64,000 bases of DNA from the NCBI RefSeq assembly GCF_027622855.1, contig NZ_JAPZVR010000003.1:397148-461147 (forward strand), written 5' to 3'. Position numbers and translations under genes: made by a program. Position 1 is the first letter of the stretch. Each line of letters starts with the position of its first letter. Under the pieces are notes generated by a model. It did no database searches. It saw only the letters and a program-made list of their open reading frames with translations, and had not been told where the DNA came from. The stretch is from Glycomyces algeriensis (GTDB taxonomy: Bacteria > Actinomycetota > Actinomycetes > Mycobacteriales > Micromonosporaceae). Positions 1-64,000 of the stretch are shown in pieces.

Positions 1-925
1 GGACGAGGCGGTGGCGCAGCACGTCCGGTGCGATGTCGTCGAGGTCCTGCGGCAGGGCGTAGTCGCGGCCGCGCAGGAGCGCGATGGCGCGGGTGGCGCG
101 GATGAGGCCGAGGGAGGCGCGGGGGCTGGCCCCGTACTGGATGTGGCGGGCGATGCCGCCGAGTCCGGCCGCGGCGGGATTGCGGGTGGCCATGACGATG
201 CGCACCGCGTAGTCGACGAGGGCGTTGTGGATGAACACGCCGTCGGAGGCCTGCTGGAGGCGCAGGAGGTCGTCGGTGTCGAGGATGCGCTCGGGCACGG
301 GCGAGTCGACGCCCATGCGGAAGACGATCTCGCGCTCCTCGGCGTCCGTGGGGTAGCCGACGTTGACCTTGAAGAGGAAGCGGTCGCGCTGCGCCTCGGG
401 CAGCGGGTAGACGCCTTCCTGCTCGATCGGGTTCTGGGTGGCCATGACCAGGAACGGCTTGGGCAGCACGTGGGTCTGGCCGCCGATGGAGATGCGGCCC
501 TCGGCCATGACCTCGAGCATCGCGGACTGGACCTTCGCGGGGGCGCGGTTGATCTCGTCGGCGAGCACGAAGTTGGTGTAGACCGGACCGAGCTCGACGT
601 CGAACGTCTCGCTGGACTGGCGGTAGATGCGGGTGCCCACGATGTCGGCGGGGACGAGGTCGGGCGTGAACTGGATGCGCTGGAAGTCCGCTCCCACGAC
701 GCGGGCCATGGTCTCGACCGCGAGGGTCTTGGCGACCCCGGGCACGCCTTCGATGAGGCAGTGGCCGCGGGCCAGCAGCGCGGCGAACATGCGCTCGACG
801 AGGGCGTCCTGGCCGACGATGACCTTCTTGATCTCGAACAGCGCCTTCTCGAGGAGGGCGGCGTTCTCCGCCGGGGTGGAGTTCCCGGCGGCGCGGTCTG
901 AGCGGTCGGCCTCGGCTGAACCCAT
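1..925 (-). CDS. MoxR-family AAA+ ATPase (3' end cut by window edge)
   Basis: AAA+ ATPase of the MoxR family, a likely chaperone-like factor that helps activate or assemble metal- or VWA-domain proteins. About 308 codons are visible. Residues 60-67 form the Walker A loop (GVPGVAKT) and residues near 120-125 the Walker B (LADEIN). The sensor region with ATQNPIEQEG and the DRF arginine-finger segment follow. The start is the ATG at 925, just downstream of AAGGAGCC. The C-terminus lies outside the window. MoxR genes usually head operons with DUF58 and VWA proteins, so those are expected to the left. The family call is firm; the client is unknown. Confidence 0.93.
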   Translation of the reverse strand, partial: MGSAEADRSDRAAGNSTPAENAALLEKALFEIKKVIVGQDALVERMFAALLARGHCLIEGVPGVAKTLAVETMARVVGADFQRIQFTPDLVPADIVGTRIYRQSSETFDVELGPVYTNFVLADEINRAPAKVQSAMLEVMAEGRISIGGQTHVLPKPFLVMATQNPIEQEGVYPLPEAQRDRFLFKVNVGYPTDAEEREIVFRMGVDSPVPERILDTDDLLRLQQASDGVFIHNALVDYAVRIVMATRNPAAAGLGGIARHIQYGASPRASLGLIRATRAIALLRGRDYALPQDLDDIAPDVLRHRLV

Positions 926-1018
926 GTCGGCTCCTTCACGTGAGTGCGATCTGGTCCTGTCGATACTAATTCGCCCGTTCGAGGATGGCAGGGGGCCGCA
1001 CAGACTCGTCCGGCAGCC

Positions 1019-1036
1019 CGGCGAAGCTTGCGAGCC
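1019..1036 (-). repeat. 18-bp core of the dispersed palindromic element (reverse copy)
   Basis: Exact reverse complement of the 18-mer GGCTCGCAAGCTTCGCCG, which also occurs at 1931-1948, 18196-18213 and 37561-37578. Only the core is shared here; the flanks do not match the full elements. It lies about 95 bp upstream of the moxR start. Confidence 0.75.
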
Positions 1037-1118
1037 GGCACTGAGTACGGCTGCACCGCAATTTGTCGGGAACCCGACAGTTCGCGCCGAACCCCTTGCG
1101 GCGCAGGGGGTCTACACT

Positions 1119-1264
1119 GCCGCAACGCTGGAGCGGCAAACGGTAAGGCGGTATTTGCCCAGGAGCGTGACACGCCGCGCGTATTCAATCCGTTGCTGCG
1201 AAATGTCGGAGCGCTATGCTTTCACCAACCCGCACGACTTCCCCCGTGGTCGTGCGGGTCTTTT
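1119..1264 (+). ncRNA. candidate small RNA between moxR and a hydrolase gene
   Basis: A possible -10 box (TACACT) is followed by about 145 nt with no good reading frame. This includes a 6-bp hairpin (GGCAAA with TTTGCC, about 1134-1159) and ends in a rho-independent-type terminator. The terminal loop TTCCCCCGTG recalls the C-rich loops of the actinobacterial 6C RNA, but only one such hairpin with five C's is seen, so no family is assigned. No -35 box is convincing. It could instead be the leader of the downstream hydrolase gene, although the terminator precedes that gene. Confidence 0.33.
1229..1264 (+). terminator. rho-independent-type terminator
   Basis: Perfect 10-bp stem (CCCGCACGAC with GTCGTGCGGG, 1229-1238 and 1249-1258) followed by TCTTTT. 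It terminates transcription on the plus strand although no protein gene lies upstream on that strand, which supports a short non-coding transcript. Confidence 0.7.
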
Positions 1265-1349
1265 GCTGCCCTCGTCCGCGGGCCGGGGGAACGCCGCGCG
1301 GGCTTTCCGGGGGAGGCGCACAGGCCCCGCCGGCACTAGAATTCCCCTC

Positions 1350-1913
1350 ATGCCCCGCCGCCGCCAGGCCCTGCTGCTCCCCGGACGCAACTACAGCGTG
1401 CAAGGGCCGCTGCTGATGTACACGCACGTGGCCCTGCAGTCCCGTGGCGCCCATACCTATCCGCTCGTGTGGCGCGGCGTCGACCGGCTCGCCGCCGACG
1501 AGCAGGCCATGATCGACGGCGTGTGCGAGCAGACCGAGGTCGTGCTCGACCGGGTGCACAACGACGACCCGCCGCTCCTGGTCGGCAAGTCCCTCGGCAC
1601 CGCCGCCGCGATCCTCGCCGCCCACCACGGGCTCCCCGCGATCTGGTTCACGCCGTTCCTCCAGCATTACCCGATCGTGCAGGCCCTGCGCCGCTCGACG
1701 GCGCCGTACCTGCTCGTGGGCGGCACCGCCGACCCGGCGTGGAACACCGCGCTGGCCCGCGAGCTGCCCGGGGAGGTCTGCGAGGTGCACGGGGCCGACC
1801 ACGGCATGTTCATCCGGGGCCGGCCGCTGGTCGAATCGGCGCACGCGATGGCCGACGTGATCGAGGCCGTGGAGGCGTTCATCGACACAGCGGTGTGGCC
1901 CCGCACCGGATGA
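1350..1913 (+). CDS. small alpha/beta-hydrolase family protein
   Basis: A 187-residue single-domain alpha/beta hydrolase. The nucleophile elbow is GKSLG with Ser81, the likely acid is Asp128 in GGTADPAW, and the His is His151 in GADHGMF. All three are in family order. There is no signal peptide or membrane segment, so it should be cytoplasmic. The ATG at 1350 gives the normal family N-terminus (a beta strand, LLLPGR). The frame stays open upstream, but that part is composition noise over the sRNA region. The substrate cannot be told; relatives are annotated as dienelactone hydrolase-like or KANL3/Tex30-like proteins. Confidence 0.82.
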   Translation: MPRRRQALLLPGRNYSVQGPLLMYTHVALQSRGAHTYPLVWRGVDRLAADEQAMIDGVCEQTEVVLDRVHNDDPPLLVGKSLGTAAAILAAHHGLPAIWFTPFLQHYPIVQALRRSTAPYLLVGGTADPAWNTALARELPGEVCEVHGADHGMFIRGRPLVESAHAMADVIEAVEAFIDTAVWPRTG

Positions 1914-1930
1914 ATCTGTGCACATTTAAC

Positions 1931-1948
1931 GGCTCGCAAGCTTCGCCG
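1931..1948 (+). repeat. 18-bp core of the dispersed palindromic element
   Basis: Exact copy of GGCTCGCAAGCTTCGCCG, located 28-45 bp upstream of the GTG start of the next gene. The flanking arms of the full elements are absent. Confidence 0.75.
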
Positions 1949-1975
1949 TTGCGGCACTTGGCGGACAATCGCGGT

Positions 1976-2188
1976 GTGACTCCAGATCCAGAAGCGCCCT
2001 CCGAGGCGCCCGTCTGCTCCTCGCGCGGCTGCCGCAACACGGCGACCTGGATGCTGCTGTGGCGCAACCCCCGCATCCACGGCACCGACCGCGTCAAGCG
2101 GTGGGCCGCCTGCGACGAGCACGAGCCGACACTGCGCGAGTTCCTCACGGCACGCGGATTCCCTTGCCAGACCGAGAGAGTGGGATGA
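1976..2188 (+). CDS. small conserved actinobacterial protein, Cys-containing (70 aa)
   Basis: Encodes 70 residues from a GTG at 1976. The N-terminal part is acidic and proline-rich. It is followed by CSSRGCRN, a Trp-rich stretch (WMLLWRNP) and CDEHE, so a Cys/His metal site of the form CX4C...CXXH is possible. Similar short proteins sit just upstream of PH-domain genes in many actinobacteria and are often mislabelled acetone carboxylase. The next gene starts 7 bp after the stop, so the two are probably co-transcribed. The function is unknown. Confidence 0.72.
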   Translation: MTPDPEAPSEAPVCSSRGCRNTATWMLLWRNPRIHGTDRVKRWAACDEHEPTLREFLTARGFPCQTERVG

Positions 2189-2195
2189 TCGAGCG

Positions 2196-2702
2196 ATGAA
2201 CGCGAGAGCGGTCCCCGTGTGGGACCTGTGGCCCGACGGGATCGAATGGCAGCCCATGTCGCCGCAGCTGCGCACGGTGTGGGTCCTGCGGAGCCTGCTC
2301 AACGTCCTCATCCTGGCCGTGATCGCCGCGGTCCCGCTCACCATCTGGCTCGGCTGGGAGGGCCCGCTGTGGGCCCTCGGCGGGTACGTCGTGCTCGCCG
2401 GCCTCCGCTCGCTGGCCGTCGCGCGCACCGTGAAGACCTGGGGCTACGCCGAACGCGAGCAGGACCTGCTGGTGCGGCACGGACTGCTCACGCGCCGCCT
2501 GAGCATCGTCCCCTACGGCCGCATCCAGCTCATCGACCTCTCGGCCGGGCCAGTCGAGCGGATGTTCGGCCTCACCACGGTGCAGGTGCGCACCGCGGCG
2601 CTGGCCTCGACCACCGAAGTGCCGGGCCTCGACCCGCTGGTGGCCGCCGCGCTGCGCGACCGGCTCGCCGTCCGCGCCGCCGAGGTCCGGGAGGGCCTGT
2701 GA
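2196..2702 (+). CDS. bacterial PH-domain membrane protein (YdbS-like, single domain)
   Basis: 168 residues. Two membrane segments (about 27-51 and 56-74) precede one bacterial PH (bPH2/DUF304) domain around 82-135, recognisable by the pattern DLLVRHGLLTRR...VPYGRIQ. The start is the ATG at 2196, 7 bp after the previous stop. The stop TGA overlaps the GTG start of the next, larger PH-domain gene, so the two are translationally coupled, as ydbS/ydbT are in Bacillus. These proteins are thought to act at the membrane in envelope stress, but their exact role is not established. Confidence 0.88.
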   Translation: MNARAVPVWDLWPDGIEWQPMSPQLRTVWVLRSLLNVLILAVIAAVPLTIWLGWEGPLWALGGYVVLAGLRSLAVARTVKTWGYAEREQDLLVRHGLLTRRLSIVPYGRIQLIDLSAGPVERMFGLTTVQVRTAALASTTEVPGLDPLVAAALRDRLAVRAAEVREGL

Positions 2703-4144
2703 GCGCTGAGGCCGGGCCGGTCCACGGCGACGAGCCCGCTCCCCCGCTGGCGCCCGAGCCGTACGGCCCCATGCCGCACGCCCCGAGCGCACCGCCCGAG
2801 GGCATGCAGCGCCAGCGCCTGCACCCGCTCACACCGCTCCTGGAGAGCGTGCGGTTCCTCACCGCGGTCGCGGCCGCGGTGGGCATCCAGATGTTCACGT
2901 CGCGGAACTTCCTCTTCGCCATCTACGCGGCGCTGGCGGCCGCGGTCGTGGGCGGCATCGCGAGCCTGATCGCGCTGCAGTACCGGGGCTTCGTGATCTG
3001 GGGCCGGGAGCTGCACATCTACGGCGGCGTGTTCACGCGCAGCCACCGCACGGTGCCGCTCGACCGCCTCCAGTCGGTGGACCTCGTGCGGCCGTTGCAG
3101 GCACGGGTGTTCGGCTTGGCGCAGTTGAACATCGAGGTCGCCGGCGGCGACGGGACCGACGCGAAGCTCGCGTACCTCAAGCACGACCGGGCGGTCGAGC
3201 TACGCGCCGAGCTGCTGTCGATCGCGGGCAGGCCCGGGGCGCAGCCGCGGACCGAGACGGCAGAGGACTCCACTGAGGACGTTCCTGCCGGACCGGAACC
3301 GCTCGTGCCCACGGTGACCGTGCGCAAGCTCGCCTTGGCGTCGCTGCTCGAGGCGCTGCCGGTGCAGCTGACGGCGCTGCTGCTCTTCGGGACCGCGTTC
3401 GCGGTGACCGGCTCGATCTTCGGGTTCACGAAGGTCGCGACGGCGCTGTGGTTCGGCTTCTTCGCCCCCGCGCTCTTCGGCTACCTCCAGAGCACGGTCT
3501 CGACGGTGAACCGGTTCCTGCGCAACTGCCGGTTCCGGATCACCCGCGACGGCGGGAACCTGCTCATTGAGCGGGGCCTGACGGACACGAGCCACGAGAC
3601 GGTGCCCGTGGACCGGGTCACGGCCGTGTGCTTCGACGAGCCGATCCTCTGGCGCCGCAAGAACTGGCGGCGCGTCGAGGTCTGGACGGCCGCGGTGTCG
3701 CAGCAGATCAGCGTCCTCAAGTCGACGACGGCGCTGCCGGTCGGCGGCCCCGCGGAGGTCGCCAAAGTGGCCGCCGAAGCCCTGCCGGAACTCCCGGCGA
3801 CCTTCGCGGTGCAACGCCCGCCGCGCCGCGCGCGCTGGCGGATGCCCTTGCGCTGGAAGCGGACCGGCGCGCTGCTCGACGAGAAGGCGTTCGTCGTGCG
3901 GCATGGCTGGTGGGTGAACACATATGTGGCGCTGCCGTATGCGCGGATCCAGTCGGTGCAGGTCGTGCAGGGGCGGATCCAGCGGCTCCAGGGGCTCGCG
4001 ACGGTCCACGCGATGTCCGCCGGAAGCGTCGGGCACACCGCGAAGGCGGCGCACCGCGACGTCGAAGAGGCCGTCGCGATGGCCGCCGAACTGCGGAGGC
4101 GGGCCGACGCGGCCGCGGCGCTGGAGGCACCGCGGCTCAGCTGA
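2699..4144 (+). CDS. bacterial PH-domain membrane protein (YdbT-like, multi-domain)
   Basis: 481 residues from the GTG at 2699, which overlaps the stop of the preceding gene (GTGA). A Pro-rich cytoplasmic start (about 1-40) is followed by paired membrane segments near 55-100 and 225-265. At least three PH-domain repeats are visible, each with the mark 'xxPxxRIQS' or a close variant (PLDRLQSVD, PVDRVTAV, PYARIQSVQ). This repeated architecture is that of YdbT. It probably forms one membrane complex with the upstream YdbS-like protein. An in-frame reading further upstream overlaps that gene and is rejected. Transcription converges on hisG. Confidence 0.88.
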   Translation: MSAEAGPVHGDEPAPPLAPEPYGPMPHAPSAPPEGMQRQRLHPLTPLLESVRFLTAVAAAVGIQMFTSRNFLFAIYAALAAAVVGGIASLIALQYRGFVIWGRELHIYGGVFTRSHRTVPLDRLQSVDLVRPLQARVFGLAQLNIEVAGGDGTDAKLAYLKHDRAVELRAELLSIAGRPGAQPRTETAEDSTEDVPAGPEPLVPTVTVRKLALASLLEALPVQLTALLLFGTAFAVTGSIFGFTKVATALWFGFFAPALFGYLQSTVSTVNRFLRNCRFRITRDGGNLLIERGLTDTSHETVPVDRVTAVCFDEPILWRRKNWRRVEVWTAAVSQQISVLKSTTALPVGGPAEVAKVAAEALPELPATFAVQRPPRRARWRMPLRWKRTGALLDEKAFVVRHGWWVNTYVALPYARIQSVQVVQGRIQRLQGLATVHAMSAGSVGHTAKAAHRDVEEAVAMAAELRRRADAAAALEAPRLS

Positions 4145-4145
4145 G

Positions 4146-4257
4146 CAGGCGTGCGAGCCGGAGCCGACAGGCGCCGGCCCCATGCTTCAAACCGACAGGC
4201 GCCTGCCCTCTGCCTAGCGCCGGCAGGCGCCAGTACCTTGCCTAGAGCCGGCAGGCG
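4146..4257 (-). repeat. four-unit 28-bp tandem repeat across the hisG stop codon
   Basis: Read on the minus strand, four consecutive 28-bp units (4230-4257, 4202-4229, 4174-4201, 4146-4173) each open with CGCCTGYCGG. The first unit contains the last hisG codons and its TAG stop. The others fill the whole gap to the ydbT stop at 4144. Units 2 and 3 also form a perfect 10-bp stem (4198-4207 with 4222-4231), so the array may double as the terminator between the convergent genes. Confidence 0.85.
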
Positions 4258-5087
4258 TCGATGTTCGAGGCCAGGATGCCGCGGGCGCCGATCTCGTAGA
4301 GGGCGTCCATGACCCGGTGGAGGTCGGCGCGCTCGGTCATCGACTGGACCGCGACCCAGCCTTCCCGATGCAGCGGCGAGACCGTGGGCGATTCGATGCC
4401 GGGCGTCAGCTCGACGGCGGCTTCGAGGAGCTCGGCGCGCACGTCGTAGGCGAGCATGACGTACGAGCGGGCCACGAGCACGCCGCGCAGGCGGCGCAGG
4501 AGCTGCTCGACGGCCGGGGCCTGGCCGTTGCCGGCCTTGCGGACCAGGACCGCCTCGGACTGCATGATCGGATCGCCGAAGACGGCGAGCCCGGCCTGCT
4601 TGAGGGTGGTGCCGGTCTCGACCACGTCGGCGATCGCGTCGGCGACGCCGAGGGCGATGGCGTTCTCGACCGCGCCGGCGAGCTTGACGATCCCGGCCTG
4701 CACCCCGTGCTTCTCGAGGTCGCTCTTGACCACGCCCGGGAAGGAGGTCGCGATGCGCTTGCCGTCGAGGCCCTTCACGGTGTCGACGGTGCCCGGGCGG
4801 GCGGCGTAGCGGAACGTGGAGCGGCCGAAGCCGAGCGCGAGCACCTCTTCGACCTGCTCGCCGGAGTTGACGGCGAGGTCCTGGCCGGTGATGCCGAGGT
4901 CGAGGTCGCCGGAGGCGACGTAGGTGGCGATGTCGCTGGGGCGCAGGTAGAAGAACTCGACGCCGTTGACGGTGTCGAGGGACTGGAGGTCGCGGCTGGA
5001 GCCGCGCTGGCGGTAGCCCGCCTCGGTGAGCATGTCGGTGGCGCCCTGGGAGAGCGAACCCTTGTTGGGCACGGCGATGCGGAGCAT
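4242..5087 (-). CDS. hisG: ATP phosphoribosyltransferase, long form
   Basis: First enzyme of histidine synthesis: it joins ATP and PRPP to give phosphoribosyl-ATP. At 281 residues it is the long HisG_L type, with two periplasmic-binding-like catalytic lobes followed by a C-terminal ACT-like domain (about 210-281) for histidine feedback inhibition. The N-terminus MLRIAVPNKGSLS and the segment GDLDLGITGQDL are typical. It lies 24 bp downstream of hisE on the same strand, so an operon is likely. Its 3' end, including the last codons and stop, belongs to a 28-bp tandem repeat. Confidence 0.97.
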   Translation of the reverse strand: MLRIAVPNKGSLSQGATDMLTEAGYRQRGSSRDLQSLDTVNGVEFFYLRPSDIATYVASGDLDLGITGQDLAVNSGEQVEEVLALGFGRSTFRYAARPGTVDTVKGLDGKRIATSFPGVVKSDLEKHGVQAGIVKLAGAVENAIALGVADAIADVVETGTTLKQAGLAVFGDPIMQSEAVLVRKAGNGQAPAVEQLLRRLRGVLVARSYVMLAYDVRAELLEAAVELTPGIESPTVSPLHREGWVAVQSMTERADLHRVMDALYEIGARGILASNIDACRL

Positions 5088-5111
5088 GCGGATGGGCCTT
5101 TCGGAAGCTGT

Positions 5112-5375
5112 TTAGAGGTACCGGTACACGTCGTCGAGGCTGATGCCGCGGGCGACCATCATCACCTGGAGGTGGTAGAGGAGCTGGGAGATCTCCTCGG
5201 CCGCGGCCTCGTCCGACTCGTATTCGGCGGCCATCCAGACCTCGGCCGCCTCTTCGACGATCTTCTTGCCGATGGCATGGACGCCGGCGTCGAGTTGGGC
5301 GACGGTGCCCGATCCCTCGGGACGGGTGGCGGCTTTGTCGGCGAGTTCGGCGTAGAGCTGCTCGAAGGTCTTCAC
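5112..5375 (-). CDS. hisE: phosphoribosyl-ATP diphosphatase
   Basis: Second step of histidine synthesis: pyrophosphate removal from phosphoribosyl-ATP. It is an 87-residue all-alpha MazG-like protein. The metal-binding helix EEAAEVWMA and the downstream [13 protein letters not shown] are conserved. The GTG at 5375 gives the usual N-terminus [10 protein letters not shown]. An ATG-less in-frame stretch upstream is not supported. hisE-hisG as a pair, apart from the main his operon, is the common actinobacterial arrangement. Confidence 0.95.
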
Positions 5376-5702
5376 GGGCGGAATTCTACGTGGCGGGCCT
5401 GGCAGGGGCGACCGCGAACCGCCCGGGCGCACCACTGGCCGGGACGGTGAGACTCAGGTCGCACCCCCGGAACGGCCCCCGGCGCCCGTTCGGCGTGCGC
5501 GACGACGGCTCCGCGGCGGGGCTCCGCCGCTGCTCGCGGCTCGCGCGCGCTACGGCCCGCCTCCAGCGGATTTGAGTGGTCCTGCGCGGGTATGGACTTT
5601 AATTGGGTCGCATGATCTAATTAACGTATCGACATTCATCGAATGCTTCTTTCGAAGGATCGTCGCCGAGATTCCCGTCCCGCTCAGAAAGGCGTGCCCT
5701 TC
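5376..5702. other. 327-bp intergenic region, divergent hisE / GH12 promoters
   Basis: The left two thirds are very GC-rich and hold a 7-bp inverted repeat (5513-5519 with 5524-5530). The part from about 5590 to 5660 is unusually AT-rich for this genome (for example CATGATCTAATTAACG) and is the likely promoter of the GH12 gene. A perfect CATTC-ATC-GAATG inverted repeat lies at 5633-5645. No CebR-type box (TGGGAGCGCTCCCA) is present, unlike the GH6 gene. Confidence 0.55.
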
Positions 5703-6407
5703 ATGCGTCGCAGATCGATTCTCACCGCCGCCCTCGCCGCTCCCCTCGCCACGGCGGGCGCCGTCGGCGCCCTCCAGTCCCCGGCCCAGGCCGCGACCTG
5801 GTCCTCCTCCGACCGTTGGGGGACCTGGCAGAGCGGCTCCTACACGCTCTACAACAACGTCTGGGGCGGCGGCTACGGCCCGCAGTCGATCTGGGCCAAC
5901 TCCCCCAGCAACTGGGGCGTGTGGGCGAACCACCCGAACACGGGCGGCATCAAGTCCTACCCGAACGTCTCCCGCACGCTGGGCCGCCAGGTCTCCAGTA
6001 TGGGGAACGTCTCCAGCTCCTTCAACGTCACCAACCCCACGGGCTCGGGCCTGGCGTACAACACCACCTACGACGTGTGGGGCAACGGCCACGCCCACGA
6101 GATCATGATCTGGACCCAGTGGACCAGCAACGTCGGCCCGATCGGCTCGTACGTCACCAACGTCAACCTCGGCGGCCGCAACTGGAACTACTACCAGGGC
6201 CACAACGGCGGCAACCCGGTCTACAGCTTCATGGCGACGAGCCAGTTCACGAGCGGCACGGTGCAGATCACGCCGATCTGCCAGTGGCTGGTGAACCAGG
6301 GCCGGATGCCGAACGTGCGGATCGACCAGGTCCAGTTCGGCTGGGAGATCACCTCTGCGAACGGCGGCAAGAACTTCAACGTCAACAGCTACTCGACGCA
6401 GTTCTAG
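5703..6407 (+). CDS. secreted GH12 endoglucanase
   Basis: 234-residue extracellular glycoside hydrolase of family 12 (endo-beta-1,4-glucanase or xyloglucanase). Residues 1-30 are a signal peptide with an RR motif (MRRRSIL) and an AQA cleavage site, so Tat or Sec export is possible. The jelly-roll domain fills the rest. Glu133 in HEIMIW is the expected nucleophile and Glu215 in GWEITS the expected acid/base. There is no binding module, so it is a bare catalytic domain. The start at 5703 is preceded by AGAAAGG and gives a clean signal peptide. It converges on the GH2 gene. Confidence 0.93.
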   Translation: MRRRSILTAALAAPLATAGAVGALQSPAQAATWSSSDRWGTWQSGSYTLYNNVWGGGYGPQSIWANSPSNWGVWANHPNTGGIKSYPNVSRTLGRQVSSMGNVSSSFNVTNPTGSGLAYNTTYDVWGNGHAHEIMIWTQWTSNVGPIGSYVTNVNLGGRNWNYYQGHNGGNPVYSFMATSQFTSGTVQITPICQWLVNQGRMPNVRIDQVQFGWEITSANGGKNFNVNSYSTQF

Positions 6408-6419
6408 CCGGGACTGCCA

Positions 6420-6447
6420 CCGCCGGGCCCGGACGCGGGCCCGGCGG
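6420..6447. terminator. bidirectional hairpin between convergent GH12 and GH2 genes
   Basis: Perfect 11-bp inverted repeat CCGCCGGGCCC / GGGCCCGGCGG with a 6-bp loop, lying between the two stop codons. There is no strong T tract, as is common in GC-rich actinomycetes. Confidence 0.7.
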
Positions 6448-6456
6448 TTCGGCGTC

Positions 6457-8130
6457 TCAGCCCTTGCGCCGGAAGCGCTCGCGCACGGCGCGGAAGGCCT
6501 GCTTGGGCCGGCGGTACTCGTCGACGATGCCCTTGTCGTTGACGCCGCGCGGGCGGGTCAGGGCCATGCGGCGCAGTTCGGTGGTCTTGAAGTCCCCCAG
6601 CACCCAGATGGCGAGCCCGGAGATCCGGTCCTGCCCGTCCATGATGTGGTCCACCACGGTGGTCAGGAGCTCGGCCTGGTAGTCCTCGGTCCACAGTGAA
6701 CCGTGCGAGTCGTTCCAGCCGGGCACGGCCCCGGCGCCGATCTCGGAGATGATGAGCGGCTTGTCGGCGAACCCGAGTGCGTCCACGCGGGCGCTGATGC
6801 GGTCGATCTCGGCCGGGACGCCGGGCACGTCGCCGAAGTACCAGCCGGGGTAGGTGTTCGCGCTGACGACGTCGACCAGGTCGAAGCACTTGTCGTCGTG
6901 GGCGTTGATGGCCGCGTAGGTGACCGGGCGGTGCGGGTCGAGCTCGCGCAGGCGCCCCAGCAGCGTCGCGTAGACCGGGTGCCCCTCCTCCGACCAGCTC
7001 GGGCACTCGTTGAGGATGCCCCACAGGATGATCGACGGGTGGTTCTGCGAGGCGGCGACCATCTCGCCGATGTGCGCGAGCTGCGCTTCGACGAACGCGG
7101 GCTCGGTGAGGTGCTCGACCGGGTACTGCCAGCCGATCGACTCGCACCACACCATGATGCCGGCCTCGTCGCACAGGTCGAGGAACAGCGGGTCGAGCGG
7201 GTAGTGGCTGCCGCGCACGAAGTTCGCGCCGAGGTCCTGGAGCTGCTGCACGTCGTTGACGAGCAGCGCTTCGGGCTGGGCGTGGCCGAACTGCGGGTGG
7301 GCCTCGTGGCGGTTGACGCCGAGGAGCCGCACCGGTTCGCCGTTGACGGTGATGCGGCCGTTCGCGGTCGCGACCTCGCGCAGGCCGAAGCGCTCGCTCA
7401 TGTCGTCAACGCCGAGGGTGACGGTGAGGGTCGAGAGGCGCGGGGCCTCGGGCGACCATGCTGCGAGCCAAGGGATCTCGAGGGTGCGGGTGATCGAGCC
7501 GGAGGCGTCGAGGTCGACCGGTTCGGAGACGACGACGCGGCCGTCGCACTCGATGCCGAGTGCGGCCGAACCGGGCGCCGCGCCGGTGTAGTCGATGCGG
7601 ACCTGGACGCGGCGCTCGGCGACGGAGAGGGTGTCGATCTTCAGGCCGTCGATGTGGAGCGGCTCGAGGCGGTGGAGTTCGACGCTGCGGGAGATGCCAC
7701 CGTAGGCGTACCAGTCGAAGTGCTCCATGTGGAGCGGCGAGCGCTCGTCGAAGCGGTTGTCCGCGAGCACCACGATTTCGGCGTCGCCGCCGGCGCTCTC
7801 GGTCTCGGCGAAGAAGCGGGTGAAGCCGCCGGCGTGCTCGCGGATGAGCTCGCCGTCCCAGTAGACGCGGCACCAGTGCTGGACGCCGTCGAAGACGAGG
7901 CGCTGGAGCCCCGCCGAGGTGCGGACCTTGGTGCGGTAGGCGGCGAGGCCGCGCCGCCCCGCGTACTTCGGGGTGGCGTCGTAGCAGCCGGGGACGGCCA
8001 TGACGTCGCTGAAGTCGATGCCGGTGGGGTCGACCTGGTCGGTGTCGGCTTCGCCGAGGAACGCGAAGTCCCAGGTGCCATCGAGGGAGGTGACCGGTCG
8101 GATCAGGTGCTGGGGGAATCGGCGGGCCAA
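6457..8130 (-). CDS. GH2 glycoside hydrolase (beta-glucuronidase-like)
   Basis: 557 residues without a signal peptide, hence probably cytoplasmic. The order is the GH2 sugar-binding jelly roll (about 10-160), an Ig-like domain (about 160-255) and the TIM barrel (about 256-557). The acid/base is Glu375 in ILNEC and the nucleophile Glu463 in ISEIGAG. Length and motifs fit the beta-glucuronidase or beta-galactosidase branch, though the usual NEP and SEYG are NEC and SEIG here, so the sugar specificity is open. The start is a TTG at 8130 behind GAGGAGG. It lies 78 bp downstream of a TetR gene on the same strand. Confidence 0.88.
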   Translation of the reverse strand: MARRFPQHLIRPVTSLDGTWDFAFLGEADTDQVDPTGIDFSDVMAVPGCYDATPKYAGRRGLAAYRTKVRTSAGLQRLVFDGVQHWCRVYWDGELIREHAGGFTRFFAETESAGGDAEIVVLADNRFDERSPLHMEHFDWYAYGGISRSVELHRLEPLHIDGLKIDTLSVAERRVQVRIDYTGAAPGSAALGIECDGRVVVSEPVDLDASGSITRTLEIPWLAAWSPEAPRLSTLTVTLGVDDMSERFGLREVATANGRITVNGEPVRLLGVNRHEAHPQFGHAQPEALLVNDVQQLQDLGANFVRGSHYPLDPLFLDLCDEAGIMVWCESIGWQYPVEHLTEPAFVEAQLAHIGEMVAASQNHPSIILWGILNECPSWSEEGHPVYATLLGRLRELDPHRPVTYAAINAHDDKCFDLVDVVSANTYPGWYFGDVPGVPAEIDRISARVDALGFADKPLIISEIGAGAVPGWNDSHGSLWTEDYQAELLTTVVDHIMDGQDRISGLAIWVLGDFKTTELRRMALTRPRGVNDKGIVDEYRRPKQAFRAVRERFRRKG

Positions 8131-8208
8131 GGCGGCCTCCTCTGGGTGGGCGCGGCAGGTGCGGGACCGATCCTAGGCGACCGGTTGCCAGAGGGGAAGG
8201 CCGTGTGA

Positions 8209-8961
8209 CTACGCAGTCTTGCGCTGCTCCCGGAACGCCTTCTGGCGGCAGGCCGCCGAGCAGTACTTCGCGGGACGGCCGGTCGCGGCCTCCGGGAGGG
8301 GGTCGCCGCAGACCGGGCAGTTTCGTTTCGTTTCGTTACGGAACTCGGGATGCATTGATGTTTCGTTACGCGTCTCGGCGTTTCGTTGCGTCCGGAGGCC
8401 GTCCCAGAAGACCGCCGTGAGGCGACCGGCGCGCTCGGGGTTGTCGGCCATGGCGGTGCAGCCCGAGAGCAGCGCCCGCACGTCCTGGGAGTCGATGTCC
8501 CGCCGTACGACCCCGGCCTGCTGTGCCCGCCCGAGCAGGAGCGACAGCGGGTTGTCGATGACGCACCGACCCTCGCTCTTGGAGGGCTCCATCCAGTCCC
8601 CGCGCGCGGCCAGCGCCTCGCAGATCGCGCGGTTCGCGAGGGCCTGCTCGGTGATGAACCGCAGGTAGGCGAAGAAGGCCGCTTCGGGGTCGTCCATGGC
8701 GAGGGCCTGCTCGCCGAACTCGCCCATGTGGCCGAGCCGCTGGTCCAGCACCGTGGCGAGGAGGGCGTCCTTGGTCGGGAAGTGGCGGTAGACGGTGCCG
8801 GCGCCGACCCCTGCGGCGGTGGCGATCTCGGTGAGGGAGACCGCGGCGCCGCGTTCGGCGAAGAGGCGGTCGGCGGTCTCGAGGACGTTCTGGCGGTTGC
8901 GCTGGGCGTCGGCGCGTTCGGCCCGCTGGGCCGCGGGCCTTTCCTGTGCTTGTCGGACCAT
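8209..8961 (-). CDS. TetR-family regulator with a C-terminal Cys4 zinc-ribbon tail
   Basis: 250 residues. The TetR helix-turn-helix is at about 45-63 (TAAGVGAGTVYRHF), followed by the helical ligand domain to about 190. TetR proteins normally end there. Here a tail of about 60 residues follows, with two RNET repeats (198-201 and 208-211) and a Cys4 motif (C215, C218, C234, C238) in CPVCG...GRPAKYCSAACRQ. The tail may bind zinc. The gene is divergent from the NmrA-like gene, with a palindrome between them that it probably binds. It lies upstream of the GH2 gene, but control of that gene is uncertain. Confidence 0.87.
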   Translation of the reverse strand: MVRQAQERPAAQRAERADAQRNRQNVLETADRLFAERGAAVSLTEIATAAGVGAGTVYRHFPTKDALLATVLDQRLGHMGEFGEQALAMDDPEAAFFAYLRFITEQALANRAICEALAARGDWMEPSKSEGRCVIDNPLSLLLGRAQQAGVVRRDIDSQDVRALLSGCTAMADNPERAGRLTAVFWDGLRTQRNAETRNETSMHPEFRNETKRNCPVCGDPLPEAATGRPAKYCSAACRQKAFREQRKTA

Positions 8962-8986
8962 GGGTCCCCCTCTCGCGGACTCGCTT

Positions 8987-9008
8987 AAACGGGTGTAGTG
9001 TTCCGTTT
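8987..9008. promoter_or_regulatory. candidate TetR operator in the tetR/nmrA divergent promoter
   Basis: AAACGG and CCGTTT form a perfect 6-bp inverted repeat with a 10-bp spacer, centred between the divergent starts at 8961 and 9070. Its size and position suit a TetR dimer controlling both genes. Confidence 0.55.
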
Positions 9009-9069
9009 CATCAACCGGGTTGCCGCTCCCGATACTAGTCCGCGGAGCCCGTTACGGAAAGGAACACCC

Positions 9070-9993
9070 ATGCCTGCTGCAGAGAAGACCCACGACAAGG
9101 CCATCCTCGTCACTGGCGCCACGGGCCGCCAAGGTGGGGCCGTGGCCGCCCGCCTGCTGGCCGACGGCTGGCACGTGCGGGCCCTCACCCGCAACCCCGA
9201 GAGCCCGAAGGCCAAGGCGCTCAAGGAGGCCGGGGCGGAAGTCGTCGCCGGCGACCTCGACGACCGGGCCTCCCTGGACGCGGCGGCCGCGGGCGCCTTC
9301 GGCGTCTTCAGCGTCCACGCCGGGGCCTACGAGGGCGGGCCGTACGGCGACGACCTCGGGCACGAGGAGCGCAGCGCCGCGAAACTCGGCGCGGCGGCGA
9401 AGGCCGCCGGGGTCGTGCACCTCGTCCACTCCTCGTCGGTCGGCGTCGGCGGACCGCTGGAGCCGCACATGGACATGCTCCAGCGCAAGGCCGAGGCCGA
9501 GCGCGCGATCGGGGCGAGCGGCGTGCCGCACACGATCCTGCGCCCGACCTCGTTCATGGAGAACACGTTCGACTCCTTCCGCGAGCTCCAGGACGGCGTG
9601 CTCGTCTCGATGCTCGACGCCGACACGTTCGAACCGCACATCGCGGCCGACGACATCGCCGCGTTCGCCGCGATCGCGTTCGCCGACCCCGAAGCGCACG
9701 CCGGGAAGGTGTACGAGCTGGCCGGCGACGACCTCACGCAGACCGAGAAGGCCGCGCTCATCGGCCGCGTCGTGGGGCGCGAGGTGCCCTACGTCGGCAT
9801 CACGGCCGAGCAGGTCTCCGATGACAGCCCTTCGACCGCGAAGATGCTGGGCATCCTCAACCGGCACCGCATCCCCGTCGACATCGAGGCGCTGCGGCGG
9901 ATCCACCCGGCCCTGCTCACCCTCGAGCAGTGGATGACCGGCATCGGCAAGCCGCTGGTCGACGCGTACTTCGCGCGGATCGACGCCAAGTGA
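9070..9993 (+). CDS. NmrA-like NAD(P)-binding protein
   Basis: 307 residues with an N-terminal Rossmann fold (VTGATGRQGG, about 14-23), followed by an extended-SDR body. It matches the NmrA/HSCARG family, which senses NAD(P) redox state or acts as an atypical reductase; the classical YxxxK catalytic pair is not evident. The ATG at 9070 follows GGAAAGGAAC. An in-frame ATG at 8998 would overlap the candidate operator and is less likely. It is probably repressed by the divergent TetR protein. Confidence 0.87.
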   Translation: MPAAEKTHDKAILVTGATGRQGGAVAARLLADGWHVRALTRNPESPKAKALKEAGAEVVAGDLDDRASLDAAAAGAFGVFSVHAGAYEGGPYGDDLGHEERSAAKLGAAAKAAGVVHLVHSSSVGVGGPLEPHMDMLQRKAEAERAIGASGVPHTILRPTSFMENTFDSFRELQDGVLVSMLDADTFEPHIAADDIAAFAAIAFADPEAHAGKVYELAGDDLTQTEKAALIGRVVGREVPYVGITAEQVSDDSPSTAKMLGILNRHRIPVDIEALRRIHPALLTLEQWMTGIGKPLVDAYFARIDAK

Positions 9994-10026
9994 GCCGCCG
10001 GGTCAGGTGACGCGGGCGGCCGGGGT

Positions 10027-10464
10027 TCAACGCACGGCGGGGGCGGTCTCGGGCGCGAAGGCGAACGAGATCTTCTCCATGAGGGCCTTGCGCTTGGTGT
10101 TCTGAAAGGCGGCGATGCGCCACTGCCCGTCGGCCTCGCGCACGACCGTGTAGGTCTGGACCTTGGTGAGCTTCGCGGGGCGCGAGCCGTGCTTGCCGAC
10201 GTCGCCGCGGCTGGTGACGACCGCCGTTTCCGGGCTCAGGAAGCGGATGCCGAGGATCTCGTCGGCGAGCACGCTGCCCTGGAGGAACTTGTCGAACAGG
10301 GCCTGGTGGGCGCGGGCGATCTCCTCGCGGCCGGTGTAGCAGGTGCCGACGAAGGTGACGTAGGTGGCGTCGGCGGTGAAGTGCGAGCCGTAGGCCTCAC
10401 CGTCCCCGGAGGCCCAGGCGGCGACTGTGGCGTCGATGAGTGCGGTGATCTGCTCGGTGCTCAC
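10027..10464 (-). CDS. SnoaL/NTF2-like protein (SgcJ/EcaC-type)
   Basis: 145 residues forming one NTF2-like cone fold: an N-terminal helix (QITALIDATVAAW), the core YTGREEIARAHQALF, and the C-terminal strands WRIAAFQNT. These proteins bind small hydrophobic ligands or catalyse simple reactions; the specific role is not readable. The GTG at 10464 follows AGAGGGAA. It is divergent from a MarR gene with palindromes between, so it is the likely MarR target. Confidence 0.85.
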   Translation of the reverse strand: MSTEQITALIDATVAAWASGDGEAYGSHFTADATYVTFVGTCYTGREEIARAHQALFDKFLQGSVLADEILGIRFLSPETAVVTSRGDVGKHGSRPAKLTKVQTYTVVREADGQWRIAAFQNTKRKALMEKISFAFAPETAPAVR

Positions 10465-10485
10465 GGGCGTTCCCTCTGGTAGTTT

Positions 10486-10496
10486 GATGCTGCATC
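10486..10496. promoter_or_regulatory. secondary inverted repeat in the NTF2/marR promoter
   Basis: GATGC-T-GCATC, a perfect 5-bp inverted repeat, 17 bp left of the larger palindrome at 10513-10532. The two sites share the words TTGATGC and ATCTGC, so this may be a second MarR half-site pair. Confidence 0.4.
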
Positions 10497-10512
10497 TGCT
10501 GCGCTGATTCAT

Positions 10513-10532
10513 TATCTGCGTTGATGCAGATA
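10513..10532. promoter_or_regulatory. candidate MarR operator
   Basis: Perfect 7-bp inverted repeat TATCTGC / GCAGATA with a 6-bp spacer, typical in size for MarR dimers. It lies between the divergent NTF2-like gene (start 10464) and marR (start 10557), close enough to both to give autoregulation and target repression. Confidence 0.65.
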
Positions 10533-10556
10533 TCAGCTTAAGGAAGGGAATCTGTC

Positions 10557-11012
10557 ATGTCAAGGCCGGACCTCGCGAAGCTCGGTGCGGTCTACGCGCC
10601 GTACCTGAACGCGATCGTGCTCCACGGCCTGGCCACGGCGCAGGCCGTCGGCCTCGGTCCGACCGACCTGTACGCCGTCGGCACGCTCGCCTTCAACGGC
10701 CGCATGACTTCCGGCGAACTCGCCGCCAAGACCGGGCTGACCACCGGGGCCACCACGCGGCTCATCGACCGGCTGGAGGAGCACGGCCTCGTCCGCCGCG
10801 TGACCGACCCGGCCGACCGCCGCCGCGTCCTCGTGGAGGCCGTGGAGGACAACGACATCGAGCTCGACGCCGCGCTGGCGCCGGCCCGCGAGCAGCTCGG
10901 CGCGGTCTTCGCCGACTGCTCCCCCGCCGAGATCGCCGTGCTCACCGAGCACTTCGAACGCGCCACCCCCGCCTTCCACGAGGCGATCGAGACGATCCGG
11001 GACACCCGCTGA
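10557..11012 (+). CDS. MarR-family transcriptional regulator
   Basis: 151 residues. The winged helix-turn-helix runs from about 50 to 100: MTSGELAAKTGLTTGATTRL is the DNA-reading part, and the wing is recognised by DPADRRRV. The N- and C-terminal helices form the dimer interface. The ATG at 10557 is preceded by AAGGAAGGGAA. It very likely represses the divergent NTF2-like gene and itself through the palindrome at 10513-10532. The ligand is unknown. Confidence 0.92.
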   Translation: MSRPDLAKLGAVYAPYLNAIVLHGLATAQAVGLGPTDLYAVGTLAFNGRMTSGELAAKTGLTTGATTRLIDRLEEHGLVRRVTDPADRRRVLVEAVEDNDIELDAALAPAREQLGAVFADCSPAEIAVLTEHFERATPAFHEAIETIRDTR

Positions 11013-11016
11013 CCTT

Positions 11017-11035
11017 GCACGGCGGGGGGCCGTGC
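11017..11035 (+). terminator. hairpin after marR
   Basis: GCACGGC and GCCGTGC form a 7-bp stem with a G5 loop, 4 bp after the marR stop. No T run follows; it is likely a GC-rich terminator. Confidence 0.5.
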
Positions 11036-11090
11036 GGGATGCTCTGTGGACAGGAGCGATCCCCCTCGACCCCTCGAAAGGCCCCTGCCG

Positions 11091-12545
11091 ATGCGCCCAC
11101 TCTTCCGCGTGCACCCGGTCCTGGCGAGCGCGGCGCTCGCCGCGGTCCTCGCGATCCTCAACGGCCGCTACGACTACCACCGCGACGAGCTGTACTTCCG
11201 GATGCTCGAGCCCGCATGGGGGTATGTCGACCAGCCGCCGCTCACCCCGCTGCTGGGGCAGGCCTCGATCGCGCTGCTGGGCGATTCGCTGTGGGCGTTC
11301 CGGTTCCCTTCGATCCTGTGCATGGTCGGGCTGCTGTGGATCGCCGCGCTGCTGACGCGCGAGTTCGGCGGCGGCAGGGCCGCGCAGGCGCTCTGCGTGT
11401 GGGGCCTGGCGTTCGCCGGGGTCGCGCTGGCCTTCGGACACCAGCTCTCGACGAACTCGGTCGACCTGGTGGTGTGGACGGCCGCGCTCCTGTTCACCGT
11501 GAAGGCCCTGCTGCGGGACGAGCCGAGGTGGTGGCTCGCGGTCGGGGCCGTCGCCGGTGTCGGCCTGTACAACAAGCACCTGATCGTGCTGCTGCTGTTG
11601 AGCATCGGCTTGGCGCTGCTCGCGGTCGGGCCGCGCAAGGCGCTCGCCTCGAAATGGCTGTGGGCCGGCGCGGCCCTGGCGCTGGTGATCGGCTCGCCGA
11701 ACCTGGTCTACCAGGCGCTGCACGACTGGCCGCAGTTCGAGATGGCCGCGGCGATCAACGAGACCGACGGGACCGAGAACCGGATCCTGCTGCTGCCCTT
11801 CCAACTGCTGCTGATCGGGCTGTTCCTAGTGCCGGTCTGGATCACCGGCATCGTCGCGCTGCTGCGCAGGCCCGACTGGCGGCCGGTCCGGGCGCTGGCG
11901 GTCGCCTATCCGATCCTGCTCGTGATCACGCTGGTGAGCGGCGGGCAGTTCTACTACTCGATGGGGCTGGTCATCGCCCTGTACGCGGCCGGATGCATCC
12001 CCGTCGCGGCCTGGGCGGCCACGCGCCGCCGCCGCGGGCTCCTCGTCGCCGGTGTGGCGCTCAACAGCGCGATCTCCGCGCTCGTCGCGCTGCCGCTGCT
12101 CCCGGTGGCCGACGTGGGCGGCACCCCGATCTCGGCGATGAACAGCTCAGTCCCTGACGGCGTCGGCTGGCAGGCGTACACGGACCAGGTCGCGGCCGTG
12201 GTCGCCGCCCTGCCCGCCGAGGACGCCGCGAACGCGGCCGTCCTGACCGCGAACTACGGCGAGGCCGGCGCGCTCGAGCGGTACGGCGAGGGCCTGCCGC
12301 CGATCGTCAGCGGCCACAACCAGCTCCACGAGTACGGCCCGCCCCCGGCGGCGACCCGCACCGTGGTCACCGTGGGCGTGGACCTCGCCGCGGTGAGCCG
12401 CTTCTTCGACTCGTGCGAGCGAGCAGCCGAACTCGACAACGGCCTGGGGATCGACAACGAGGAGCAGGGCGAGGTGATCGGAGTCTGCCGCGGCCCGGTC
12501 ATGGCATGGGACGAGCTCTGGCCGCAGTTCCAGCACTACAGCTGA
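11091..12545 (+). CDS. GT39/ArnT-like membrane glycosyltransferase
   Basis: 484 residues with about ten hydrophobic segments. The first extracytoplasmic loop carries the metal/lipid-sugar motif DYHRDELYFRM and then YVDQPPLTPLL, both hallmarks of the PMT_2 (GT39/GT83) family, which moves sugars from polyprenyl-phosphate carriers. The C-terminal part (about 375-484) is a soluble extracytoplasmic domain. The ATG at 11091 places the first membrane helix correctly; an in-frame start at 11046 would add only charged residues. The acceptor is unknown. It converges on the VOC gene, with stops only 4 bp apart. Confidence 0.85.
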   Translation: MRPLFRVHPVLASAALAAVLAILNGRYDYHRDELYFRMLEPAWGYVDQPPLTPLLGQASIALLGDSLWAFRFPSILCMVGLLWIAALLTREFGGGRAAQALCVWGLAFAGVALAFGHQLSTNSVDLVVWTAALLFTVKALLRDEPRWWLAVGAVAGVGLYNKHLIVLLLLSIGLALLAVGPRKALASKWLWAGAALALVIGSPNLVYQALHDWPQFEMAAAINETDGTENRILLLPFQLLLIGLFLVPVWITGIVALLRRPDWRPVRALAVAYPILLVITLVSGGQFYYSMGLVIALYAAGCIPVAAWAATRRRRGLLVAGVALNSAISALVALPLLPVADVGGTPISAMNSSVPDGVGWQAYTDQVAAVVAALPAEDAANAAVLTANYGEAGALERYGEGLPPIVSGHNQLHEYGPPPAATRTVVTVGVDLAAVSRFFDSCERAAELDNGLGIDNEEQGEVIGVCRGPVMAWDELWPQFQHYS

Positions 12546-12549
12546 GCGG

Positions 12550-12990
12550 CTACTCCCCCGGCTCGTGGCCGGGCGCGTACTGCTCGGCGAACTCGCCCTC
12601 GGCGGGGACCACGGTGATGACGTCGACCATGACGCCGTCAGGGGCCTCGACGATGAAGTGGCGCTGGCCGAACGCCTCGGTGCGCAGCGGCAGGAGCTCC
12701 CGCAGGCCGGCCTCGCCGACCAGTCGCGCGTGCTCGGCGTCCACGTCGTCGACCTCGAAGTTGAGGATCAGGCCGCCCTTGAGCGGCGTCCGGTGCCCTT
12801 CGGGGACCGTCGGGTGGGCGGCGTCGAGCAGCGCCAGTTCATATTGCGGGGCGTCGGGCCGGTGCAGGCTGACGTACCAGTCGGCGGTGAAGGTGGCCGC
12901 GAAGCCGAAGTGGCGCACGTAGAAGTCGTGCGCGGCGGCGACGTCGGCAGTGGCGATCACCGGGTAGAAGCTGCTGAGTCGGGTGCCCAT
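12550..12990 (-). CDS. VOC-superfamily (glyoxalase/bleomycin-resistance-like) protein
   Basis: 146 residues with two beta-alpha-beta-beta-beta modules, as in single-chain VOC proteins. [23 protein letters not shown] opens the first; [16 protein letters not shown] opens the second. The ligand may be a metal-bound small molecule. The ATG at 12990 follows CAGGAGAC. It is divergent from a TetR gene with two strong operators between them, so it is the evident TetR target and perhaps modifies or binds the inducing compound. Confidence 0.87.
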
Positions 12991-13012
12991 GGCGGTCTCC
13001 TGGAGGGTCGGT

Positions 13013-13035
13013 TTCACATACCTCGGGTATGTGAA
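13013..13035. promoter_or_regulatory. TetR operator O1
   Basis: Perfect 10-bp arms TTCACATACC / GGTATGTGAA around a 3-bp centre. It lies in the VOC/tetR divergent promoter, 23 bp upstream of the VOC start. Confidence 0.85.
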
Positions 13036-13042
13036 ATGAATG

Positions 13043-13065
13043 TTAACATACCCCGGGTATGTGAA
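13043..13065. promoter_or_regulatory. TetR operator O2
   Basis: Second copy of O1 with one arm mismatch (TTAACATACC / GGTATGTGAA), centred 30 bp from O1, or about three helical turns. It lies 18 bp upstream of the tetR start. The same-face spacing suggests cooperative binding by two dimers. Confidence 0.85.
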
Positions 13066-13082
13066 TTCGGATCGGAGCGGGC

Positions 13083-13667
13083 ATGGCGGGAACGCGGATC
13101 GAGCAGCGGGAGGCGACGCGCCGGGCGCTGCTGGAGGAAGGGCGGCGCCGCTTCGCCGCTGACGGGTACCACGAGGTCGTGCTCGCCGACGTCGCGCAGG
13201 CCATCGGGTCCACCAAGGGAGCGGCCTACCACCACTTCGGCAGCAAGCTCGGGCTCTTCCGGGCCGTGGTCGCCGAGGTGCAGGCGGAGCTGGGCGAGCG
13301 CGTCGCCCGCGAGGCCGACCGCGTCGAGGACCCCTGGGAGCAGCTGCGCGCCGGATGCCGGGCGTTCCTGGCCGCCGGCGCCGACCCGGCCGTGCGCCGC
13401 ATCCTGCTGGTGGACGCGCCGACCGTGCTCGGGTGGGACGAGTGGCGGTCGATGGACGAGGACGCCTCGGCCCGGCACCTCGCCGAGGCGCTCGAAGGCC
13501 TCATCGCAACGGGGACCATCGCACCGCAGCCGGTCGAGCCGCTCGCGCGGCTGCTCTCGGGCGCGATGAACGAGGCGGCGCTGTGGCTCGCGCGCTCGAA
13601 GGACCCGGACGCGCTCGCGGCCACCGAGCGGGCCCTGGACCGGCTGCTCGACGGCCTGCGGGCCTGA
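13083..13667 (+). CDS. TetR-family transcriptional regulator
   Basis: 194 residues. The N-terminal helix-turn-helix is in [20 protein letters not shown] (about 39-58), followed by a helical C-terminal domain starting with [11 protein letters not shown]. The ATG at 13083 is preceded by GGAGCGGGC. Two near-identical palindromes lie directly upstream, between it and the divergent VOC gene. It therefore almost surely represses both genes and is released by an unknown ligand. A strong bidirectional terminator follows. Confidence 0.93.
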
Positions 13668-13683
13668 ATACCGTTGGGACACG

Positions 13684-13723
13684 AGCAGACAGGCCCGGAC
13701 CTCGTGGTCCGGGCCTGTCTGCT
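13684..13723. terminator. bidirectional terminator between tetR and ribH
   Basis: 18-bp perfect stem (13684-13701 with 13706-13723) and a TCGT loop, followed by TCGTTCT. It separates the convergent tetR and riboflavin genes. Confidence 0.9.
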
Positions 13724-13728
13724 TCGTT

Positions 13729-14199
13729 CTAGTCGAGCGAGCGGATCGCCAGCGCGGCGCCGAGGGCGGCGACGACCGCCTCGTAGCCCTTGTCCTCAGT
13801 GGAGTCGGGGTAGCCGGCGCGGGCGAGGGCCTGCTCCTGGTTGTCGACGGTGAGCACGCCGTGGGCGACGGGGGTCGACTCGTCGAGCGCGACCCGGGTC
13901 AGCCCTTCGGTGACGGACTTGCACACGTAGTCGAAGTGGGCGGTGCCGCCGCGGATGACGGTGCCGAGGGCGACCACGGCGTCGTACTTGCGGGCGAGCG
14001 CCTGCGCGGCGATCGGCAGCTCGACGGCGCCGGCCACGTGCAGGACCTTGACGTCGGCGACCTTCGCGTCGGCGGCGGCCTCGAGGGCCCGCTTGAGCAG
14101 CTGGCCGACGATCTCGGTATTCCAGTCCGTGGCGACGATGCCGAGGGTGAGCCCGGCGGCGTCGGGGACGTTGACGGCGGGTGCTCCGTGTCCGGCCAT
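13729..14199 (-). CDS. ribH: 6,7-dimethyl-8-ribityllumazine synthase
   Basis: Penultimate step of riboflavin synthesis, condensing the pyrimidine intermediate with dihydroxybutanone phosphate; the enzyme forms icosahedral shells in the cytoplasm. It has 156 residues. The phosphate-binding and catalytic segments GTVIRGGTAHFDYVC and VAHGVLTVDNQEQALARAG are intact, with His88-type catalytic residue in HFDYV. The start is 1 bp after the ribBA stop, so it is the last gene of the ribE-ribBA-ribH operon under the FMN riboswitch. Confidence 0.97.
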   Translation of the reverse strand: MAGHGAPAVNVPDAAGLTLGIVATDWNTEIVGQLLKRALEAAADAKVADVKVLHVAGAVELPIAAQALARKYDAVVALGTVIRGGTAHFDYVCKSVTEGLTRVALDESTPVAHGVLTVDNQEQALARAGYPDSTEDKGYEAVVAALGAALAIRSLD

Positions 14200-14200
14200 G

Positions 14201-15448
14201 TTATGCGGCCTCTTTCCCTGCGAGGACGGGCGCGGGGAGGTCGGCCAGCAGGTGGCCCATGCGGTCGCGCTTGGTCGTCAGGTACGCCAGGTTGTCGGGC
14301 GTGGCGTAGGTCGGCAGGGCGACCCGGTCGAGGACCTCGAGGCCGTGGCCTTCGATCCCGGCGCGCTTCTCCGGGTTGTTGGTCAGCAGGCGCATCGACT
14401 TGATGCCGAGGTCGTCGAGGATCTGCGCGCCGATGGCCCAGTCGCGGGCGTCGGCGGGCAGGCCCAGCTCGAGGTTCGCGTCCACGGTGTCGCGGCCCTG
14501 GTCCTGCAGCTGGTAGGCCTGGAGCTTGTGGACCAGGCCGATGCCGCGGCCCTCGTGGCCTCGCATGTAGAGCACGACGCCGCGGCCCTCGGCCTCGACG
14601 GCGCGCAGCGCGGCCTGCAGCTGGGGGCCGCAGTCGCAGCGCAGCGAGCCGAAGGCGTCGCCGGTGAGGCATTCGGAGTGGACGCGCACGAGCACGTCCC
14701 GGCCGTCGCCGATGTCGCCCTTGACGAGTGCGACGTGCTCGTTGCCGTCGAAGACGGCGCGGTAGCCGATCGCGGTGAACTGGCCGGACTCGAGCGGGAG
14801 GCGGGCCTCGGCGAGTCGCTTGACGTGCACCTCGTTGCGCTGGCGCCATTCGACGAGCTGGGCGACGGTGATGAGTGCGAGGCCGTGTTCGTCGGCGAAC
14901 TCGCGGAGCTCGGGCAGTCGCATCATGGTGCCGTCGTCGTTCATCATCTCGCTGAGGACGCCGACGGGTTCTTTGCCCGCGAGTCGGGCCAGGTCCACGG
15001 CGGCCTCGGTGTGGCCGGTGCGGACGAGCACGCCGCCTTCCTTGGCGCGCAGCGGGACCACGTGGCCGGGGCGGCTCAGGTCGCCTGCGACCGTGCCCGG
15101 GTCGGCGAGCACGCCGATGGTGTGGGCGCGGTCGGCGGCGGAGATGCCGGTGGCGATGCCGCGGCGGGCGTCGACGGTGACCGTGTAGGCGGTGCCTCGC
15201 GGGTCCTGGTTCTCGGCCGCCTGCGGCGGCAGCTGGAGGAGGTCGGCACGGTCGGGGAGCATCGGCACGCACAGGTAGCCGCCGGTGTGGCGGATGGTGA
15301 AGGCGACGAGCTCGGGGGTCGCGTCCTGGGCGGCGAAGATGATGTCGCCCTCGTTCTCGCGGCCTTCGTCGTCGGCGACGATGACGGCCCGTCCGGCGGC
15401 GATCGCGGCGATCGCGGCTTCGACGGTGTCCATGCGGATGTCGTTCAT
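14201..15448 (-). CDS. ribBA: bifunctional 3,4-dihydroxy-2-butanone-4-phosphate synthase / GTP cyclohydrolase II
   Basis: Supplies both riboflavin precursors. It has 415 residues. The N-terminal RibB domain (about 1-200) has [10 protein letters not shown] and the [13 protein letters not shown] segment. The C-terminal RibA domain (about 205-410) has the zinc cysteines in [15 protein letters not shown] and the [11 protein letters not shown] motif. The ATG at 15448 overlaps the ribE stop (ATGA), so translation is coupled; an ATG five codons further in is also possible. A longer upstream reading overlaps ribE and is rejected. Confidence 0.97.
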
Positions 15449-16035
15449 CAGATGCTCCCTGCGGAGAGGAGGAGTTTCTCGACGTGCTTTGCCACGACGT
15501 CGGTCTCGATGTGGACGGGGTCGCCGACCTGCTTGCGGCCCAAGGTGGTCGCTTCGAGCGTGGTGGGGATGAGGCCGACGGTGAACTCGTCGCCGTCGAT
15601 GGCCGCCACGGTGAGCGAGGTGCCGTCGATGGTGATGGAGCCCTTCTCGACCACGTACTTGGCGAGGCCTTCGGGGAGGCGGAAGGTGACTTCCTCCCAT
15701 TCGGCGGCGGGAGTGCGCGCGGTGATCTCGGCGACGCCGTCGACGTGGCCCTGCACGAGGTGCCCGCCGAGGCGGGTGGTGAGGGTGGCGGCGCGTTCGA
15801 GGTTCACCTTGTCGCCCGGTTCGAGCTTCCCGATGACCGAGCGGCGGTACGTCTCCTCCATGACGTCGGCGGTGAACACATCGCCTTCGACGCTCACGAC
15901 GGTGAGGCAGACCCCGTTGACGCTGATGGAGTCGCCGAGGGCGGCGTCAGAGCTGACGACGGGCCCGCGGACGGCCAGGAACGCTTCACTGGCCTTGACG
16001 ACTTCGCCGAGTTCTTCGACGATTCCGGTGAACAC
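15448..16035 (-). CDS. ribE: riboflavin synthase alpha chain
   Basis: Dismutates two lumazine molecules to riboflavin. It has 195 residues made of two homologous lumazine-binding barrels. The N-terminus [11 protein letters not shown] and [10 protein letters not shown] belong to the first; GHVDGVAEI and [10 protein letters not shown] to the second. The GTG at 16035 follows TAGGGAG. It is the first gene after the FMN riboswitch, about 100 nt downstream of the aptamer, so the switch could act on transcription or on this start. Confidence 0.96.
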
Positions 16036-16131
16036 GGTTGGAACTCCCTACCTGCTGCGAACTACCTTCGGGTACGCAGGCGGGGGCAGGAGAAAAGCTC
16101 GCAGGGGCCACCAGTGGCCACCTCCGTTGCG

Positions 16132-16264
16132 TCTGCTCCCATCCGGACTTTAACCGTCGGTCCTGGATTCTCACCAGGTCAACCGTCCGCTGGTTGCGGA
16201 CGGGTCGCGGACTTGCGGCTTTCGCCGCTCACCGCCGGCTCGGAATTGCACCGACCCCGCTGAC
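16132..16264 (-). ncRNA. FMN riboswitch (RFN element)
   Basis: Read on the minus strand it has the conserved RFN blocks in order: GGGGTCGGTGCAATTCCGAG, then CCGGCGGTGA, a variable stem with a GAAA loop, TTGACCTGGTGAGAATCCAGG, ACCGACGGTTAAAGTCC and the closing GGATGGGAG. It precedes ribE-ribBA-ribH and should lower expression when FMN is plentiful. The region between aptamer and ribE holds the expression platform, but I see no obvious T-rich terminator there, so translational control is more likely. Confidence 0.97.
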
Positions 16265-16348
16265 GCGCGTTTGCTACAAGGAATTGTGCCACGGGGATAT
16301 TCCGCCGCGGTCCCCACTGTGACGCACCCTACTGATCGCCGGGCGTGC

Positions 16349-17338
16349 TCAGCGCTCGTTCGTCCAGAAGACGGGGCGGCGGTTGGTGCGCCCCGGAGCA
16401 CGGCCCTCGGGGAACGCCACGTAGTTCCCGGGGTGGGATTTGGCGACGCTCTTGAGGGTGGTGGCCTCGGCGACGGCCTCGTAGGCGTCGGCGAAGCGGC
16501 GCACCGTGGAGAGGGCGACGCCGGTGGAGAGCGTGGGCAGGCGCGAGCGGGTGAGGCGCCGGGAGGTGCGGTCGGCGTGCTCGATGTAGCCGCGCTCGAC
16601 GTCGCGGGGTTCGCAGAGCTGGCGGACGCGGCGCGCGAAGTGGTCGTTGAGGAAGCCGGTGACGGCCTCGGCGTGCTCGGGCAGGCACAGGATCGTGAAG
16701 TCGTCGCCGCCCACGTGGCCGAGGAAGACCGGGGCGGCCCCGGCGTCCCCGGCGGCGGCGTAGACGCACTCGGCGAGGGCCCGGATGAACTCGTCGCCGC
16801 GCACGAACCCGTACACGTCGTTCACCGCTTTGAACTGGTCGATGTCGATGTAGCACAAGGCGAACGGGTCCCCGCGCTTGATCCAGGACTGGAGCTCGCG
16901 CAGGATCCGGTCGTTGCCGGGCATGCCGGTGAGCGGGGAGGACTCGCGGACCTCGCGGTGGCGGCGGATCGCGGAGTCGATGCGGGCGGAGACCTCGGCG
17001 GGGTCGAAGGGCTTGGCGATGAAGTCGTCGGCCCCGGCCTTGAGGCCGGCGATCTTGTCGGCCGAGGAGGGCCCGGCGCCGAGGAGGATGAGCGGCAGGC
17101 TGGCGGTGGCCGGGTCGGCGCGGAGCTGGCGGGTGAGGGCGAGGCCGTCGATGAACGGCAGGTCGGCCTCGAGCAGGACGATGCCGGGCCGGCGCAGCGC
17201 GATCCCGGCGAGGGCCTGGTAGCCGTCGCGGGCGAGCGCGGTGTCGAACCCGTCGGCCCTCAGCCGGGCGGCGAGGAACTCGGCGATCTCGGCGTCGTTG
17301 TCGGCGATGAGGACCAGTTCGGTGGGGGTATTAGCCAC
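16349..17338 (-). CDS. response-regulator-like REC-GGDEF protein
   Basis: 329 residues: a receiver domain (about 6-125) and a GGDEF domain (about 135-315). The receiver keeps Lys109 (FIAKPFD), but the position of the phosphoacceptor Asp is Glu57 in LLEADLP. The second acidic-pocket residue is also Asn (ADNDAE). The GGDEF signature is GGDDF (210-214), an uncommon but possibly active variant, so it is a possible diguanylate cyclase; the BldD regulator in this window binds c-di-GMP in relatives. The start is taken as the GTG at 17338; an ATG at 17443 would overlap rpe. The gene follows rpe closely on the same strand. Confidence 0.83.
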   Translation of the reverse strand: MANTPTELVLIADNDAEIAEFLAARLRADGFDTALARDGYQALAGIALRRPGIVLLEADLPFIDGLALTRQLRADPATASLPLILLGAGPSSADKIAGLKAGADDFIAKPFDPAEVSARIDSAIRRHREVRESSPLTGMPGNDRILRELQSWIKRGDPFALCYIDIDQFKAVNDVYGFVRGDEFIRALAECVYAAAGDAGAAPVFLGHVGGDDFTILCLPEHAEAVTGFLNDHFARRVRQLCEPRDVERGYIEHADRTSRRLTRSRLPTLSTGVALSTVRRFADAYEAVAEATTLKSVAKSHPGNYVAFPEGRAPGRTNRRPVFWTNER

Positions 17339-17390
17339 AGCGTTTACTCGCTGTCGGGCGGGGGTGGGGGACGGGCGGGCGCATGGCGCG

Positions 17391-18086
17391 TCATCCCGAT
17401 GATCGCGCCGCGTCGGCGCGGGCGCGCAGGCGCCGGGCCGCATCGGCGGGGTCGGCCGCGCCGTAGACCGCGGTGCCGGCGACGAACGCGTCGGCCCCGG
17501 CCTCCGCGGCGGCGGCGATGGTGTCGTCGGCGATGCCGCCGTCGACTTCGATGCGCAGCTCCAGGTGGCCGGAGTCGGCGTGGGCGCGGGCGGTGCGGAC
17601 CTTCGCGAGCAGCTCGGGCATGAACTTCTGGCCGCCGAAGCCGGCCTTGATGGTCATGATGAGGAGCGTGTCGAAGGCCGGGAGGATCTCGAGGTAGTCC
17701 TCCACCGGCGTGTCGCGGTCGATCGCGAGCCCGGCCTTGGAGCCCGCGGCGCGCAGGTCCTTCGCGAGCCTGACGGGGTCGTCGGCGGCTTCAGCGTGGA
17801 AGGTGACGTTGTAGGCGCCGAGCTCGGCGTAGCCGGGGGCCCAGCGCTTCGGGTCCTCGATCATGAGGTGGCAGTCCAGCGGGATGTCCGTGGCGGCCTT
17901 GAGGGACTTCACGATCGGCGGGCCGAGCGTGAGGTTGGGGACGAAGTGGTTGTCCATGACGTCGACATGGAGCCAGTCGACGCTCCCCTCGACCGCGTCG
18001 GCCGCCTCGGCGAGGCGGGCGAAGTCCGCCGCCAGGAGGCTCGGGGCGATGACGGTGTCGGCCTGCGCCGTTCGGAACTGTGCCAC
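17391..18086 (-). CDS. rpe: ribulose-phosphate 3-epimerase
   Basis: Interconverts ribulose- and xylulose-5-phosphate in the pentose phosphate pathway. It is a 231-residue TIM barrel. [28 protein letters not shown] (metal His and Asp), [16 protein letters not shown] and EVDGGI are all present. The GTG at 18086 gives a start VAQFRTAQ; an in-frame ATG at 18185 would run into the repeat element upstream and is less likely. The link to riboflavin genes makes sense because ribulose-5-phosphate is the RibB substrate, but operon membership is not shown. Confidence 0.95.
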
Positions 18087-18139
18087 AGGGACAGTGTAGG
18101 TCGCAGAGCCGCGGCGCGGGTCGGACACGGGCCCGGTCT

Positions 18140-18310
18140 GTGAGTCAGGGCGGAGCTGCGCCCGAGACCATTCGTTGCTCGCCATGCCGATTGACGGCTC
18201 GCAAGCTTCGCCGAGACTGCGAAAGGGCCTCCGAATACCGGTGTCGTATTCGGAGGCCCGACAGCGCAGCGAGCGGGCGAATGGGCCGGGAGCAGCCCGT
18301 TCTGGCTCAC
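18140..18310. repeat. dispersed palindromic element, copy A
   Basis: 171 bp that can fold end to end. The outer arms GTGAGTCAG (18140) and GGCTCAC (to 18310) are imperfect inverted repeats, as are CCATTCGTTGCTCGC and its partner near 18266-18285. Inside are the 18-bp core (18196-18213) and a perfect 14-bp stem GGGCCTCCGAATAC / GTATTCGGAGGCCC around loop CGGTGTC. It shares its layout with copy B at 37492-37690. It sits between rpe and the GH6 gene and has no reading frame of its own. Confidence 0.82.
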
Positions 18311-18344
18311 CGACCGCGTCCTAGGTGTCGGTTGTGATGTCAGG

Positions 18345-19709
18345 TCAGCAGGGGACGTCCATATCGGCCGGCGAGCCGGAGGCGACGAAGCCGAACAGCT
18401 CCTTCGTCTGGCCCGCCGCGACGGAGCCGTTCCAGCCCACGTCCTTGGCGGTCACCGTCTTCCCGGAGGTCGTGAGCTGCGTGTTCCAGCTGCTCGTGAC
18501 CGCTTGGGTGCCGGGCCACGTCCACGAGATCGTCCAGCCGTTGACGGCCTGGTCCGCGGTCATGGAGACCTTGCCCTGCCAGCCGCCGTTCCAGGTGCTG
18601 ACGGCGTCGATGTGGATGGTGCAGTCGGTCTCGCCGGGCCCGCCGGTGGTGGGGTCGTCGCTGGTCGGGTCGTCGGTCGGGGAGGTCACCGGGTCGGTCG
18701 GCTCGACCTGCCCGGGCCAGCCGCTGCCGGCGTTGTTGGCGAGCTGGTAGGCCAGGTCGGGGATGAACTGGCCGGCCGAGCCGGCGCAGCCGTCGGCCTC
18801 GCCGGGGAGCTTGACCCACAGGTACGCGTCGATGCCGGTGACGCCGGTGGACGTGGTCGGGAACTTGCCGACCGCGCGGCCCGCGGGGTCGCACCAGTCG
18901 TTCGGGTTGGGCGGGTTCAGCGGCCCGTTGCCGTTGCGGCTGGTGTCGATGACGACGCCCTTGCTCGTGCCGACGATGTTGCGGACCTGCTGCGCGTAGG
19001 CGGTGGTCTCGTCGGTGGTGCGGTAGTTGGAGACGTTGAGGGAGAAGCCGTCGGCGTACTGGAGACCGGCGGCCTGGAGGCGGCTGGCGGCCGCGGACGC
19101 GGTGAGCCAGGCCGAGTTGCCGGCGTCGAGGTAGACCTTGGCCGCCGGGTCGGCGGCGTTGAGCTTCTGCGCCGCGTAGGAGAGCGAGGCGTTGATCTGG
19201 GCCCGCTCAGTGGAGCTGTGGCAGTCGTGCGCGATCACGTCGGGCTCGATCACGATGTATGCGGGCCCGTCGATCTCGCCGGCGATGGCGTCGATCCAGC
19301 CGCGGTAGGCGTCGTGGTTCGGGGCGCCGCCGCCGGAGTGGCCGCCGCAGTCGCGGTTGGGGATGCCGTAGACGACCATGATCGGGGCCGCCCCGGAAGC
19401 GGCGGCGCCGTCGACCACGGCCGCGACCTGGGCCGCGATGCCGCCGGTGGGCTGGTACTGGGTGAACCAGTTGCCCGCCGGGGTCTCGGCGATCCGGTCG
19501 CGGATCATGCTCGTGCGCCAGTCGTTGGGGTTCTGGTTCACCCAGCGGGCCGCCCCCGTGTTCGGGTTCGTCCATAGTGCTTGGGCCTGCGCCGAGACGT
19601 CCTCCTGTGCGCCCGCGTTGGGGCTGAGGAGGAAGCCCGCGCTGAGCGCGGTGGCGACCGCGGTCGCCATTCCCGCGACGATCGCCGCGAGGCGCTTTCG
19701 TCGGTTCAT
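18345..19709 (-). CDS. secreted GH6 cellulase with C-terminal CBM2
   Basis: 454 residues, extracellular. Residues 1-35 are a signal peptide; 40-325 form the GH6 catalytic domain. Asp120 in IPNRDCGG and Asp157 in VIEPD are the expected catalytic residues. A Thr/Asp/Pro linker follows (about 328-353), then a family 2 cellulose-binding module (about 354-454) with paired Cys and surface Trp residues. It is most like endoglucanase-type GH6. The ATG follows AAGGAGCACCTG. A near-consensus CebR box lies 62 bp upstream, so induction by cellobiose is likely. Confidence 0.95.
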   Translation of the reverse strand: MNRRKRLAAIVAGMATAVATALSAGFLLSPNAGAQEDVSAQAQALWTNPNTGAARWVNQNPNDWRTSMIRDRIAETPAGNWFTQYQPTGGIAAQVAAVVDGAAASGAAPIMVVYGIPNRDCGGHSGGGAPNHDAYRGWIDAIAGEIDGPAYIVIEPDVIAHDCHSSTERAQINASLSYAAQKLNAADPAAKVYLDAGNSAWLTASAAASRLQAAGLQYADGFSLNVSNYRTTDETTAYAQQVRNIVGTSKGVVIDTSRNGNGPLNPPNPNDWCDPAGRAVGKFPTTSTGVTGIDAYLWVKLPGEADGCAGSAGQFIPDLAYQLANNAGSGWPGQVEPTDPVTSPTDDPTSDDPTTGGPGETDCTIHIDAVSTWNGGWQGKVSMTADQAVNGWTISWTWPGTQAVTSSWNTQLTTSGKTVTAKDVGWNGSVAAGQTKELFGFVASGSPADMDVPC

Positions 19710-19770
19710 CAGGTGCTCCTTGGGTCAGTTGTGCCGGTAACCCGGGGATATATTCACCCCTGTCTATGAA

Positions 19771-19784
19771 TGGTAGCGCTTCCA
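19771..19784. promoter_or_regulatory. CebR-like operator upstream of the GH6 gene
   Basis: TGGTAGCGCTTCCA matches the 14-bp CebR (LacI family) consensus TGGGAGCGCTCCCA at 12 of 14 positions and is itself palindromic apart from one base pair. In Streptomyces and Thermobifida such boxes repress cellulase genes until cellobiose is present. Confidence 0.8.
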
Positions 19785-19818
19785 AAATGTGGGGCTTTCG
19801 GTGCCCCGCCCGAAAAAA

Positions 19819-19869
19819 CAGGGCCCCTTCCTGCGACCGGTTCGCACCGTGACGCGGGAAGGGGCCCTG
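19819..19869 (-). terminator. terminator of the def-fmt-rsmB operon
   Basis: 13-bp perfect stem CAGGGCCCCTTCC / GGAAGGGGCCCTG. On the minus strand it is followed by TTTTTT, a textbook intrinsic terminator, 11 bp after the rsmB stop. Confidence 0.9.
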
Positions 19870-19880
19870 CAGCTGGAGTG

Positions 19881-21257
19881 TTATCGGTTGCCGGTCTTGC
19901 GCAGCAGCGCGAGGAACATGGCGTCCGTGCCGTGGCGGTGCGGCCACAACTGCACGAACTCGCCGCGCTCGGCACCGGGCACGCGCTTGAGGAGCCACTC
20001 GGGACGGACGAGCTCCGCTCCCCCGTCCTTGAGCACCGACTCGACCACCGCTTCGGTCTCGGCGATCACCGGCGAGCAGGTCACGTACGCGACGATGCCG
20101 CCCGGCCGCGCCAGCCGCAGGCCCGAGACGAGCAGCTCGCGCTGCAGCGGCACCAGGTCGTCGATGTCGCTGCGCTGCTTGCGCCACCGCGCCTCCGGGC
20201 GGCGGCGCAGCGCGCCGAGCCCCGAGCACGGGGCGTCGACGAGCACCCGGTCGGCGGAACCCGCCTTGCCGAAGGTGCGGCCGTCGCCGGTGTGGACGGT
20301 GACGGGCAGGCCGCGCGAGGCCTTGGAGACGAGTTCGGCGCGGTGCGACTGGATCTCGACCGCGTCGATCGCCGCGCCCCGTTGGGCTGCAACCGCTCCG
20401 AGCAGGCCGGTCTTGCCGCCGGGCCCGGCGCACAGGTCGATCCACCGCTTGTCCGAGCCCTCCAGCGAGGCTTCGGCGAGCTGCAGGGCGACCAGTTGGC
20501 TGCCCTCGTCCTGGACGTGGGCGAGGCCGGTGGCCACGGCCGGGAGGCGACCGGGGTCGCCGCTCGGCATGTAGACCGCGTACGGCGACCACTGGCCGTG
20601 CCCGCCGCCGCGCGACTCGCGCGACAGGTCGCCCTTGGTGATGCGGCCGGGCTTGGCGCACAGGTGCACCGGGGGGGCCACGTTGTCCGCCGCCAGCGCG
20701 GCCGGCAGCTCCTCGGGGCCGAGCACCGACTCGAACTCGCTCGAGATCCACTGCGGGTGCGCGTAGCGCAGGGAGAGGTCGTGGAGGCGGTCGCCGGTGG
20801 CGAGCTCCTCGGTCCACTGCTCGAGGTCCTTCGCGGCGACCTTGCGCAGCACGGCGTTCGCGAGTCCGGAGACGCGCGGGGAGACGGCCGCCTTGACGAG
20901 GCTGACGGTGGTGGCGACGGCCGCGTGGGCGGGGATGCGCATGTACAGGAGCTGGTAGGCGCCCAGGCAGAGGGCGTCGACGAGGTCCTGCTGGAGCTGG
21001 CGGATCTCGCGGCCGGAGGCGGCGGCGAGGATCGCTTCGAGGGTGCCGAGGCTGCGGAGCGTGCCGTAGGTGAGCTCGGTGGCGAGGGCGGCGTCGCGGC
21101 CGGAGTTGTCGGTCTCGGCGAGCATCCGCGGCAGCACGAGGTTGGCGTAGGCGTTGTCGGCGGTGACGGCGTTGATCGCGTCGAACGCGACGCGGCGCGG
21201 GTTCACCTTCGGACGGTCGTTCTCGGGCGCTCGTTTGCGGTTTCGCTTGTCGCTCAT
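19881..21257 (-). CDS. rsmB: 16S rRNA (cytosine-967-C5) methyltransferase
   Basis: 458 residues: an N-terminal NusB-like RNA-binding domain (about 20-160), then a SAM-dependent m5C methyltransferase. The SAM loop [11 protein letters not shown] is at 274-284, the conserved Cys344 lies in DAPCSGLG and Cys394, the likely catalytic nucleophile, in VTCSP. It modifies C967 of 16S rRNA in assembling ribosomes. The ATG at 21257 overlaps the fmt stop (ATGA), so the genes are translationally coupled. A longer upstream reading overlaps fmt and is rejected. Confidence 0.95.
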
Positions 21258-22177
21258 GTGAACACCGGGCTCTCGGTCTGGAGGCCGCGGCCCCATGCGG
21301 CGGCGTCCATGGGTTTCTTCCCGGCGGGCTGGACCTGGTCGAGGAGGACCGGGTCGGTGGCGGTGCCGACATGGACGTGGTGCTTGGCGAGGCTGATCGC
21401 GCCGGGGGCGAGGCGCGGGCCTTCGGGGTCGGGGCGGACGGGGCCGAGGCGCAGCCGCTGGCCTTCGAACTCGGTCCAGGCCCCGGGGGCGGGGGTGACG
21501 GCGCGGATGCGGCGGTCGACGGCGAAGGCCGGGTCGGTCCAGCGGACGCGGGCGTCGTCGACGGCGATCTTGGGGGCGTAGGAGACGCCGTCGTCGGGCT
21601 GCGGTTCGCCGGTGATGATGCCGGCCTCGAGGGCGTCGACGACGTCGACGGTGAGGCGGGCGCCGGCGACGGCGAGGCGGTCGAGGAGGTCGCCTGAGGT
21701 GTCGGTGGCGGCGATGGGCTCGGTGAGGCGGCCGTAGACGGGTCCGGTGTCGAGGCCTTCCTCGAGCTGGAAGACGCAGGCGCCGGTCATCTCGTCGCCG
21801 TTGAGGACGGCGTGCTGCACGGGGGCGGCGCCGCGCCATGCGGGCAGGAGCGAGAAGTGCAGGTTGATCCAGCCCAGGCGCGGGATCGCGAGGGCGGCGG
21901 GCGGCACGAGGGCGCCGTAGGCGACGACGGGCACGATGTCGGCGTCGAGTTCGCGCAGGCGCGCGAGGAACTCGGGTTCGCGCGGTTTGGCGGGGGTGAG
22001 CACTTCGACGCCGTGCTCGTCGGCCCAGGCGGCGACGGGCGAGCGGGAGACCTTGCGGCCGCGGCCGACGCGCGCGTCAGGGCGGGTCAGGACCGCCGCC
22101 ACTTCGTGGTCGGACGCGTGGAGGGCCTCGAGGGTCGGCAGTGCGACCTCCGGGGTCCCGGCGAAGACGATCCTCAT
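21254..22177 (-). CDS. fmt: methionyl-tRNA formyltransferase
   Basis: Formylates initiator Met-tRNA using 10-formyl-THF. It has 307 residues: an N-terminal formyltransferase domain (about 1-190) with the motif [15 protein letters not shown] and the catalytic Asn/His/Asp set, and a C-terminal OB-like tRNA-binding domain. The ATG at 22177 overlaps the def stop. def-fmt-rsmB is a conserved gene order that links formylation, deformylation and rRNA modification. Confidence 0.97.
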
Positions 22178-22725
22178 CGCTTGAAGAACACACCCTTGGA
22201 GTCGTGGGGGGTGACTTTCACTTTGACGTCTTCGTTGTACCAGTCCTGGGACTGGATCTCCGCCATTGCGGCCTTGCGGCGGTCGGAGTCGAGGCGGTCG
22301 ATGAAGATGATGCCGTCGAGGTGGTCGGTCTCGTGTTGGAGGCAGCGGGCCATGAGGCCGGTGCCGACGATCTGGAGGGGGTCGCCGTACTCGTTGAAGC
22401 CCTTGGCGACGACGTTCTGGCGGCGGACCGTGTCGAAGTAGAGGCCGGGGAGGGAGAGGCAGCCTTCGGGGCCGTCCTGCTCCTCTTCGTCGGGGAACTC
22501 GAGCACGGGGTTGACGATGTGGCCGATGACGTCGTCGACGTCGAAGGAGAACACGCGCTTGCTGACGCCGAGCTGCGGCGCGGCGAGCCCGGCGCCGCCT
22601 TCGTCGCGCATGGTGTCGAGCAGGTCCTTCACGAGGCCCCGCAGTTCCTTGTCGAAGGTGTCGACGTCCTCGGCGGCGGTGCGCAGGACCGGGTCGCCGA
22701 AGATGCGGATGGGCTGGATCGACAA
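22174..22725 (-). CDS. def: peptide deformylase
   Basis: Removes the N-formyl group from nascent proteins at the ribosome exit. It has 183 residues with all three PDF motifs: [19 protein letters not shown] and QHETDHLDG, giving the metal ligands Cys and two His. The likely start is a TTG at 22725 with GGAAGG 8 bp upstream, giving the common N-terminus [16 protein letters not shown]. The frame stays open upstream to an ATG at 22962 that would add a membrane segment; see the separate entry. Confidence 0.94.
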
Positions 22726-22962
22726 TGTGCTGACCTTCCGATGCGTGTACTGGCCGTCTACCAGTGTCCCACCCGCCGGACGCGCTGCGTGAGGGGTCGG
22801 CGCCCGGTGTGGTGCGGATCCGGGCCGCCGCGCCGGGCCCGCGGCCGCGCCCGCCTCGGCGGCCCGGTCGGCGGCGCGCATGAGCCCGGCGACGAGGCAG
22901 GCGGTGGCGCACACGAGCAGGACGACCACGGGGAACGGCACGGCGAGGTCGAGGAGTCCCAT
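22726..22962 (-). other. in-frame upstream extension of def with a membrane segment
   Basis: From the ATG at 22962, 3 bp after the preceding permease stop, the frame runs without a stop into def. The first 28 residues are a single hydrophobic helix ([20 protein letters not shown]...), followed by an Ala/Pro/Arg-rich linker of about 50 residues. It could be a small membrane protein that reads through, an N-terminal anchor for deformylase, or chance. Only a weak AGAAAAG precedes the ATG. Confidence 0.35.
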
Positions 22963-22965
22963 GGT

Positions 22966-23670
22966 TCAGGCTTTTCTGTGGGACATCGGCGCCCGGGCGA
23001 GCGTGAGCCAGACGATCAGGACGAACACGACGGTGAGGACGGCGTCCATCGGAGCCAGCAACTCCTCGCTGCCGGGGAACTCGACTTCGAAGACCTTGCC
23101 TTCGGCGAACTCCGTGAACAGCAGTTGGAACGGGATCGGTCGGAAGATCAGCACCGCGATGACGACCCCGGCGAGCACCGCACCGAGGGTTCGGCCGTTG
23201 AAGCGGGCCATGACCGCGCCGGCGGCGGCCCCGGCGGTGAAGTAGACGGCTGTGCGGATCAGGGTTTCGAGCAGGGCCGCGCCGCCGAGGTCGAGTCGGC
23301 CGAGGTCTCCGGCACCGACGAGGTTGTGGCAGAGCTTGACCAGTTCGATGAAGGCGACGCTTCCGGCGAGGACGACCGCGCTGAAGACGGCGAACGCGAC
23401 GAAGAGCTCCTTGCGGGTCATGCCGGTGGCTATCGCGCGCGGGAAAGCCTTGAAGAGGTAGGCCCAGCCGATGGCGGTGAGGACGAACGGCGCGTAGCGG
23501 AGGAGGTAGACGCTGTAGTCGCCTTCGAAGCCGATAGCGAGGCGGAATCCGAGCTGGACGAGCTGCAGTGCCGCGAAGGCGATCAGGGCCCCGAGGCCGA
23601 CGGTCCTGCCGACCTCGGCGGACCATTGCAGGCCGAGGCGGTACTTGCGTTGGGCGAGTGCGGTGTTCAT
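22966..23670 (-). CDS. ABC-2-like permease subunit 3
   Basis: 234 residues with about six membrane helices. The N-terminal motif [12 protein letters not shown] is shared with the next permease (LAQRRYRFGWRLF), and [20 protein letters not shown] matches helix 3 of both siblings. It is a paralogue from local duplication. With the ATPase at 25119 it should form an exporter or drug-sensing pump of the YtrBCDEF type. The start overlaps no neighbour but lies 1 bp from the upstream stop. The substrate is unknown; cell-wall antibiotics induce the Bacillus ytr operon. Confidence 0.82.
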
Positions 23671-23671
23671 G

Positions 23672-24355
23672 TCAGGCCTGCTTTCCCCGGACCGGGATCG
23701 AGCGGAGTGCGGCGGCGCATCCGGCGGCCAGGGCCGCGGCGAGGACGATGGCGGCGATGGCTGAGAGGGCGGTGGAGCGGCCCGGGTCGAACCACGCGTC
23801 GTTGAACTCGAGGTAGAGGGTCGCGGCGTAGAGCGCGCCGGTGCCGAAGAGGACCGCTGTGGTGAATCCGCCGCTGCCGCCGTAGCGGGTGGCGAGCGCG
23901 GCGACGAGGACGCCGGCGAAGCAGTAGACGGGCGTGATGGCGAGGTAGCGGACGCCGGAGGCGAGGGCGGCGCCGAAGCTCGTCGGGGGTTCGTCCACGA
24001 GCGCCATGAGGGCGTGCTCGGCGATGAAGCCCAAGGTCAGGTAGGCCGCGAGGGCGACGGAGGCGAGGACGCCGAAGAGCATGAAGGCGACGGTGATCTC
24101 GCGGCGGGTGCAGCCGCGGGAGACCCAGACGGCGAGGTTGCCGAAGAGCAGCATCCCGGCGGTGCCGGCGGCGAACCACTGGAGGACTGCGGCGGTGATG
24201 GACCACAGCCCGAGTTCGAAGACGTCGGCGAGCAGTGCGGAGAGGACGGGGATCAGCACGATCCCGGTGAGCAGCCACCACTTGAGCCAGGTGGTGGCGC
24301 CGGTGAAGAGGCGCCAGCCGAACCGGTAGCGGCGCTGGGCGAGTCGGGTTTCCAT
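23672..24355 (-). CDS. ABC-2-like permease subunit 2
   Basis: 227 residues with about six membrane helices. It shares the N-terminus METRLAQRRYRFG and the cytoplasmic motif CTRREITVAFMLFG with its two neighbours. It lies 2 bp after the stop of subunit 1 and 1 bp before subunit 3, so the three are translated as one block. It is probably a heteromeric partner rather than redundant. Confidence 0.82.
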   Translation of the reverse strand: METRLAQRRYRFGWRLFTGATTWLKWWLLTGIVLIPVLSALLADVFELGLWSITAAVLQWFAAGTAGMLLFGNLAVWVSRGCTRREITVAFMLFGVLASVALAAYLTLGFIAEHALMALVDEPPTSFGAALASGVRYLAITPVYCFAGVLVAALATRYGGSGGFTTAVLFGTGALYAATLYLEFNDAWFDPGRSTALSAIAAIVLAAALAAGCAAALRSIPVRGKQA

Positions 24356-24357
24356 GA

Positions 24358-25116
24358 TCAGGCCTTCTTGGAGCGCAGCGGGATGTCGATGAGGATCCGG
24401 CGGGCGGCGACCGCGAGGACGAGTGCGACGGCGACGATCGCGGCGAGGACCGCGGCGCGGCCCCAGTCGTCCATGAACCGGCCGAGGAAGCCCATCCAGC
24501 CCGGACCGAACGGCTCGGTGTCGTAGAGCGCGTTGTCGAGGCTGAAGACGACCGGGAGGACGGGGACCAGGAGCAGCCAGCCGCTGCCCTCCCAGCGGTA
24601 GGCGGCGGCGCCGATCGCGGCCCCGGCGGCGAAGTACGCGAGGTACATCAGCGGGTAGACCGCGGCGAAGGCGGCGGTCTCACCCCAGGAGCCGAGGGTC
24701 GTGATGGTGTCGTTGAGCTGGATCCCCTGGGTCCAGCCCATGGCGTCGTAGAAGACGCGTTCGACGAGAAGCCCGGCGAAGACGAGCACGCCGATCGCGA
24801 TCGACCACAGTAGGCCGAAGACGCCCATGGCGGCGCTGAGTTCGCGGCGGGTCAACCCCGCGGCGATCATGTTGGGCACCAGCGCGTAGAGGAAGCCGCC
24901 GGCGACGAACGCGGTGAACCACTTGCCGACGTTCGCGGTGTAGAACCAGGTCGAGAGCTCGATCTCAGTGGAGAGCGAGAGCGCGAGCGGCCCGAGGAAG
25001 GCGAGCACGACGGCCGCGGCGATCCAGTATCTGAAGTACTTCAGGCCCTCTCCGGCGAGGCCGAGGCCGAGGGCGAAGCGGCGGTTGGGCAGCGAGAGGT
25101 TCGCGAGGGACGACAT
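24358..25116 (-). CDS. ABC-2-like permease subunit 1
   Basis: 252 residues with about six membrane helices. It is a third paralogue of the set, with LPNRRFALGLGLAGEGLKYF at its N-terminus and LTRRELSAAMGVFG in the cytoplasmic loop. Its start lies 2 bp after the ATPase stop. It is the most divergent of the three permeases. Confidence 0.82.
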   Translation of the reverse strand: MSSLANLSLPNRRFALGLGLAGEGLKYFRYWIAAAVVLAFLGPLALSLSTEIELSTWFYTANVGKWFTAFVAGGFLYALVPNMIAAGLTRRELSAAMGVFGLLWSIAIGVLVFAGLLVERVFYDAMGWTQGIQLNDTITTLGSWGETAAFAAVYPLMYLAYFAAGAAIGAAAYRWEGSGWLLLVPVLPVVFSLDNALYDTEPFGPGWMGFLGRFMDDWGRAAVLAAIVAVALVLAVAARRILIDIPLRSKKA

Positions 25117-25118
25117 CG

Positions 25119-25994
25119 TCAGGCTCCGTTCCGGTTCGGTTCGGTGAGGTGGATGAAGAGGTCCTGGAGGCCGACGGGGCCGATCTCGAGTCCGGCTGCG
25201 GCGGCGCGCTCGCGGGTGCCGGGCTCGAGGGCGGCGACGGTGGCGCTCTTGGTGCCGCCGAGCTGCTGCTCGGCGAGGACCTCGAGGCCGGCGGCGATCG
25301 CGTCGACGGCGGCGGCCGGGCCGGTGAGGGTGGCGCCCATGTTCTGGAAGACCTCGACCTCCTCGTGGCGCAGGATGCGTCCCTTGTCGACGATGACGAC
25401 CTCTTCGAGGTAGTTGGCGACCTCGTCGATGAGGTGGGTGGAGAGGATGACGGTGTGGGGCCGGTCCATGTACTCGGCGAGGAGCTCCTTGTAGAACGCG
25501 TCCCGGGTGGGGGCGTCCATGCCGAGGTGGACCTCGTCGAACATGGTGAGCTCGGCGCGGGCGGCGAGGCCGCAGATCGCGGCGAGGATGGAGCGCTTGC
25601 CGCGGGAGAGCTCGCGGACCTTCTTCTTGAGCGGCAGCTCGAACCGGTCGGCGAGCTTGAGCGCGTAGGCGGTGTCGAAGGCGGGCCGGATCTGGCCGGT
25701 CTCGATGGTGGACTTGACCGAGTCGGAGTCGTCGAAGTCGCCGCCTTCGCGGATGAGGGCGACGCGGGAGACGATCCCGGCGTTCTCCCAGACGGGCTCG
25801 CCGCCGACGAGGACCTCGCCGCCGGTGGGCTTGCGGAAGGCGGCCAGGAGGCTGAGGAGGCTGGTCTTGCCGGCGCCGTTGCGGCCGAGCAGGCCGTAGA
25901 TCTTGCCGGCTTCGAGGTCGAGGTTGACGTCGGCGAGCGCGTCGGTGTCGCGGTACTTCAGCGTGACGTCGCGGAGGGTGGCGGAGAAGCTCAT
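25119..25994 (-). CDS. ABC transporter ATP-binding protein (YtrB-like)
   Basis: 291 residues. Walker A GRNGAGKT (about 37-44), Walker B TMFDEV and the H-loop STHLIDE are intact. The signature helix reads LSRGK rather than LSGGQ, which occurs in some drug exporters of this branch. The Walker B hydrophobic run ends in D but the usual Glu follows directly (DEV), so hydrolysis is expected. The start overlaps the stop of the GntR gene by 4 bp. It powers the three adjacent permeases. Confidence 0.9.
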   Translation of the reverse strand: MSFSATLRDVTLKYRDTDALADVNLDLEAGKIYGLLGRNGAGKTSLLSLLAAFRKPTGGEVLVGGEPVWENAGIVSRVALIREGGDFDDSDSVKSTIETGQIRPAFDTAYALKLADRFELPLKKKVRELSRGKRSILAAICGLAARAELTMFDEVHLGMDAPTRDAFYKELLAEYMDRPHTVILSTHLIDEVANYLEEVVIVDKGRILRHEEVEVFQNMGATLTGPAAAVDAIAAGLEVLAEQQLGGTKSATVAALEPGTRERAAAAGLEIGPVGLQDLFIHLTEPNRNGA

Positions 25995-26356
25995 TTGCGG
26001 GCGCCTTCCTGGTTCTGGAGGTAGTCGATGATGGCGGTGAGGGGGATGCCGGCCTGGCGGGCCTCTTGGACGAGGGGGGCGAGCACGCGCTCGAAGAACC
26101 GCTCGCGGAAGTCGGCGGCGAGCCGCTCGCGGGCGTCGTCGGCGACGAACATGCCGACGCCGCGCTGCTTGTAGAGGACGCCTTCGTCGACCAGCTCCCG
26201 GAACGCCTTCTGCGCGGTGGCGGGGTTGATCTGGTAGAAGGCGGCGTACTGGTTGGTCGACATGACCTTGCCTCCCGGTTCGAGCGAGCCGTTCATGATC
26301 TCGGCCTTGATCTGATCGGCGATCTGCCGGTAGATCGGCGTGCCGTCATCGAACAT
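25991..26356 (-). CDS. YtrA-type GntR-family regulator
   Basis: 121 residues: a GntR winged helix (about 10-75; PIYRQIADQIKAEI at the start, NQYAAFYQINPATAQKAFREL as the recognition part) and a short C-terminal helical dimer domain, typical of the YtrA subfamily. These regulators repress the ABC operon they head. A 9-bp-arm palindrome lies 43-66 bp upstream of its start. Confidence 0.92.
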   Translation of the reverse strand: MFDDGTPIYRQIADQIKAEIMNGSLEPGGKVMSTNQYAAFYQINPATAQKAFRELVDEGVLYKQRGVGMFVADDARERLAADFRERFFERVLAPLVQEARQAGIPLTAIIDYLQNQEGARK

Positions 26357-26398
26357 CTCGCCTCCTTCGGTGTAGAGCGAATGGTTCGTTGGTCCATA

Positions 26399-26422
26399 GG
26401 TTCATTACTTGACTAATGAACC
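26399..26422. promoter_or_regulatory. palindrome upstream of the ytrA-like operon
   Basis: GGTTCATTA / TAATGAACC, perfect 9-bp arms with a 6-bp spacer, in an unusually AT-rich promoter. Its size and place suit autoregulation by the GntR protein. Confidence 0.8.
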
Positions 26423-26472
26423 ATAGCACGTAGGCGCCGACAGGTGTCAACCCGCGAGGGCGCGCGGCATCG

Positions 26473-26499
26473 CGGGCCCGACCGCGATGGTCGGGCCCG
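26473..26499. terminator. hairpin after the SARP gene
   Basis: CGGGCCCGACC / GGTCGGGCCCG, 11-bp perfect stem with a 5-bp loop, between the SARP stop and the GntR promoter. There is no T run. Confidence 0.65.
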
Positions 26500-26540
26500 T
26501 GGACTGAATGGTGTTGCGGCGCTTGGGTTTTGAGCGATCC

Positions 26541-28907
26541 TTAGGCGAGGCGGGGGGCGTCGCGGTGGTCGACGGGGAGGGCGGCGAGACGGGTGCGCAG
26601 GGTCTGGGCCTCGCGCTCGCGCCCGGAGGCGGCGGCCGCGGCGTACGTGGCGAAGCCGCGGGTCCAGGTGCGGCCGTCGCGTTCGGCGAACCGCGCGGCG
26701 CCCTCGACGCTGGCGCGGGCGGCGTCCGCATCGCCGAGAGCGTGCTGGGCGATCCCCAAGTAGCCCAAGGAGACCGCCTGCTCGAACGCGTCGCCGCGCC
26801 GCTGCGCCGCGGCCAGCGCGGGCGTCTGGACCGCGAGGAGCGCCTCCGGCCGGTCGAGCGAGCGTTCGGCGAGGAGCCAGCCGAGTTGCCAGACCCGCAG
26901 GTCGGTTCCGAAGCCGGCGTCGACGTGCAGCAGCCCTCGGAGGACCGCGTGCTCGGCCGAGAACCAGGTCGGGGCGTCCACGACGAGCTCGGTGAAGACG
27001 CCCGGGGCCGGGGGTCCGGGGTCGAAGCGGTGGGTGGCGCGCCGGTCGGCCCGGTGGGCGGCGACCAGGTAGTGCTCGAGCATCCGCAGGGCCGCGGCGC
27101 GGCGCTCCGCTTCGAGCACCTCGTCCGCGAAGCACTCGGCGGCGTAGTCGCGCATGAGCCCGTGGACCCCGTACCGGCCGCCGGGGAAGCGGTCCACGAG
27201 GTTGATCTGGGCGAGCGCGGCCAGGGCGGCGCGGGCCTCGGCGAGCGGGGCGCCCATCAGGCTGGCGAGCGCGGCGGGGGTGAGCGAGGGGCCGGGGTGG
27301 AGGCCGAAGAGGCAGAACGCGAGGGCGTCGCGCTCCCCCAGCAGCTGGTAGGAGCTGTCGAAGACCGCGCGCGGATCGGAGGCGTGGTCGGTGGTGACGA
27401 GCACGTTGAGGAGGTTGCCGGTGCTGGCGAGCCGGTCGGCCAGCGAGTTGAGGGTGAGCGCGGGGTCGGCGGCGGACCAGGAGCCGACCAGGGTGAGCGC
27501 CAGCGGGAGCCGCCCGCAGGCGGCGGCGATGCGGTGGACGGCCGCCTGGTCGTCCGCGGCGCGCTCGGGGCCGAGCCGCCGCGCCAGCAGCGCTTCGGCG
27601 TCGGCCTCGGAGAGCAGCCCGAGGTGCACGACCTCGGCGCCTTCGCTCATGTCGAGGCCGGTGAGCCGGTCGCGGCTGGTCACGATCGTGAACGAGCCGG
27701 GCGCGGTGGTCAACAGCGGGCGCACATGCGCGGCGTCGCGGGCGTTGTCGAGGACGATGAGGACCCGCCGCTGGGCGAGGATCGTGCGGTAGAGGCCGGC
27801 CCGTTCGTCGAGCCCGGCGGGGAGTCGTTCGGCGGGGACGCCGAGTGCGGCGAGGGCTTCGCCGAGCACGTCTTCGGGGCGGGCGCCGGGCGCGGACGGG
27901 TCGAAGCCGCGCAGGTTGAAGTACAGCTGCCCGTCCGGGAAGCGGTGCGCGACCCGGTGGGCCCAGGAGACGGCGAGCGCGGTCTTGCCGACCCCGCCCA
28001 TCCCGGTGACGGCGGCGAGCCCGGACTCGGCGCCGGCGTCCGTGAGGAACCGGTCCAGCGCCAGGATCTCGTTCTCGCGGCCGGTGAAGCGGCGCGTGGT
28101 GCGCGGCAGCATCGCCGGGACCGCGGCGGTCGCGATCGCCTCCGGCGGTTCGGCCGGGGCGGGTTCTGCGGGCTGGTCGCGCAGGATCGCGGTGTGCAGC
28201 TCGACGAGTTCGCGGTTGGGGTCGGCGCCGAGGGCGTCCGCGAGCCGCTCCTTCAAGGCGGCGAAGGCGTCGAGGGCCTCGGCGGTGCGCCCGCAGGCGT
28301 GGAGGGCCCGCATGAGGAGGGCGACGAGGCGCTGGCGGGAGTCGTGGACGGCGAGGACCTGCCGCAGCTCCTCGACGGCGGCCGGGGCGCGGCCGGAGTC
28401 GATGTCGGCGTCGATGCGCTGCTCGAGCAGGATGAGCCGGTACTCGTCGAGGCGGCGGCCGATGGCGCCGGCGGCGCGCCCGGGCAGGTCGGCGAGCGCG
28501 GGGCCGCGCCATTCGGCCAGCGCTTCGCGCAGGACCGCGGCGGCCTCGTCGCTGCGGCCTTCGCGGCGGTGCGTGCGGGCCTGGGACTCCTTCGCCTTGC
28601 AGCGCAGCGTGTCCAGTTCGGTCTCGGCGATGCGGAAGCGGTAGGCGCGGCCGACGGTCTCGATGCGGCCGCGGGCGGAGCCGAGCTGGCGGCGCAGCAC
28701 GCCGACGGTGTTCTGGATCTGAGCCTCGGGATCGAGCGGGAGCTCGTCGCCGTAGACGCCGGAGACGAGGCCGCCCATGGAGATCACGCGGCCCGCGTCG
28801 TCGAGCAGCAGCGCCAGGATCGTGGTGGCGTTGCCTCGCGGGAAGGAGACGGGACGCCCGTCGACGCGGACTTCGAGGGGTCCGAGCAGGCGCACGTCGA
28901 GGGTCAT
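26541..28907 (-). CDS. SARP-family regulator with NB-ARC ATPase (AfsR/DnrI-like)
   Basis: 788 residues. In order: an OmpR-type winged helix (about 1-95; LLGPLEVRVDGRPV), a bacterial transcriptional activator domain (about 100-245), and an NB-ARC NTPase with P-loop GMGGVGKT (about 290-570). A helical C-terminal domain with short TPR-like repeats follows. Such AfsR-like proteins activate secondary metabolism or other adaptive genes; no biosynthetic cluster is in view. The ATG at 28907 gives the standard SARP N-terminus (TLDVRLLGPL); longer upstream readings run into noncoding sequence. It is divergent from the YbaB-like gene. Confidence 0.92.
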   Translation of the reverse strand: MTLDVRLLGPLEVRVDGRPVSFPRGNATTILALLLDDAGRVISMGGLVSGVYGDELPLDPEAQIQNTVGVLRRQLGSARGRIETVGRAYRFRIAETELDTLRCKAKESQARTHRREGRSDEAAAVLREALAEWRGPALADLPGRAAGAIGRRLDEYRLILLEQRIDADIDSGRAPAAVEELRQVLAVHDSRQRLVALLMRALHACGRTAEALDAFAALKERLADALGADPNRELVELHTAILRDQPAEPAPAEPPEAIATAAVPAMLPRTTRRFTGRENEILALDRFLTDAGAESGLAAVTGMGGVGKTALAVSWAHRVAHRFPDGQLYFNLRGFDPSAPGARPEDVLGEALAALGVPAERLPAGLDERAGLYRTILAQRRVLIVLDNARDAAHVRPLLTTAPGSFTIVTSRDRLTGLDMSEGAEVVHLGLLSEADAEALLARRLGPERAADDQAAVHRIAAACGRLPLALTLVGSWSAADPALTLNSLADRLASTGNLLNVLVTTDHASDPRAVFDSSYQLLGERDALAFCLFGLHPGPSLTPAALASLMGAPLAEARAALAALAQINLVDRFPGGRYGVHGLMRDYAAECFADEVLEAERRAAALRMLEHYLVAAHRADRRATHRFDPGPPAPGVFTELVVDAPTWFSAEHAVLRGLLHVDAGFGTDLRVWQLGWLLAERSLDRPEALLAVQTPALAAAQRRGDAFEQAVSLGYLGIAQHALGDADAARASVEGAARFAERDGRTWTRGFATYAAAAASGREREAQTLRTRLAALPVDHRDAPRLA

Positions 28908-29066
28908 GGTCGTCGCTTTCAGCACCGCGGTTCGAGGGAATTCCATTGTCCCACAGCGGTGCGACGCCGATGCGGCCCTGAGGCATGGCGATTCGAGGGC
29001 GGATCCGTGGCGGCCGGGGCGAGGATCTGGGGACGAAGCGCCGAACGAGCCGAGGAGGAGTCCACC

Positions 29067-29741
29067 ATGGACCGGATCGCCATCCCTGACGACTACGAGG
29101 ACCGCCTGCGGGCGGCGTACACCGCCGCCGGCTGGCTGCCCGAGGGGCCGGTGCGCGACAACGCACTGCGGGCCTTGGAGGGCGCGCCGACGCGCGAGCG
29201 GTTCGCGGACGCCGCGCGGGCCGCCGCCAAGGCGGGCGCGCTCGCCGCGCAGCTGATGAGCGCCGGGTTCGACGGCACCGACCCGGGCCGCGTGGTCTGG
29301 CTGCGGTTGGACTACACCGGGCGTCTCGGGTCGCTCGCGCTGAGCCCCACGGTGGACCGGATGAGCGGCCGGGCCGTGGCCAAGGCCGTCCAGACTGCTT
29401 GGGACGCGGCCGAAGCGGCCCGTGCCGAGCACGTGATGCGCGCCGAGCGCACGGCCGCGGACCTGCTGGCGCGGTCCCAGCCCGATGCGCGTTCGGCGGA
29501 CCTGCGCGAGTGGATCGACCGCTCCCCCGAGCGGTTCACCAGCGAGGCCACAGACGACGACCTGTGCGAGGCCGAGGTGACGTTCGCGGGGCGGCTGACC
29601 GCGTTCCGGTTCCTGGTCCCGAACGCCACGGTCGACGCCGACCACGAGGAGCTCTCCGCCGCGGTCTCGGCCGCGATCGCGCTCGCGCAGCGGCGCGCCT
29701 CCGACCGCCTCACCGCACTGTTCCATGCCACCGCTCGCTGA
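29067..29741 (+). CDS. YbaB/EbfC-like protein
   Basis: 224 residues. The central part (about 78-125: VVWLRLDYTGRLGSLALSP...VAKAVQTAWDAAEAA) resembles the YbaB/EbfC fold often found as a partner gene beside WXG100 proteins in actinobacteria. The N- and C-terminal parts are helical and not recognised. The ATG at 29067 follows GAGGAGGAG. With the secretion-type genes from 30405 to 34432 nearby, it may belong to that system, but the function is not established. Confidence 0.7.
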   Translation: MDRIAIPDDYEDRLRAAYTAAGWLPEGPVRDNALRALEGAPTRERFADAARAAAKAGALAAQLMSAGFDGTDPGRVVWLRLDYTGRLGSLALSPTVDRMSGRAVAKAVQTAWDAAEAARAEHVMRAERTAADLLARSQPDARSADLREWIDRSPERFTSEATDDDLCEAEVTFAGRLTAFRFLVPNATVDADHEELSAAVSAAIALAQRRASDRLTALFHATAR

Positions 29742-29758
29742 GAAAGGAACCGTCCTAC

Positions 29759-30292
29759 ATGGATCATGCTGCGCCAGAAGCCATCGGAGAGCCGTGCCAG
29801 GATGGGCCGATGTCTTCTGATCACGAGAATCCCGCCGGGCTCTCCGACCGGGCTCCGACCGCCGACTACGACGGCTTCGCCGAGGCGTACGCCGCCGAGA
29901 CCGAATCCAGCCTCCTCAACGGCTACTACGCACGGCCCGCGATCTGGGCGGCGCCGCTCGCGGAACTGCGGCGGGTGCTGGTGCGGGGCGGCCGGCTCAT
30001 CGTGGCCGTCAACCACCCCTACGTCTACAAGGCCTTCAACCCCGACCGCGACTACTTCTCGACCCATGAATACGGCGTGGAGAGCGATTTCAACGGTCAG
30101 AGCGTCCTACTGTCGCAATGGCACCGGCCGATGCCCGCGCTCATCGCGGCATTCGTCGAAGCCGGATTCCGCATCGCGGTCCTCAGTGAGCCGCCGCCGG
30201 CGCCCGGCGCTCACGAGCGGTTCCCGGATGAGGTCAAGACGCCCGACTCGGCGTTCCTGTGCTTCCTGTTCCTGGTCCTCGAAGCCGAGTAG
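29759..30292 (+). pseudogene. SAM methyltransferase remnant lacking the SAM-binding core
   Basis: 177 residues (160 from an alternative ATG at 29810). The N-terminus DYDGFAEAYAAE matches the start of a class I methyltransferase. From APLAELRRVLVRGGRLIVAVNHP onward it matches the post-core half through to FPDEVKT...FLCFLFLVLEA. The 75 or so residues between, which should hold motif I (GxGxG) and the acidic ribose-binding loop, are missing. The frame is kept. It is therefore an in-frame internal deletion, and the product should not bind SAM. AGAAAGGAA 9 bp upstream favours the start at 29759. Confidence 0.72.
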
Positions 30293-30297
30293 ATGCG

Positions 30298-30334
30298 AGA
30301 ACGGCCCCTGTCCTTTCAGGATAGGGGCCGTTCT
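30298..30334. terminator. hairpin between convergent methyltransferase remnant and T7SS-like gene
   Basis: AGAACGGCCCCT / AGGGGCCGTTCT, 12 bp, extended by about four inner pairs around TTTC. It could serve both strands. Confidence 0.8.
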
Positions 30335-30404
30335 GCGTCGTCGGCAGCCCCTGCTCCGGGCGGGAACGCCGAAGATCGGTGGCGGCCGACTCCCTCGCGG
30401 GATC

Positions 30405-31811
30405 TCAGGGCTTCCCGGGTTCGGGCAGGTCGAAGTCCGGGAAGGTGAACGGCGGCAGCTCCTCCACCGGCGGGAGCGGCGGCAGGTCGGACTGCATCGC
30501 CGGCTCCTCCTGGTAGTCGACGTAGGGGTTGCCCTCGTCCGTGCCGATGCCCCACACGTCGTCCTCCGGGTCCTCGGTCAGGAAGGACTCGCGCTCGTAC
30601 TCCTCGTCGGGGTTCAGCGGCCCGCGCGCACCGGGTGCGCCGAGCATGCCGCCGCCGACGCCGGGCCGGCCGCCCGGCACGCCCGCCGGACCGCCGCCTG
30701 CGGGCGTGCCGACGAGGCCCATCGCGCCGCCTGAGCCGGTGCCCGTAGTACCGGAGGGGACGTCGGTCGAGCCGAGGCCCCCGCCGCCGAGACCGCCGCC
30801 TCCGCCGGAGGCGAGGCCGCCCGCGGGCACCTCAGACTCCTCGAGTTCGCTGGGCTTCCAAGGGTCGCCCAGGTCGGGGCCGCCGGGCACGAACGGGTCG
30901 GCCGTGAAGTCGGGCACCTCGGGGCCCGGGTCCGGAGGCTCGAACCCGGGGATCTCGTTCTCGGGCTGCTCGCGGTCGGGCTGCGGGACCTCAGGCTGGG
31001 GCTGCTGCTCCCCCGGCTGGTCCTCGTCCTTGTCCTGGTCCTTCTCGTCCTGATCCTGGTCTTCGTCCTCTTTGTCCTCGTCTTCTTTGTCCTTGCCGTC
31101 CTTGTCCTTCTCGTCGTCGTCCTCCTTCTCGTCTTCCTTGCCCTTGTCGTCCTTGCCCGTGTCCTTGCCGGTGTCCGTCTCGTCCTTGACGTCCGCACGC
31201 TGCTCGACCTTTTCGATGTTGCCGTCCTCGCCGTCGTCCTTCACGGTCAGGCAGTCGGTGGCAGCAGGCCCCTTGTCCTCCAAGGGCTCCAGCGCCTCAC
31301 CGGCGGCGGTCAGGGCAGTCCCGGTCGCCACATCGGCCGCCGTCAGCACGGCCAGCCCGGTCGTGAGCTGCATCGTGCCCTCGTCGGCGCGCGCCTGGAA
31401 CACGGCCTGCAGCACGGGCCCGAACGGCCCGGCGGCCGCGATCGCCGCCCAGTGCACAGGCCCCAGCTCTACCTTCGGCGCGGGCTGCACCACGAACCCC
31501 GCCCCCTTGTAGGCCGCATCGGTGGCCTTCAACTGCTCCACCTGCGAGGCCATCGCCGAACCGCCGGTGCTCAGCACCTCGGCGGCCTCGCCGACCTGCG
31601 AGGCGACCCCGTCCACGTGCTCGTCCACCAGGTCCACGTCCTCGTTGAACGCGGCGTTCGCCTGGTCCTGCCAGCCGTCGTTGATCGTCGTGACCGTCGT
31701 GTCGTACGCGGCCCGGTGGTCGGTCAGGTCGTTCCCGGCGGCACTCATCTCGGTTGCGCAGTCGACGAACGCGGTGGGGTCGGCGGCCAGCGCCTCCTCG
31801 TATGCGGGCAT
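30405..31811 (-). CDS. WXG100-like protein with charged and Gly-rich tail (T7SS substrate candidate)
   Basis: 468 residues. The N-terminal helical hairpin (about 1-95) carries a WXG-type turn at Trp47 (DGWQDQANAAF). A small apolar segment (about 115-185) follows. Next is an extreme Lys/Asp/Glu/Gln stretch (about 205-265), a Pro-rich part and a Gly-rich repeat region (about 345-405). The acidic C-terminus ends in EEL...FPDFDLPEPGKP. There is no signal peptide. The architecture resembles long EspB/PPE-like substrates or secreted structural proteins of type VII systems. No EccC-type ATPase is in the window, so the secretion machine must be elsewhere. It lies 8 bp from the upstream small gene. 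Confidence 0.75.
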   Translation of the reverse strand: MPAYEEALAADPTAFVDCATEMSAAGNDLTDHRAAYDTTVTTINDGWQDQANAAFNEDVDLVDEHVDGVASQVGEAAEVLSTGGSAMASQVEQLKATDAAYKGAGFVVQPAPKVELGPVHWAAIAAAGPFGPVLQAVFQARADEGTMQLTTGLAVLTAADVATGTALTAAGEALEPLEDKGPAATDCLTVKDDGEDGNIEKVEQRADVKDETDTGKDTGKDDKGKEDEKEDDDEKDKDGKDKEDEDKEDEDQDQDEKDQDKDEDQPGEQQPQPEVPQPDREQPENEIPGFEPPDPGPEVPDFTADPFVPGGPDLGDPWKPSELEESEVPAGGLASGGGGGLGGGGLGSTDVPSGTTGTGSGGAMGLVGTPAGGGPAGVPGGRPGVGGGMLGAPGARGPLNPDEEYERESFLTEDPEDDVWGIGTDEGNPYVDYQEEPAMQSDLPPLPPVEELPPFTFPDFDLPEPGKP

Positions 31812-31819
31812 GGCTCCTC

Positions 31820-32146
31820 CTACTGCTCGCGGCGGATCGGAATGCGGCGCTCGATGGCGCGGAACCGGCCGCGCACCTCCTGGTCGCAGGATTCGAGCTC
31901 GTCGGCGCTCGAGGCCACCTGCGCGCCCTGCCAGTCGACGCGGCGCTCGACACCGGCCGTGACCGTGTCGAACTTCCCGTGCCACTGCACGCCGGCGTCG
32001 CCGGTGAAGAAGCCGCTGTTGCTCGACGCGGCCGTCTGCGCGGGGGCCTGCACGCGGTCGGAGGCCAGCTTGGCCTTCGGCGCCAGCGCCTGCAGGTCGC
32101 CGCCGCCGCCGCGCACCTGCTCCACTTCCATGTACACCTCGTCCAC
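31820..32146 (-). CDS. small WXG100-like protein
   Basis: 108 residues, helical, with a WXG turn at Trp55 (VQWHGKF) roughly in the middle, as in ESAT-6-like proteins. Helix two ends in RRIPIRREQ. The GTG at 32146 follows GGAGGGAG with 6-bp spacing; an internal ATG five codons later is possible. It is immediately upstream of the large WXG-like gene, the common small-then-large order of T7SS substrate pairs. It lies divergent from a second such pair. Confidence 0.75.
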   Translation of the reverse strand: MDEVYMEVEQVRGGGGDLQALAPKAKLASDRVQAPAQTAASSNSGFFTGDAGVQWHGKFDTVTAGVERRVDWQGAQVASSADELESCDQEVRGRFRAIERRIPIRREQ

Positions 32147-32291
32147 GCTGGTCTCCCTCCGTTCGGCGCTGCCCCTGCAATGTGCCTCCCGCCGCCACGG
32201 ACCCGTCCCGCCGCGGCTAGAGCGAAGTCGTGGCGATTCCAGTGCGGGCCGGTCTTCCATGGGGGCGAAGCGAACCAGGGAGGTGCACGGC

Positions 32292-33974
32292 ATGAGCGAC
32301 GGCGGATTCATCGAGGGCTCGGCCCCCAGCGGCGATGCGGGGTCCGAGTTCGTGACGGTCTTCGAGGCCGATTCGGGAACGGACACCGCGATCACCTATG
32401 GGGAGGGGACTCTCGACTACGACGACACGGCGTTCGCCACCTACGACGGCACGGCCTACACCGAGATGGAGACGGCGACCGCGAGTGCCGCCATCGCGTT
32501 CGGCGACACCGCCGGCCTCGAGACCGGGACCGAGCGCGCGGGCTGCACGGCGGGCGCCTGCCCGCACCCGGTCGCGCACCCGGCCGAGACCGACTGGGAG
32601 CAGCTGGCTTCGGCGGTCCCGGTCGAGGGCCAGCTAGGCCGGTTCAAGCCGTTCTGCGAGGGCATGTCGTACCCGACGGAGGACGACTTCCGGGCGGCGG
32701 TGAGCGCGGTCCGCCCGATCGACCCGGACTCGTTCTCGCTGCAGCGCTTGCGCACCGGCTGGAACGAAGAGGTCGCCGCGGTCATCGGCGACTGGCCCGC
32801 CCAGCTCAAGACGAAGCTGACGGCACTCTCGACCGGTTGGGCCGGAACGGACTTCGACGCGTTCGCCGACCAGACCGACCAGGCCCGCACCCTCCTGGAG
32901 GGCATCCTCGACGACATCGAGGCGGCCGCGCAGGAGCTCAAGCACCGCGAGGAGGCGGTCTACACGCTTCAGGGCGGCGACTCCGGCGAGATCCCCTACC
33001 CCGCACCGCTGGTCGGCGCGGACGGCGAGTGGACGAACCTGGTGGCGGTCCACGTGCGGCCCGCGTGGTGGCACGGCGACTGCATCCAGATGACCTGCGA
33101 AGAGGCCGAGAAGGCACTGGAGCTCGGCGGTGCCGATCCGGCGCTGGCGGCGGAGGTGCGGACGTTCATCGAGCAGAAGGCGGGCGAGGCAGCCTCCACT
33201 GTGGTCGGCACGGTGGTCTCGGAGGCGAGGGTCGCGGCGGGCGAGGAGGCGAAGGCGAGCTTCGGTTCGCGCATCAACGCGGAGCTGGCGGCGTACACCG
33301 AGCGGCAGGCGGCGATCGACGAGTCGATCGGCGAGAAGCGCGCGGGCCAGAGCGAGCAGCTCTCCGCGTTGCGCACGGCCGGGTCGGACCGGTCCTACCC
33401 GGAGAGCGCGGACGCGTCCTACATGGACCTCGAGCCCCCGGCCATGGAGCAGCCGGCGCCTCCGGTGCCGCCGCAGACGACGCAGGACCCGACGCCGGTA
33501 CCGCCGGGCGGCGACGGTTCGGTCGCGGCGACCGAGACCGGGGCCGAGACCCCCGCGAACCCTTGGGAGTCGACGCCCGCGGGCGAGGGCGGCGAGGTAG
33601 CCGGCGGTCTCGCGAGCGGCGGTGGCGGCGGGTTCGGCGGCATGGGCGGCGGCTTCGGCTCGGTCCCGGGCGGTGCGGGCGCGCCGGCCGGCGGTTCCGT
33701 CGGCGGGGGCGCGTTCGGGAGCACGATGCCGGGCGCGTTCACCGCTCCGGGGGCGCCCGGCGCGGCCCCCGCCGGGGGCGCGGGCGGCGGCGCGGGCGGG
33801 TCCAGGACCGCGATGGTCGGCGGCGCGCCGCAGCAACAGCAGCAGGCGGCCGAGGCCCGCAAGAAGCAGGGGAAGTCCGAAGAGGACGAAGAGGCGGAGG
33901 AAGAGGACCTGACCTTCCGCGAGACCGACTTCGCCTGGGGCTACATCAGGCCCGGCGACGACCCTTACAACTAG
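32292..33974 (+). CDS. large WXG100-domain protein with Gly/Ala-rich C-terminus (T7SS substrate candidate)
   Basis: 560 residues. An unusual acidic, Thr-rich N-terminal part (about 1-100) contains three Cys. The WXG motif WAG is at 183-185 in a helical hairpin (about 150-230). A second helical region spans about 265-370. After a Pro-rich stretch comes a Gly/Ala-rich low-complexity region (about 440-515), then QQQQQ, an acidic run (KSEEDEEAEEEDL) and the C-terminus TFRETDFAWGYIRPGDDPYN. The ATG follows GGGAGGTG. The two large proteins of the locus share this layout (WXG, Pro, Gly-rich, acidic tail), so they are probably functional counterparts. Confidence 0.75.
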   Translation: MSDGGFIEGSAPSGDAGSEFVTVFEADSGTDTAITYGEGTLDYDDTAFATYDGTAYTEMETATASAAIAFGDTAGLETGTERAGCTAGACPHPVAHPAETDWEQLASAVPVEGQLGRFKPFCEGMSYPTEDDFRAAVSAVRPIDPDSFSLQRLRTGWNEEVAAVIGDWPAQLKTKLTALSTGWAGTDFDAFADQTDQARTLLEGILDDIEAAAQELKHREEAVYTLQGGDSGEIPYPAPLVGADGEWTNLVAVHVRPAWWHGDCIQMTCEEAEKALELGGADPALAAEVRTFIEQKAGEAASTVVGTVVSEARVAAGEEAKASFGSRINAELAAYTERQAAIDESIGEKRAGQSEQLSALRTAGSDRSYPESADASYMDLEPPAMEQPAPPVPPQTTQDPTPVPPGGDGSVAATETGAETPANPWESTPAGEGGEVAGGLASGGGGGFGGMGGGFGSVPGGAGAPAGGSVGGGAFGSTMPGAFTAPGAPGAAPAGGAGGGAGGSRTAMVGGAPQQQQQAAEARKKQGKSEEDEEAEEEDLTFRETDFAWGYIRPGDDPYN

Positions 33975-33988
33975 CGAGGAGTGGCGCG

Positions 33989-34432
33989 ATGGGACAGGAG
34001 CGGGTGTTCGACCCCGAAGCGATCGAGGAGTACCGGCTGTTCCTGCTGGAGCTGCTCGACGCGCTCGAGAACCAGGTGATCCCGGTGCTGGGCACCGGGA
34101 CCCTGAGCCGGGCCCCGGCGTTCGGGACCGCGCCGGGCGCGGCCGAGAACGCCGCGGTCCAGTACCTGGAGTTCCACGCCGCCACCTGGCGGAACCTCCA
34201 GTACCTGCGGGGGACGCTGCACGGCATGGAGTCCGCGCTGACCGTGGTCGCGGCGAGCGGCGGCGAGGCCGAAAAGGAGGCGACGGTGGGCCTCGCGTCC
34301 ACCGAGTCCGATCTGGCCGCGCCGACCGCGGAGCCGACGGCCGACCAGAGCACGGCCGGCGCGGTCCACATGACCGAGGGCTTCACCGTTGAAGGCACCG
34401 ATCCCGGTGGGGCGACGGTGTTCACCGCATAG
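33989..34432 (+). CDS. small helical protein of the WXG cluster (147 aa)
   Basis: 147 residues, 14 bp after the previous stop and in the same transcript. Residues 8-90 are amphipathic helices (FDPEAIEEYRLFLLELLDALENQVIP, then YLEFHAATWRNLQYLRGTLHGMESAL), compatible with a partner for a WXG hairpin. The C-terminal 50 residues are acidic and Thr/Ala-rich. No named family is recognised. Its role as chaperone or co-substrate is inference from position only. Confidence 0.7.
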   Translation: MGQERVFDPEAIEEYRLFLLELLDALENQVIPVLGTGTLSRAPAFGTAPGAAENAAVQYLEFHAATWRNLQYLRGTLHGMESALTVVAASGGEAEKEATVGLASTESDLAAPTAEPTADQSTAGAVHMTEGFTVEGTDPGGATVFTA

Positions 34433-34471
34433 GAGCGCCCGGTCCCGCGCACTCGGGACCGGGCGCGCTCC
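34432..34471 (+). terminator. terminator after the WXG cluster
   Basis: Long GC hairpin (GGAGCG-CCCGGTCCCG paired with CGGGACCGGG-CGCGCTCC) with one bulge, starting at the stop codon and followed by GTTCGG. Confidence 0.7.
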
Positions 34472-34565
34472 GTTCGGCGGCTCGCGATCGTCGCCGCGAC
34501 CGCGGAGCGGCCTCGGCGAACCGGTGTCCCCTGCAAAGGTTTGGCGGCCTTCCGGATCCGGGGCC

Positions 34566-35207
34566 TTAGACGAGTCCGCCTTCGTAGGCGGCGATCACGG
34601 CCTGGGTGCGGTCGCGGACGCCGAGTTTGGCGTAGACGCCGCTGAGATGGGTCTTGACGGTCTCGCGGCCGAGGAAGAGCGTCCCCGCGATCTCCTGGTT
34701 GGAGAGGCCTTTGGCGGCGAGCACCAGGACTTCGCGCTCGCGGTCGCTGAGGTCGCCGATGCCTTTGGGGGCCTTGCGGGTCGGGGCCGCGGCGGCGAGG
34801 CGGCGCACCGCCTCGGGGAACAGGAGCGCGTCCGTGCGGGCGACGAGCCTGACGGCCGCGAGGAGGTCTTCGACGCGGGTGCGCTTGAGCAGGAACCCGT
34901 CGGCCCCGGCGCGCAGGGCCTGCCACACGTAGTCGTCGTTGTCGAAGGTGGTGACGACGAGGATCTTCGGCGGCGCGTCGAGTTCGGCGACGATCCGCTC
35001 CGTCGCCTGGATGCCGTCCACTGTGGGCATGCGGACGTCCATGAGGAGCACGTCGGCCTTGCCGGAGCGGGCGATGGTGAGGGCGTCGACGCCGTCGGCG
35101 CCCTGGGCGACGACCTCCAGGTCCGGTTCGGCCCCGATGATCGCGGCGAACCCGGTGCGGATCAGCGCCTCGTCGTCGATCAGCGCGATGCGCAGTGTTG
35201 CGGTCAT
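34566..35207 (-). CDS. NarL/LuxR-family response regulator
   Basis: 213 residues: a receiver domain (about 5-120) with phosphoacceptor Asp in LLMDVRMP and conserved Lys in GFLLKR, and a C-terminal LuxR helix-turn-helix (about 148-210; LSDREREVLVLAAKGLSNQEIA). It is the output partner of the kinase directly upstream; the kinase stop overlaps its ATG (35207). The target genes are unknown. Confidence 0.93.
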   Translation of the reverse strand: MTATLRIALIDDEALIRTGFAAIIGAEPDLEVVAQGADGVDALTIARSGKADVLLMDVRMPTVDGIQATERIVAELDAPPKILVVTTFDNDDYVWQALRAGADGFLLKRTRVEDLLAAVRLVARTDALLFPEAVRRLAAAAPTRKAPKGIGDLSDREREVLVLAAKGLSNQEIAGTLFLGRETVKTHLSGVYAKLGVRDRTQAVIAAYEGGLV

Positions 35208-36418
35208 TCCCGGCCCTTCGTCTCGATCGGTACGGCGGCGCGGACGGTCCATTCGCCCGCGTGCCAGTCGGCTGCGGCGGTGCCGCCGAGGACGGCGGCG
35301 CGCTCGGCCATGCCGATGAGGCCCCGCCCGGCGGGGCGTCCGCGCGGCCGCCGCGCGGCCGGGCTGGTCACCGTCACGGAGGCTTCGGTGTCGAGCTCCA
35401 CGGTCACGGCGGCGCGCGGTTCGTCGGCGTGGCGCAGCACGTTCGTGAGCGCCTCCTGGACGATCCGGTAGATCTCGCGGGAGGCCAGGCGGCCCAGCGT
35501 CTCGGGGTCGCCGGTGACGCGCAGGTCGACGGCGACGCCGGACTCGGCGGCGAGCTGCGCGAGGTCGGCGAGGTCGCGCTGCGGGGCGCGCGCGTCGTCG
35601 CGGTCCTCCCGCAGGGCCCCGATGACGGCGTCGAGTTCGGCCAGCGCGCCGCGGGCGGTCTCGCCGACGGCGGCCATGGCCTGGGAGGCGAACGCCGGGT
35701 CGTGGGCGATGAGCCGCGAGGCGGCCTCGGACTGGACGACGACCACCGACAGGGCGTGGCCCACGGAGTCGTGGAGTTCGCGGGCGATGCGGTTGCGGGC
35801 GGCCAGGCGGGCGGCCTCGGCGCGGGAGGCGGCGAGGCGGTCGCTCGCGCCCTGGCCGAGGAGGCGGGGCGCGAGGGCCCGCATGCCGGCGGTGGTGGCC
35901 GCGACGAACGCGATGAGGGCCGCCAGGAACAGCGGGCCGGTGAGCAGGCCCCAGGTGGCGACGGGCCCGCCGAAGGGGCCGGGCTCGGGGCCGAGGTTCG
36001 TGAAGGTGGCGCGGGCACCGTGGTAGAGCAGGTAGCAGACGTACGGGACGAGGGCGAGGGTGATGCCGCTGAGGACGCCGCCGATCGCGACGTGGAGGGT
36101 GAACCAGCATCCGGTGCGCCAGCGGGAGTTCCAGGACTCGTCGTCGGCGGGCGAGGCGAACTCGGCGCCGAGGAGGCGGCGGGCGGCCGTGCGCTCGACC
36201 TCGCGGTCGGGCAGGAGCAGGGAGGCGGCGGCGACGAGCGGAAGGACGGCGGCGAAGACGGCGGGTTCGATGATGCCGTCGAATCCGGCGTCGGGGTCGA
36301 CGGCGTTGCGGCCGATCGCGCCGACCATCATGAACGGCATCATGAGCGCGCCGCCGAGGATGATCCAGACCCAGCCGCGGTAGGTGGCCCGGGACCAGAG
36401 CGGGGCGAGGAGGCGCAT
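35204..36418 (-). CDS. NarL-type sensor histidine kinase
   Basis: 404 residues. About four to five membrane helices (about 15-190) lie in the sensor part. The HisKA_3 dimer/phosphoacceptor domain has the His box RNRIARELHDSVGHALS (about 220). The HATPase domain has the N box IVQEALTNVLRHA, but the usual DDG/DNG G1 box is replaced by [20 protein letters not shown]; only the G2-like GRGLIGM remains, so ATP binding may be atypical. It is coupled to the regulator gene by a 4-bp overlap. The start is taken at the ATG at 36418. Confidence 0.9.
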   Translation of the reverse strand: MRLLAPLWSRATYRGWVWIILGGALMMPFMMVGAIGRNAVDPDAGFDGIIEPAVFAAVLPLVAAASLLLPDREVERTAARRLLGAEFASPADDESWNSRWRTGCWFTLHVAIGGVLSGITLALVPYVCYLLYHGARATFTNLGPEPGPFGGPVATWGLLTGPLFLAALIAFVAATTAGMRALAPRLLGQGASDRLAASRAEAARLAARNRIARELHDSVGHALSVVVVQSEAASRLIAHDPAFASQAMAAVGETARGALAELDAVIGALREDRDDARAPQRDLADLAQLAAESGVAVDLRVTGDPETLGRLASREIYRIVQEALTNVLRHADEPRAAVTVELDTEASVTVTSPAARRPRGRPAGRGLIGMAERAAVLGGTAAADWHAGEWTVRAAVPIETKGRE

Positions 36419-36496
36419 GGGGCCATTGTGCCAGCGGCGGTGCATCGGTCCAGCTTCGCAGGCGCCGACGCCTGCGGCCTCCCTCCACGGCGGGGC

Positions 36497-36522
36497 CCCG
36501 GTCCCCCGCGCGGGGGACCGGG
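36497..36522. terminator. hairpin after the PhnB-like gene
   Basis: CCCGGTCCCCC / GGGGGACCGGG, 11-bp stem with a GCGC loop, between the PhnB-like gene and the kinase gene. Confidence 0.7.
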
Positions 36523-36536
36523 CGTGCCCGGGCGGA

Positions 36537-37016
36537 CTATCCGCCTTCGTAGGCGGTCTTGAGCGCCTGGAGGTCGATCTTCTTCATCGCGTACATGGCC
36601 TTGACGGCGCGCACGGCCGACTCCTTGTCAGGGCCGCCCACGTACTGGTCGGCCTCGGTGGGCCAGACCTGCCAGTTGACGCCCCACTTGTCGGCGATCC
36701 AGCCGCACTGGATCTCGCTGCCGCCGTTGGCGAGGAACGCGTCCCAGAGGCGGTCGACCTCGTCCTGGGTGTCGCAGTTGATGAGCAGGGACATGGCGTG
36801 GTCGTGCTTGGCGGAGTCGTCGCCGTTGATGGCGGTGAACGACTGCCCGGCGAGGTCGAAGTTCACGACCATCGCGTTCCCGACGGTCCCGTGCTCGTCC
36901 TCGACGTACGGGATCGTGCTGGTCACCTTGGCGTCGTCGAAGAGGGTCAGGTACCACTCCACGGCCGCCTCGGCGGCGTTGTCCGTGTACCAGATGTTGG
37001 TGACGATCTTCTGCAT
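36537..37016 (-). CDS. PhnB-like VOC protein
   Basis: 159 residues of the PhnB/3-dmu-9_3-mt type within the VOC superfamily: KIVTNIWYTDNAAEAAVEWY at the N-terminus, FTAINGDD and QCGWIADKWGVNWQVWP in the second module. Despite database names these are not methyltransferases; their function is mostly unknown. The ATG at 37016 follows GGAAGGACGAACC. It is divergent from the DUF1801 gene; both are of the type found near oxidative or drug-stress genes, but no shared operator is seen. Confidence 0.88.
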   Translation of the reverse strand: MQKIVTNIWYTDNAAEAAVEWYLTLFDDAKVTSTIPYVEDEHGTVGNAMVVNFDLAGQSFTAINGDDSAKHDHAMSLLINCDTQDEVDRLWDAFLANGGSEIQCGWIADKWGVNWQVWPTEADQYVGGPDKESAVRAVKAMYAMKKIDLQALKTAYEGG

Positions 37017-37138
37017 GGCGGTTCGTCCTTCCGAGCGGAGCCGAACTGGGCTGCCTTGATAAGGCGATTGCACCAGTTGAGACGAGGCGGCGGGGCGAAA
37101 CTCATCGCTCGGGGCGCGTTCGGGGCTACGTTTCGGGG

Positions 37139-37495
37139 ATGGTGCAGAGCGAGGCGGCGACCGTGGACGAGTACCTGGCGGAACTCCCCGAGGAGCGCCG
37201 GGCGGTGATGACCGCGATCCGGGACGTCTGCCGGGCGGAGCTGCCCGGGTTCACCGAGGTCATGGCGTACGGGATGCCGGGGTTCACGCGCGGCGGCGAC
37301 GGCGTCGCGTTCGCGTCCCAGAAGCGGTACATCTCGTTCTACCTGCCCGTCGGCGTGCGCGACGCCCTCGCCGAGCGGCTCGCGGACCACGACATGGGCA
37401 AGGTCTGCCTCAGGTTCTCCTCCCCGAGGAAGGTCGACCTCGACCTCATCCGGGACATCGCCCGGGCCACGGCGGCCATGCCCGGCCCGGTCTAG
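37139..37495 (+). CDS. DUF1801 (YdhG-like) protein
   Basis: 118 residues. DEYLAELPEERRAVMTAIRDVCRAELPGFTEVMAYGMPGF is the signature of DUF1801, a small fold sometimes named iron chaperone by similarity to frataxin-like Fra. A C-terminal basic patch (RKVDLDLIRDIAR) follows. It is cytoplasmic. Its role is unknown. The stop lies in the left arm of repeat copy B. Confidence 0.85.
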   Translation: MVQSEAATVDEYLAELPEERRAVMTAIRDVCRAELPGFTEVMAYGMPGFTRGGDGVAFASQKRYISFYLPVGVRDALAERLADHDMGKVCLRFSSPRKVDLDLIRDIARATAAMPGPV

Positions 37496-37690
37496 GGTGT
37501 TTGAGAAGTCCCGGCGAGTCGGTATCCGAGTCCATTCGTTCGCTCGCAATGCCGATTGACGGCTCGCAAGCTTCGCCGAGACCGCGGAGGGGCCACTGCA
37601 TACCGGTGTTGTATGCAGGGGTCCTGACAACGCAGCGAGGGGGCGAATGGGCCGGATAGCTGCCGGCGGGGTTTCGCAAACACCCCCTAG
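37492..37690. repeat. dispersed palindromic element, copy B
   Basis: 199 bp bounded by imperfect terminal inverted repeats: CTAGGGTGTTTG at the left and CAAACACCCCCTAG at the right, extending into GAGAAGTCCC / GGGTTTCGC. Inside are CCATTCGTTCGCTCGC and its inverted partner, the 18-bp core (37561-37578) and a hairpin CTGCATAC / GTATGCAG with loop CGGTGTT. Its layout equals copy A (18140-18310). It starts at the stop of the DUF1801 gene. Confidence 0.82.
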
Positions 37691-37928
37691 ACCTCAGAGA
37701 AAGACTCCCGGCCGCTCCCTCTGGGGTGGCGGGGAGCGGCCGGGGGTGCCGGACCGGCGACAGCACTGGCCGGCCCGGGTTTCCTGAAGGGCGGTCCTCG
37801 CGCGAGGCGGCGATTCGGCCTGTCTCCAGTGCACCATCGCATCGCCATGGGCCGCAACGGTTGCGGTGTCCCAGTACGTCCCGGACGGGGGCGGACGGGC
37901 GAGACCGGTCCTCGGTAGACTCAGTGAT
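37691..37928. other. intergenic region with a strong hairpin and the promoter of the NB-ARC gene
   Basis: With repeat copy B this completes a 433-bp gene-free stretch. A 13-bp perfect stem CCCGGCCGCTCCC / GGGAGCGGCCGGG (37707-37719 with 37732-37744) may end transcription from the left. A possible -10 box TAGACT (37916-37921) lies 7 bp before the GTG at 37929, the spacing of a leaderless transcript. Confidence 0.6.
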
Positions 37929-40442
37929 GTGCGTCATTCCCTCAATGGCCTGGACCCCTCGTCCGCCGGTTCGGCCCCCCAGATGGTGGCCCTGCTCCGC
38001 GAGCTCCGAGCCGCTTCGGGGCTGAGCATCCGCGAGGTCAGCCGCCGCGCCCGCGACCACGGCGACTGGCTCCCGACCTCGACGCTCGCCGCCGTCCTCA
38101 ACCGCGACACGCTCCCCCGCTCCGAAGTGGTCGCCGCGCTGGTGCGCGCCTGCGGCGGCGACGAAGCGGCCGTCGACACCTGGCTCGCGCAGTGCTCCCG
38201 GATCGCCGCAGCCGACGTCGCCGACGCCGGGCAGGTCCCCCGCCAGCTGCCGCCCGCGCCCCACGCGTTCACCGGCCGCGAGCGCGAGCTGCGGCTCATC
38301 GGCGACCACACGCGCGAGTCCGCGCCCCGGTCCGTCGTCGTCGCCGGGTCCGCCGGGGTCGGCAAGACCGCGCTCGTCCTCCACTGGGCCCACCGCGCCC
38401 TCGACGACTACCCCGACGGGCAGCTGTACGTCGACCTCCGCGGCTTCTCCGGCACCGACCCGCTCGCGCCCTCCCCAGTCCTGCAACGGTTCCTCACCGC
38501 GCTCGGCACCGACGCCGAGGAGATCCCGGCGGACGCGGACGAGCGCGCCGCGATGTACCGCTCGCTCCTGAGCCACCGCCGCGTCCTCGTCGTCCTCGAC
38601 AACGCCCGCAGCCCCGAGCAGCTGCGCGACCTCCTCCCCGGCACCGGGGGCTCCGCCGCGCTCATCACCGCCCGCACCGCCCTCTTCGGACTCACCGCGA
38701 CGCACGGCGTCCCGCACCTGCGCCTCGCCCCGCTCGCCCGCGAGGAGTCCATGGACCTCCTCGGCGCCATGGTCGGCCGCGACCGCATCGCCACCGACCC
38801 GCAAGCGGCCCGCGGCCTCGCCGCCGCCTGCGGCGACCTCCCCCTCGCCCTGCGCCTCGCCGCCTGCCAGAGCCTGGCCCACCCCGAGCAGGCCCTCGGC
38901 GACCTCCGCGACCGCATCGCCAGCGCGCCCCTCGCGAACCTCGACCTCCCCGGCGACGAGGCCGCCGGACTCCGCTCCTGCCTCGACCTCACCCGCGACC
39001 GCCTCGCCCCCGCCGAACGCCGGGCCCTCACCGCGATCGGCCTCCACCCCGCCACCGAGTTCGAACCCGCCGGCATCGCCGCCCTCACCGCGACCACCAC
39101 CGCCGAGGCGTCCGCCGCACTCCGCCGGCTCGCCGAAGTCCACCTCACCGACCACGGCGACGACCGCTGGAGCATCCACGACCTCGTCCGCGCCTACGCC
39201 CGCGAACAGGCCGCCGAACGGTCCGACGGCGACGACGCCCTGCGCCGTCTCTACGACTGGCACCTCGCCTCCGTCGCCGGCTCCTGGCCCGTCCTGTTCG
39301 GACTCGACCCCGAGGCGGTCCCCGAGACCGACGTCCCCGCAACGCGATTCGCGAGCCCCGAAGACGCCCTCGCCTGGCTCGACGCCCGCCACAGCGCGCT
39401 CATCGAGACCATCCGCCACGCCGCCGCCGGCGGCCACCACTGGCACGCGAGCCGCCTCGCCTCCGCACTGTGGCGCTACCAGTACCTGCGCGGCCTGCGC
39501 ACCGAAGCCCTCGACTGCCTCGCGATCGCCCTCGACGCCGACCGCGCCGCGGGCGACCGGCGGCACGAGGCCGCCGTCCGCTACCAGATCGGCAGCACCC
39601 ACCGCGCCATCGGCGCCCTCGACGACGCCGAGCACCACCTCGACGCCTCCCGGGCCCTCGCCGCCGGACTCGGCGACCGCAACGCCGAACTCATCGCGAT
39701 CGCCGGACTCGGCTGGTGCCACAGCCAGCGCTGGCGCCTCGCCGAAGCCCGCCGATGCGCCGTCGAGGTCGCCGAGGGCTTCCGCGACCTCGGCGACGCC
39801 GTGCGCGAGGCCAACGCCCTCGACGACCTCGCCCACCTCGACCTCCTCATCGGCGACAACGAGAACGCCCAGGCCGGGTTCGAGCGGTCCGTCAAGACCT
39901 TCGCCGAGCGCGGATGGAACCAGAACCTCGGCGCCGCCCTCGCGGGCCTCGCCCGCCTGCGCCTGCGCGACCACGACCCCGACGCCGCCGCCGAACTCCT
40001 CGAGAAGGCCCTCGTCGCCTACGGCGACTCCGGCGACGAGTACGGCCAGGCGTTCATCCGCAGCCGTTTCGCCTACGCCCGCGCCCACCAGGGCCGCCAC
40101 GACGAGGCCAAGGCGCTCGCCGAGCACGCGCTCGACGCGACGGCTGCCGCCAGCAGCATCGAGCTGCGCCTCGAGATCCTCAACAACACCGGGTTCACCT
40201 ACAGCGTCGTCGGCGACCACTCGACCGCCGAACGCCTCCACCGCGAAGCCCTCGACCTCGTCGAAGCCGCCCCCGACCCGTACGAGGAGGCCCGCGCCAA
40301 CCACGGCCTCGGCAACGCCCTCGCGGCCCAGGGCGGCGACCGGGAGGCCCGCACCCACTGGGCGCGGGCCCTGCGCCTGCACGACTCGATCGGCACCTAT
40401 GGCAGGGCCGAGGTCGCCGAGCTCCTGGGCACGTCGACCTAG
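37929..40442 (+). CDS. XRE-NB-ARC-TPR regulator
   Basis: 837 residues. An N-terminal helix-turn-helix (about 18-75; GLSIREVSRRA) is followed by an NB-ARC NTPase with P-loop GSAGVGKT (about 135-400) and LPLALRLAA as GLPLA motif. At least six TPR repeats fill the C-terminal half. It is a STAND-type signal protein, probably a transcription factor sensing an unknown ligand. The start is taken as the GTG at 37929, just after a likely -10 box, which also removes an unconserved N-terminal tail from 37866. Its stop overlaps the stop of the convergent 544-aa gene. Confidence 0.87.
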   Translation: MRHSLNGLDPSSAGSAPQMVALLRELRAASGLSIREVSRRARDHGDWLPTSTLAAVLNRDTLPRSEVVAALVRACGGDEAAVDTWLAQCSRIAAADVADAGQVPRQLPPAPHAFTGRERELRLIGDHTRESAPRSVVVAGSAGVGKTALVLHWAHRALDDYPDGQLYVDLRGFSGTDPLAPSPVLQRFLTALGTDAEEIPADADERAAMYRSLLSHRRVLVVLDNARSPEQLRDLLPGTGGSAALITARTALFGLTATHGVPHLRLAPLAREESMDLLGAMVGRDRIATDPQAARGLAAACGDLPLALRLAACQSLAHPEQALGDLRDRIASAPLANLDLPGDEAAGLRSCLDLTRDRLAPAERRALTAIGLHPATEFEPAGIAALTATTTAEASAALRRLAEVHLTDHGDDRWSIHDLVRAYAREQAAERSDGDDALRRLYDWHLASVAGSWPVLFGLDPEAVPETDVPATRFASPEDALAWLDARHSALIETIRHAAAGGHHWHASRLASALWRYQYLRGLRTEALDCLAIALDADRAAGDRRHEAAVRYQIGSTHRAIGALDDAEHHLDASRALAAGLGDRNAELIAIAGLGWCHSQRWRLAEARRCAVEVAEGFRDLGDAVREANALDDLAHLDLLIGDNENAQAGFERSVKTFAERGWNQNLGAALAGLARLRLRDHDPDAAAELLEKALVAYGDSGDEYGQAFIRSRFAYARAHQGRHDEAKALAEHALDATAAASSIELRLEILNNTGFTYSVVGDHSTAERLHREALDLVEAAPDPYEEARANHGLGNALAAQGGDREARTHWARALRLHDSIGTYGRAEVAELLGTST

Positions 40443-42073
40443 GGTTTGGCGCCCTTCGGGCGGACCGTGTCATCGGCCTCGGCCGTGTACGCGAGCGTCG
40501 GCTTGTAGTCGACGGCGGTCTTGGTCTCCATGTTCGCCATGACCCGCTCGAAGTCGTCCTTGGTGAGGCCGTCGGCGTCGTCGTAGTCCTTCGCGGCCGC
40601 CGCGATCTGGTCGCGCGCCACGAAGTACCGGGAGGCGGTGGTCGCCATGTACTCCTGGAACTCCCGGCAGAGCGCCATGAGGTCCTTGTCGGCGGGAATC
40701 GCGTTCCCGTCCTTCCCCGCCAGGTTGCCTTCGGCTTTGAAGACGCCGCTCCCGAAGTGCGCCAGCAGCTCCTCGTACCCTTTGCCCGCCTGGCCGCAGT
40801 ACTTCGCGATCTTCATGACGTGCTCGACCACGACCGTGACGCCCGTCCCGGAGTCACCGGAGTGGTACCGCTTGGACCCGCTGCCGCCCTTGTCGTTCCC
40901 CGACATGTCGTACAGCTCGAGCATGCGGCTGGAGACGCCGTTGAGGCGGGAGCGGAGGTCCTCGACGCCGCCCTTGTACGCGGCCTCGGCCGTCGCCGCC
41001 TCGCGCGTCGCCTGGTCGAGCCTGGTTGCGAGCCGGTGGACGACCTCCTTGAACTCGCTCCCGAAGCTGAACGCGGTCTGCTCCGCGGCGAACAGGTTCT
41101 CCCCGACGAAACCGGCCAGCGCGATGAGGCCGCCCGCGACCGCCCCCGGGCCCCCGCCGACCGCGCCGATGAAAGCGCCGATGCCCTGCACCACCTTCCA
41201 GTGCCCGACCTGCTCCTTCTTGGACTCCGCGCCCAGGCCCAGCACGCCGGTCGCGTCGCTGATCGCCTTGATGGTGTTGCTGCGGGCGCTGCCGATGTTG
41301 CAGGTGCGCATGTTGACCATGTTGGCCAGGTACCCGGCGATGTTCTGATGGTTCTTCAACGTGGGCTGCGGGGTGGACAGGAAGCCTTCGGCGGCGCTGT
41401 CCGCGGCCAGTCCGGTCCATTCCGGCCACCAGGTGTCCATGTGCGTCGATCCCGTCGGGAGCGCGCTGACGACCGTCGGCAGGTCTTCGGCGTCCGTGAG
41501 GTCGATCCGGCCCTCGTTAGCGCCGACGATCGCCAGGCCGTTCCGGATGTCCGACAGCGCTTTGTGCGCGACTTCGAGCTCGTTGAGGTCCTGGGGGTCG
41601 AAGACCGCCATGTGCTTGACCAGCTCATTGCATTCAGCGGTCGCCCACTGCGGAATCTCCTGGTTGAACACGGAGTTCAGGGGGCAGGGCACGCTCTCGC
41701 CGATTGTGATCCACTCGCCTCGGAACTCCCTCGTGGTGTTCCGCTGGGCCTCCGCGACCTTGTTGCCGCAGCAGCCGGGGGGCGCGGTCGCCATCGCCCG
41801 CTTGCCTTTCCGCGCCCATTGGACGTAGTCGCACTCGGACTTGTGGGCCAGGGTCTGCCGTTCCTGCGTCGGTGTCGGCTTCTGGCGCCAGATGTTGAGC
41901 GAGCAGTCGGGCTTGGCGCTGTTCAAGATGAACGTGGAGACCGCCTGGTTGTTGTAATAGCGCACGGCGGTGTCGATCTGCCAGCGACGGATCAGCATCT
42001 TCCTGAACTCGCCCATGTGCTGCTCGATCACCGCGGCGTGGCCGGATTCGGGGAACTTCAGGCTGTCGCTCAT
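40439..42073 (-). CDS. large WXG-like protein of unknown function (544 aa)
   Basis: 544 residues. The N-terminal 150 residues are Cys-containing (nine Cys in the protein, among them CCG and CPL) with no family recognised. A WXG-like motif (EWTGLAADSAAEGFL, Trp219-Gly221) begins a helical stretch. Residues 296-325 form an apolar, Gly-rich segment like a glycine-zipper hairpin. The rest is helical and charged. There is no signal peptide. The WXG turn suggests export by a type VII system, and the Gly-rich helix could insert in membranes, but no toxin domain is seen. It converges with the NB-ARC gene. Confidence 0.72.
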   Translation of the reverse strand: MSDSLKFPESGHAAVIEQHMGEFRKMLIRRWQIDTAVRYYNNQAVSTFILNSAKPDCSLNIWRQKPTPTQERQTLAHKSECDYVQWARKGKRAMATAPPGCCGNKVAEAQRNTTREFRGEWITIGESVPCPLNSVFNQEIPQWATAECNELVKHMAVFDPQDLNELEVAHKALSDIRNGLAIVGANEGRIDLTDAEDLPTVVSALPTGSTHMDTWWPEWTGLAADSAAEGFLSTPQPTLKNHQNIAGYLANMVNMRTCNIGSARSNTIKAISDATGVLGLGAESKKEQVGHWKVVQGIGAFIGAVGGGPGAVAGGLIALAGFVGENLFAAEQTAFSFGSEFKEVVHRLATRLDQATREAATAEAAYKGGVEDLRSRLNGVSSRMLELYDMSGNDKGGSGSKRYHSGDSGTGVTVVVEHVMKIAKYCGQAGKGYEELLAHFGSGVFKAEGNLAGKDGNAIPADKDLMALCREFQEYMATTASRYFVARDQIAAAAKDYDDADGLTKDDFERVMANMETKTAVDYKPTLAYTAEADDTVRPKGAKP

Positions 42074-42229
42074 GCGGCACCGCCATTCTCGGCCCGGAGG
42101 GCGCAACGAAGGACTCGGGGGTGTCCCCAGTGCAGCACTGGACGGACTCGGTCGCAAGGCCGCCGCCCGTCCCGATGCGTCCAGGACATGGGCGAACGCC
42201 GCCCGGCCGCCGCGACCAGTCCCGGCTGG

Positions 42230-42242
42230 TATACATGAGCCG
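42230..42242 (+). promoter_or_regulatory. -10 box of a leaderless transcript
   Basis: TATACAT at 42230-42236 lies 5 bp before the GTG at 42242, the usual spacing between a -10 box and a transcription start. It suggests the following gene is translated without a leader. No clear -35 box is seen. Confidence 0.55.
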
Positions 42243-42526
42243 TGACCGACGAGCGGCCCGGCCGCCTCCGCAACGCCCTCGCAGCGCTCATGTACCGCAT
42301 GCAGGCGTTCACCGTGGTCGGCTACATGGGCGTCGCGTCCTTCATCGGCGTCGAAGCGCTCGTCGTCCTCCTCGGCTTCACCACGGTCCTGCCGATCGCG
42401 ATCCCGTTCGTGCTCATCGCCCTCGGACTCGCCTACCTCTGCCGCCAGCGCCTGCGCGGCCTGTGGGCCGGTGCTCGCGCCCGACTCCGACTCCGACTCC
42501 GACCCCGGCGCGGCGAGGCCGAGTAG
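42242..42526 (+). CDS. small two-helix membrane protein (94 aa)
   Basis: 94 residues from a GTG. Two membrane helices (about 25-48 and 50-68) and a basic tail (RLRLRLRPRRGEAE). The tail is encoded by a CGACTC hexanucleotide repeat, so its length may vary between strains. No family is recognised. It is divergent from the 544-aa WXG-like gene. Confidence 0.7.
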   Translation: MTDERPGRLRNALAALMYRMQAFTVVGYMGVASFIGVEALVVLLGFTTVLPIAIPFVLIALGLAYLCRQRLRGLWAGARARLRLRLRPRRGEAE

Positions 42527-42712
42527 CGGCGGCGTCCGGGCGGCCGAGGGTCCGTCCACTCGGACCCTGAGCAGTCATCCGACGCCTGCGCCCCGGTACG
42601 CGGCCATCGCCCCCGCGGTCCCCGGGGCGAGCACCGCGCTCACCGCATCTGAGGGACCCTTCGCGGCGGGTTCCTGCGACAATCGAGTTCCCCCTGACAT
42701 GAAGGACTTGCC

Positions 42713-43423
42713 ATGCCCCAGAACGAACCCCGCCCCGAAGCCGGGCCGGATCCGGTACCCGAGCCCACCGCGGCCCTCCCCGAACCGGAAGCGGCCCCGA
42801 CGCCCCCCACCGCTCCGGAGCAGCGCGCCCCGGCTCCACCCGAGCCACCCGCATCCGTCTTCACCCCCGAACCGGACCCCGCATCCGCTCCGGACCCCGA
42901 AGCCAACGCCGCAGCGGCCCCGCACGAAACCGAGCCCCCTGCAGCCCCCGCATCCGCTTTCACCGCAGCGCCGGCCGCCGATCCGACGCCCTCCCCGTCA
43001 CCCGAGAACACTGCGTTGGAGGCGAACCCCGCAGCCGCGCAAGAGGACGAGGCATCGGGCGCCGCGGAACCCGCGAACACCGCCGCCCCTGCACCGTCGA
43101 CCACCACCGCGCCAGGCTCCCCCGCTCAGCCGCCGCCGCCGTACCCGGCCGCGGCGCCGTACTGGCAGCCGCCGCGCCCCCGCACCAACGGGTTCGCAGT
43201 CGCCGCCCTGGTCGTCGGCATCGTCGGCCTCTGCTTCTGCTTCGGGTTCCTGGCCATCATCTTCGGCAACATCGCGAAGCGGCAGATCGACGCGACCGGC
43301 GAAGCCGGCGCCGGTATGGCCACCGCCGGCATCGTCCTCGGCTGGATCGCCGTCGCCTGGGTCCTGCTCCGAATCATCGTCATCGCCAGCACGGGATCCA
43401 CCTCGACCTCGTTCGGCTACTGA
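42713..43423 (+). CDS. DUF4190-domain membrane protein with Pro/Ala-rich head
   Basis: 236 residues. The first 155 are Pro/Ala/Glu-rich and disordered, ending in PPPPYPAAAPYWQPP. The C-terminal 75 residues are a DUF4190 domain: two membrane helices flanking FGNIAKRQIDATGEAGAGMATAGIVLG. Such proteins are common and uncharacterised in actinobacteria. The start ATG is preceded by GACATGAAGGACTTGCC. No operon partner is evident, and it converges on priA. Confidence 0.85.
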   Translation: MPQNEPRPEAGPDPVPEPTAALPEPEAAPTPPTAPEQRAPAPPEPPASVFTPEPDPASAPDPEANAAAAPHETEPPAAPASAFTAAPAADPTPSPSPENTALEANPAAAQEDEASGAAEPANTAAPAPSTTTAPGSPAQPPPPYPAAAPYWQPPRPRTNGFAVAALVVGIVGLCFCFGFLAIIFGNIAKRQIDATGEAGAGMATAGIVLGWIAVAWVLLRIIVIASTGSTSTSFGY

Positions 43424-43443
43424 CCGCCCGGACCTGCTGGGGC

Positions 43444-45369
43444 TCAGGCGATCTCACGAGGATCGATCTGGACCTTCACCTGCTCGGCCTTCGCACTCGA
43501 ACGCTCGGCGGTCGCCTTCGCGAGCACGCTCGCGAGGGCGGCCCCGTCGCGGCGACGCACCCGCAGCAGCAGCCGCTCCGTCTGCTCATCGACCGGAATC
43601 GGCCCGATGACCTCAGCGCCGAGGTCTGCGGGCAGGTTCGCGGCGATCTTCTCCGCCTCGCCGTTCGGCCCCGTCAACGCCGCGAACTTCATCACCGGCG
43701 GGAAACCGAGCTCGGCCCGCTCGTCCAGCTCCACACGCGCGAACCACGCAGGGTCCCAACGGATCAGCGCCTGCACCACCGGCAGGCCGCCATCGGCCGT
43801 CACCACGGCGGTGCCCGTAGGGGCGCACAGCGACACCGCGTTCATCCAGATCCGCAGCGCCTCTTCAGAAGCCGTCAACTCCGCCCGGGTCAACTGCGCC
43901 CACGTGTCCAGCAGCAGCACCGCACCGTAGCCATGCGGCGCCGTCGGCTCCACCCCCGGCGTGGACACGACGATGCGCCGACCCTCCGGGATCACGCCGA
44001 GCCGCTCCGAAGCGTTCGACTCGACCACCTCGACCCCCGGAAAGGCGCTCGCCAGCTCCTCCGCGGTCCGCGCCGCACCGATCACGACCGCCCTGATCTG
44101 CGTCGACCCGCACTCCTTGCACCGGTACTGCTCGTCGACCCGGCCGCACCACGTGCACACCGGCGGCCTGCGCGGCCCCGTGAGCCGCAGCGGCCCAGTG
44201 CATTCCGGGCACAGCGCGCGCGTGCGGCAGCGCTGGCAGGACACGGCCGGAACGTAGCCCCGGCGCGGCACCTGCAGCAGTACGGGCAGGTCGGCGTTCA
44301 GCGCGGTCCGCGCGGCTTCCCAAGCGACCGTTGGCAATCGCGCCGTCGAGCTCGACGGGTCCGCCGCGAGGTCGGCGTCGTCGCCGATCGGCACGACCCT
44401 CGGCGCTGCGGCGCGGAGCGCGTCGCGCTCGCCTACAGCGGAGATCGCCCACCCGGTCTCGACCAGCAGCTGCGCCTGCGGTGTGCGCGAGAAGCCGCCG
44501 ACCACGCAGGCGGCCCCGGCCAGTTCGGCGCGGGTCAGCAGCACGTCGCGGGCGTGCGGCTGCGGCGCGTGGAGGCTCGTCAGGTTCTTGTCGCCGTCGT
44601 CCCACACCGCCACGAGTCCGAGGTCCGCCACCGGTGCGAGCATCGCGACCTGCGTGCCCGCGACGACGCGGACCTCGCCGCGCAGGGCCTTGAGGAAGGA
44701 CCGGTAGCGCGGCGTCGGGCCCATGGCGTTCGAGAGCGTCACGTGCCGGTCCGGGCCGAGCACGGCGGCCAGCGCCGCATCGAGCCGTTCCAGGTCGTAC
44801 TGGTCGGGCACGACCAGTACGGCCCCGCGCCCGGCGGCGGCAGCGGTCGCGGCGGCCTCGGCGAGCCGGGTCGGCCAGTCCTCGCCGGGGATCGCGCTCC
44901 AGACGATGCGGGGCGGTTTGCCTTCGCGCACCGCGCGCAGGAATGCCTCGCCAGCGATATATCTATTCCAGTGAGTCGTATTCGGCGCGTCCACCGGCTG
45001 CGGTTCGGCCGGCGCCTCCTTCTCGACCCGGAGCCTGCGCTCGGGCAGGGCGAGGCGCAGCACGTCCGCCAGGTTGCCCGCGTAGCGGTCCGCGACGCGG
45101 CGCGCGGCGGCCGCCACCTCGGCGGTGAGGACCGGGCCCGGGGGCACCACTTCGAGGACCGGCAGGACCTTCCCGGTGAAGTCCGTGCGGTCCCGCAGCT
45201 CCATCACGGTGGCCTTGAGCTTGCGGCCGCTGAAGCGCACCGCGACACGGCAGCCGGGCTGCACCTCGTCGAGGAGTTCGACCGGCACACGGTAGTCGAA
45301 AAGCTGGTTGAGCTGCGGCAACGGGTGGTCTACGCAGACCGCTGCGTATCGTGCCGGGGACTCGTCCAT
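43444..45369 (-). CDS. priA: primosomal protein N', helicase-degenerate type
   Basis: 641 residues. The N-terminal DNA-binding domain (VDHPLPQLNQLFDYRVP) and the two zinc-binding clusters (CQRC...CPEC and CTWC...CKEC) are conserved. The Walker A of the helicase core, normally GVTGSGKT, is replaced by AIPGEDWP (about 159-166), as is usual in actinobacteria, so it probably restarts replication without unwinding DNA. The helicase-fold remnant includes AVWDDGDKNL. It ends the long housekeeping run after metK, with repeat relative F in between. Confidence 0.93.
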   Translation of the reverse strand: MDESPARYAAVCVDHPLPQLNQLFDYRVPVELLDEVQPGCRVAVRFSGRKLKATVMELRDRTDFTGKVLPVLEVVPPGPVLTAEVAAAARRVADRYAGNLADVLRLALPERRLRVEKEAPAEPQPVDAPNTTHWNRYIAGEAFLRAVREGKPPRIVWSAIPGEDWPTRLAEAAATAAAAGRGAVLVVPDQYDLERLDAALAAVLGPDRHVTLSNAMGPTPRYRSFLKALRGEVRVVAGTQVAMLAPVADLGLVAVWDDGDKNLTSLHAPQPHARDVLLTRAELAGAACVVGGFSRTPQAQLLVETGWAISAVGERDALRAAAPRVVPIGDDADLAADPSSSTARLPTVAWEAARTALNADLPVLLQVPRRGYVPAVSCQRCRTRALCPECTGPLRLTGPRRPPVCTWCGRVDEQYRCKECGSTQIRAVVIGAARTAEELASAFPGVEVVESNASERLGVIPEGRRIVVSTPGVEPTAPHGYGAVLLLDTWAQLTRAELTASEEALRIWMNAVSLCAPTGTAVVTADGGLPVVQALIRWDPAWFARVELDERAELGFPPVMKFAALTGPNGEAEKIAANLPADLGAEVIGPIPVDEQTERLLLRVRRRDGAALASVLAKATAERSSAKAEQVKVQIDPREIA

Positions 45370-45431
45370 CCGTCAGTTATACCCGTAGCCCCCGACGCCC
45401 GGATCGGGTCCGGGCGGCGCGTCAGGGGCGG

Positions 45432-45513
45432 ATCTGGCAAGGCTCGTGAGGAGCTAGTACGACAGCGCAGCGAAGCGGAGCGGTACTTGCGACGAGCGAG
45501 CCGCAGTCCAGAT
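45432..45513. repeat. relative of the dispersed palindromic element (copy F)
   Basis: 82-bp imperfect palindrome closed by ATCTGG / CCAGAT with inner GGCTCG / CGAGCC and AGTAC / GTACT pairs. It shares the 13-mer GACAGCGCAGCGA (45461-45473) with copy A. It lies between metK and priA. Confidence 0.6.
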
Positions 45514-45542
45514 TCGTTCCTGGCGTGCCGCCCGGGCTCGAT

Positions 45543-46736
45543 CTAGTTCACGGCCTCTTTCAGTGCCGCGGCGCGGTCGGTGGCTTCCCAGGTGAACTCG
45601 GGGAGCTCGCGGCCGAAGTGGCCGTATGCGGCGGTCCTGGAGTAGATCGGCCGGATCAGGTTGAGGTCGCGGATGATCGCGGCCGGGCGCAGGTCGAAGA
45701 CCTCGAGCACGGCGCGCTCGATGCGCGCGGGGTCGACGGTCTCGGTGCCCTGCGCGTCGACCGCGACACTGACCGGCTTGGCCTTGCCGATCGCGTACGC
45801 GACCTGGACCTCGCAGCGCTCGGCGAGCCCGGCGGCCACGACGTTCTTCGCCACCCAGCGCGCGGCGTACGCGGCCGAGCGGTCGACCTTCGACGGGTCC
45901 TTGCCGGAGAACGCGCCGCCGCCGTGGCGGGCGTAGCCGCCGTAGGTGTCGACGATGATCTTGCGGCCGGTGAGGCCGGCGTCGCCCATCGGACCGCCGA
46001 TCTCGAAGCGGCCGGTGGGGTTCACCAGCAGGTGGTAGCCCTCGGTATCGAGGTCGAGCCCGGCGACGACCGGCGCGATCACGTGCTCGGCGACGTCGGG
46101 CGACAGCAGCGAGTCGAGCGAGATGTCGGGCGCGTGCTGGCTCGAGACGACCACGGTGTCCAGGCGCACCGGCTTGTTGCCCTCGTATTCGATGGTGACC
46201 TGGGTCTTGCCGTCCGGGCGCAGGTACGGCACGGTGCCGTCCTTGCGGACCTCGGTGAGGCGCTGGGAGAGCCGGTGCGCCAAGGCGATCGGCAGCGGCA
46301 TGAGCTCAGGGGTCTCACGGCACGCGAAGCCGAACATGAGGCCCTGGTCGCCCGCGCCCTGCAGGTCCATCTCGTCGATGTCGCCGGAGTCGATGCGGGA
46401 CTCCCAGGCCTTGTCGACGCCCTGGGCGATGTCGGGGCTCTGGCCGCCGATCGAGACGTTCACGCCGCACGAGGCGCCGTCGAAGCCCTTCTTGGAGGAG
46501 TCGTACCCGATCGCCAGGATCGTGTCGCGCACGATCCGGGGGATGTCCGCGTACGCGCGGGTCGTGACCTCGCCCGCCACATGCACCTGACCGGTGGTGA
46601 TGAGGGTTTCGACCGCGACCCGACTGGAGGGGTCCTCCGTGAGCAGCGCGTCCAGGATCCCATCGGAGATCTGGTCGGCGATCTTGTCCGGGTGGCCCTC
46701 GGTGACCGACTCGGAGGTGAACAGGCGACGTGCCAC
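45543..46736 (-). CDS. metK: S-adenosylmethionine synthetase
   Basis: Makes SAM from methionine and ATP. It has 397 residues with three homologous domains. The ATP motif GHPDKIADQ is near residue 15; [20 protein letters not shown] and the P-loop-like [16 protein letters not shown] are all intact. The start is the GTG at 46736 with GAGGAG 5 bp upstream; an in-frame ATG at 46757 lacks a site. It lies about 115 bp downstream of coaBC on the same strand. Confidence 0.97.
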
Positions 46737-46852
46737 GGCACTCCTCAACACTTCCACACCGCCAAGCGGCGCTCATTCGACTGACTTCGCAGCTCACAAG
46801 TCTATGCGCTGAAGATCTTCCCACCAAGTCGGCACGCGTCGGTCACGCGGTG

Positions 46853-48043
46853 TCAATCGCGTCCACTGAGCGGGAGTCGCGCTGACACGGCGTCCCAGAT
46901 GGCGTCGGCCACGACCTCCTTCGAGGCGTGCTCGCGGACGTCGACTTCGCCACGTTCGTCGAACACGGTGACCGAGTTCTCGGCCGCGCCGAACACGGCC
47001 CCGCCTGAGACGTCGTTGAGGACCACCAGGTCGGCGCCTTTGGCCTCGCGCTTGCGCATAGCGTGCTCCGGGCCGTCGTGGGTCTCGGCCGCGAACACGA
47101 CGAGCACCTGGTCGGCGCGCTTCTCGCGGCCGACCGCCGCGGCGATGTCCGCTGTGCTGGTCAGGGCCAGGTCGAGGTCGCCCTTGCGCTTGAGCTTGCG
47201 GTCCGAGGCCGCCTTCGGCGTGAAGTCGGCGGGCGCGGCGGCGAGCACCGCGGCGTCGGCCTCGGCGGCGGCCTTCACGGTGGCGTCGTACAGCTCGCCG
47301 GTCGTGGAGACGCGCTCGACGCTGATCCCCGCCGGCAGCGGCGCGTCGATGTGGGCGGCGATGAGGTGCACCTCGGCGCCGCGCGCGGCGGCGGCCGCGG
47401 CGAGGGCGATGCCCTGCCTGCCTGAAGAGTGGTTGCCGATGAACCGCACCGGGTCGATCGGCTCGCGGGTCCCGCCGGCGGTCACGAGGACCTTGCGGCC
47501 CACCAGGTCCCGCGCCGGAGACGTCAGGAAGCCCTTGATCAGCGCGAAGAGCGACTCGGGCTCGGGCAGGCGCCCGGGGCCCGTGTCGGCGCCCGTGAGG
47601 CGGCCCGAATCGGGCTCGACGACATGGTTCCCGCGCTCGCGCAGGATCGCGACGTTGGCGCGCGTGGCCGCGTGCTCCCACATCTCCGTGTGCATCGCCG
47701 GGGCGAACACGACGGGGCAGGTCGCGGTCAGCAGCGTGGTGGTGAGGAGGTCGTCCGCGCGGCCGTGCGCGGCCCGCGCGAGCAGGTCGGCGGTCGCCGG
47801 GGCGACCACCACGAGGTCGGCCTGGCGGCCGAGCCTGACGTGCTTCACCTCGGACACGTCGGAGAAGACGCCGGAAGCCACCCGGTGGCCCGAAAGGGCC
47901 TCCCAGGTGGCTTCACCGACGAACTTGAGCGCCGCTTCAGTGGGAACCACATGGACGTCGTGTCCGGATTCCTTGAGGAGGCGGAGCAGTATGCAGGCCT
48001 TGTAGGCGGCGATGCCGCCCGACACGCCCAGGACGATGTTCAC
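46853..48043 (-). CDS. coaBC: bifunctional phosphopantothenoylcysteine decarboxylase / phosphopantothenate-cysteine ligase
   Basis: Two consecutive steps of coenzyme A synthesis. It has 396 residues. The N-terminal flavin-dependent CoaC domain (about 1-180) has GVSGGIAAYKA, the APATADLLARAAHGRADDLL segment and APAMHTEMW. The C-terminal CoaB ligase (about 185-396) has VTAGGTREPIDPVRFIGNHSSGRQG. Placement after rpoZ is conserved in actinobacteria. Ligase, decarboxylase and flavin motifs are intact. Confidence 0.97.
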   Translation of the reverse strand: MNIVLGVSGGIAAYKACILLRLLKESGHDVHVVPTEAALKFVGEATWEALSGHRVASGVFSDVSEVKHVRLGRQADLVVVAPATADLLARAAHGRADDLLTTTLLTATCPVVFAPAMHTEMWEHAATRANVAILRERGNHVVEPDSGRLTGADTGPGRLPEPESLFALIKGFLTSPARDLVGRKVLVTAGGTREPIDPVRFIGNHSSGRQGIALAAAAAARGAEVHLIAAHIDAPLPAGISVERVSTTGELYDATVKAAAEADAAVLAAAPADFTPKAASDRKLKRKGDLDLALTSTADIAAAVGREKRADQVLVVFAAETHDGPEHAMRKREAKGADLVVLNDVSGGAVFGAAENSVTVFDERGEVDVREHASKEVVADAIWDAVSARLPLSGRD

Positions 48044-48076
48044 GCGCGAATCCTACGCCGCGGTGCCGTCCGACGC

Positions 48077-48349
48077 CTAAGCGTCGGGGTCGTCGAACGC
48101 CTTCGTCTCGAGCAGGCCCTTGTCGAGCTCGCGCATGGCGATCGACAGCGGCTTCTCCTCGGGAGTGGTCTCGACGAGCGGGCCGACGTACTCGAGCAGG
48201 CCTTCGCCCAGCTGCGAGTAGTACGCGTTGATCTGGCGCGCGCGCTTTGCCGAGTAGATGACCAGCTGGTACTTCGACTGGCTCTTCTCGAGCAGGTCGT
48301 CGATCGGCGGATTGGTGATGCCGACCGGGTCGGCGACAGTCCCTGACAC
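48077..48349 (-). CDS. rpoZ: RNA polymerase omega subunit
   Basis: 90 residues. The omega core ([32 protein letters not shown]) is complete; the C-terminus ends in acidic [19 protein letters not shown]. It helps fold beta-prime into polymerase. The start is a GTG at 48349. The gene lies between gmk and coaBC, the standard gmk-rpoZ-coaBC order. Confidence 0.95.
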
Positions 48350-48402
48350 GTGTAATCCTTCGTGTGCGACTCGTGTTGCTCAGAGGCCCGGTGTGCCGGA
48401 CC

Positions 48403-49014
48403 TCAGTTGTGGCTCGCCAGCTTCGCCGAAGCGTAAGCGGGGGAACTGAGCAACTCTACCAGCTCGGCGGCCGCCTGCTCGATCGACACATTCGTGACTG
48501 TGTGATCGAACTCGGCCTCCGCGGCGAGCTCTTGGCGGGCGGCGTCCAGGCGGCGCGCGATCGTGGCCTCGTCCTCGGTTCCGCGCCCGGTGAGGCGGCG
48601 GACGAGTTCGTCCCACGACGGCGGCGCCAGGAACACCAGTTGGGCGTCGTGCATGGCCCGGCGGACCTGGCGGGCGCCCTGCAGTTCGATCTCCAGCAGC
48701 GCCGGGAGTCCGGCGCGCAGGCGCTCCTCGACCGGGCCGCGGGGGGTTCCGTAGAGGTTCCCCGCGTAGGAGGCCCACTCAAGGAACTCCCCCGCGGCGA
48801 TCATCGACTCGAACTGCTCGGTCGACACGAAGTGGTAGTCGGCGCCATCGGCCTCACCCGGGCGAGGCTTGCGGGTAGTGCAGCTCACGGAGAGCCAGAC
48901 CCACGGGTAGTACTCCTGGATGAGGGCCTTGACGCTGCCCTTGCCGACCCCGGAAGGGCCCGACAGCACCGTGAGGCGCTGGGCCAGGGCTGCGTGGTGA
49001 CGATCGATGTTCAC
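48403..49014 (-). CDS. gmk: guanylate kinase
   Basis: Phosphorylates GMP to GDP. It has 203 residues with P-loop [10 protein letters not shown] (about 18-27), the GMP-binding [15 protein letters not shown], and DIE-like [13 protein letters not shown]. The last codons (SAKLASHN) derive from a variant of the 18-bp repeat core found elsewhere in the window, so the normal C-terminus was probably altered by that sequence. It lies 20 bp after mihF. Confidence 0.95.
48411..48428 (+). repeat. repeat-core variant inside the 3' end of gmk
   Basis: GGCTCGCCAGCTTCGCCG differs from the 18-bp core at one base. On the gmk strand it encodes part of the C-terminal SAKLASHN. The same residues (SAKLAS) appear when the core is read in copies A and B. 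Confidence 0.6.
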
Positions 49015-49034
49015 GCGACTACTACTACCCGAAC

Positions 49035-49358
49035 TTAGGCCTGGTCGCCCTTGAATTCATCCAGAAGCGCGGCGCGCTGGTGCTCGCCGAGGCCGCGCAG
49101 CCGACGGGAGTCGGCGATCTTGAGCTTCTCCATGATCTGGGTGGCGCGCTTGTCGCCGATGCCGGGGAGGGCCTTGAGCACGGCCGAGACCTTCATCTTG
49201 CCCGAGATGTCGTCGGTGGCAGCGGACTTGAGGACCGCTTCCAGGGTGGTCTCGCCCGACTTCAGCTTCTCCTTGAGCTCGGCGCGGGCCTTGCGGGCCG
49301 CGGCGGCCTTCTCGAGGGCTGCAGCGCGCTGTTCCGGAGTCAGTTTAGGGAGCGGCAC
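49035..49358 (-). CDS. mihF: actinobacterial integration host factor
   Basis: 107 residues, the size of mIHF/sIHF. The N-terminal helix [31 protein letters not shown] is followed by the helix-two-turns-helix region ([35 protein letters not shown]). It binds DNA without sequence stringency and shapes the nucleoid. The GTG at 49358 follows AAGGAG. A 149-bp gap separates it from pyrF, so it may have its own promoter. It heads mihF-gmk-rpoZ. Confidence 0.95.
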
Positions 49359-49507
49359 GGGGTCTCCTTGCAGTCGATGGTTTCTGTCCCTGTGGACCTT
49401 GACGTGCGGGTATCGCTGAAGCATACCCAGCTCGGGAACGGTAACCCCAGCGTCCGACACGCCTGCGACCGGGGGTGGGGCAAATTTCGGGCCCCTAAAA
49501 CGCGGGT

Positions 49508-50425
49508 TTATTCCCCCATCGCGGCGCGGCATTCCTCCTGCAGCGCCTCGACGGCGGTGCGAATGCTCGCCACGGCTGGCCCCGGCTGTGCGATTTGTCG
49601 GGAATAGGACGGGATTGCGAAGTTCGTTGCCGCGCCGAGGACGCGCGGAAGATCACTCGGACGCCCGCCTTGGGCGCCCATGCCCGGGACCAGGATGGGG
49701 CCGTTGAACTGGGACAGGTCGTGAGCGGTGTCACGTTGCCGCACGGTGGTGTGCGTGATTCCGTAAGTCGACTCACGCAGGCGCGCCTCGCCTTCGGAGG
49801 CGCAGGCCCCGATGGTGGCGCCCATGACGATGCCGAAGGAGCCCATGGGCTCGGCGTCGCCGTTCTGCTCGTTCACCTCGTCGATGATCCCCTGGGCCAC
49901 GGACTTGCCGTCGCGGCGCTTGGCCATCTGCACCTGCTTGCCCTCGGGGTTCGAGGTGCGGGCCAGCACGAACAGGCCCTTGCCGTGCGCGCCGGCGAGG
50001 TCGAACGCGGGCTGGAGCGAGCCGGTGCCGAGGAACGGGCTCACCGTGATCGCGTCGACCGCGAGCGGCGAGGCCGGGTCGAGGTAGGCCTGGGCGTAAG
50101 CGGCCATCGTGGAGCCGATGTCGCCGCGCTTGACGTCGAGGATGACGAGCGCCCCCGCCCGGCGGGACTCCGCGATCACCCGTTCGAGGAGGGCGATGCC
50201 GCCCGAGCCGAACCGCTCGTAGAACGCCGACTGCGGCTTGATGAACGCGCACGACTCGGCCGCGGCCTCCACGAGCGTCATCGCGAAGCGCTCGGCCCCG
50301 GCCAGGTCGTCGTCGAGCCCCCAGTGCTGCAGGAGCGCGCCGTGCGGGTCGATCCCGGCGCACAGGGGGCCGCGTACCTGCGAGAGGTGGTGGGCCCGGG
50401 AGCCGAAATCCTTGTTGGTAGGCAT
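49508..50425 (-). CDS. pyrF: orotidine-5'-phosphate decarboxylase (type 2)
   Basis: Last step of UMP synthesis. It has 305 residues, the long actinobacterial type. GIDPHG near residue 25, then LDVKRGDIGSTMAAYAQAY with the catalytic Lys/Asp set, and LVPGMGAQGG for phosphate binding. The ATG at 50425 has AAGGA at good distance; an in-frame upstream ATG overlaps pyrD and is rejected. Confidence 0.96.
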   Translation of the reverse strand: MPTNKDFGSRAHHLSQVRGPLCAGIDPHGALLQHWGLDDDLAGAERFAMTLVEAAAESCAFIKPQSAFYERFGSGGIALLERVIAESRRAGALVILDVKRGDIGSTMAAYAQAYLDPASPLAVDAITVSPFLGTGSLQPAFDLAGAHGKGLFVLARTSNPEGKQVQMAKRRDGKSVAQGIIDEVNEQNGDAEPMGSFGIVMGATIGACASEGEARLRESTYGITHTTVRQRDTAHDLSQFNGPILVPGMGAQGGRPSDLPRVLGAATNFAIPSYSRQIAQPGPAVASIRTAVEALQEECRAAMGE

Positions 50426-50456
50426 GGCATTCCTTAAAAGGTTCAGGCTTGAGAGG

Positions 50457-51545
50457 TCAGGCTCGTCGTCGGCTGGACTGCGGGGTGCGGGCGCCCTTGC
50501 GGGCGGAGGATCGGTAGCGGCGCACACTGCTGCGCACCAGGCCGGGACCGTTGTACACCAGGCCCGAGTAGAGCTGCACGAGGCTCGCGCCCGCGTCGAA
50601 CATCGCCTGCGCGTCGTCGGCGGTCATGATCCCGCCCGAGCCGATGATCGGCAGCGCCCCGTTCGTCTCGCGGTGCACGAACCGCACGATCTCGCGCGAG
50701 ACCTGCGTCAGCGGCTTGCCGGACATGCCGCCGGGCTCGGCCGCGATCGCGTCGTCGCTCGGGTCCACGCCGTCGCGGCCGAGGGTCGTGTTCGTGGCGA
50801 TCACGCCCGCGACCCCGGTCTCGAGGCAGACCTCCAGGAGTTCGGCCATGGCGGGCTCGGTGAGGTCGGGCGCGATCTTGACCATGAGCGGCCGCGCCGG
50901 GCGCCCGGCCGCCAGGCGCGCGCCCTCGGTGCGCAGCGCGCCGAGCAGGGCGCGCAGGGCGCCCGCGTCCTGGAGCTGGCGCAGCCCCGGCGTGTTGGGC
51001 GAGGAGACGTTGATGGCGATGTAGTCCGCGAAGGGATAGAGGAACCGCAGCGAGATGAGGTAGTCCTCGATCGCGCCCTCGAGCGGCACGGCCTTGGACT
51101 TGCCGATGCTGATCCCCAGCGGGCAGTTCACGGCCGGCGCGGAGGTGAGCTGCGCGGCCAGCGCCTGCGCGCCGAGGTTGTTGAAGCCCATGCGGTTGAC
51201 GATGCCCTCGGAGCGGCGCATGCGGAACATGCGGGGCTGGGGGTTGCCGGGCTGGGGCTGGGCGGTCACGGTGCCGATCTCGGCGAACCCGAAGCCGAGG
51301 GCGGGCCAGGCGCCGGTGGCGACGCCGTTCTTGTCCATGCCCGCGGCGAGGCCGATGGGGTTGGGGAAGGGGATTCCGCAGACGGTGACGGGGGCGTTGA
51401 GCTGGTTGATCTTGATGAGCGCGTTCCGGGCCTGTCGCTGGGTGGACAGGCGGGTGAGCCAGCGCAGGGTGAATTCGTGCGCTCGCTCGGCGTCGCCGCC
51501 TCCGGTCCGGAACAGGACGGGGCGGGCCAGTTTCTGGTACAGCAT
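50457..51545 (-). CDS. pyrD: dihydroorotate dehydrogenase, class 2 (quinone-dependent)
   Basis: Oxidises dihydroorotate to orotate at the membrane with quinone as acceptor. It has 362 residues. An N-terminal amphipathic helix ([11 protein letters not shown]) anchors it; the FMN barrel has [12 protein letters not shown] (catalytic Ser) and VKIAPDL. The ATG at 51545 has AGGA at 6-bp spacing; an ATG two codons earlier is also possible. A 17-bp-stem hairpin separates it from carB. Confidence 0.95.
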
Positions 51546-51566
51546 GCTCATTCCTGTATACGTCAA

Positions 51567-51616
51567 TTCGCCGGGTGAGCGACTCGGCTACGCCGTGCGG
51601 TCGCTCACCCGGCGAA
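51567..51616. promoter_or_regulatory. long hairpin between carB and pyrD
   Basis: 17-bp perfect inverted repeat TTCGCCGGGTGAGCGAC / GTCGCTCACCCGGCGAA with a 16-bp loop, filling the 76-bp gap. No T run follows. In the transcript it could attenuate or protect the mRNA between carB and pyrD. Confidence 0.75.
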
Positions 51617-51621
51617 GGTTA

Positions 51622-54931
<3,310 letters not shown>

Positions 54932-54939
<8 letters not shown>

Positions 54940-56080
54940 GGGTCGGAGCCCCTTCTTGCTGCTGAATGAGTTCGATCAGGCGGTCGAACAGGTAGTCGGC
55001 GTCGTGCGGCCCGCCGGCGGCCTCGGGGTGGTACTGCACGGAGTAGGCGGGCGCGTCGAGGCAGGTGAGGCCTTCGACGACGTCGTCGTTGAGGCAGACG
55101 TGGCTCACCTGGACGCGGCCGAACTCGGTCGCGAAGAACTCGCCGCTCTCTCCCTCCAAAACCGGCGGGGCCTTCAGGGCGAAGCCGTGGTTGTGGGCGG
55201 TGATCTCGATCTTGTTGGTGTGGCGGTCGAGCACCGGCTGGTTGATGCCGCGGTGGCCGAACTTGAGCTTGTAGGTCTCCAGGCCCAGGGCGCGGCCCAG
55301 GATCTGGTTGCCGAAGCAGATGCCGAAGACCGGGACCTTGCGCCGCAGGAGTTCGCGGGTGAGCGCGATCTGGTGGTCGGCGGTGGCGGGGTCGCCGGGG
55401 CCGTTGGAGAGGAACACCGCGTCGGGGTTCCCCGAAAGCACCTGCTCGATCTCGGCGGTGGCGGGGAAGACCGTGGTGGTGATCCCGCGCTCGGCGAGGC
55501 GGCGCGGCGTGTTCCGCTTGATGCCCAGGTCGAGGGCCGCGACCTTGTACCGCGGCTCCTTGGCCTCGTACGTGTAGGGCTCGGCGGTGGTCACGGCGCC
55601 GACGTGGTTGGCGCCGGCCATGTGCGGGGTGGCGCGGACTTTCTCCAGGAGCGCGGGCACGTCGGTGCTGCGCGAGGAGATGCCGACGCGCATGGCCCCG
55701 GCCTCGCGCAGGTGGCGGGTGAGCGCGCGGGTGTCGACGCCGCTGATGCCCACGATGCCCTGGGACGCGAGCTCGTCCTCGAGGCCGCGCTTGGAGCGCC
55801 AGTTGGAGGCGGTGCGGGCGGGGTCGCGCACGACGTACCCGGCGACCCAGATGCGGCGGGACTCGTCGTCCTCGTCGTTCCAGCCGGTGTTGCCGATCTG
55901 CGGGGCGGTCTGGGCGACGACCTGGCCGTAGTAGGACGGGTCGGTGAGGGTCTCCTGGTAGCCGGTCATGCCGGTGGAGAAGACCGCTTCACCGAAGGTC
56001 TCGCCGACCGAGCCGTAGGCCTCGCCGCGGAAGACGCGGCCGTCCTCGAGTACGAGGATCGCTGGTGCTCTGCTGCTCAT
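54932..56080 (-). CDS. carA: carbamoyl-phosphate synthase small subunit
   Basis: Glutaminase subunit that feeds ammonia to CarB. It has 382 residues: an N-terminal CPSase_sm domain with [17 protein letters not shown], and a C-terminal class I glutamine amidotransferase. The catalytic Cys lies in GICFGNQ (usual GICLGHQ) and the His in YHPEA. It overlaps pyrC by 4 bp and carB by 8 bp. Confidence 0.97.
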
Positions 56081-57390
56081 TCGGACGTCTCCTCTGCAAT
56101 TTTGCCGTTCAGCACGGTGGCGCGTCCGCGAAGGAACGTCGCCTGGACGGTGACCGGGAGCTCCATCCCGGCGTAGGGGGTGTTGCGCGACAGGGACGCG
56201 AGGCCTTCGGGGACGACGGTCCAGGTCGCGGCGGGGTCCACGAGGGTGAAGTTCGCTTCGGCCCCCGGCTGCGGGTCGCGGCCGTGGGCCTCGAGGCCCG
56301 CGATGCGCGCGGGCGTGCGCGAGGTGCGCTCGGCGAGCACATCCCAGTCCACGTCAGAGGGCCCGCCGAGGGCGAGGACGCTGATCGAGAGCGCGGTCTC
56401 GAGCCCGAGCATCCCGGGGCGGGCGGCGGCCCACTCGCACTCCTTGTCCTGCGGGGCGTGCGGGGCGTGGTCGGTCGCGACGGCGTCGATGACGCCCTCG
56501 GCGAGCGCGGCCCGCAGCACCTCGACGTCGGCGCCGCGGCGCAGCGGCGGGTTGACCTTGTACACCGGGTCGTAGGAGCGCGCGGCCTCGTCGGTGAGGA
56601 GGAGGTGGTGCGGGCAGACCTCGGCGGTCACCTTCGCGCCGCGGGCCTTCGCCTCGCGGATGATGTCCACCGAGCGGGCGGTGGAGACGTGGCAGAAGTG
56701 GACGCGCGCGCCGGTGTACTCGGCGAGGAGCACGTCGCGGGCGATGATGGCCTCTTCGGCGACCGAGGGCCAGCCGGGCAGGCCGAGCTCGGCCGAGACG
56801 GCGCCCTCGTTCATCTGGGCGCCTTCGGTGAGCCGCGGCTCCTCGGCGTGCTGGGCGATGAGCCCGCCGAAGGTCTTCACGTACTCGAGGGCGCGGCGCA
56901 TGAGCACCGGGTCGTGCACGCAGTGGCCGTCGTCGGAGAACATGCGGACCTGCGCGGCGGACTGGGCCATCGCGCCGATCTCGGCGAGCCGCTTGCCTTC
57001 GAGGCCGACCGAGACGGCGCCGATGGGCTGCACGTCGGCGTAGCCGGCGGCGCGGCCGAGCGCGGCGACCTGCTCGACGACCCCGGCCGTGTCGGCCACG
57101 GGGTAGGAGTTCGCCATGGCGCACACCGCGGTGTAGCCGCCCTTGGCGGCGGCGCGGGTGCCGGAGAGGACGGTTTCGGCGTCCTCGCGGCCGGGCTCGC
57201 GCAGGTGGGTGTGGAGGTCGACGAGGCCGGGCAGGAGCACCAGGCCGTCGGCGTCGACCACGTCGGCGTCCTTTACGGACACGGCACCGACTTCGGCCAC
57301 GCGGCCGTCGCGGACCAGGACGTCCTGTCGTCCCTTGCCGACGATGTCGGCGCCCTTGATCAGGGTGGCACGGTTCAGCGGGTCGCTCAC
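56077..57390 (-). CDS. pyrC: dihydroorotase
   Basis: Cyclises carbamoyl aspartate to dihydroorotate. It has 437 residues, a zinc amidohydrolase TIM barrel. The metal ligands [15 protein letters not shown], and ATDHAPH are present, and the bridging position is the Asp in MFSDDG. The GTG at 57390 overlaps the pyrB stop. A longer reading upstream overlaps pyrB and is rejected. Confidence 0.96.
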
Positions 57391-58307
57391 TTGCTCTCTC
57401 CGTTCGTCAGCAGGAGGTAGAGGACGGCCATGCGGACCCACACGCCGTTGGTCACCTGCTCGGTGATGGTGGCGCGGGGCGAGTCGGCGACGGCGGCGGC
57501 GATCTCCATGCCGCGGTTCATCGGCCCGGGGTGCATGACGATCGCGTGGTCGGGCATGAGCGCCAGGCGGCGCTCGTCGAGCCCGTAGAGGCGCGAGTAC
57601 TCGTTCGCGGTCGGGAAGAACGCGGCGTTCTGGCGCTCGTGCTGGACGCGGAGCATCATGACCGCGTCCACGCCCTTGAGGCTGGCGTCGAGGTCGTAGC
57701 CGATCTCGACGGGCCAGTCGTCGATGTCCTTGGGCAGCAGCGTGGGCGGGCCCACGAGGCGCACGTTCGCGCCGAGCTTGGCGAGCAGCCAGATGTTGGA
57801 GCGGGCCACGCGCGAGTGGAGGATGTCCCCCACGATCGCCACGGTGCGCCCCTCGATGCCGCCGAGGCGCTTCTTCATCGTGTACGCGTCGAGCAGGGCC
57901 TGCGTCGGGTGGGCGTGCGTGCCGTCCCCGGCGTTGAGCACCGCGCCGTCGAGCCATTCGGTGAGCCGCTGCGGGGCCCCGGCGGCCGGGTGGCGGATGA
58001 CCACCGCGTCGGCGCCCATGGCCTGCAGGGTGAGCGCCGTGTCGCGCAGGCTCTCGCCTTTGTTGACGCTCGAGGTCTTGGCCGCGAAGTTCACGACGTC
58101 GGCGGAGAGCCGCTTGGCGGCGGTCTCGAAGGAGGTGCGGGTGCGCGTGGAGTCCTCGTAGAAGAGGTTCACGACGGTGCGCCCGCGCAGCGCCGGGAGC
58201 TTCGGGACCTCGCGGCCGGTGACCGCGTCGGCCATCTGCTGCGTGACGTCGAGGATGAGCTCGGCGTCCTCGCGGGTGAGTTCCTTGGTGGTGAGCAGGT
58301 GCTTCAT
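57387..58307 (-). CDS. pyrB: aspartate carbamoyltransferase catalytic chain
   Basis: First committed pyrimidine step. It has 306 residues. The carbamoyl-phosphate motif [13 protein letters not shown], the [11 protein letters not shown] segment and HPGPMNRG are conserved. No pyrI is nearby, so control is through PyrR rather than a regulatory chain. Its ATG overlaps the pyrR stop by 4 bp. Confidence 0.97.
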
Positions 58308-58882
58308 CGTTCGCGGCCTCCGGTCAGGATTACCGCGTCGAGATCGTCGTACTCGGTCAGGCGCACTGAGACGGACTCGTCGCGCGCGGTGGGGATGTTC
58401 TTGCCGACGTAGTCGGCGCGGATCGGCAGCTCGCGGTGGCCGCGGTCGACCAGGATGGCGAGCTGGACGCTCGCGGGGCGGCCGAGGTCGTAGAGCGCGT
58501 TGAGCGCGGCGCGCACCGTGCGCCCGGAGTAGAGGACGTCGTCGACGAGGATGATGCGCTGGTCGTCGACCCCGCCCGGCGGCAGCTCGGTCGGGCCGAG
58601 GGCCCGGAGCGCGTTGCGGCGCAGGTCGTCGCGGTAGAGCGTGATGTCGAGGGTCCCGGCGGGGACGTCCAGGTCGGCGAAGCGGCGGATGCGGTCGGCG
58701 AGCCGGCCGGCCAGCGCCACGCCGCGGGTGGGGATGCCCAGGAGCATCGTGTCCGGGGCGCCCTTGGTCTTCTCGAGGATCTGGTGGGCGATGCGGTCGA
58801 GGATGCGGCCGATGTCATCGGCCGAGAGGATCTGCTTGCCCGACGGGTCTTCCTCTGACTGCCTGAGGGCAGGGGAAACCAC
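58304..58882 (-). CDS. pyrR: PyrR, pyrimidine operon regulator / uracil phosphoribosyltransferase
   Basis: 192 residues. The PRPP-binding loop [14 protein letters not shown] and the flexible loop (DITLYRDD) are typical. PyrR binds a loop in pyr mRNA when UMP is high, and has minor UPRT activity. It is the first gene of the operon. The GTG at 58882 follows AAGGAGG, and a PyrR-binding motif lies directly 5' of that ribosome site. Confidence 0.97.
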
Positions 58883-58884
58883 GC

Positions 58885-58920
58885 GAACCTCCTTCTCCGC
58901 CTCACTGGACGGTCTGTTAA
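58885..58920 (-). promoter_or_regulatory. PyrR-binding RNA element overlapping the pyrR ribosome site
   Basis: On the minus strand the leader reads GTCCAGTGAGGCGGAGAAGG, which agrees with the PyrR consensus UCCNGNGAGGYU except for its last base and closely matches the Bacillus binding loop. The core is at 58898-58909, next to AAGGAGG (58888-58894). Binding would block translation, as shown for mycobacterial pyrR. Confidence 0.82.
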
Positions 58921-58941
58921 AGAACGGTTTCGTCGCGCCTC

Positions 58942-58970
58942 ATGCTACGCCGCCGGTGACGGAGCGTAAA
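58942..58970 (-). promoter_or_regulatory. promoter of the pyr operon
   Basis: -35 TTTACG (58965-58970) and -10 TAGCAT (58942-58947), both on the minus strand, with a 17-bp spacer. The start of transcription would be near 58935, giving a leader of about 50 nt that contains the PyrR element. Confidence 0.7.
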
Positions 58971-59091
58971 GGGTGATCCCAAAACGGCAGGGTCGGTAGC
59001 GGCATTGATGTCGGGTTATATATGGTTTGCCGGGCGGTTGCGAGGGGTTCACGCGACGAAGAACACTGTTTGGGGGCACCCCACCGGCCGA

Positions 59092-59120
59092 TGGTCACCG
59101 ACCGTAGTCAACAATAGGAT
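59092..59120 (+). promoter_or_regulatory. candidate bldD promoter
   Basis: TGGTCA (59092-59097), 17-bp spacer, TAGGAT (59115-59120), about 35 bp upstream of the ATG. The -35 overlaps GGTCAC, a BldD-type half-site, in line with known autoregulation of bldD in Streptomyces. An AT-rich TTATATAT further upstream (about 59016) could hold a second promoter. Confidence 0.5.
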
Positions 59121-59154
59121 TCCTCTCGTACCGAAAATTGGAGTTGATCCCAGC

Positions 59155-59655
59155 ATGGCGACATCTGACTACGCCAAGGCGCTCGGCAACCGGCTGCGTG
59201 ACATCCGCATGCAGCAGGGGCTGTCGCTGCAAGGCGTCGAGGACAAGTCCGGCGGCAAGTGGAAGGCCGTCGTCATCGGTTCCTACGAGCGAGGCGACCG
59301 GTCGATCACCGTGAGCCGTCTTGCCGAACTGGCCGACTTCTACCGGATCCCCGTGTCGGAGCTGCTTCCCGAGGGCGTGCCGCTCCCGGTCGAGCAGGCC
59401 GAGAAGATCGTCCTCAACCTCGAGGCGCTGTACGACCACCCGGACTCCGAGCTGGAGCACGTCGCCAAGCTCGCGCGCTCCATCCAGCAGCGCCGCGGCG
59501 ACTACAACGGCCGGATCCTCTCGATCCGCGCCGACGACCTCTACACCCTGGCCGTGGTCTACTCGACCACGCCTTCGGGCCTGATCGAGAAGCTCGAGGA
59601 CTTCGGCGTTCTCGTGCACGACCTCCAGGCGTTCTTCGCCTCGGAAGCCGAATAG
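59155..59655 (+). CDS. bldD: BldD developmental regulator
   Basis: 166 residues. An N-terminal XRE-type DNA-binding domain (about 1-75; LRDIRMQQGLSLQGVEDKSGGKWKAVVIGSYERGDRSI) precedes a C-terminal domain (about 90-166) that in Streptomyces dimerises on tetrameric c-di-GMP. It is a master repressor of sporulation genes there. The c-di-GMP motif RGD...RxxDD is visible as RGDYNGRILSIRADDL. The start at 59155 is the conserved MATSDYAKALGNRLR; frames further upstream are noncoding. Confidence 0.96.
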   Translation: MATSDYAKALGNRLRDIRMQQGLSLQGVEDKSGGKWKAVVIGSYERGDRSITVSRLAELADFYRIPVSELLPEGVPLPVEQAEKIVLNLEALYDHPDSELEHVAKLARSIQQRRGDYNGRILSIRADDLYTLAVVYSTTPSGLIEKLEDFGVLVHDLQAFFASEAE

Positions 59656-59675
59656 GTTCCTCCGGAGTACGGATG

Positions 59676-59708
59676 AAGCCGGGCCTCCCCAAGAGGGAGA
59701 CCCGGCTT
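59676..59708. terminator. terminator between bldD and nusB
   Basis: AAGCCGGGCCTCCC / GGGAGACCCGGCTT, 14-bp stem with one mismatch, followed by TTCGCG. It serves the convergent bldD and nusB transcripts. Confidence 0.85.
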
Positions 59709-59723
59709 TCGCGCTGTGTCCGG

Positions 59724-60167
59724 CTAGCGGTCCCGGGCGGCGGCGTCGAGGACGGCGTTCACGAACGAGGTGTCGTCCGAGGAGCCGATCTGCAGCGCCA
59801 CGCGCATGGCCTCCTTGATGGCCACGGCGGTGTCGACGTCGTCGACGTGGCGGATCTCGTAGAGGGCCACGCGCAGGACGTTCCGGTCGACGGCGGGCAT
59901 GCGCTCGACGGACCAGCTGGTGGAGGCCTTGCCGAGCACGGCGTCCAGTTCGTCCAGGTGCTGGGCGACGCCGCGCACGAGCTGCTCGGCGTACGCCGGG
60001 AGGCGCGGCGCCTCCGGGTCCTTGAAGGCCCGGTCGGCGCGCTCGGCGAGGACCTTGGAGGGCTCGGTGTCGCGGCTCTCGGCTTCGTACAGGATCTCGA
60101 CGGCCCGCATCCGCCACTTGGTGCGGGCGGTCAGCCGGTCGGGGTTGCTGCTGCTCTGGGTCCCCAC
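59724..60167 (-). CDS. nusB: transcription antitermination protein NusB
   Basis: 147 residues, the all-helical NusB fold: ARTKWRMRAVEILYEAE at the start and MPAVDRNVLRVALYEIRHVDDVDTAVAIKEAMRVAL in the second half. It joins NusE and boxA RNA in rRNA antitermination. It lies 2 bp after efp and ends the aro-efp-nusB operon. Confidence 0.95.
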   Translation of the reverse strand: MGTQSSSNPDRLTARTKWRMRAVEILYEAESRDTEPSKVLAERADRAFKDPEAPRLPAYAEQLVRGVAQHLDELDAVLGKASTSWSVERMPAVDRNVLRVALYEIRHVDDVDTAVAIKEAMRVALQIGSSDDTSFVNAVLDAAARDR

Positions 60168-60169
60168 GC

Positions 60170-60727
60170 CTATGCCCGGGAGAGGTACTTGCCGTCGCGG
60201 GTGTCGACCTTGATCTTCTCGCCGTTGTCGATGAACAGCGGCACGAGGACCTGCGCGCCCGTCTCGACGGTGGCGGGCTTGGTGCCGCCGGAGGAGCGGT
60301 CGCCCTGGAGGCCCGGCTCGGTGTAGGTGATGGTGAGCTCGACCGAGGCGGGGAGCTCGACGTAGAGGACCTTGCCCTCGTGCTGCGCGACCGTGGCGTC
60401 GGAGTTCTCGAGGAGGAACTTGGCGGCGTCGCCGACGACACCGGGGCCGACCGGGATCTGGTCGTAGGTGTCGGTGTCCATGAAGACGAAGTCGTCGCCT
60501 TCCTTGTACAGGAAGGTCATGTTGCGGCGGTCGACGTTCGCGGTCTCGACCTTGGTGCCGGCGTTGAAGGTCTTGTCGACGATCTTGCCCGAGGGGATCT
60601 GCTTGAGCGTGGTGCGCACGAACGCCGGGCCCTTGCCGGGCTTGACGTGCTGGAATTCCTGCACCTGCCAGAGCTGGCCCTCCAGGTTGAGCACCAGGCC
60701 GTTCTTGAGGTCGTTCGTGGATGCCAC
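60170..60727 (-). CDS. efp: translation elongation factor P
   Basis: 185 residues, three OB-like barrels. The tip loop is [12 protein letters not shown] with Lys32 at the position that other bacteria modify; the actinobacterial form usually works without EpmA-type modification. It relieves stalling at proline runs. A 113-bp gap with no clear feature separates it from aroQ. Confidence 0.96.
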
Positions 60728-60840
60728 GGGCGTTCGTCTCTTTCGGTTGAGGTTCTGTCTGGGCCGACCGTCAATGGTAGCGGGCGGCCCGGCTGGTCAG
60801 GGCTGCGGCCGCTCCGGCTGTGGTGGGCGGCGCAGCGGTT

Positions 60841-61263
60841 TCATGCCGCGATGAAGCGGAGCGCGGCGGTGTAGCCGCTCGGGCCGAGACCCGCGATGAC
60901 GCCGGCGGCGTGGGCCGACACGTACGAGTGGTGGCGGAACGGTTCGCGCTTGTGCACGTTGGAGAGGTGGACCTCGACGAGCGGGGCGGTCAGCTGCGCG
61001 CAGGCGTCGCCGACCGCGACCGAGGTGTGCGTCCAGGCGGCGGCGTTGAGCACGACCGGGTACTCGTTGTCGGCCGCCTCGTGCAGCCACTCCAGGAGTT
61101 CGCCCTCGTGGTTGGTCTGGCGGAAGTCGACCTCCAGGCCCAGTTCCTTGCCGGTCGTCACGCACAGCGCTTCGAGGTCGGCGAGCGTCTGGGAGCCGTA
61201 GACGGCGGGCTCCCGCTTGCCGAGCCGGTTGAGGTTGGGGCCGTTGAGCACCAAGGTCTTCAT
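60841..61263 (-). CDS. aroQ: 3-dehydroquinate dehydratase, type II
   Basis: Third shikimate-pathway step. It has 140 residues, a flavodoxin-like dodecameric enzyme. [16 protein letters not shown] carries the active Tyr; NAAAWTHTS and [16 protein letters not shown] carry the substrate-binding residues and the catalytic His. Its ATG overlaps the aroKB stop (ATGA). Confidence 0.96.
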
Positions 61264-62816
61264 GCGGTCAGCCTCTCATAGGCCTCGCGCTGCTGGTCGG
61301 CGGTCACGTCGTCCACCACGACCGGTTCGGCCAGCGCGTCGAGGAGCACGAACCGCTGGGTGGCGCCGACGTTCTTCTTGTCGATCTTCATGACCTTGAG
61401 GAGGTCGTCCCAGCGTCCGGGCTCGTACGTGGTCGGCAGTCCGAGCGAGGCGAGCACCGTCTTCGTGCGTTCGACGAGGTCGACGCGGCCGGTGAGGGCG
61501 TTCAGGTGCGCGGTGTAGACCATGCCGACGGCGACGGCGTCGCCGTGGCGCCAGCGGTAGTGCTCGAGCTTCTCGATCGCGTGGGCGAAGGTGTGCCCGT
61601 AGTTGAGGATGGCGCGCAGGCCCCCCTCTTTGAGGTCGGAGCCGACGACGTCGGCCTTGACGGCGATGGCGCGCTCGACGAGTTCGGCGACGACCGGGTT
61701 CGCGGCGTCGAGGGCCGCTTCGGGGTCGGCTTCGACGAGGTCGAGGATCACCGGGTCGCTGATGAACCCGGCCTTGACGACCTCGGCGAGTCCGGCCGCG
61801 AGGTCGCGGCGAGGCAAGGTGGTGAAGTGGTCGAGGTCGACCAGGACCGCGCGGGGCGGGTGGAAGGCGCCGACGAGGTTCTTGCCTGCGGCGGTGTTGA
61901 CGCCGGTCTTGCCGCCCACGGCGGCGTCGACCGCGCCGAGCAGCGAGGTGGGGACGTGGACGACGGCGACGCCGCGCAGCCAGCAGGCGGCGACGAATCC
62001 GGCGAGGTCGGTGACCGCGCCTCCGCCGACGCCGACGACGAGGTCGGTGCGGGTGAAGCCTTCGGCCCCGAGGGCCTCCCAGACCTGCTCGGCGACGCTG
62101 ACGGTCTTGCCGTCCTCGGCGTCGGGCAGTTCCATGAGGGTGGCCTCGACGCCGTCGGGACACAGGGCGCCGACGCGTTCGGCGAGCTCGGCGGTGCTCG
62201 CGGTGTGGAGCACGGCGACCCGGGCGGCCCTGCCGAGGAACTCGGGGAGCCTGTCGGTGGTGCCGCGTCCGATGAGGACCGGGTAGGGCTGCTCGGCGTC
62301 GTTCACGGTGACCGTGGCGACGGCGAGCTTCGCGACGATCTCGGCGGTCAGGTCGTCCACGTCCCTTCCGGTGGTGTCGATCGCGAAGGTCTCGACCTCG
62401 CGGTAGAGCGGCAGGCGCTCGTCCATGAGGCGCCGGAGCGTGGCGCGCGGGTTCACCTGCAGGAGCGGGCGGCCCTTGTCTATCTCGGTGCGCTTCACGG
62501 CTTCGCCGAGGCCCACTTCGAGGTGGACGACGGTGGCGTCGGCGAGGAGCTTGCGGGTGGCCTCGGCGAGGACGGCGCCGCCGCCGAGCGCGAGGACGCC
62601 GTCGTGCTCGGCCACGGCCCGGCGCACGGCTTCGCGTTCGAGCGCGCGGAAGTGCTCCTCGCCCTCGTCGATGAAGATGTCCGGGATCGGCTTGCCGGCG
62701 GCGTCGGCGATGTCGGCGTCGGCGTCGCGGAACGGCGCGTCGAGCGCGGCGGCCAGCGCCCGGCCGATGGTGGTCTTGCCCGAGCCCGGGGGTCCGACAA
62801 TGACGACGAGCGCCAC
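61260..62816 (-). CDS. aroKB: fused shikimate kinase / 3-dehydroquinate synthase
   Basis: 518 residues in one frame with no stop or ribosome site between the halves. Residues 1-165 are shikimate kinase: P-loop GPPGSGKTT (8-16), LGGGAVL (about 77-83) and the RPLL lid. Residues 170-518 are Aro[37 protein letters not shown], and the metal His in [11 protein letters not shown]. The kinase thus joins the fifth to the second pathway step. The GTG at 62816 overlaps the aroC stop by one base. An internal GTG near residue 171 lacks a ribosome site, so separate AroB is unlikely. Confidence 0.92.
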
Positions 62817-63994
62817 TACTTCACCCGCAGGTGTTCGATGTACTGCTCGAAGTTGCGTCGGGATTCGGCGACCGAGTCGCCGCCGAACTTCTCCAGGGCC
62901 GCTTCGGCGAGGACGTAGGCGACCATGTGCTCGGCGACGACGGCCCCAGCGGGGACCGCGCAGACGTCGGAGCGCTGGTTGATGGCCTCGGCCGCTTCGC
63001 CGGTGACGGTGTCGATGGTGCGCAGCGGGCGCGTGAGCGAGGAGATCGGCTTGAGCATCGCGGAGACGCGGAGCGGCTGGCCGGTGGTGATGCCGCCTTC
63101 GAGGCCGCCGGCGCGGTCGGTGAGGCGCTGGACGCCGTCGGGGCCGGGCACGATCTCGTCGTGCGCGGAGGAGCCGCGGACTGAGGCCTGCATGAGGCCG
63201 TCGCCGATCTCGACGGCCTTGACCGACTGGATCGACATGAGCGCGGTGGCGAGGCGGGCGTCGAGCTTGCGGTCCCACTGGACGTGGGAGCCGAGGCCGG
63301 GCGGGAGGTTGTAGGCGAGGACCTCGACGACGCCGCCGAGGGTGTCGGCGTCCTTCTTGGCGGCGTCGACCTCGGCGACCATGCGGGCGGAGGCCTCGGG
63401 GTCCATGCAGCGCAGCGGGTCGGCGTCGACGGCGTCGAAGTCGTCCGGGGTCGGCACGAGGCCTTCCTTGGCGCGCACCGGGCCGAGGGCCTTGACGTGG
63501 GAGACGATCTCGATGCCGAAGGCCTGCTTGAGGAAGGCCTTCGCGGCGGTGCCACCGGCGACGCGGGCGGCGGTCTCGCGGGCGGAGGCGCGCTCGAGGA
63601 TCGGGCGGGCGTCGTCGTGGTCGTACTTCTGCATGCCGGCGAGGTCGGCGTGGCCGGGGCGCGGGCGGGTGAGCGGGGCGTTGCGGGCGATCCCGGCGAG
63701 TTCGGCCGGGTCGACCGGGTCGGCGGCCATGACGGTCTCCCACTTGGGCCACTCGGAGTTGCCGACGCGGATGGCGACCGGCGAGCCGAGGGTGCGGCCG
63801 TGGCGGACGCCGCCGATGAAGCTGACGGCGTCGGCCTCGAACTTCATGCGGGCGCCGCGGCCGTAACCGAGGCGGCGGCGGGCGAGTTCGGCCGCTACCG
63901 CGCCGGTGGTCAGTTCGATGCCGGCGGGCAGGCCGTCGAGCGTGACCACGAGTTCGGGTCCGTGAGATTCTCCAGCTGTCATCCATCGCAACAC
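62816..63994 (-). CDS. aroC: chorismate synthase
   Basis: Last shikimate step, forming chorismate with reduced FMN. It has 392 residues. The first signature [12 protein letters not shown] is at the N-terminus; [33 protein letters not shown] and the C-terminal [15 protein letters not shown] are intact. The start is a GTG at 63994, only 6 bp from the window edge, so upstream signals cannot be seen. It leads aroC-aroKB-aroQ-efp-nusB. Confidence 0.96.
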
Positions 63995-64000
63995 GCCGTC

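Follow-up and report, generated by a model that had tools for sequence, protein, structure and literature searches.

A MITE family with covarying stems and a strand-biased fold in Glycomyces and other genera of its order

The window analysed is a stretch of 64,000 nucleotides from Glycomyces algeriensis (contig NZ_JAPZVR010000003.1, positions 397,148 to 461,147) and contains two copies, A and B, of a palindromic repeat. Both follow the plan of the wider family, with a stem formed by the two ends (P1), a stem in the middle (P2) and, innermost, a hairpin (P3) whose loop and flanks are conserved. Elements usually measure about 162 bp; a 33-bp insert brings some, the window copies among them, to about 195 bp. 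The first-pass annotation had located both copies with their parts in the right order. Its outer limits (18140-18310 and 37492-37690) are corrected here, and the "18-bp core" it described, though present, is a piece of the 33-bp insert that only some copies carry. The parts of the two copies are:

18129..18321 (+): copy A, whole element; TA at the right border only (18322-18323), left TA lost
18129..18150 (+): copy A, P1 left arm (end stem)
18168..18182 (+): copy A, P2 left arm
18186..18221 (+): copy A, stretch with the 33-bp insert of the long copy type
18225..18259 (+): copy A, P3 hairpin, 14-bp stem, loop CGGTGTC
18260..18267 (+): copy A, 3' flank of P3, GACAGCGC (commonest form in the family GACAACGC)
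18269..18284 (+): copy A, P2 right arm
18301..18321 (+): copy A, P1 right arm, followed by TA 18322-18323
37495..37687 (+): copy B, whole element, bordered by TA 37493-37494 and TA 37688-37689
37495..37512 (+): copy B, P1 left arm / terminal inverted repeat
37532..37547 (+): copy B, P2 left arm
37551..37586 (+): copy B, stretch with the 33-bp insert
37589..37625 (+): copy B, P3 hairpin, loop CGGTGTT at 37604-37610
37626..37633 (+): copy B, conserved 3' flank of P3, GACAACGC
37635..37650 (+): copy B, P2 right arm
37668..37687 (+): copy B, P1 right arm / terminal inverted repeat

Copy A neighbours a GH6/CBM2 gene (18345-19709, minus strand) and a ribulose-phosphate 3-epimerase gene (mechanical ORF 17391-18185, minus strand). 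The latter ORF overlaps the element but matches Pfam from residue 46 on, so its true start is probably outside copy A. The same site is free of the element in the relatives G005 and G015. Copy B adjoins a DUF1801 gene (37139-37495) whose TAG stop is formed by the left TA of the copy and the first G of the element, and it precedes a hairpin that, by eye, is also found in the element-free genomes G015 and G002. The terminal inverted repeats recognized in copy B at first pass are its P1 arms, the left end lacking two G relative to its sister copy L002. Element-free sites in relatives support insertion, their junctions having diverged and by themselves carrying no visible duplication.

The inner hairpin stems differ in letters between A and B yet remain paired, as first noted, perfectly in A (18225-18238/18246-18259) and imperfectly in B (37589-37603/37611-37625), while the loop, described as conserved, is so except for one base. 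A 25-mer common to A and B occurs twice in the window against 0.00 expected (100 shuffles), and the folding z-scores are -8.7 for copy A and -6.3 for copy B; together these rule out a chance palindrome.

Many more copies exist, 28 strong ones in the host genome alone. The family is present in 21/22 genomes of the genus and, across the order, in 30/150 genomes and 20/55 genera, with a distribution that is patchy also inside genera. The genus copy set was drawn from among the matches listed, leaving out the weakest of these, and never included a copy broken by N (C7:52412) or L053; of 111 stretches from the wider search, 31 (28 distinct) served only as a hold-out. Plasmids and phages gave no match to copy B or L214, and viral contigs 0 matches to the exact pattern. 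No earlier account of this element was found in a literature search that mostly lay outside subscription journals.

The repeats are copies of a MITE. The distance between their limits is 149-267 bp (125 copies) and no transposase gene lies inside. In 62/125 copies, a search that itself required TA found it at both borders together with 11/16 or more paired end letters; 28 of these 62 differ in their flanking 4-mers while all keep TA, so only TA is duplicated. The element sits between two TA, in YTAR sites. With 7/125 unalignable copies left out of the P1 counts, 49/118 copies are paired at 20/20 end positions and 2178/2360 cells are Watson-Crick.

A transposase with matching ends, which the first-pass annotation had proposed to look for, was found in the form of IS5-type insertion sequences (IS) in other genomes. 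An end lies within 3/16 letters of one of 24 IS ends in 55/152 distinct copies (shuffled, 0.07), and the other 97/152 differ by over 3 letters from all IS ends compared; internal offsets of 16, 24 and 40, taken as a control, gave 0/155 copies in a set with a few copies entered twice. The IS at L114 (G018) and L320 (M. avicenniae) have 16/16 end letters in common with MITE copies L004 and L262, L324 and L327 are 1 letter off, and L106, L107, L108 and L341 are 3 off. The three transposases compared, of L341 (252.4), L107 (248.4) and L114 (157.5), all score above the NCBIfam NF033580 (IS5 family) cut-off of 110. The L114 open frame covers profile positions 108-258 of 258 only, which could mean a broken IS or one that needs two frames, and the IS with full-length frames (L107 and L341) are both 3 letters off the MITE ends. 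The MITE seems to use the transposases of several IS. In the host genome, neither PF01609 nor PF13586 turned up a helper whose ends match, the PF01609 matches being rejected because their ends do not fit, and by eye there is only a transposase tail, at L065. Descent of the MITE from an IS by deletion was also considered and rejected: among about 38 listed of 90 BLAST pieces (E<0.1) the best had E 0.007, and the pieces were of 14-44 letters, scattered and taken as chance. The MITE core has no convincing match to IS bodies and is common to many families of the order.

The stems covary, with 27/61 pairs changed on both sides and 0/500 shuffles as high, under a control that is generous because the copies are related. 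Neither outcome that the first-pass annotation had named as refuting its reading, a genome lacking further copies or stems that fail to covary, was therefore seen. In the core alone, 16/23 pairs have changes on both sides (score 0.487 against 0.139 shuffled; 0/500). Of the two strands of the element, the plus strand gives the better fold in 117/123, 64/64 and 18/19 copies, whichever way host genes run, the plus strand being assigned by sequence pattern in the other-genera sets only, and in Glycomyces and the distant set (n=19, of which L354 and L355 repeat two other-genera copies and some others are near-duplicates) as whichever strand did better under a model that includes the fold. The plus strand also folds better in 27/28 held-out copies, and the flank control gave 60/122. 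Mismatches point the same way in some stems and not in others. Distinct events of G.T over A.C, which are not fully independent as the copies are related, number 30:6 for P3 and 27:8 for P1 in other genera (P1 there from 60/66 copies kept after an offset search favouring pairing), and in Glycomyces 78:24 for P2, a weak 61:39 for P1 and 25:29, no excess, over the 14 positions of P3 (13/125 unalignable copies left out). This count omits L251 (Marinomonas, chance) and L264, which has no left arm. In the 28 held-out copies, P3 cells stand at 17:2. An early reading, that symmetric mismatches meant pairing as DNA only, was dropped after these event counts and the strand folding, and a loop-to-flank pseudoknot was rejected since its variants do not covary. 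At gathering score, Rfam returned only FMN (16127-16268) for the window and none for the elements; seven loci from the genus and other genera likewise gave none, with sub-cut-off matches only at L214. The suggestion of a MITE or a structured RNA family rather than chance is supported, with signs of both together: IS5-type ends and TA targets, and a covarying, strand-biased fold whose single strand may be RNA or ssDNA.

The end stem varies widely in letters: 118 Glycomyces copies have 105 distinct left arms. At sites with homologous flanks the arms change in pairs, L160/L171 showing 4 matched changes and 1 single among 19 pairs; this comparison alone was counted, several pairs being out of register by 1-3 bases. 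Whether L026/L037, L143/L161 and L089/L182 each occupy one insertion site is doubtful, and they probably do not. The element is flipped at some homologous sites, and at the copy A site relatives carry, by eye, shrunken palindromes of other letters (G002 15/15 pairs, G007 12/13).

If the structure is kept, in what form is it used? A role of the hairpins as RNA 3' ends on the host side, acting as terminators or mRNA stabilizers whose pairing is kept by selection on transcripts of neighbouring genes, is very unlikely. By a codon-score heuristic rather than annotation, 72/128 gene ends facing an element stop at it, the TA often lying in the stop codon, and pneumococcal BOX is a precedent for stop codons within such repeats (PMC3049150). 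This overlap, however, has no orientation preference (33 left, 39 right), and the Glycomyces P1 excess of G.T does not follow the transcribed strand (plus-transcribed 13:12, minus-transcribed 29:17), nor does that of P3 in other genera (plus 5:1, minus 6:2). The hairpin next to copy B, seen also in element-free genomes, and the patchy distribution speak against it as well. A purely DNA-level origin, in which replication template switching or conversion copies arm onto arm and the core has no function, would account for the paired changes at L160/L171, the flipped elements, the shrunken palindromes of G002 and G007 and the symmetric P3 mismatches of Glycomyces (25:29). Yet such copying should erase the T.G mismatches that P2 retains at two positions in 108/122 and 110/122 Glycomyces copies. 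It also sits poorly with a strand bias in every set tested and with a core common to several families whose stems differ, and we regard it as unlikely.

Single-stranded DNA offers a closer fit. In IS200/IS605-like logic, transposition is strand-specific and proceeds through ssDNA, and the structured form here could be such a strand and not RNA. DNA folding parameters still favour the plus strand (120/123 and 62/64), and the bias is independent of host transcription; the ends, TA targets and likely helpers, however, are those of a DDE family and not of an HUH one, so that this possibility, though real, is the less expected one. The reading we prefer, and consider probable, is that of one MITE lineage that changes helpers and whose structured core acts in cis, as a putative single strand (RNA or ssDNA). 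IS5-family transposases would act in trans on the P1 ends and place the element into YTAR sites with duplication of TA. Copies would survive chiefly at the 3' ends of genes, since many stop codons contain TA and insertion elsewhere may be harmful. The core, comprising P2, the AAGGCGG/GACAACGC internal loop and P3, would aid spread as a single plus strand, which may be why its shape is kept and its stem letters are not. With drift in the end stem matched between its two arms, a copy could come to fit another helper, giving one core with many end types. A bolder version, tentative at present, is a mobile structured nucleic-acid module parasitic on the whole class of IS5 transposases, whose plus strand must fold, whose ends are remade in place in matched pairs, letting it change helpers, and which has spread through the order with one core and more than 100 end sequences. 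Its most daring form would be a selfish RNA.

Several known repeats are comparable. ERIC and Correia elements are, like the present family, palindromic MITEs with TA duplication, in other hosts and not known to have more than one end type each. The IS5-family IS (NF033580; PF13340, PF01609, PF13586) share YTAR targets with the MITE and agree with it exactly or nearly in their end letters, whereas the MITE has neither a transposase gene nor a core convincingly matching their bodies. Pneumococcal BOX and RUP are short interspersed repeats whose ends pair when folded and which are over-represented between convergent genes; BOX supplies the stop codon in 36/58 overlapping genes, and RUP has IS-like ends and the helper IS630-Spn1 (PMC3049150). 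The present elements resemble them in these pairing ends, IS-like ends (RUP) and supplied stop codons (BOX), by description only, but while BOX and RUP belong to pneumococcus and close relatives, this is an order-wide actinobacterial family with many end types per core and a measured strand bias. BrickBuilt of Porphyromonas gingivalis is likewise a bacterial MITE with predicted long stem-loops, for which possible compensatory mutations are mentioned by its authors; its inside is a minisatellite (PMC4596501).

What would such a family mean? MITEs are commonly regarded as dead scraps of a single insertion sequence. Here one core is kept through many families of an order, with ends that follow different helpers and a fold that is strand-biased. 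If the preferred reading is true, this would be a non-coding element whose own structure is under selection, and would indicate a route by which such elements change helpers. It would also provide a test for the role of ssDNA or RNA in IS5-type movement, and would explain many of the hairpins that directly follow stop codons in Glycomyces and Micromonospora.

The two repeats described in the first-pass annotation are both present in the window with the order of parts given there, and they appear to be members of one MITE lineage that relies on IS5-family transposases to move, a reading that is well supported. Literature searches found no paper on this element family. The features concerned, with a riboswitch in the same window, are:

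18129-18321: copy A of the element, only the right TA remaining
37495-37687: copy B of the element, TA on both borders
16127-16268: FMN riboswitch on the minus strand (98.6 bits for Rfam RF00050)

The window also holds, at 13013-13065, two near-identical 23-bp palindromes (TTCACATACCTCGGGTATGTGAA and TTAACATACCCCGGGTATGTGAA) spaced 7 bases apart, a pair that looks operator-like. A strong hairpin at 37704-37747, directly after copy B, occurs also in two relatives without an element there, and is probably the gene's own terminator.

Each window copy folds as one long hairpin enclosing an inner hairpin, with folding z values of -6.3 for copy B, -8.7 for copy A and -11.6 for a further copy, L011. 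Copy B as query matched 60 pieces of the host genome, and the covariance search for further copies proposed in the first-pass annotation, using a model (R1) with 21 copies as input, returned 28 strong copies there (at least 96 bits, opposite-strand echoes excluded) and matches in 21 of the 22 genomes of the genus. In the host assembly, G/C runs stand alongside copies at L016, L017, L018 and L073, with N runs at L016/L019, and some of these lie at contig ends; the elements may have caused breaks in the assembly.

The genus set that was oriented and measured comprises 125 copies, 27 from the host genome. Read from the outside in, they begin with TA and go on to the end stem P1 (roughly 20 bp) and the middle stem P2, an optional 33-bp insert present in only some copies, including both in the window, AAGGCGG and an inner hairpin (P3), followed by GACAACGC or a near form, P2, P1 and TA. 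The P3 loop is CGGTGTT, with closing letters ATAC/GTAT in most copies. P1 has 105 distinct left arms among 118 copies, yet 49 of the 118 copies are paired at all 20 positions; P3 has 57 distinct variable stems among 112 copies, and 58 of the 112 are paired at all 14. The compensatory change first seen between copies A and B extends to further copies, since 27 of 61 pairs in the 21-copy alignment show changes on both sides (covariation score 0.373 vs 0.143 shuffled, a control that overstates independence because the copies are related to each other). The insert motif GACGGCTCGCAAGCTTCGCCGAGACC, or near forms of it, also stands alone elsewhere in the genome (L030, L063, L066, L067, L069, L070, L074), several times close to ATGTCAGGGT, and in tandem in a relative (L068); it is a second repeat family nested inside the MITE family.

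In 62 of the 125 copies, both ends carry TA and 11 or more of the 16 end letters pair; the search made TA a requirement. Their targets are CTAG (35), TTAA (12), CTAA (12) and others (3). The target duplication that had been suggested as a check is TA only, because the left and right flanking 4-mers are unequal in 28 of the 62. Among non-palindromic targets in plus-strand sense, the element's own orientation, CTAA occurs 12 times and TTAG not once in these 62, vs 3 and 2 by eye in other genera; an orientation preference is possible. The site of copy A holds no element in two relatives (G005, G015) and small palindromes with other letters in two more (G002, G007). For a Micromonospora genome in which copies are recent, element-free sites likewise exist in relatives, but the junctions there have diverged. 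At copy B, the left TA and the element's first G form the TAG stop of a DUF1801 gene. Of 128 gene ends facing an element, 72 stop at the TA (33 left, 39 right), as judged by a heuristic based on codon scores. The same heuristic places the 125 Glycomyces copies in minus (45), plus (26), convergent (33), divergent (10) and unclear (11) gene contexts; for 66 distinct copies of other genera the contexts are convergent (24), minus (12), plus (11), divergent (5) and unclear (14). Stop overlap and gene contexts are the expected trace of a mobile element with TA targets, and the BOX repeats of pneumococcus behave similarly (PMC3049150).

As to the transposase with matching ends that the first-pass annotation called for, 55 of 152 distinct copies have an end that differs from one of 24 IS ends by no more than 3 of 16 letters, vs 0.07 for shuffled letters and 0 of 155 for internal MITE stretches. 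A PF13586 search of the genus gave matches in 17 of 22 genomes, above cut-off in 11, and 10 of 30 fetched loci hold TA-bounded bodies of 889-955 bp with paired ends. NCBIfam assigns L114, L107 and L341 to the IS5 family, and in L341 and L114 there are matches to DDE transposase domains of Pfam. The ends of L114 (GGGCCTGTCCTGTGAAT) equal those of one MITE class; its open frame covers just the final part of the IS5 profile, and the case for it as an intact helper is weakened. In the host genome, all that was seen with such an end was, by eye, the tail of an IS5-type transposase (L065, G000:C23:379300-379900); it lies about 17 kb before the window and looks like a dead helper. L064 (G000:C31:308000-308600) is a palindrome of about 52 bp consisting solely of two IS5-type ends between CTAG sites. 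Helper searches of nine genomes reached via the other-genera loci gave hits in six, and the ends of IS in M. avicenniae, M. musae and M. lupini differ by 0-3 letters from those of Micromonospora or Rugosimonospora copies. At L347 in Micromonospora lupini, an IS5-type IS apparently adjoins a MITE copy, with one CTAG in common. Between the MITE core and the IS bodies, the matches listed are short and scattered.

The pattern ATACCGGTGTTGTATN{5,18}CAACGC matched at least 111 stretches, and the 80 listed include Micromonospora, Glycomyces, Rugosimonospora, Virgisporangium, Longispora, Actinocatenispora, Stackebrandtia, Plantactinospora, Verrucosispora, Nocardia, Rhodococcus and a Pseudonocardiales MAG; one Marinomonas match was taken as chance. 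Most matches keep the plan and a similar length, with different ends and a different P2. A second model (R2) was built from 23 cores (P2, internal loop and P3) of these genera, its loop and CAACGC invariant by choice because all input copies share the search pattern. It matched 30 of 150 order genomes. The carriers belong to eleven families and to 20 of the 55 genera, and close relatives of carrier genomes are without the element. Both-side changes affect 16 of 23 pairs in the 23-core alignment (covariation score 0.487 vs 0.139 shuffled). Of 19 distant-family copies fetched, 8 have TA-bounded paired ends; L349 and L352 have a changed loop and keep AAGGCGG and GACAACGC, and in others (L357, L361 and L365) these letters also vary.

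A few sites among the fetched copies have homologous flanks on both sides. At one (L160/L171, flank identity 95.6% and 92.6%) the 19-pair end stem shows four matched double changes and one single change; at two others (L005/L081 and L010/L155/L168) the element lies in opposite directions. Either the arms were re-matched in place or the sites were hit again, and the flipped pairs are compatible with both.

In a palindrome, a difference in fold between strands comes mostly from G.T vs A.C pairs. The RNA fold is better on the plus strand in 117 of 123 Glycomyces and 18 of 19 distant-family copies, where plus was assigned by better match to a fold-containing model, and in 64 of 64 other-genera copies, where it was assigned by sequence pattern. 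The mean advantage is 15-19 kcal/mol, and flanking stretches show no bias (60 of 122). The bias is strengthened by 28 additional distinct held-out copies, also assigned by pattern, of which 27 favor plus. RNA and single-stranded DNA are not told apart by this result, because DNA parameters also favor plus (120 of 123 and 62 of 64). Distinct G.T:A.C events number 30:6 in P3 and 27:8 in P1 of other genera. In Glycomyces they number 61:39 in P1; P2 gives 78:24 with two fixed T.G positions counted and 61:26, by cells, without them, but P3, at 25:29, is at odds with the bias. The G.T excess is independent of host gene direction. We interpret the strand bias as pointing to a strand-specific single-stranded form of importance to the element. 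A structured single strand under selection, together with a change of helpers, would be a step beyond the MITE reading, and it is one that we infer for this family.
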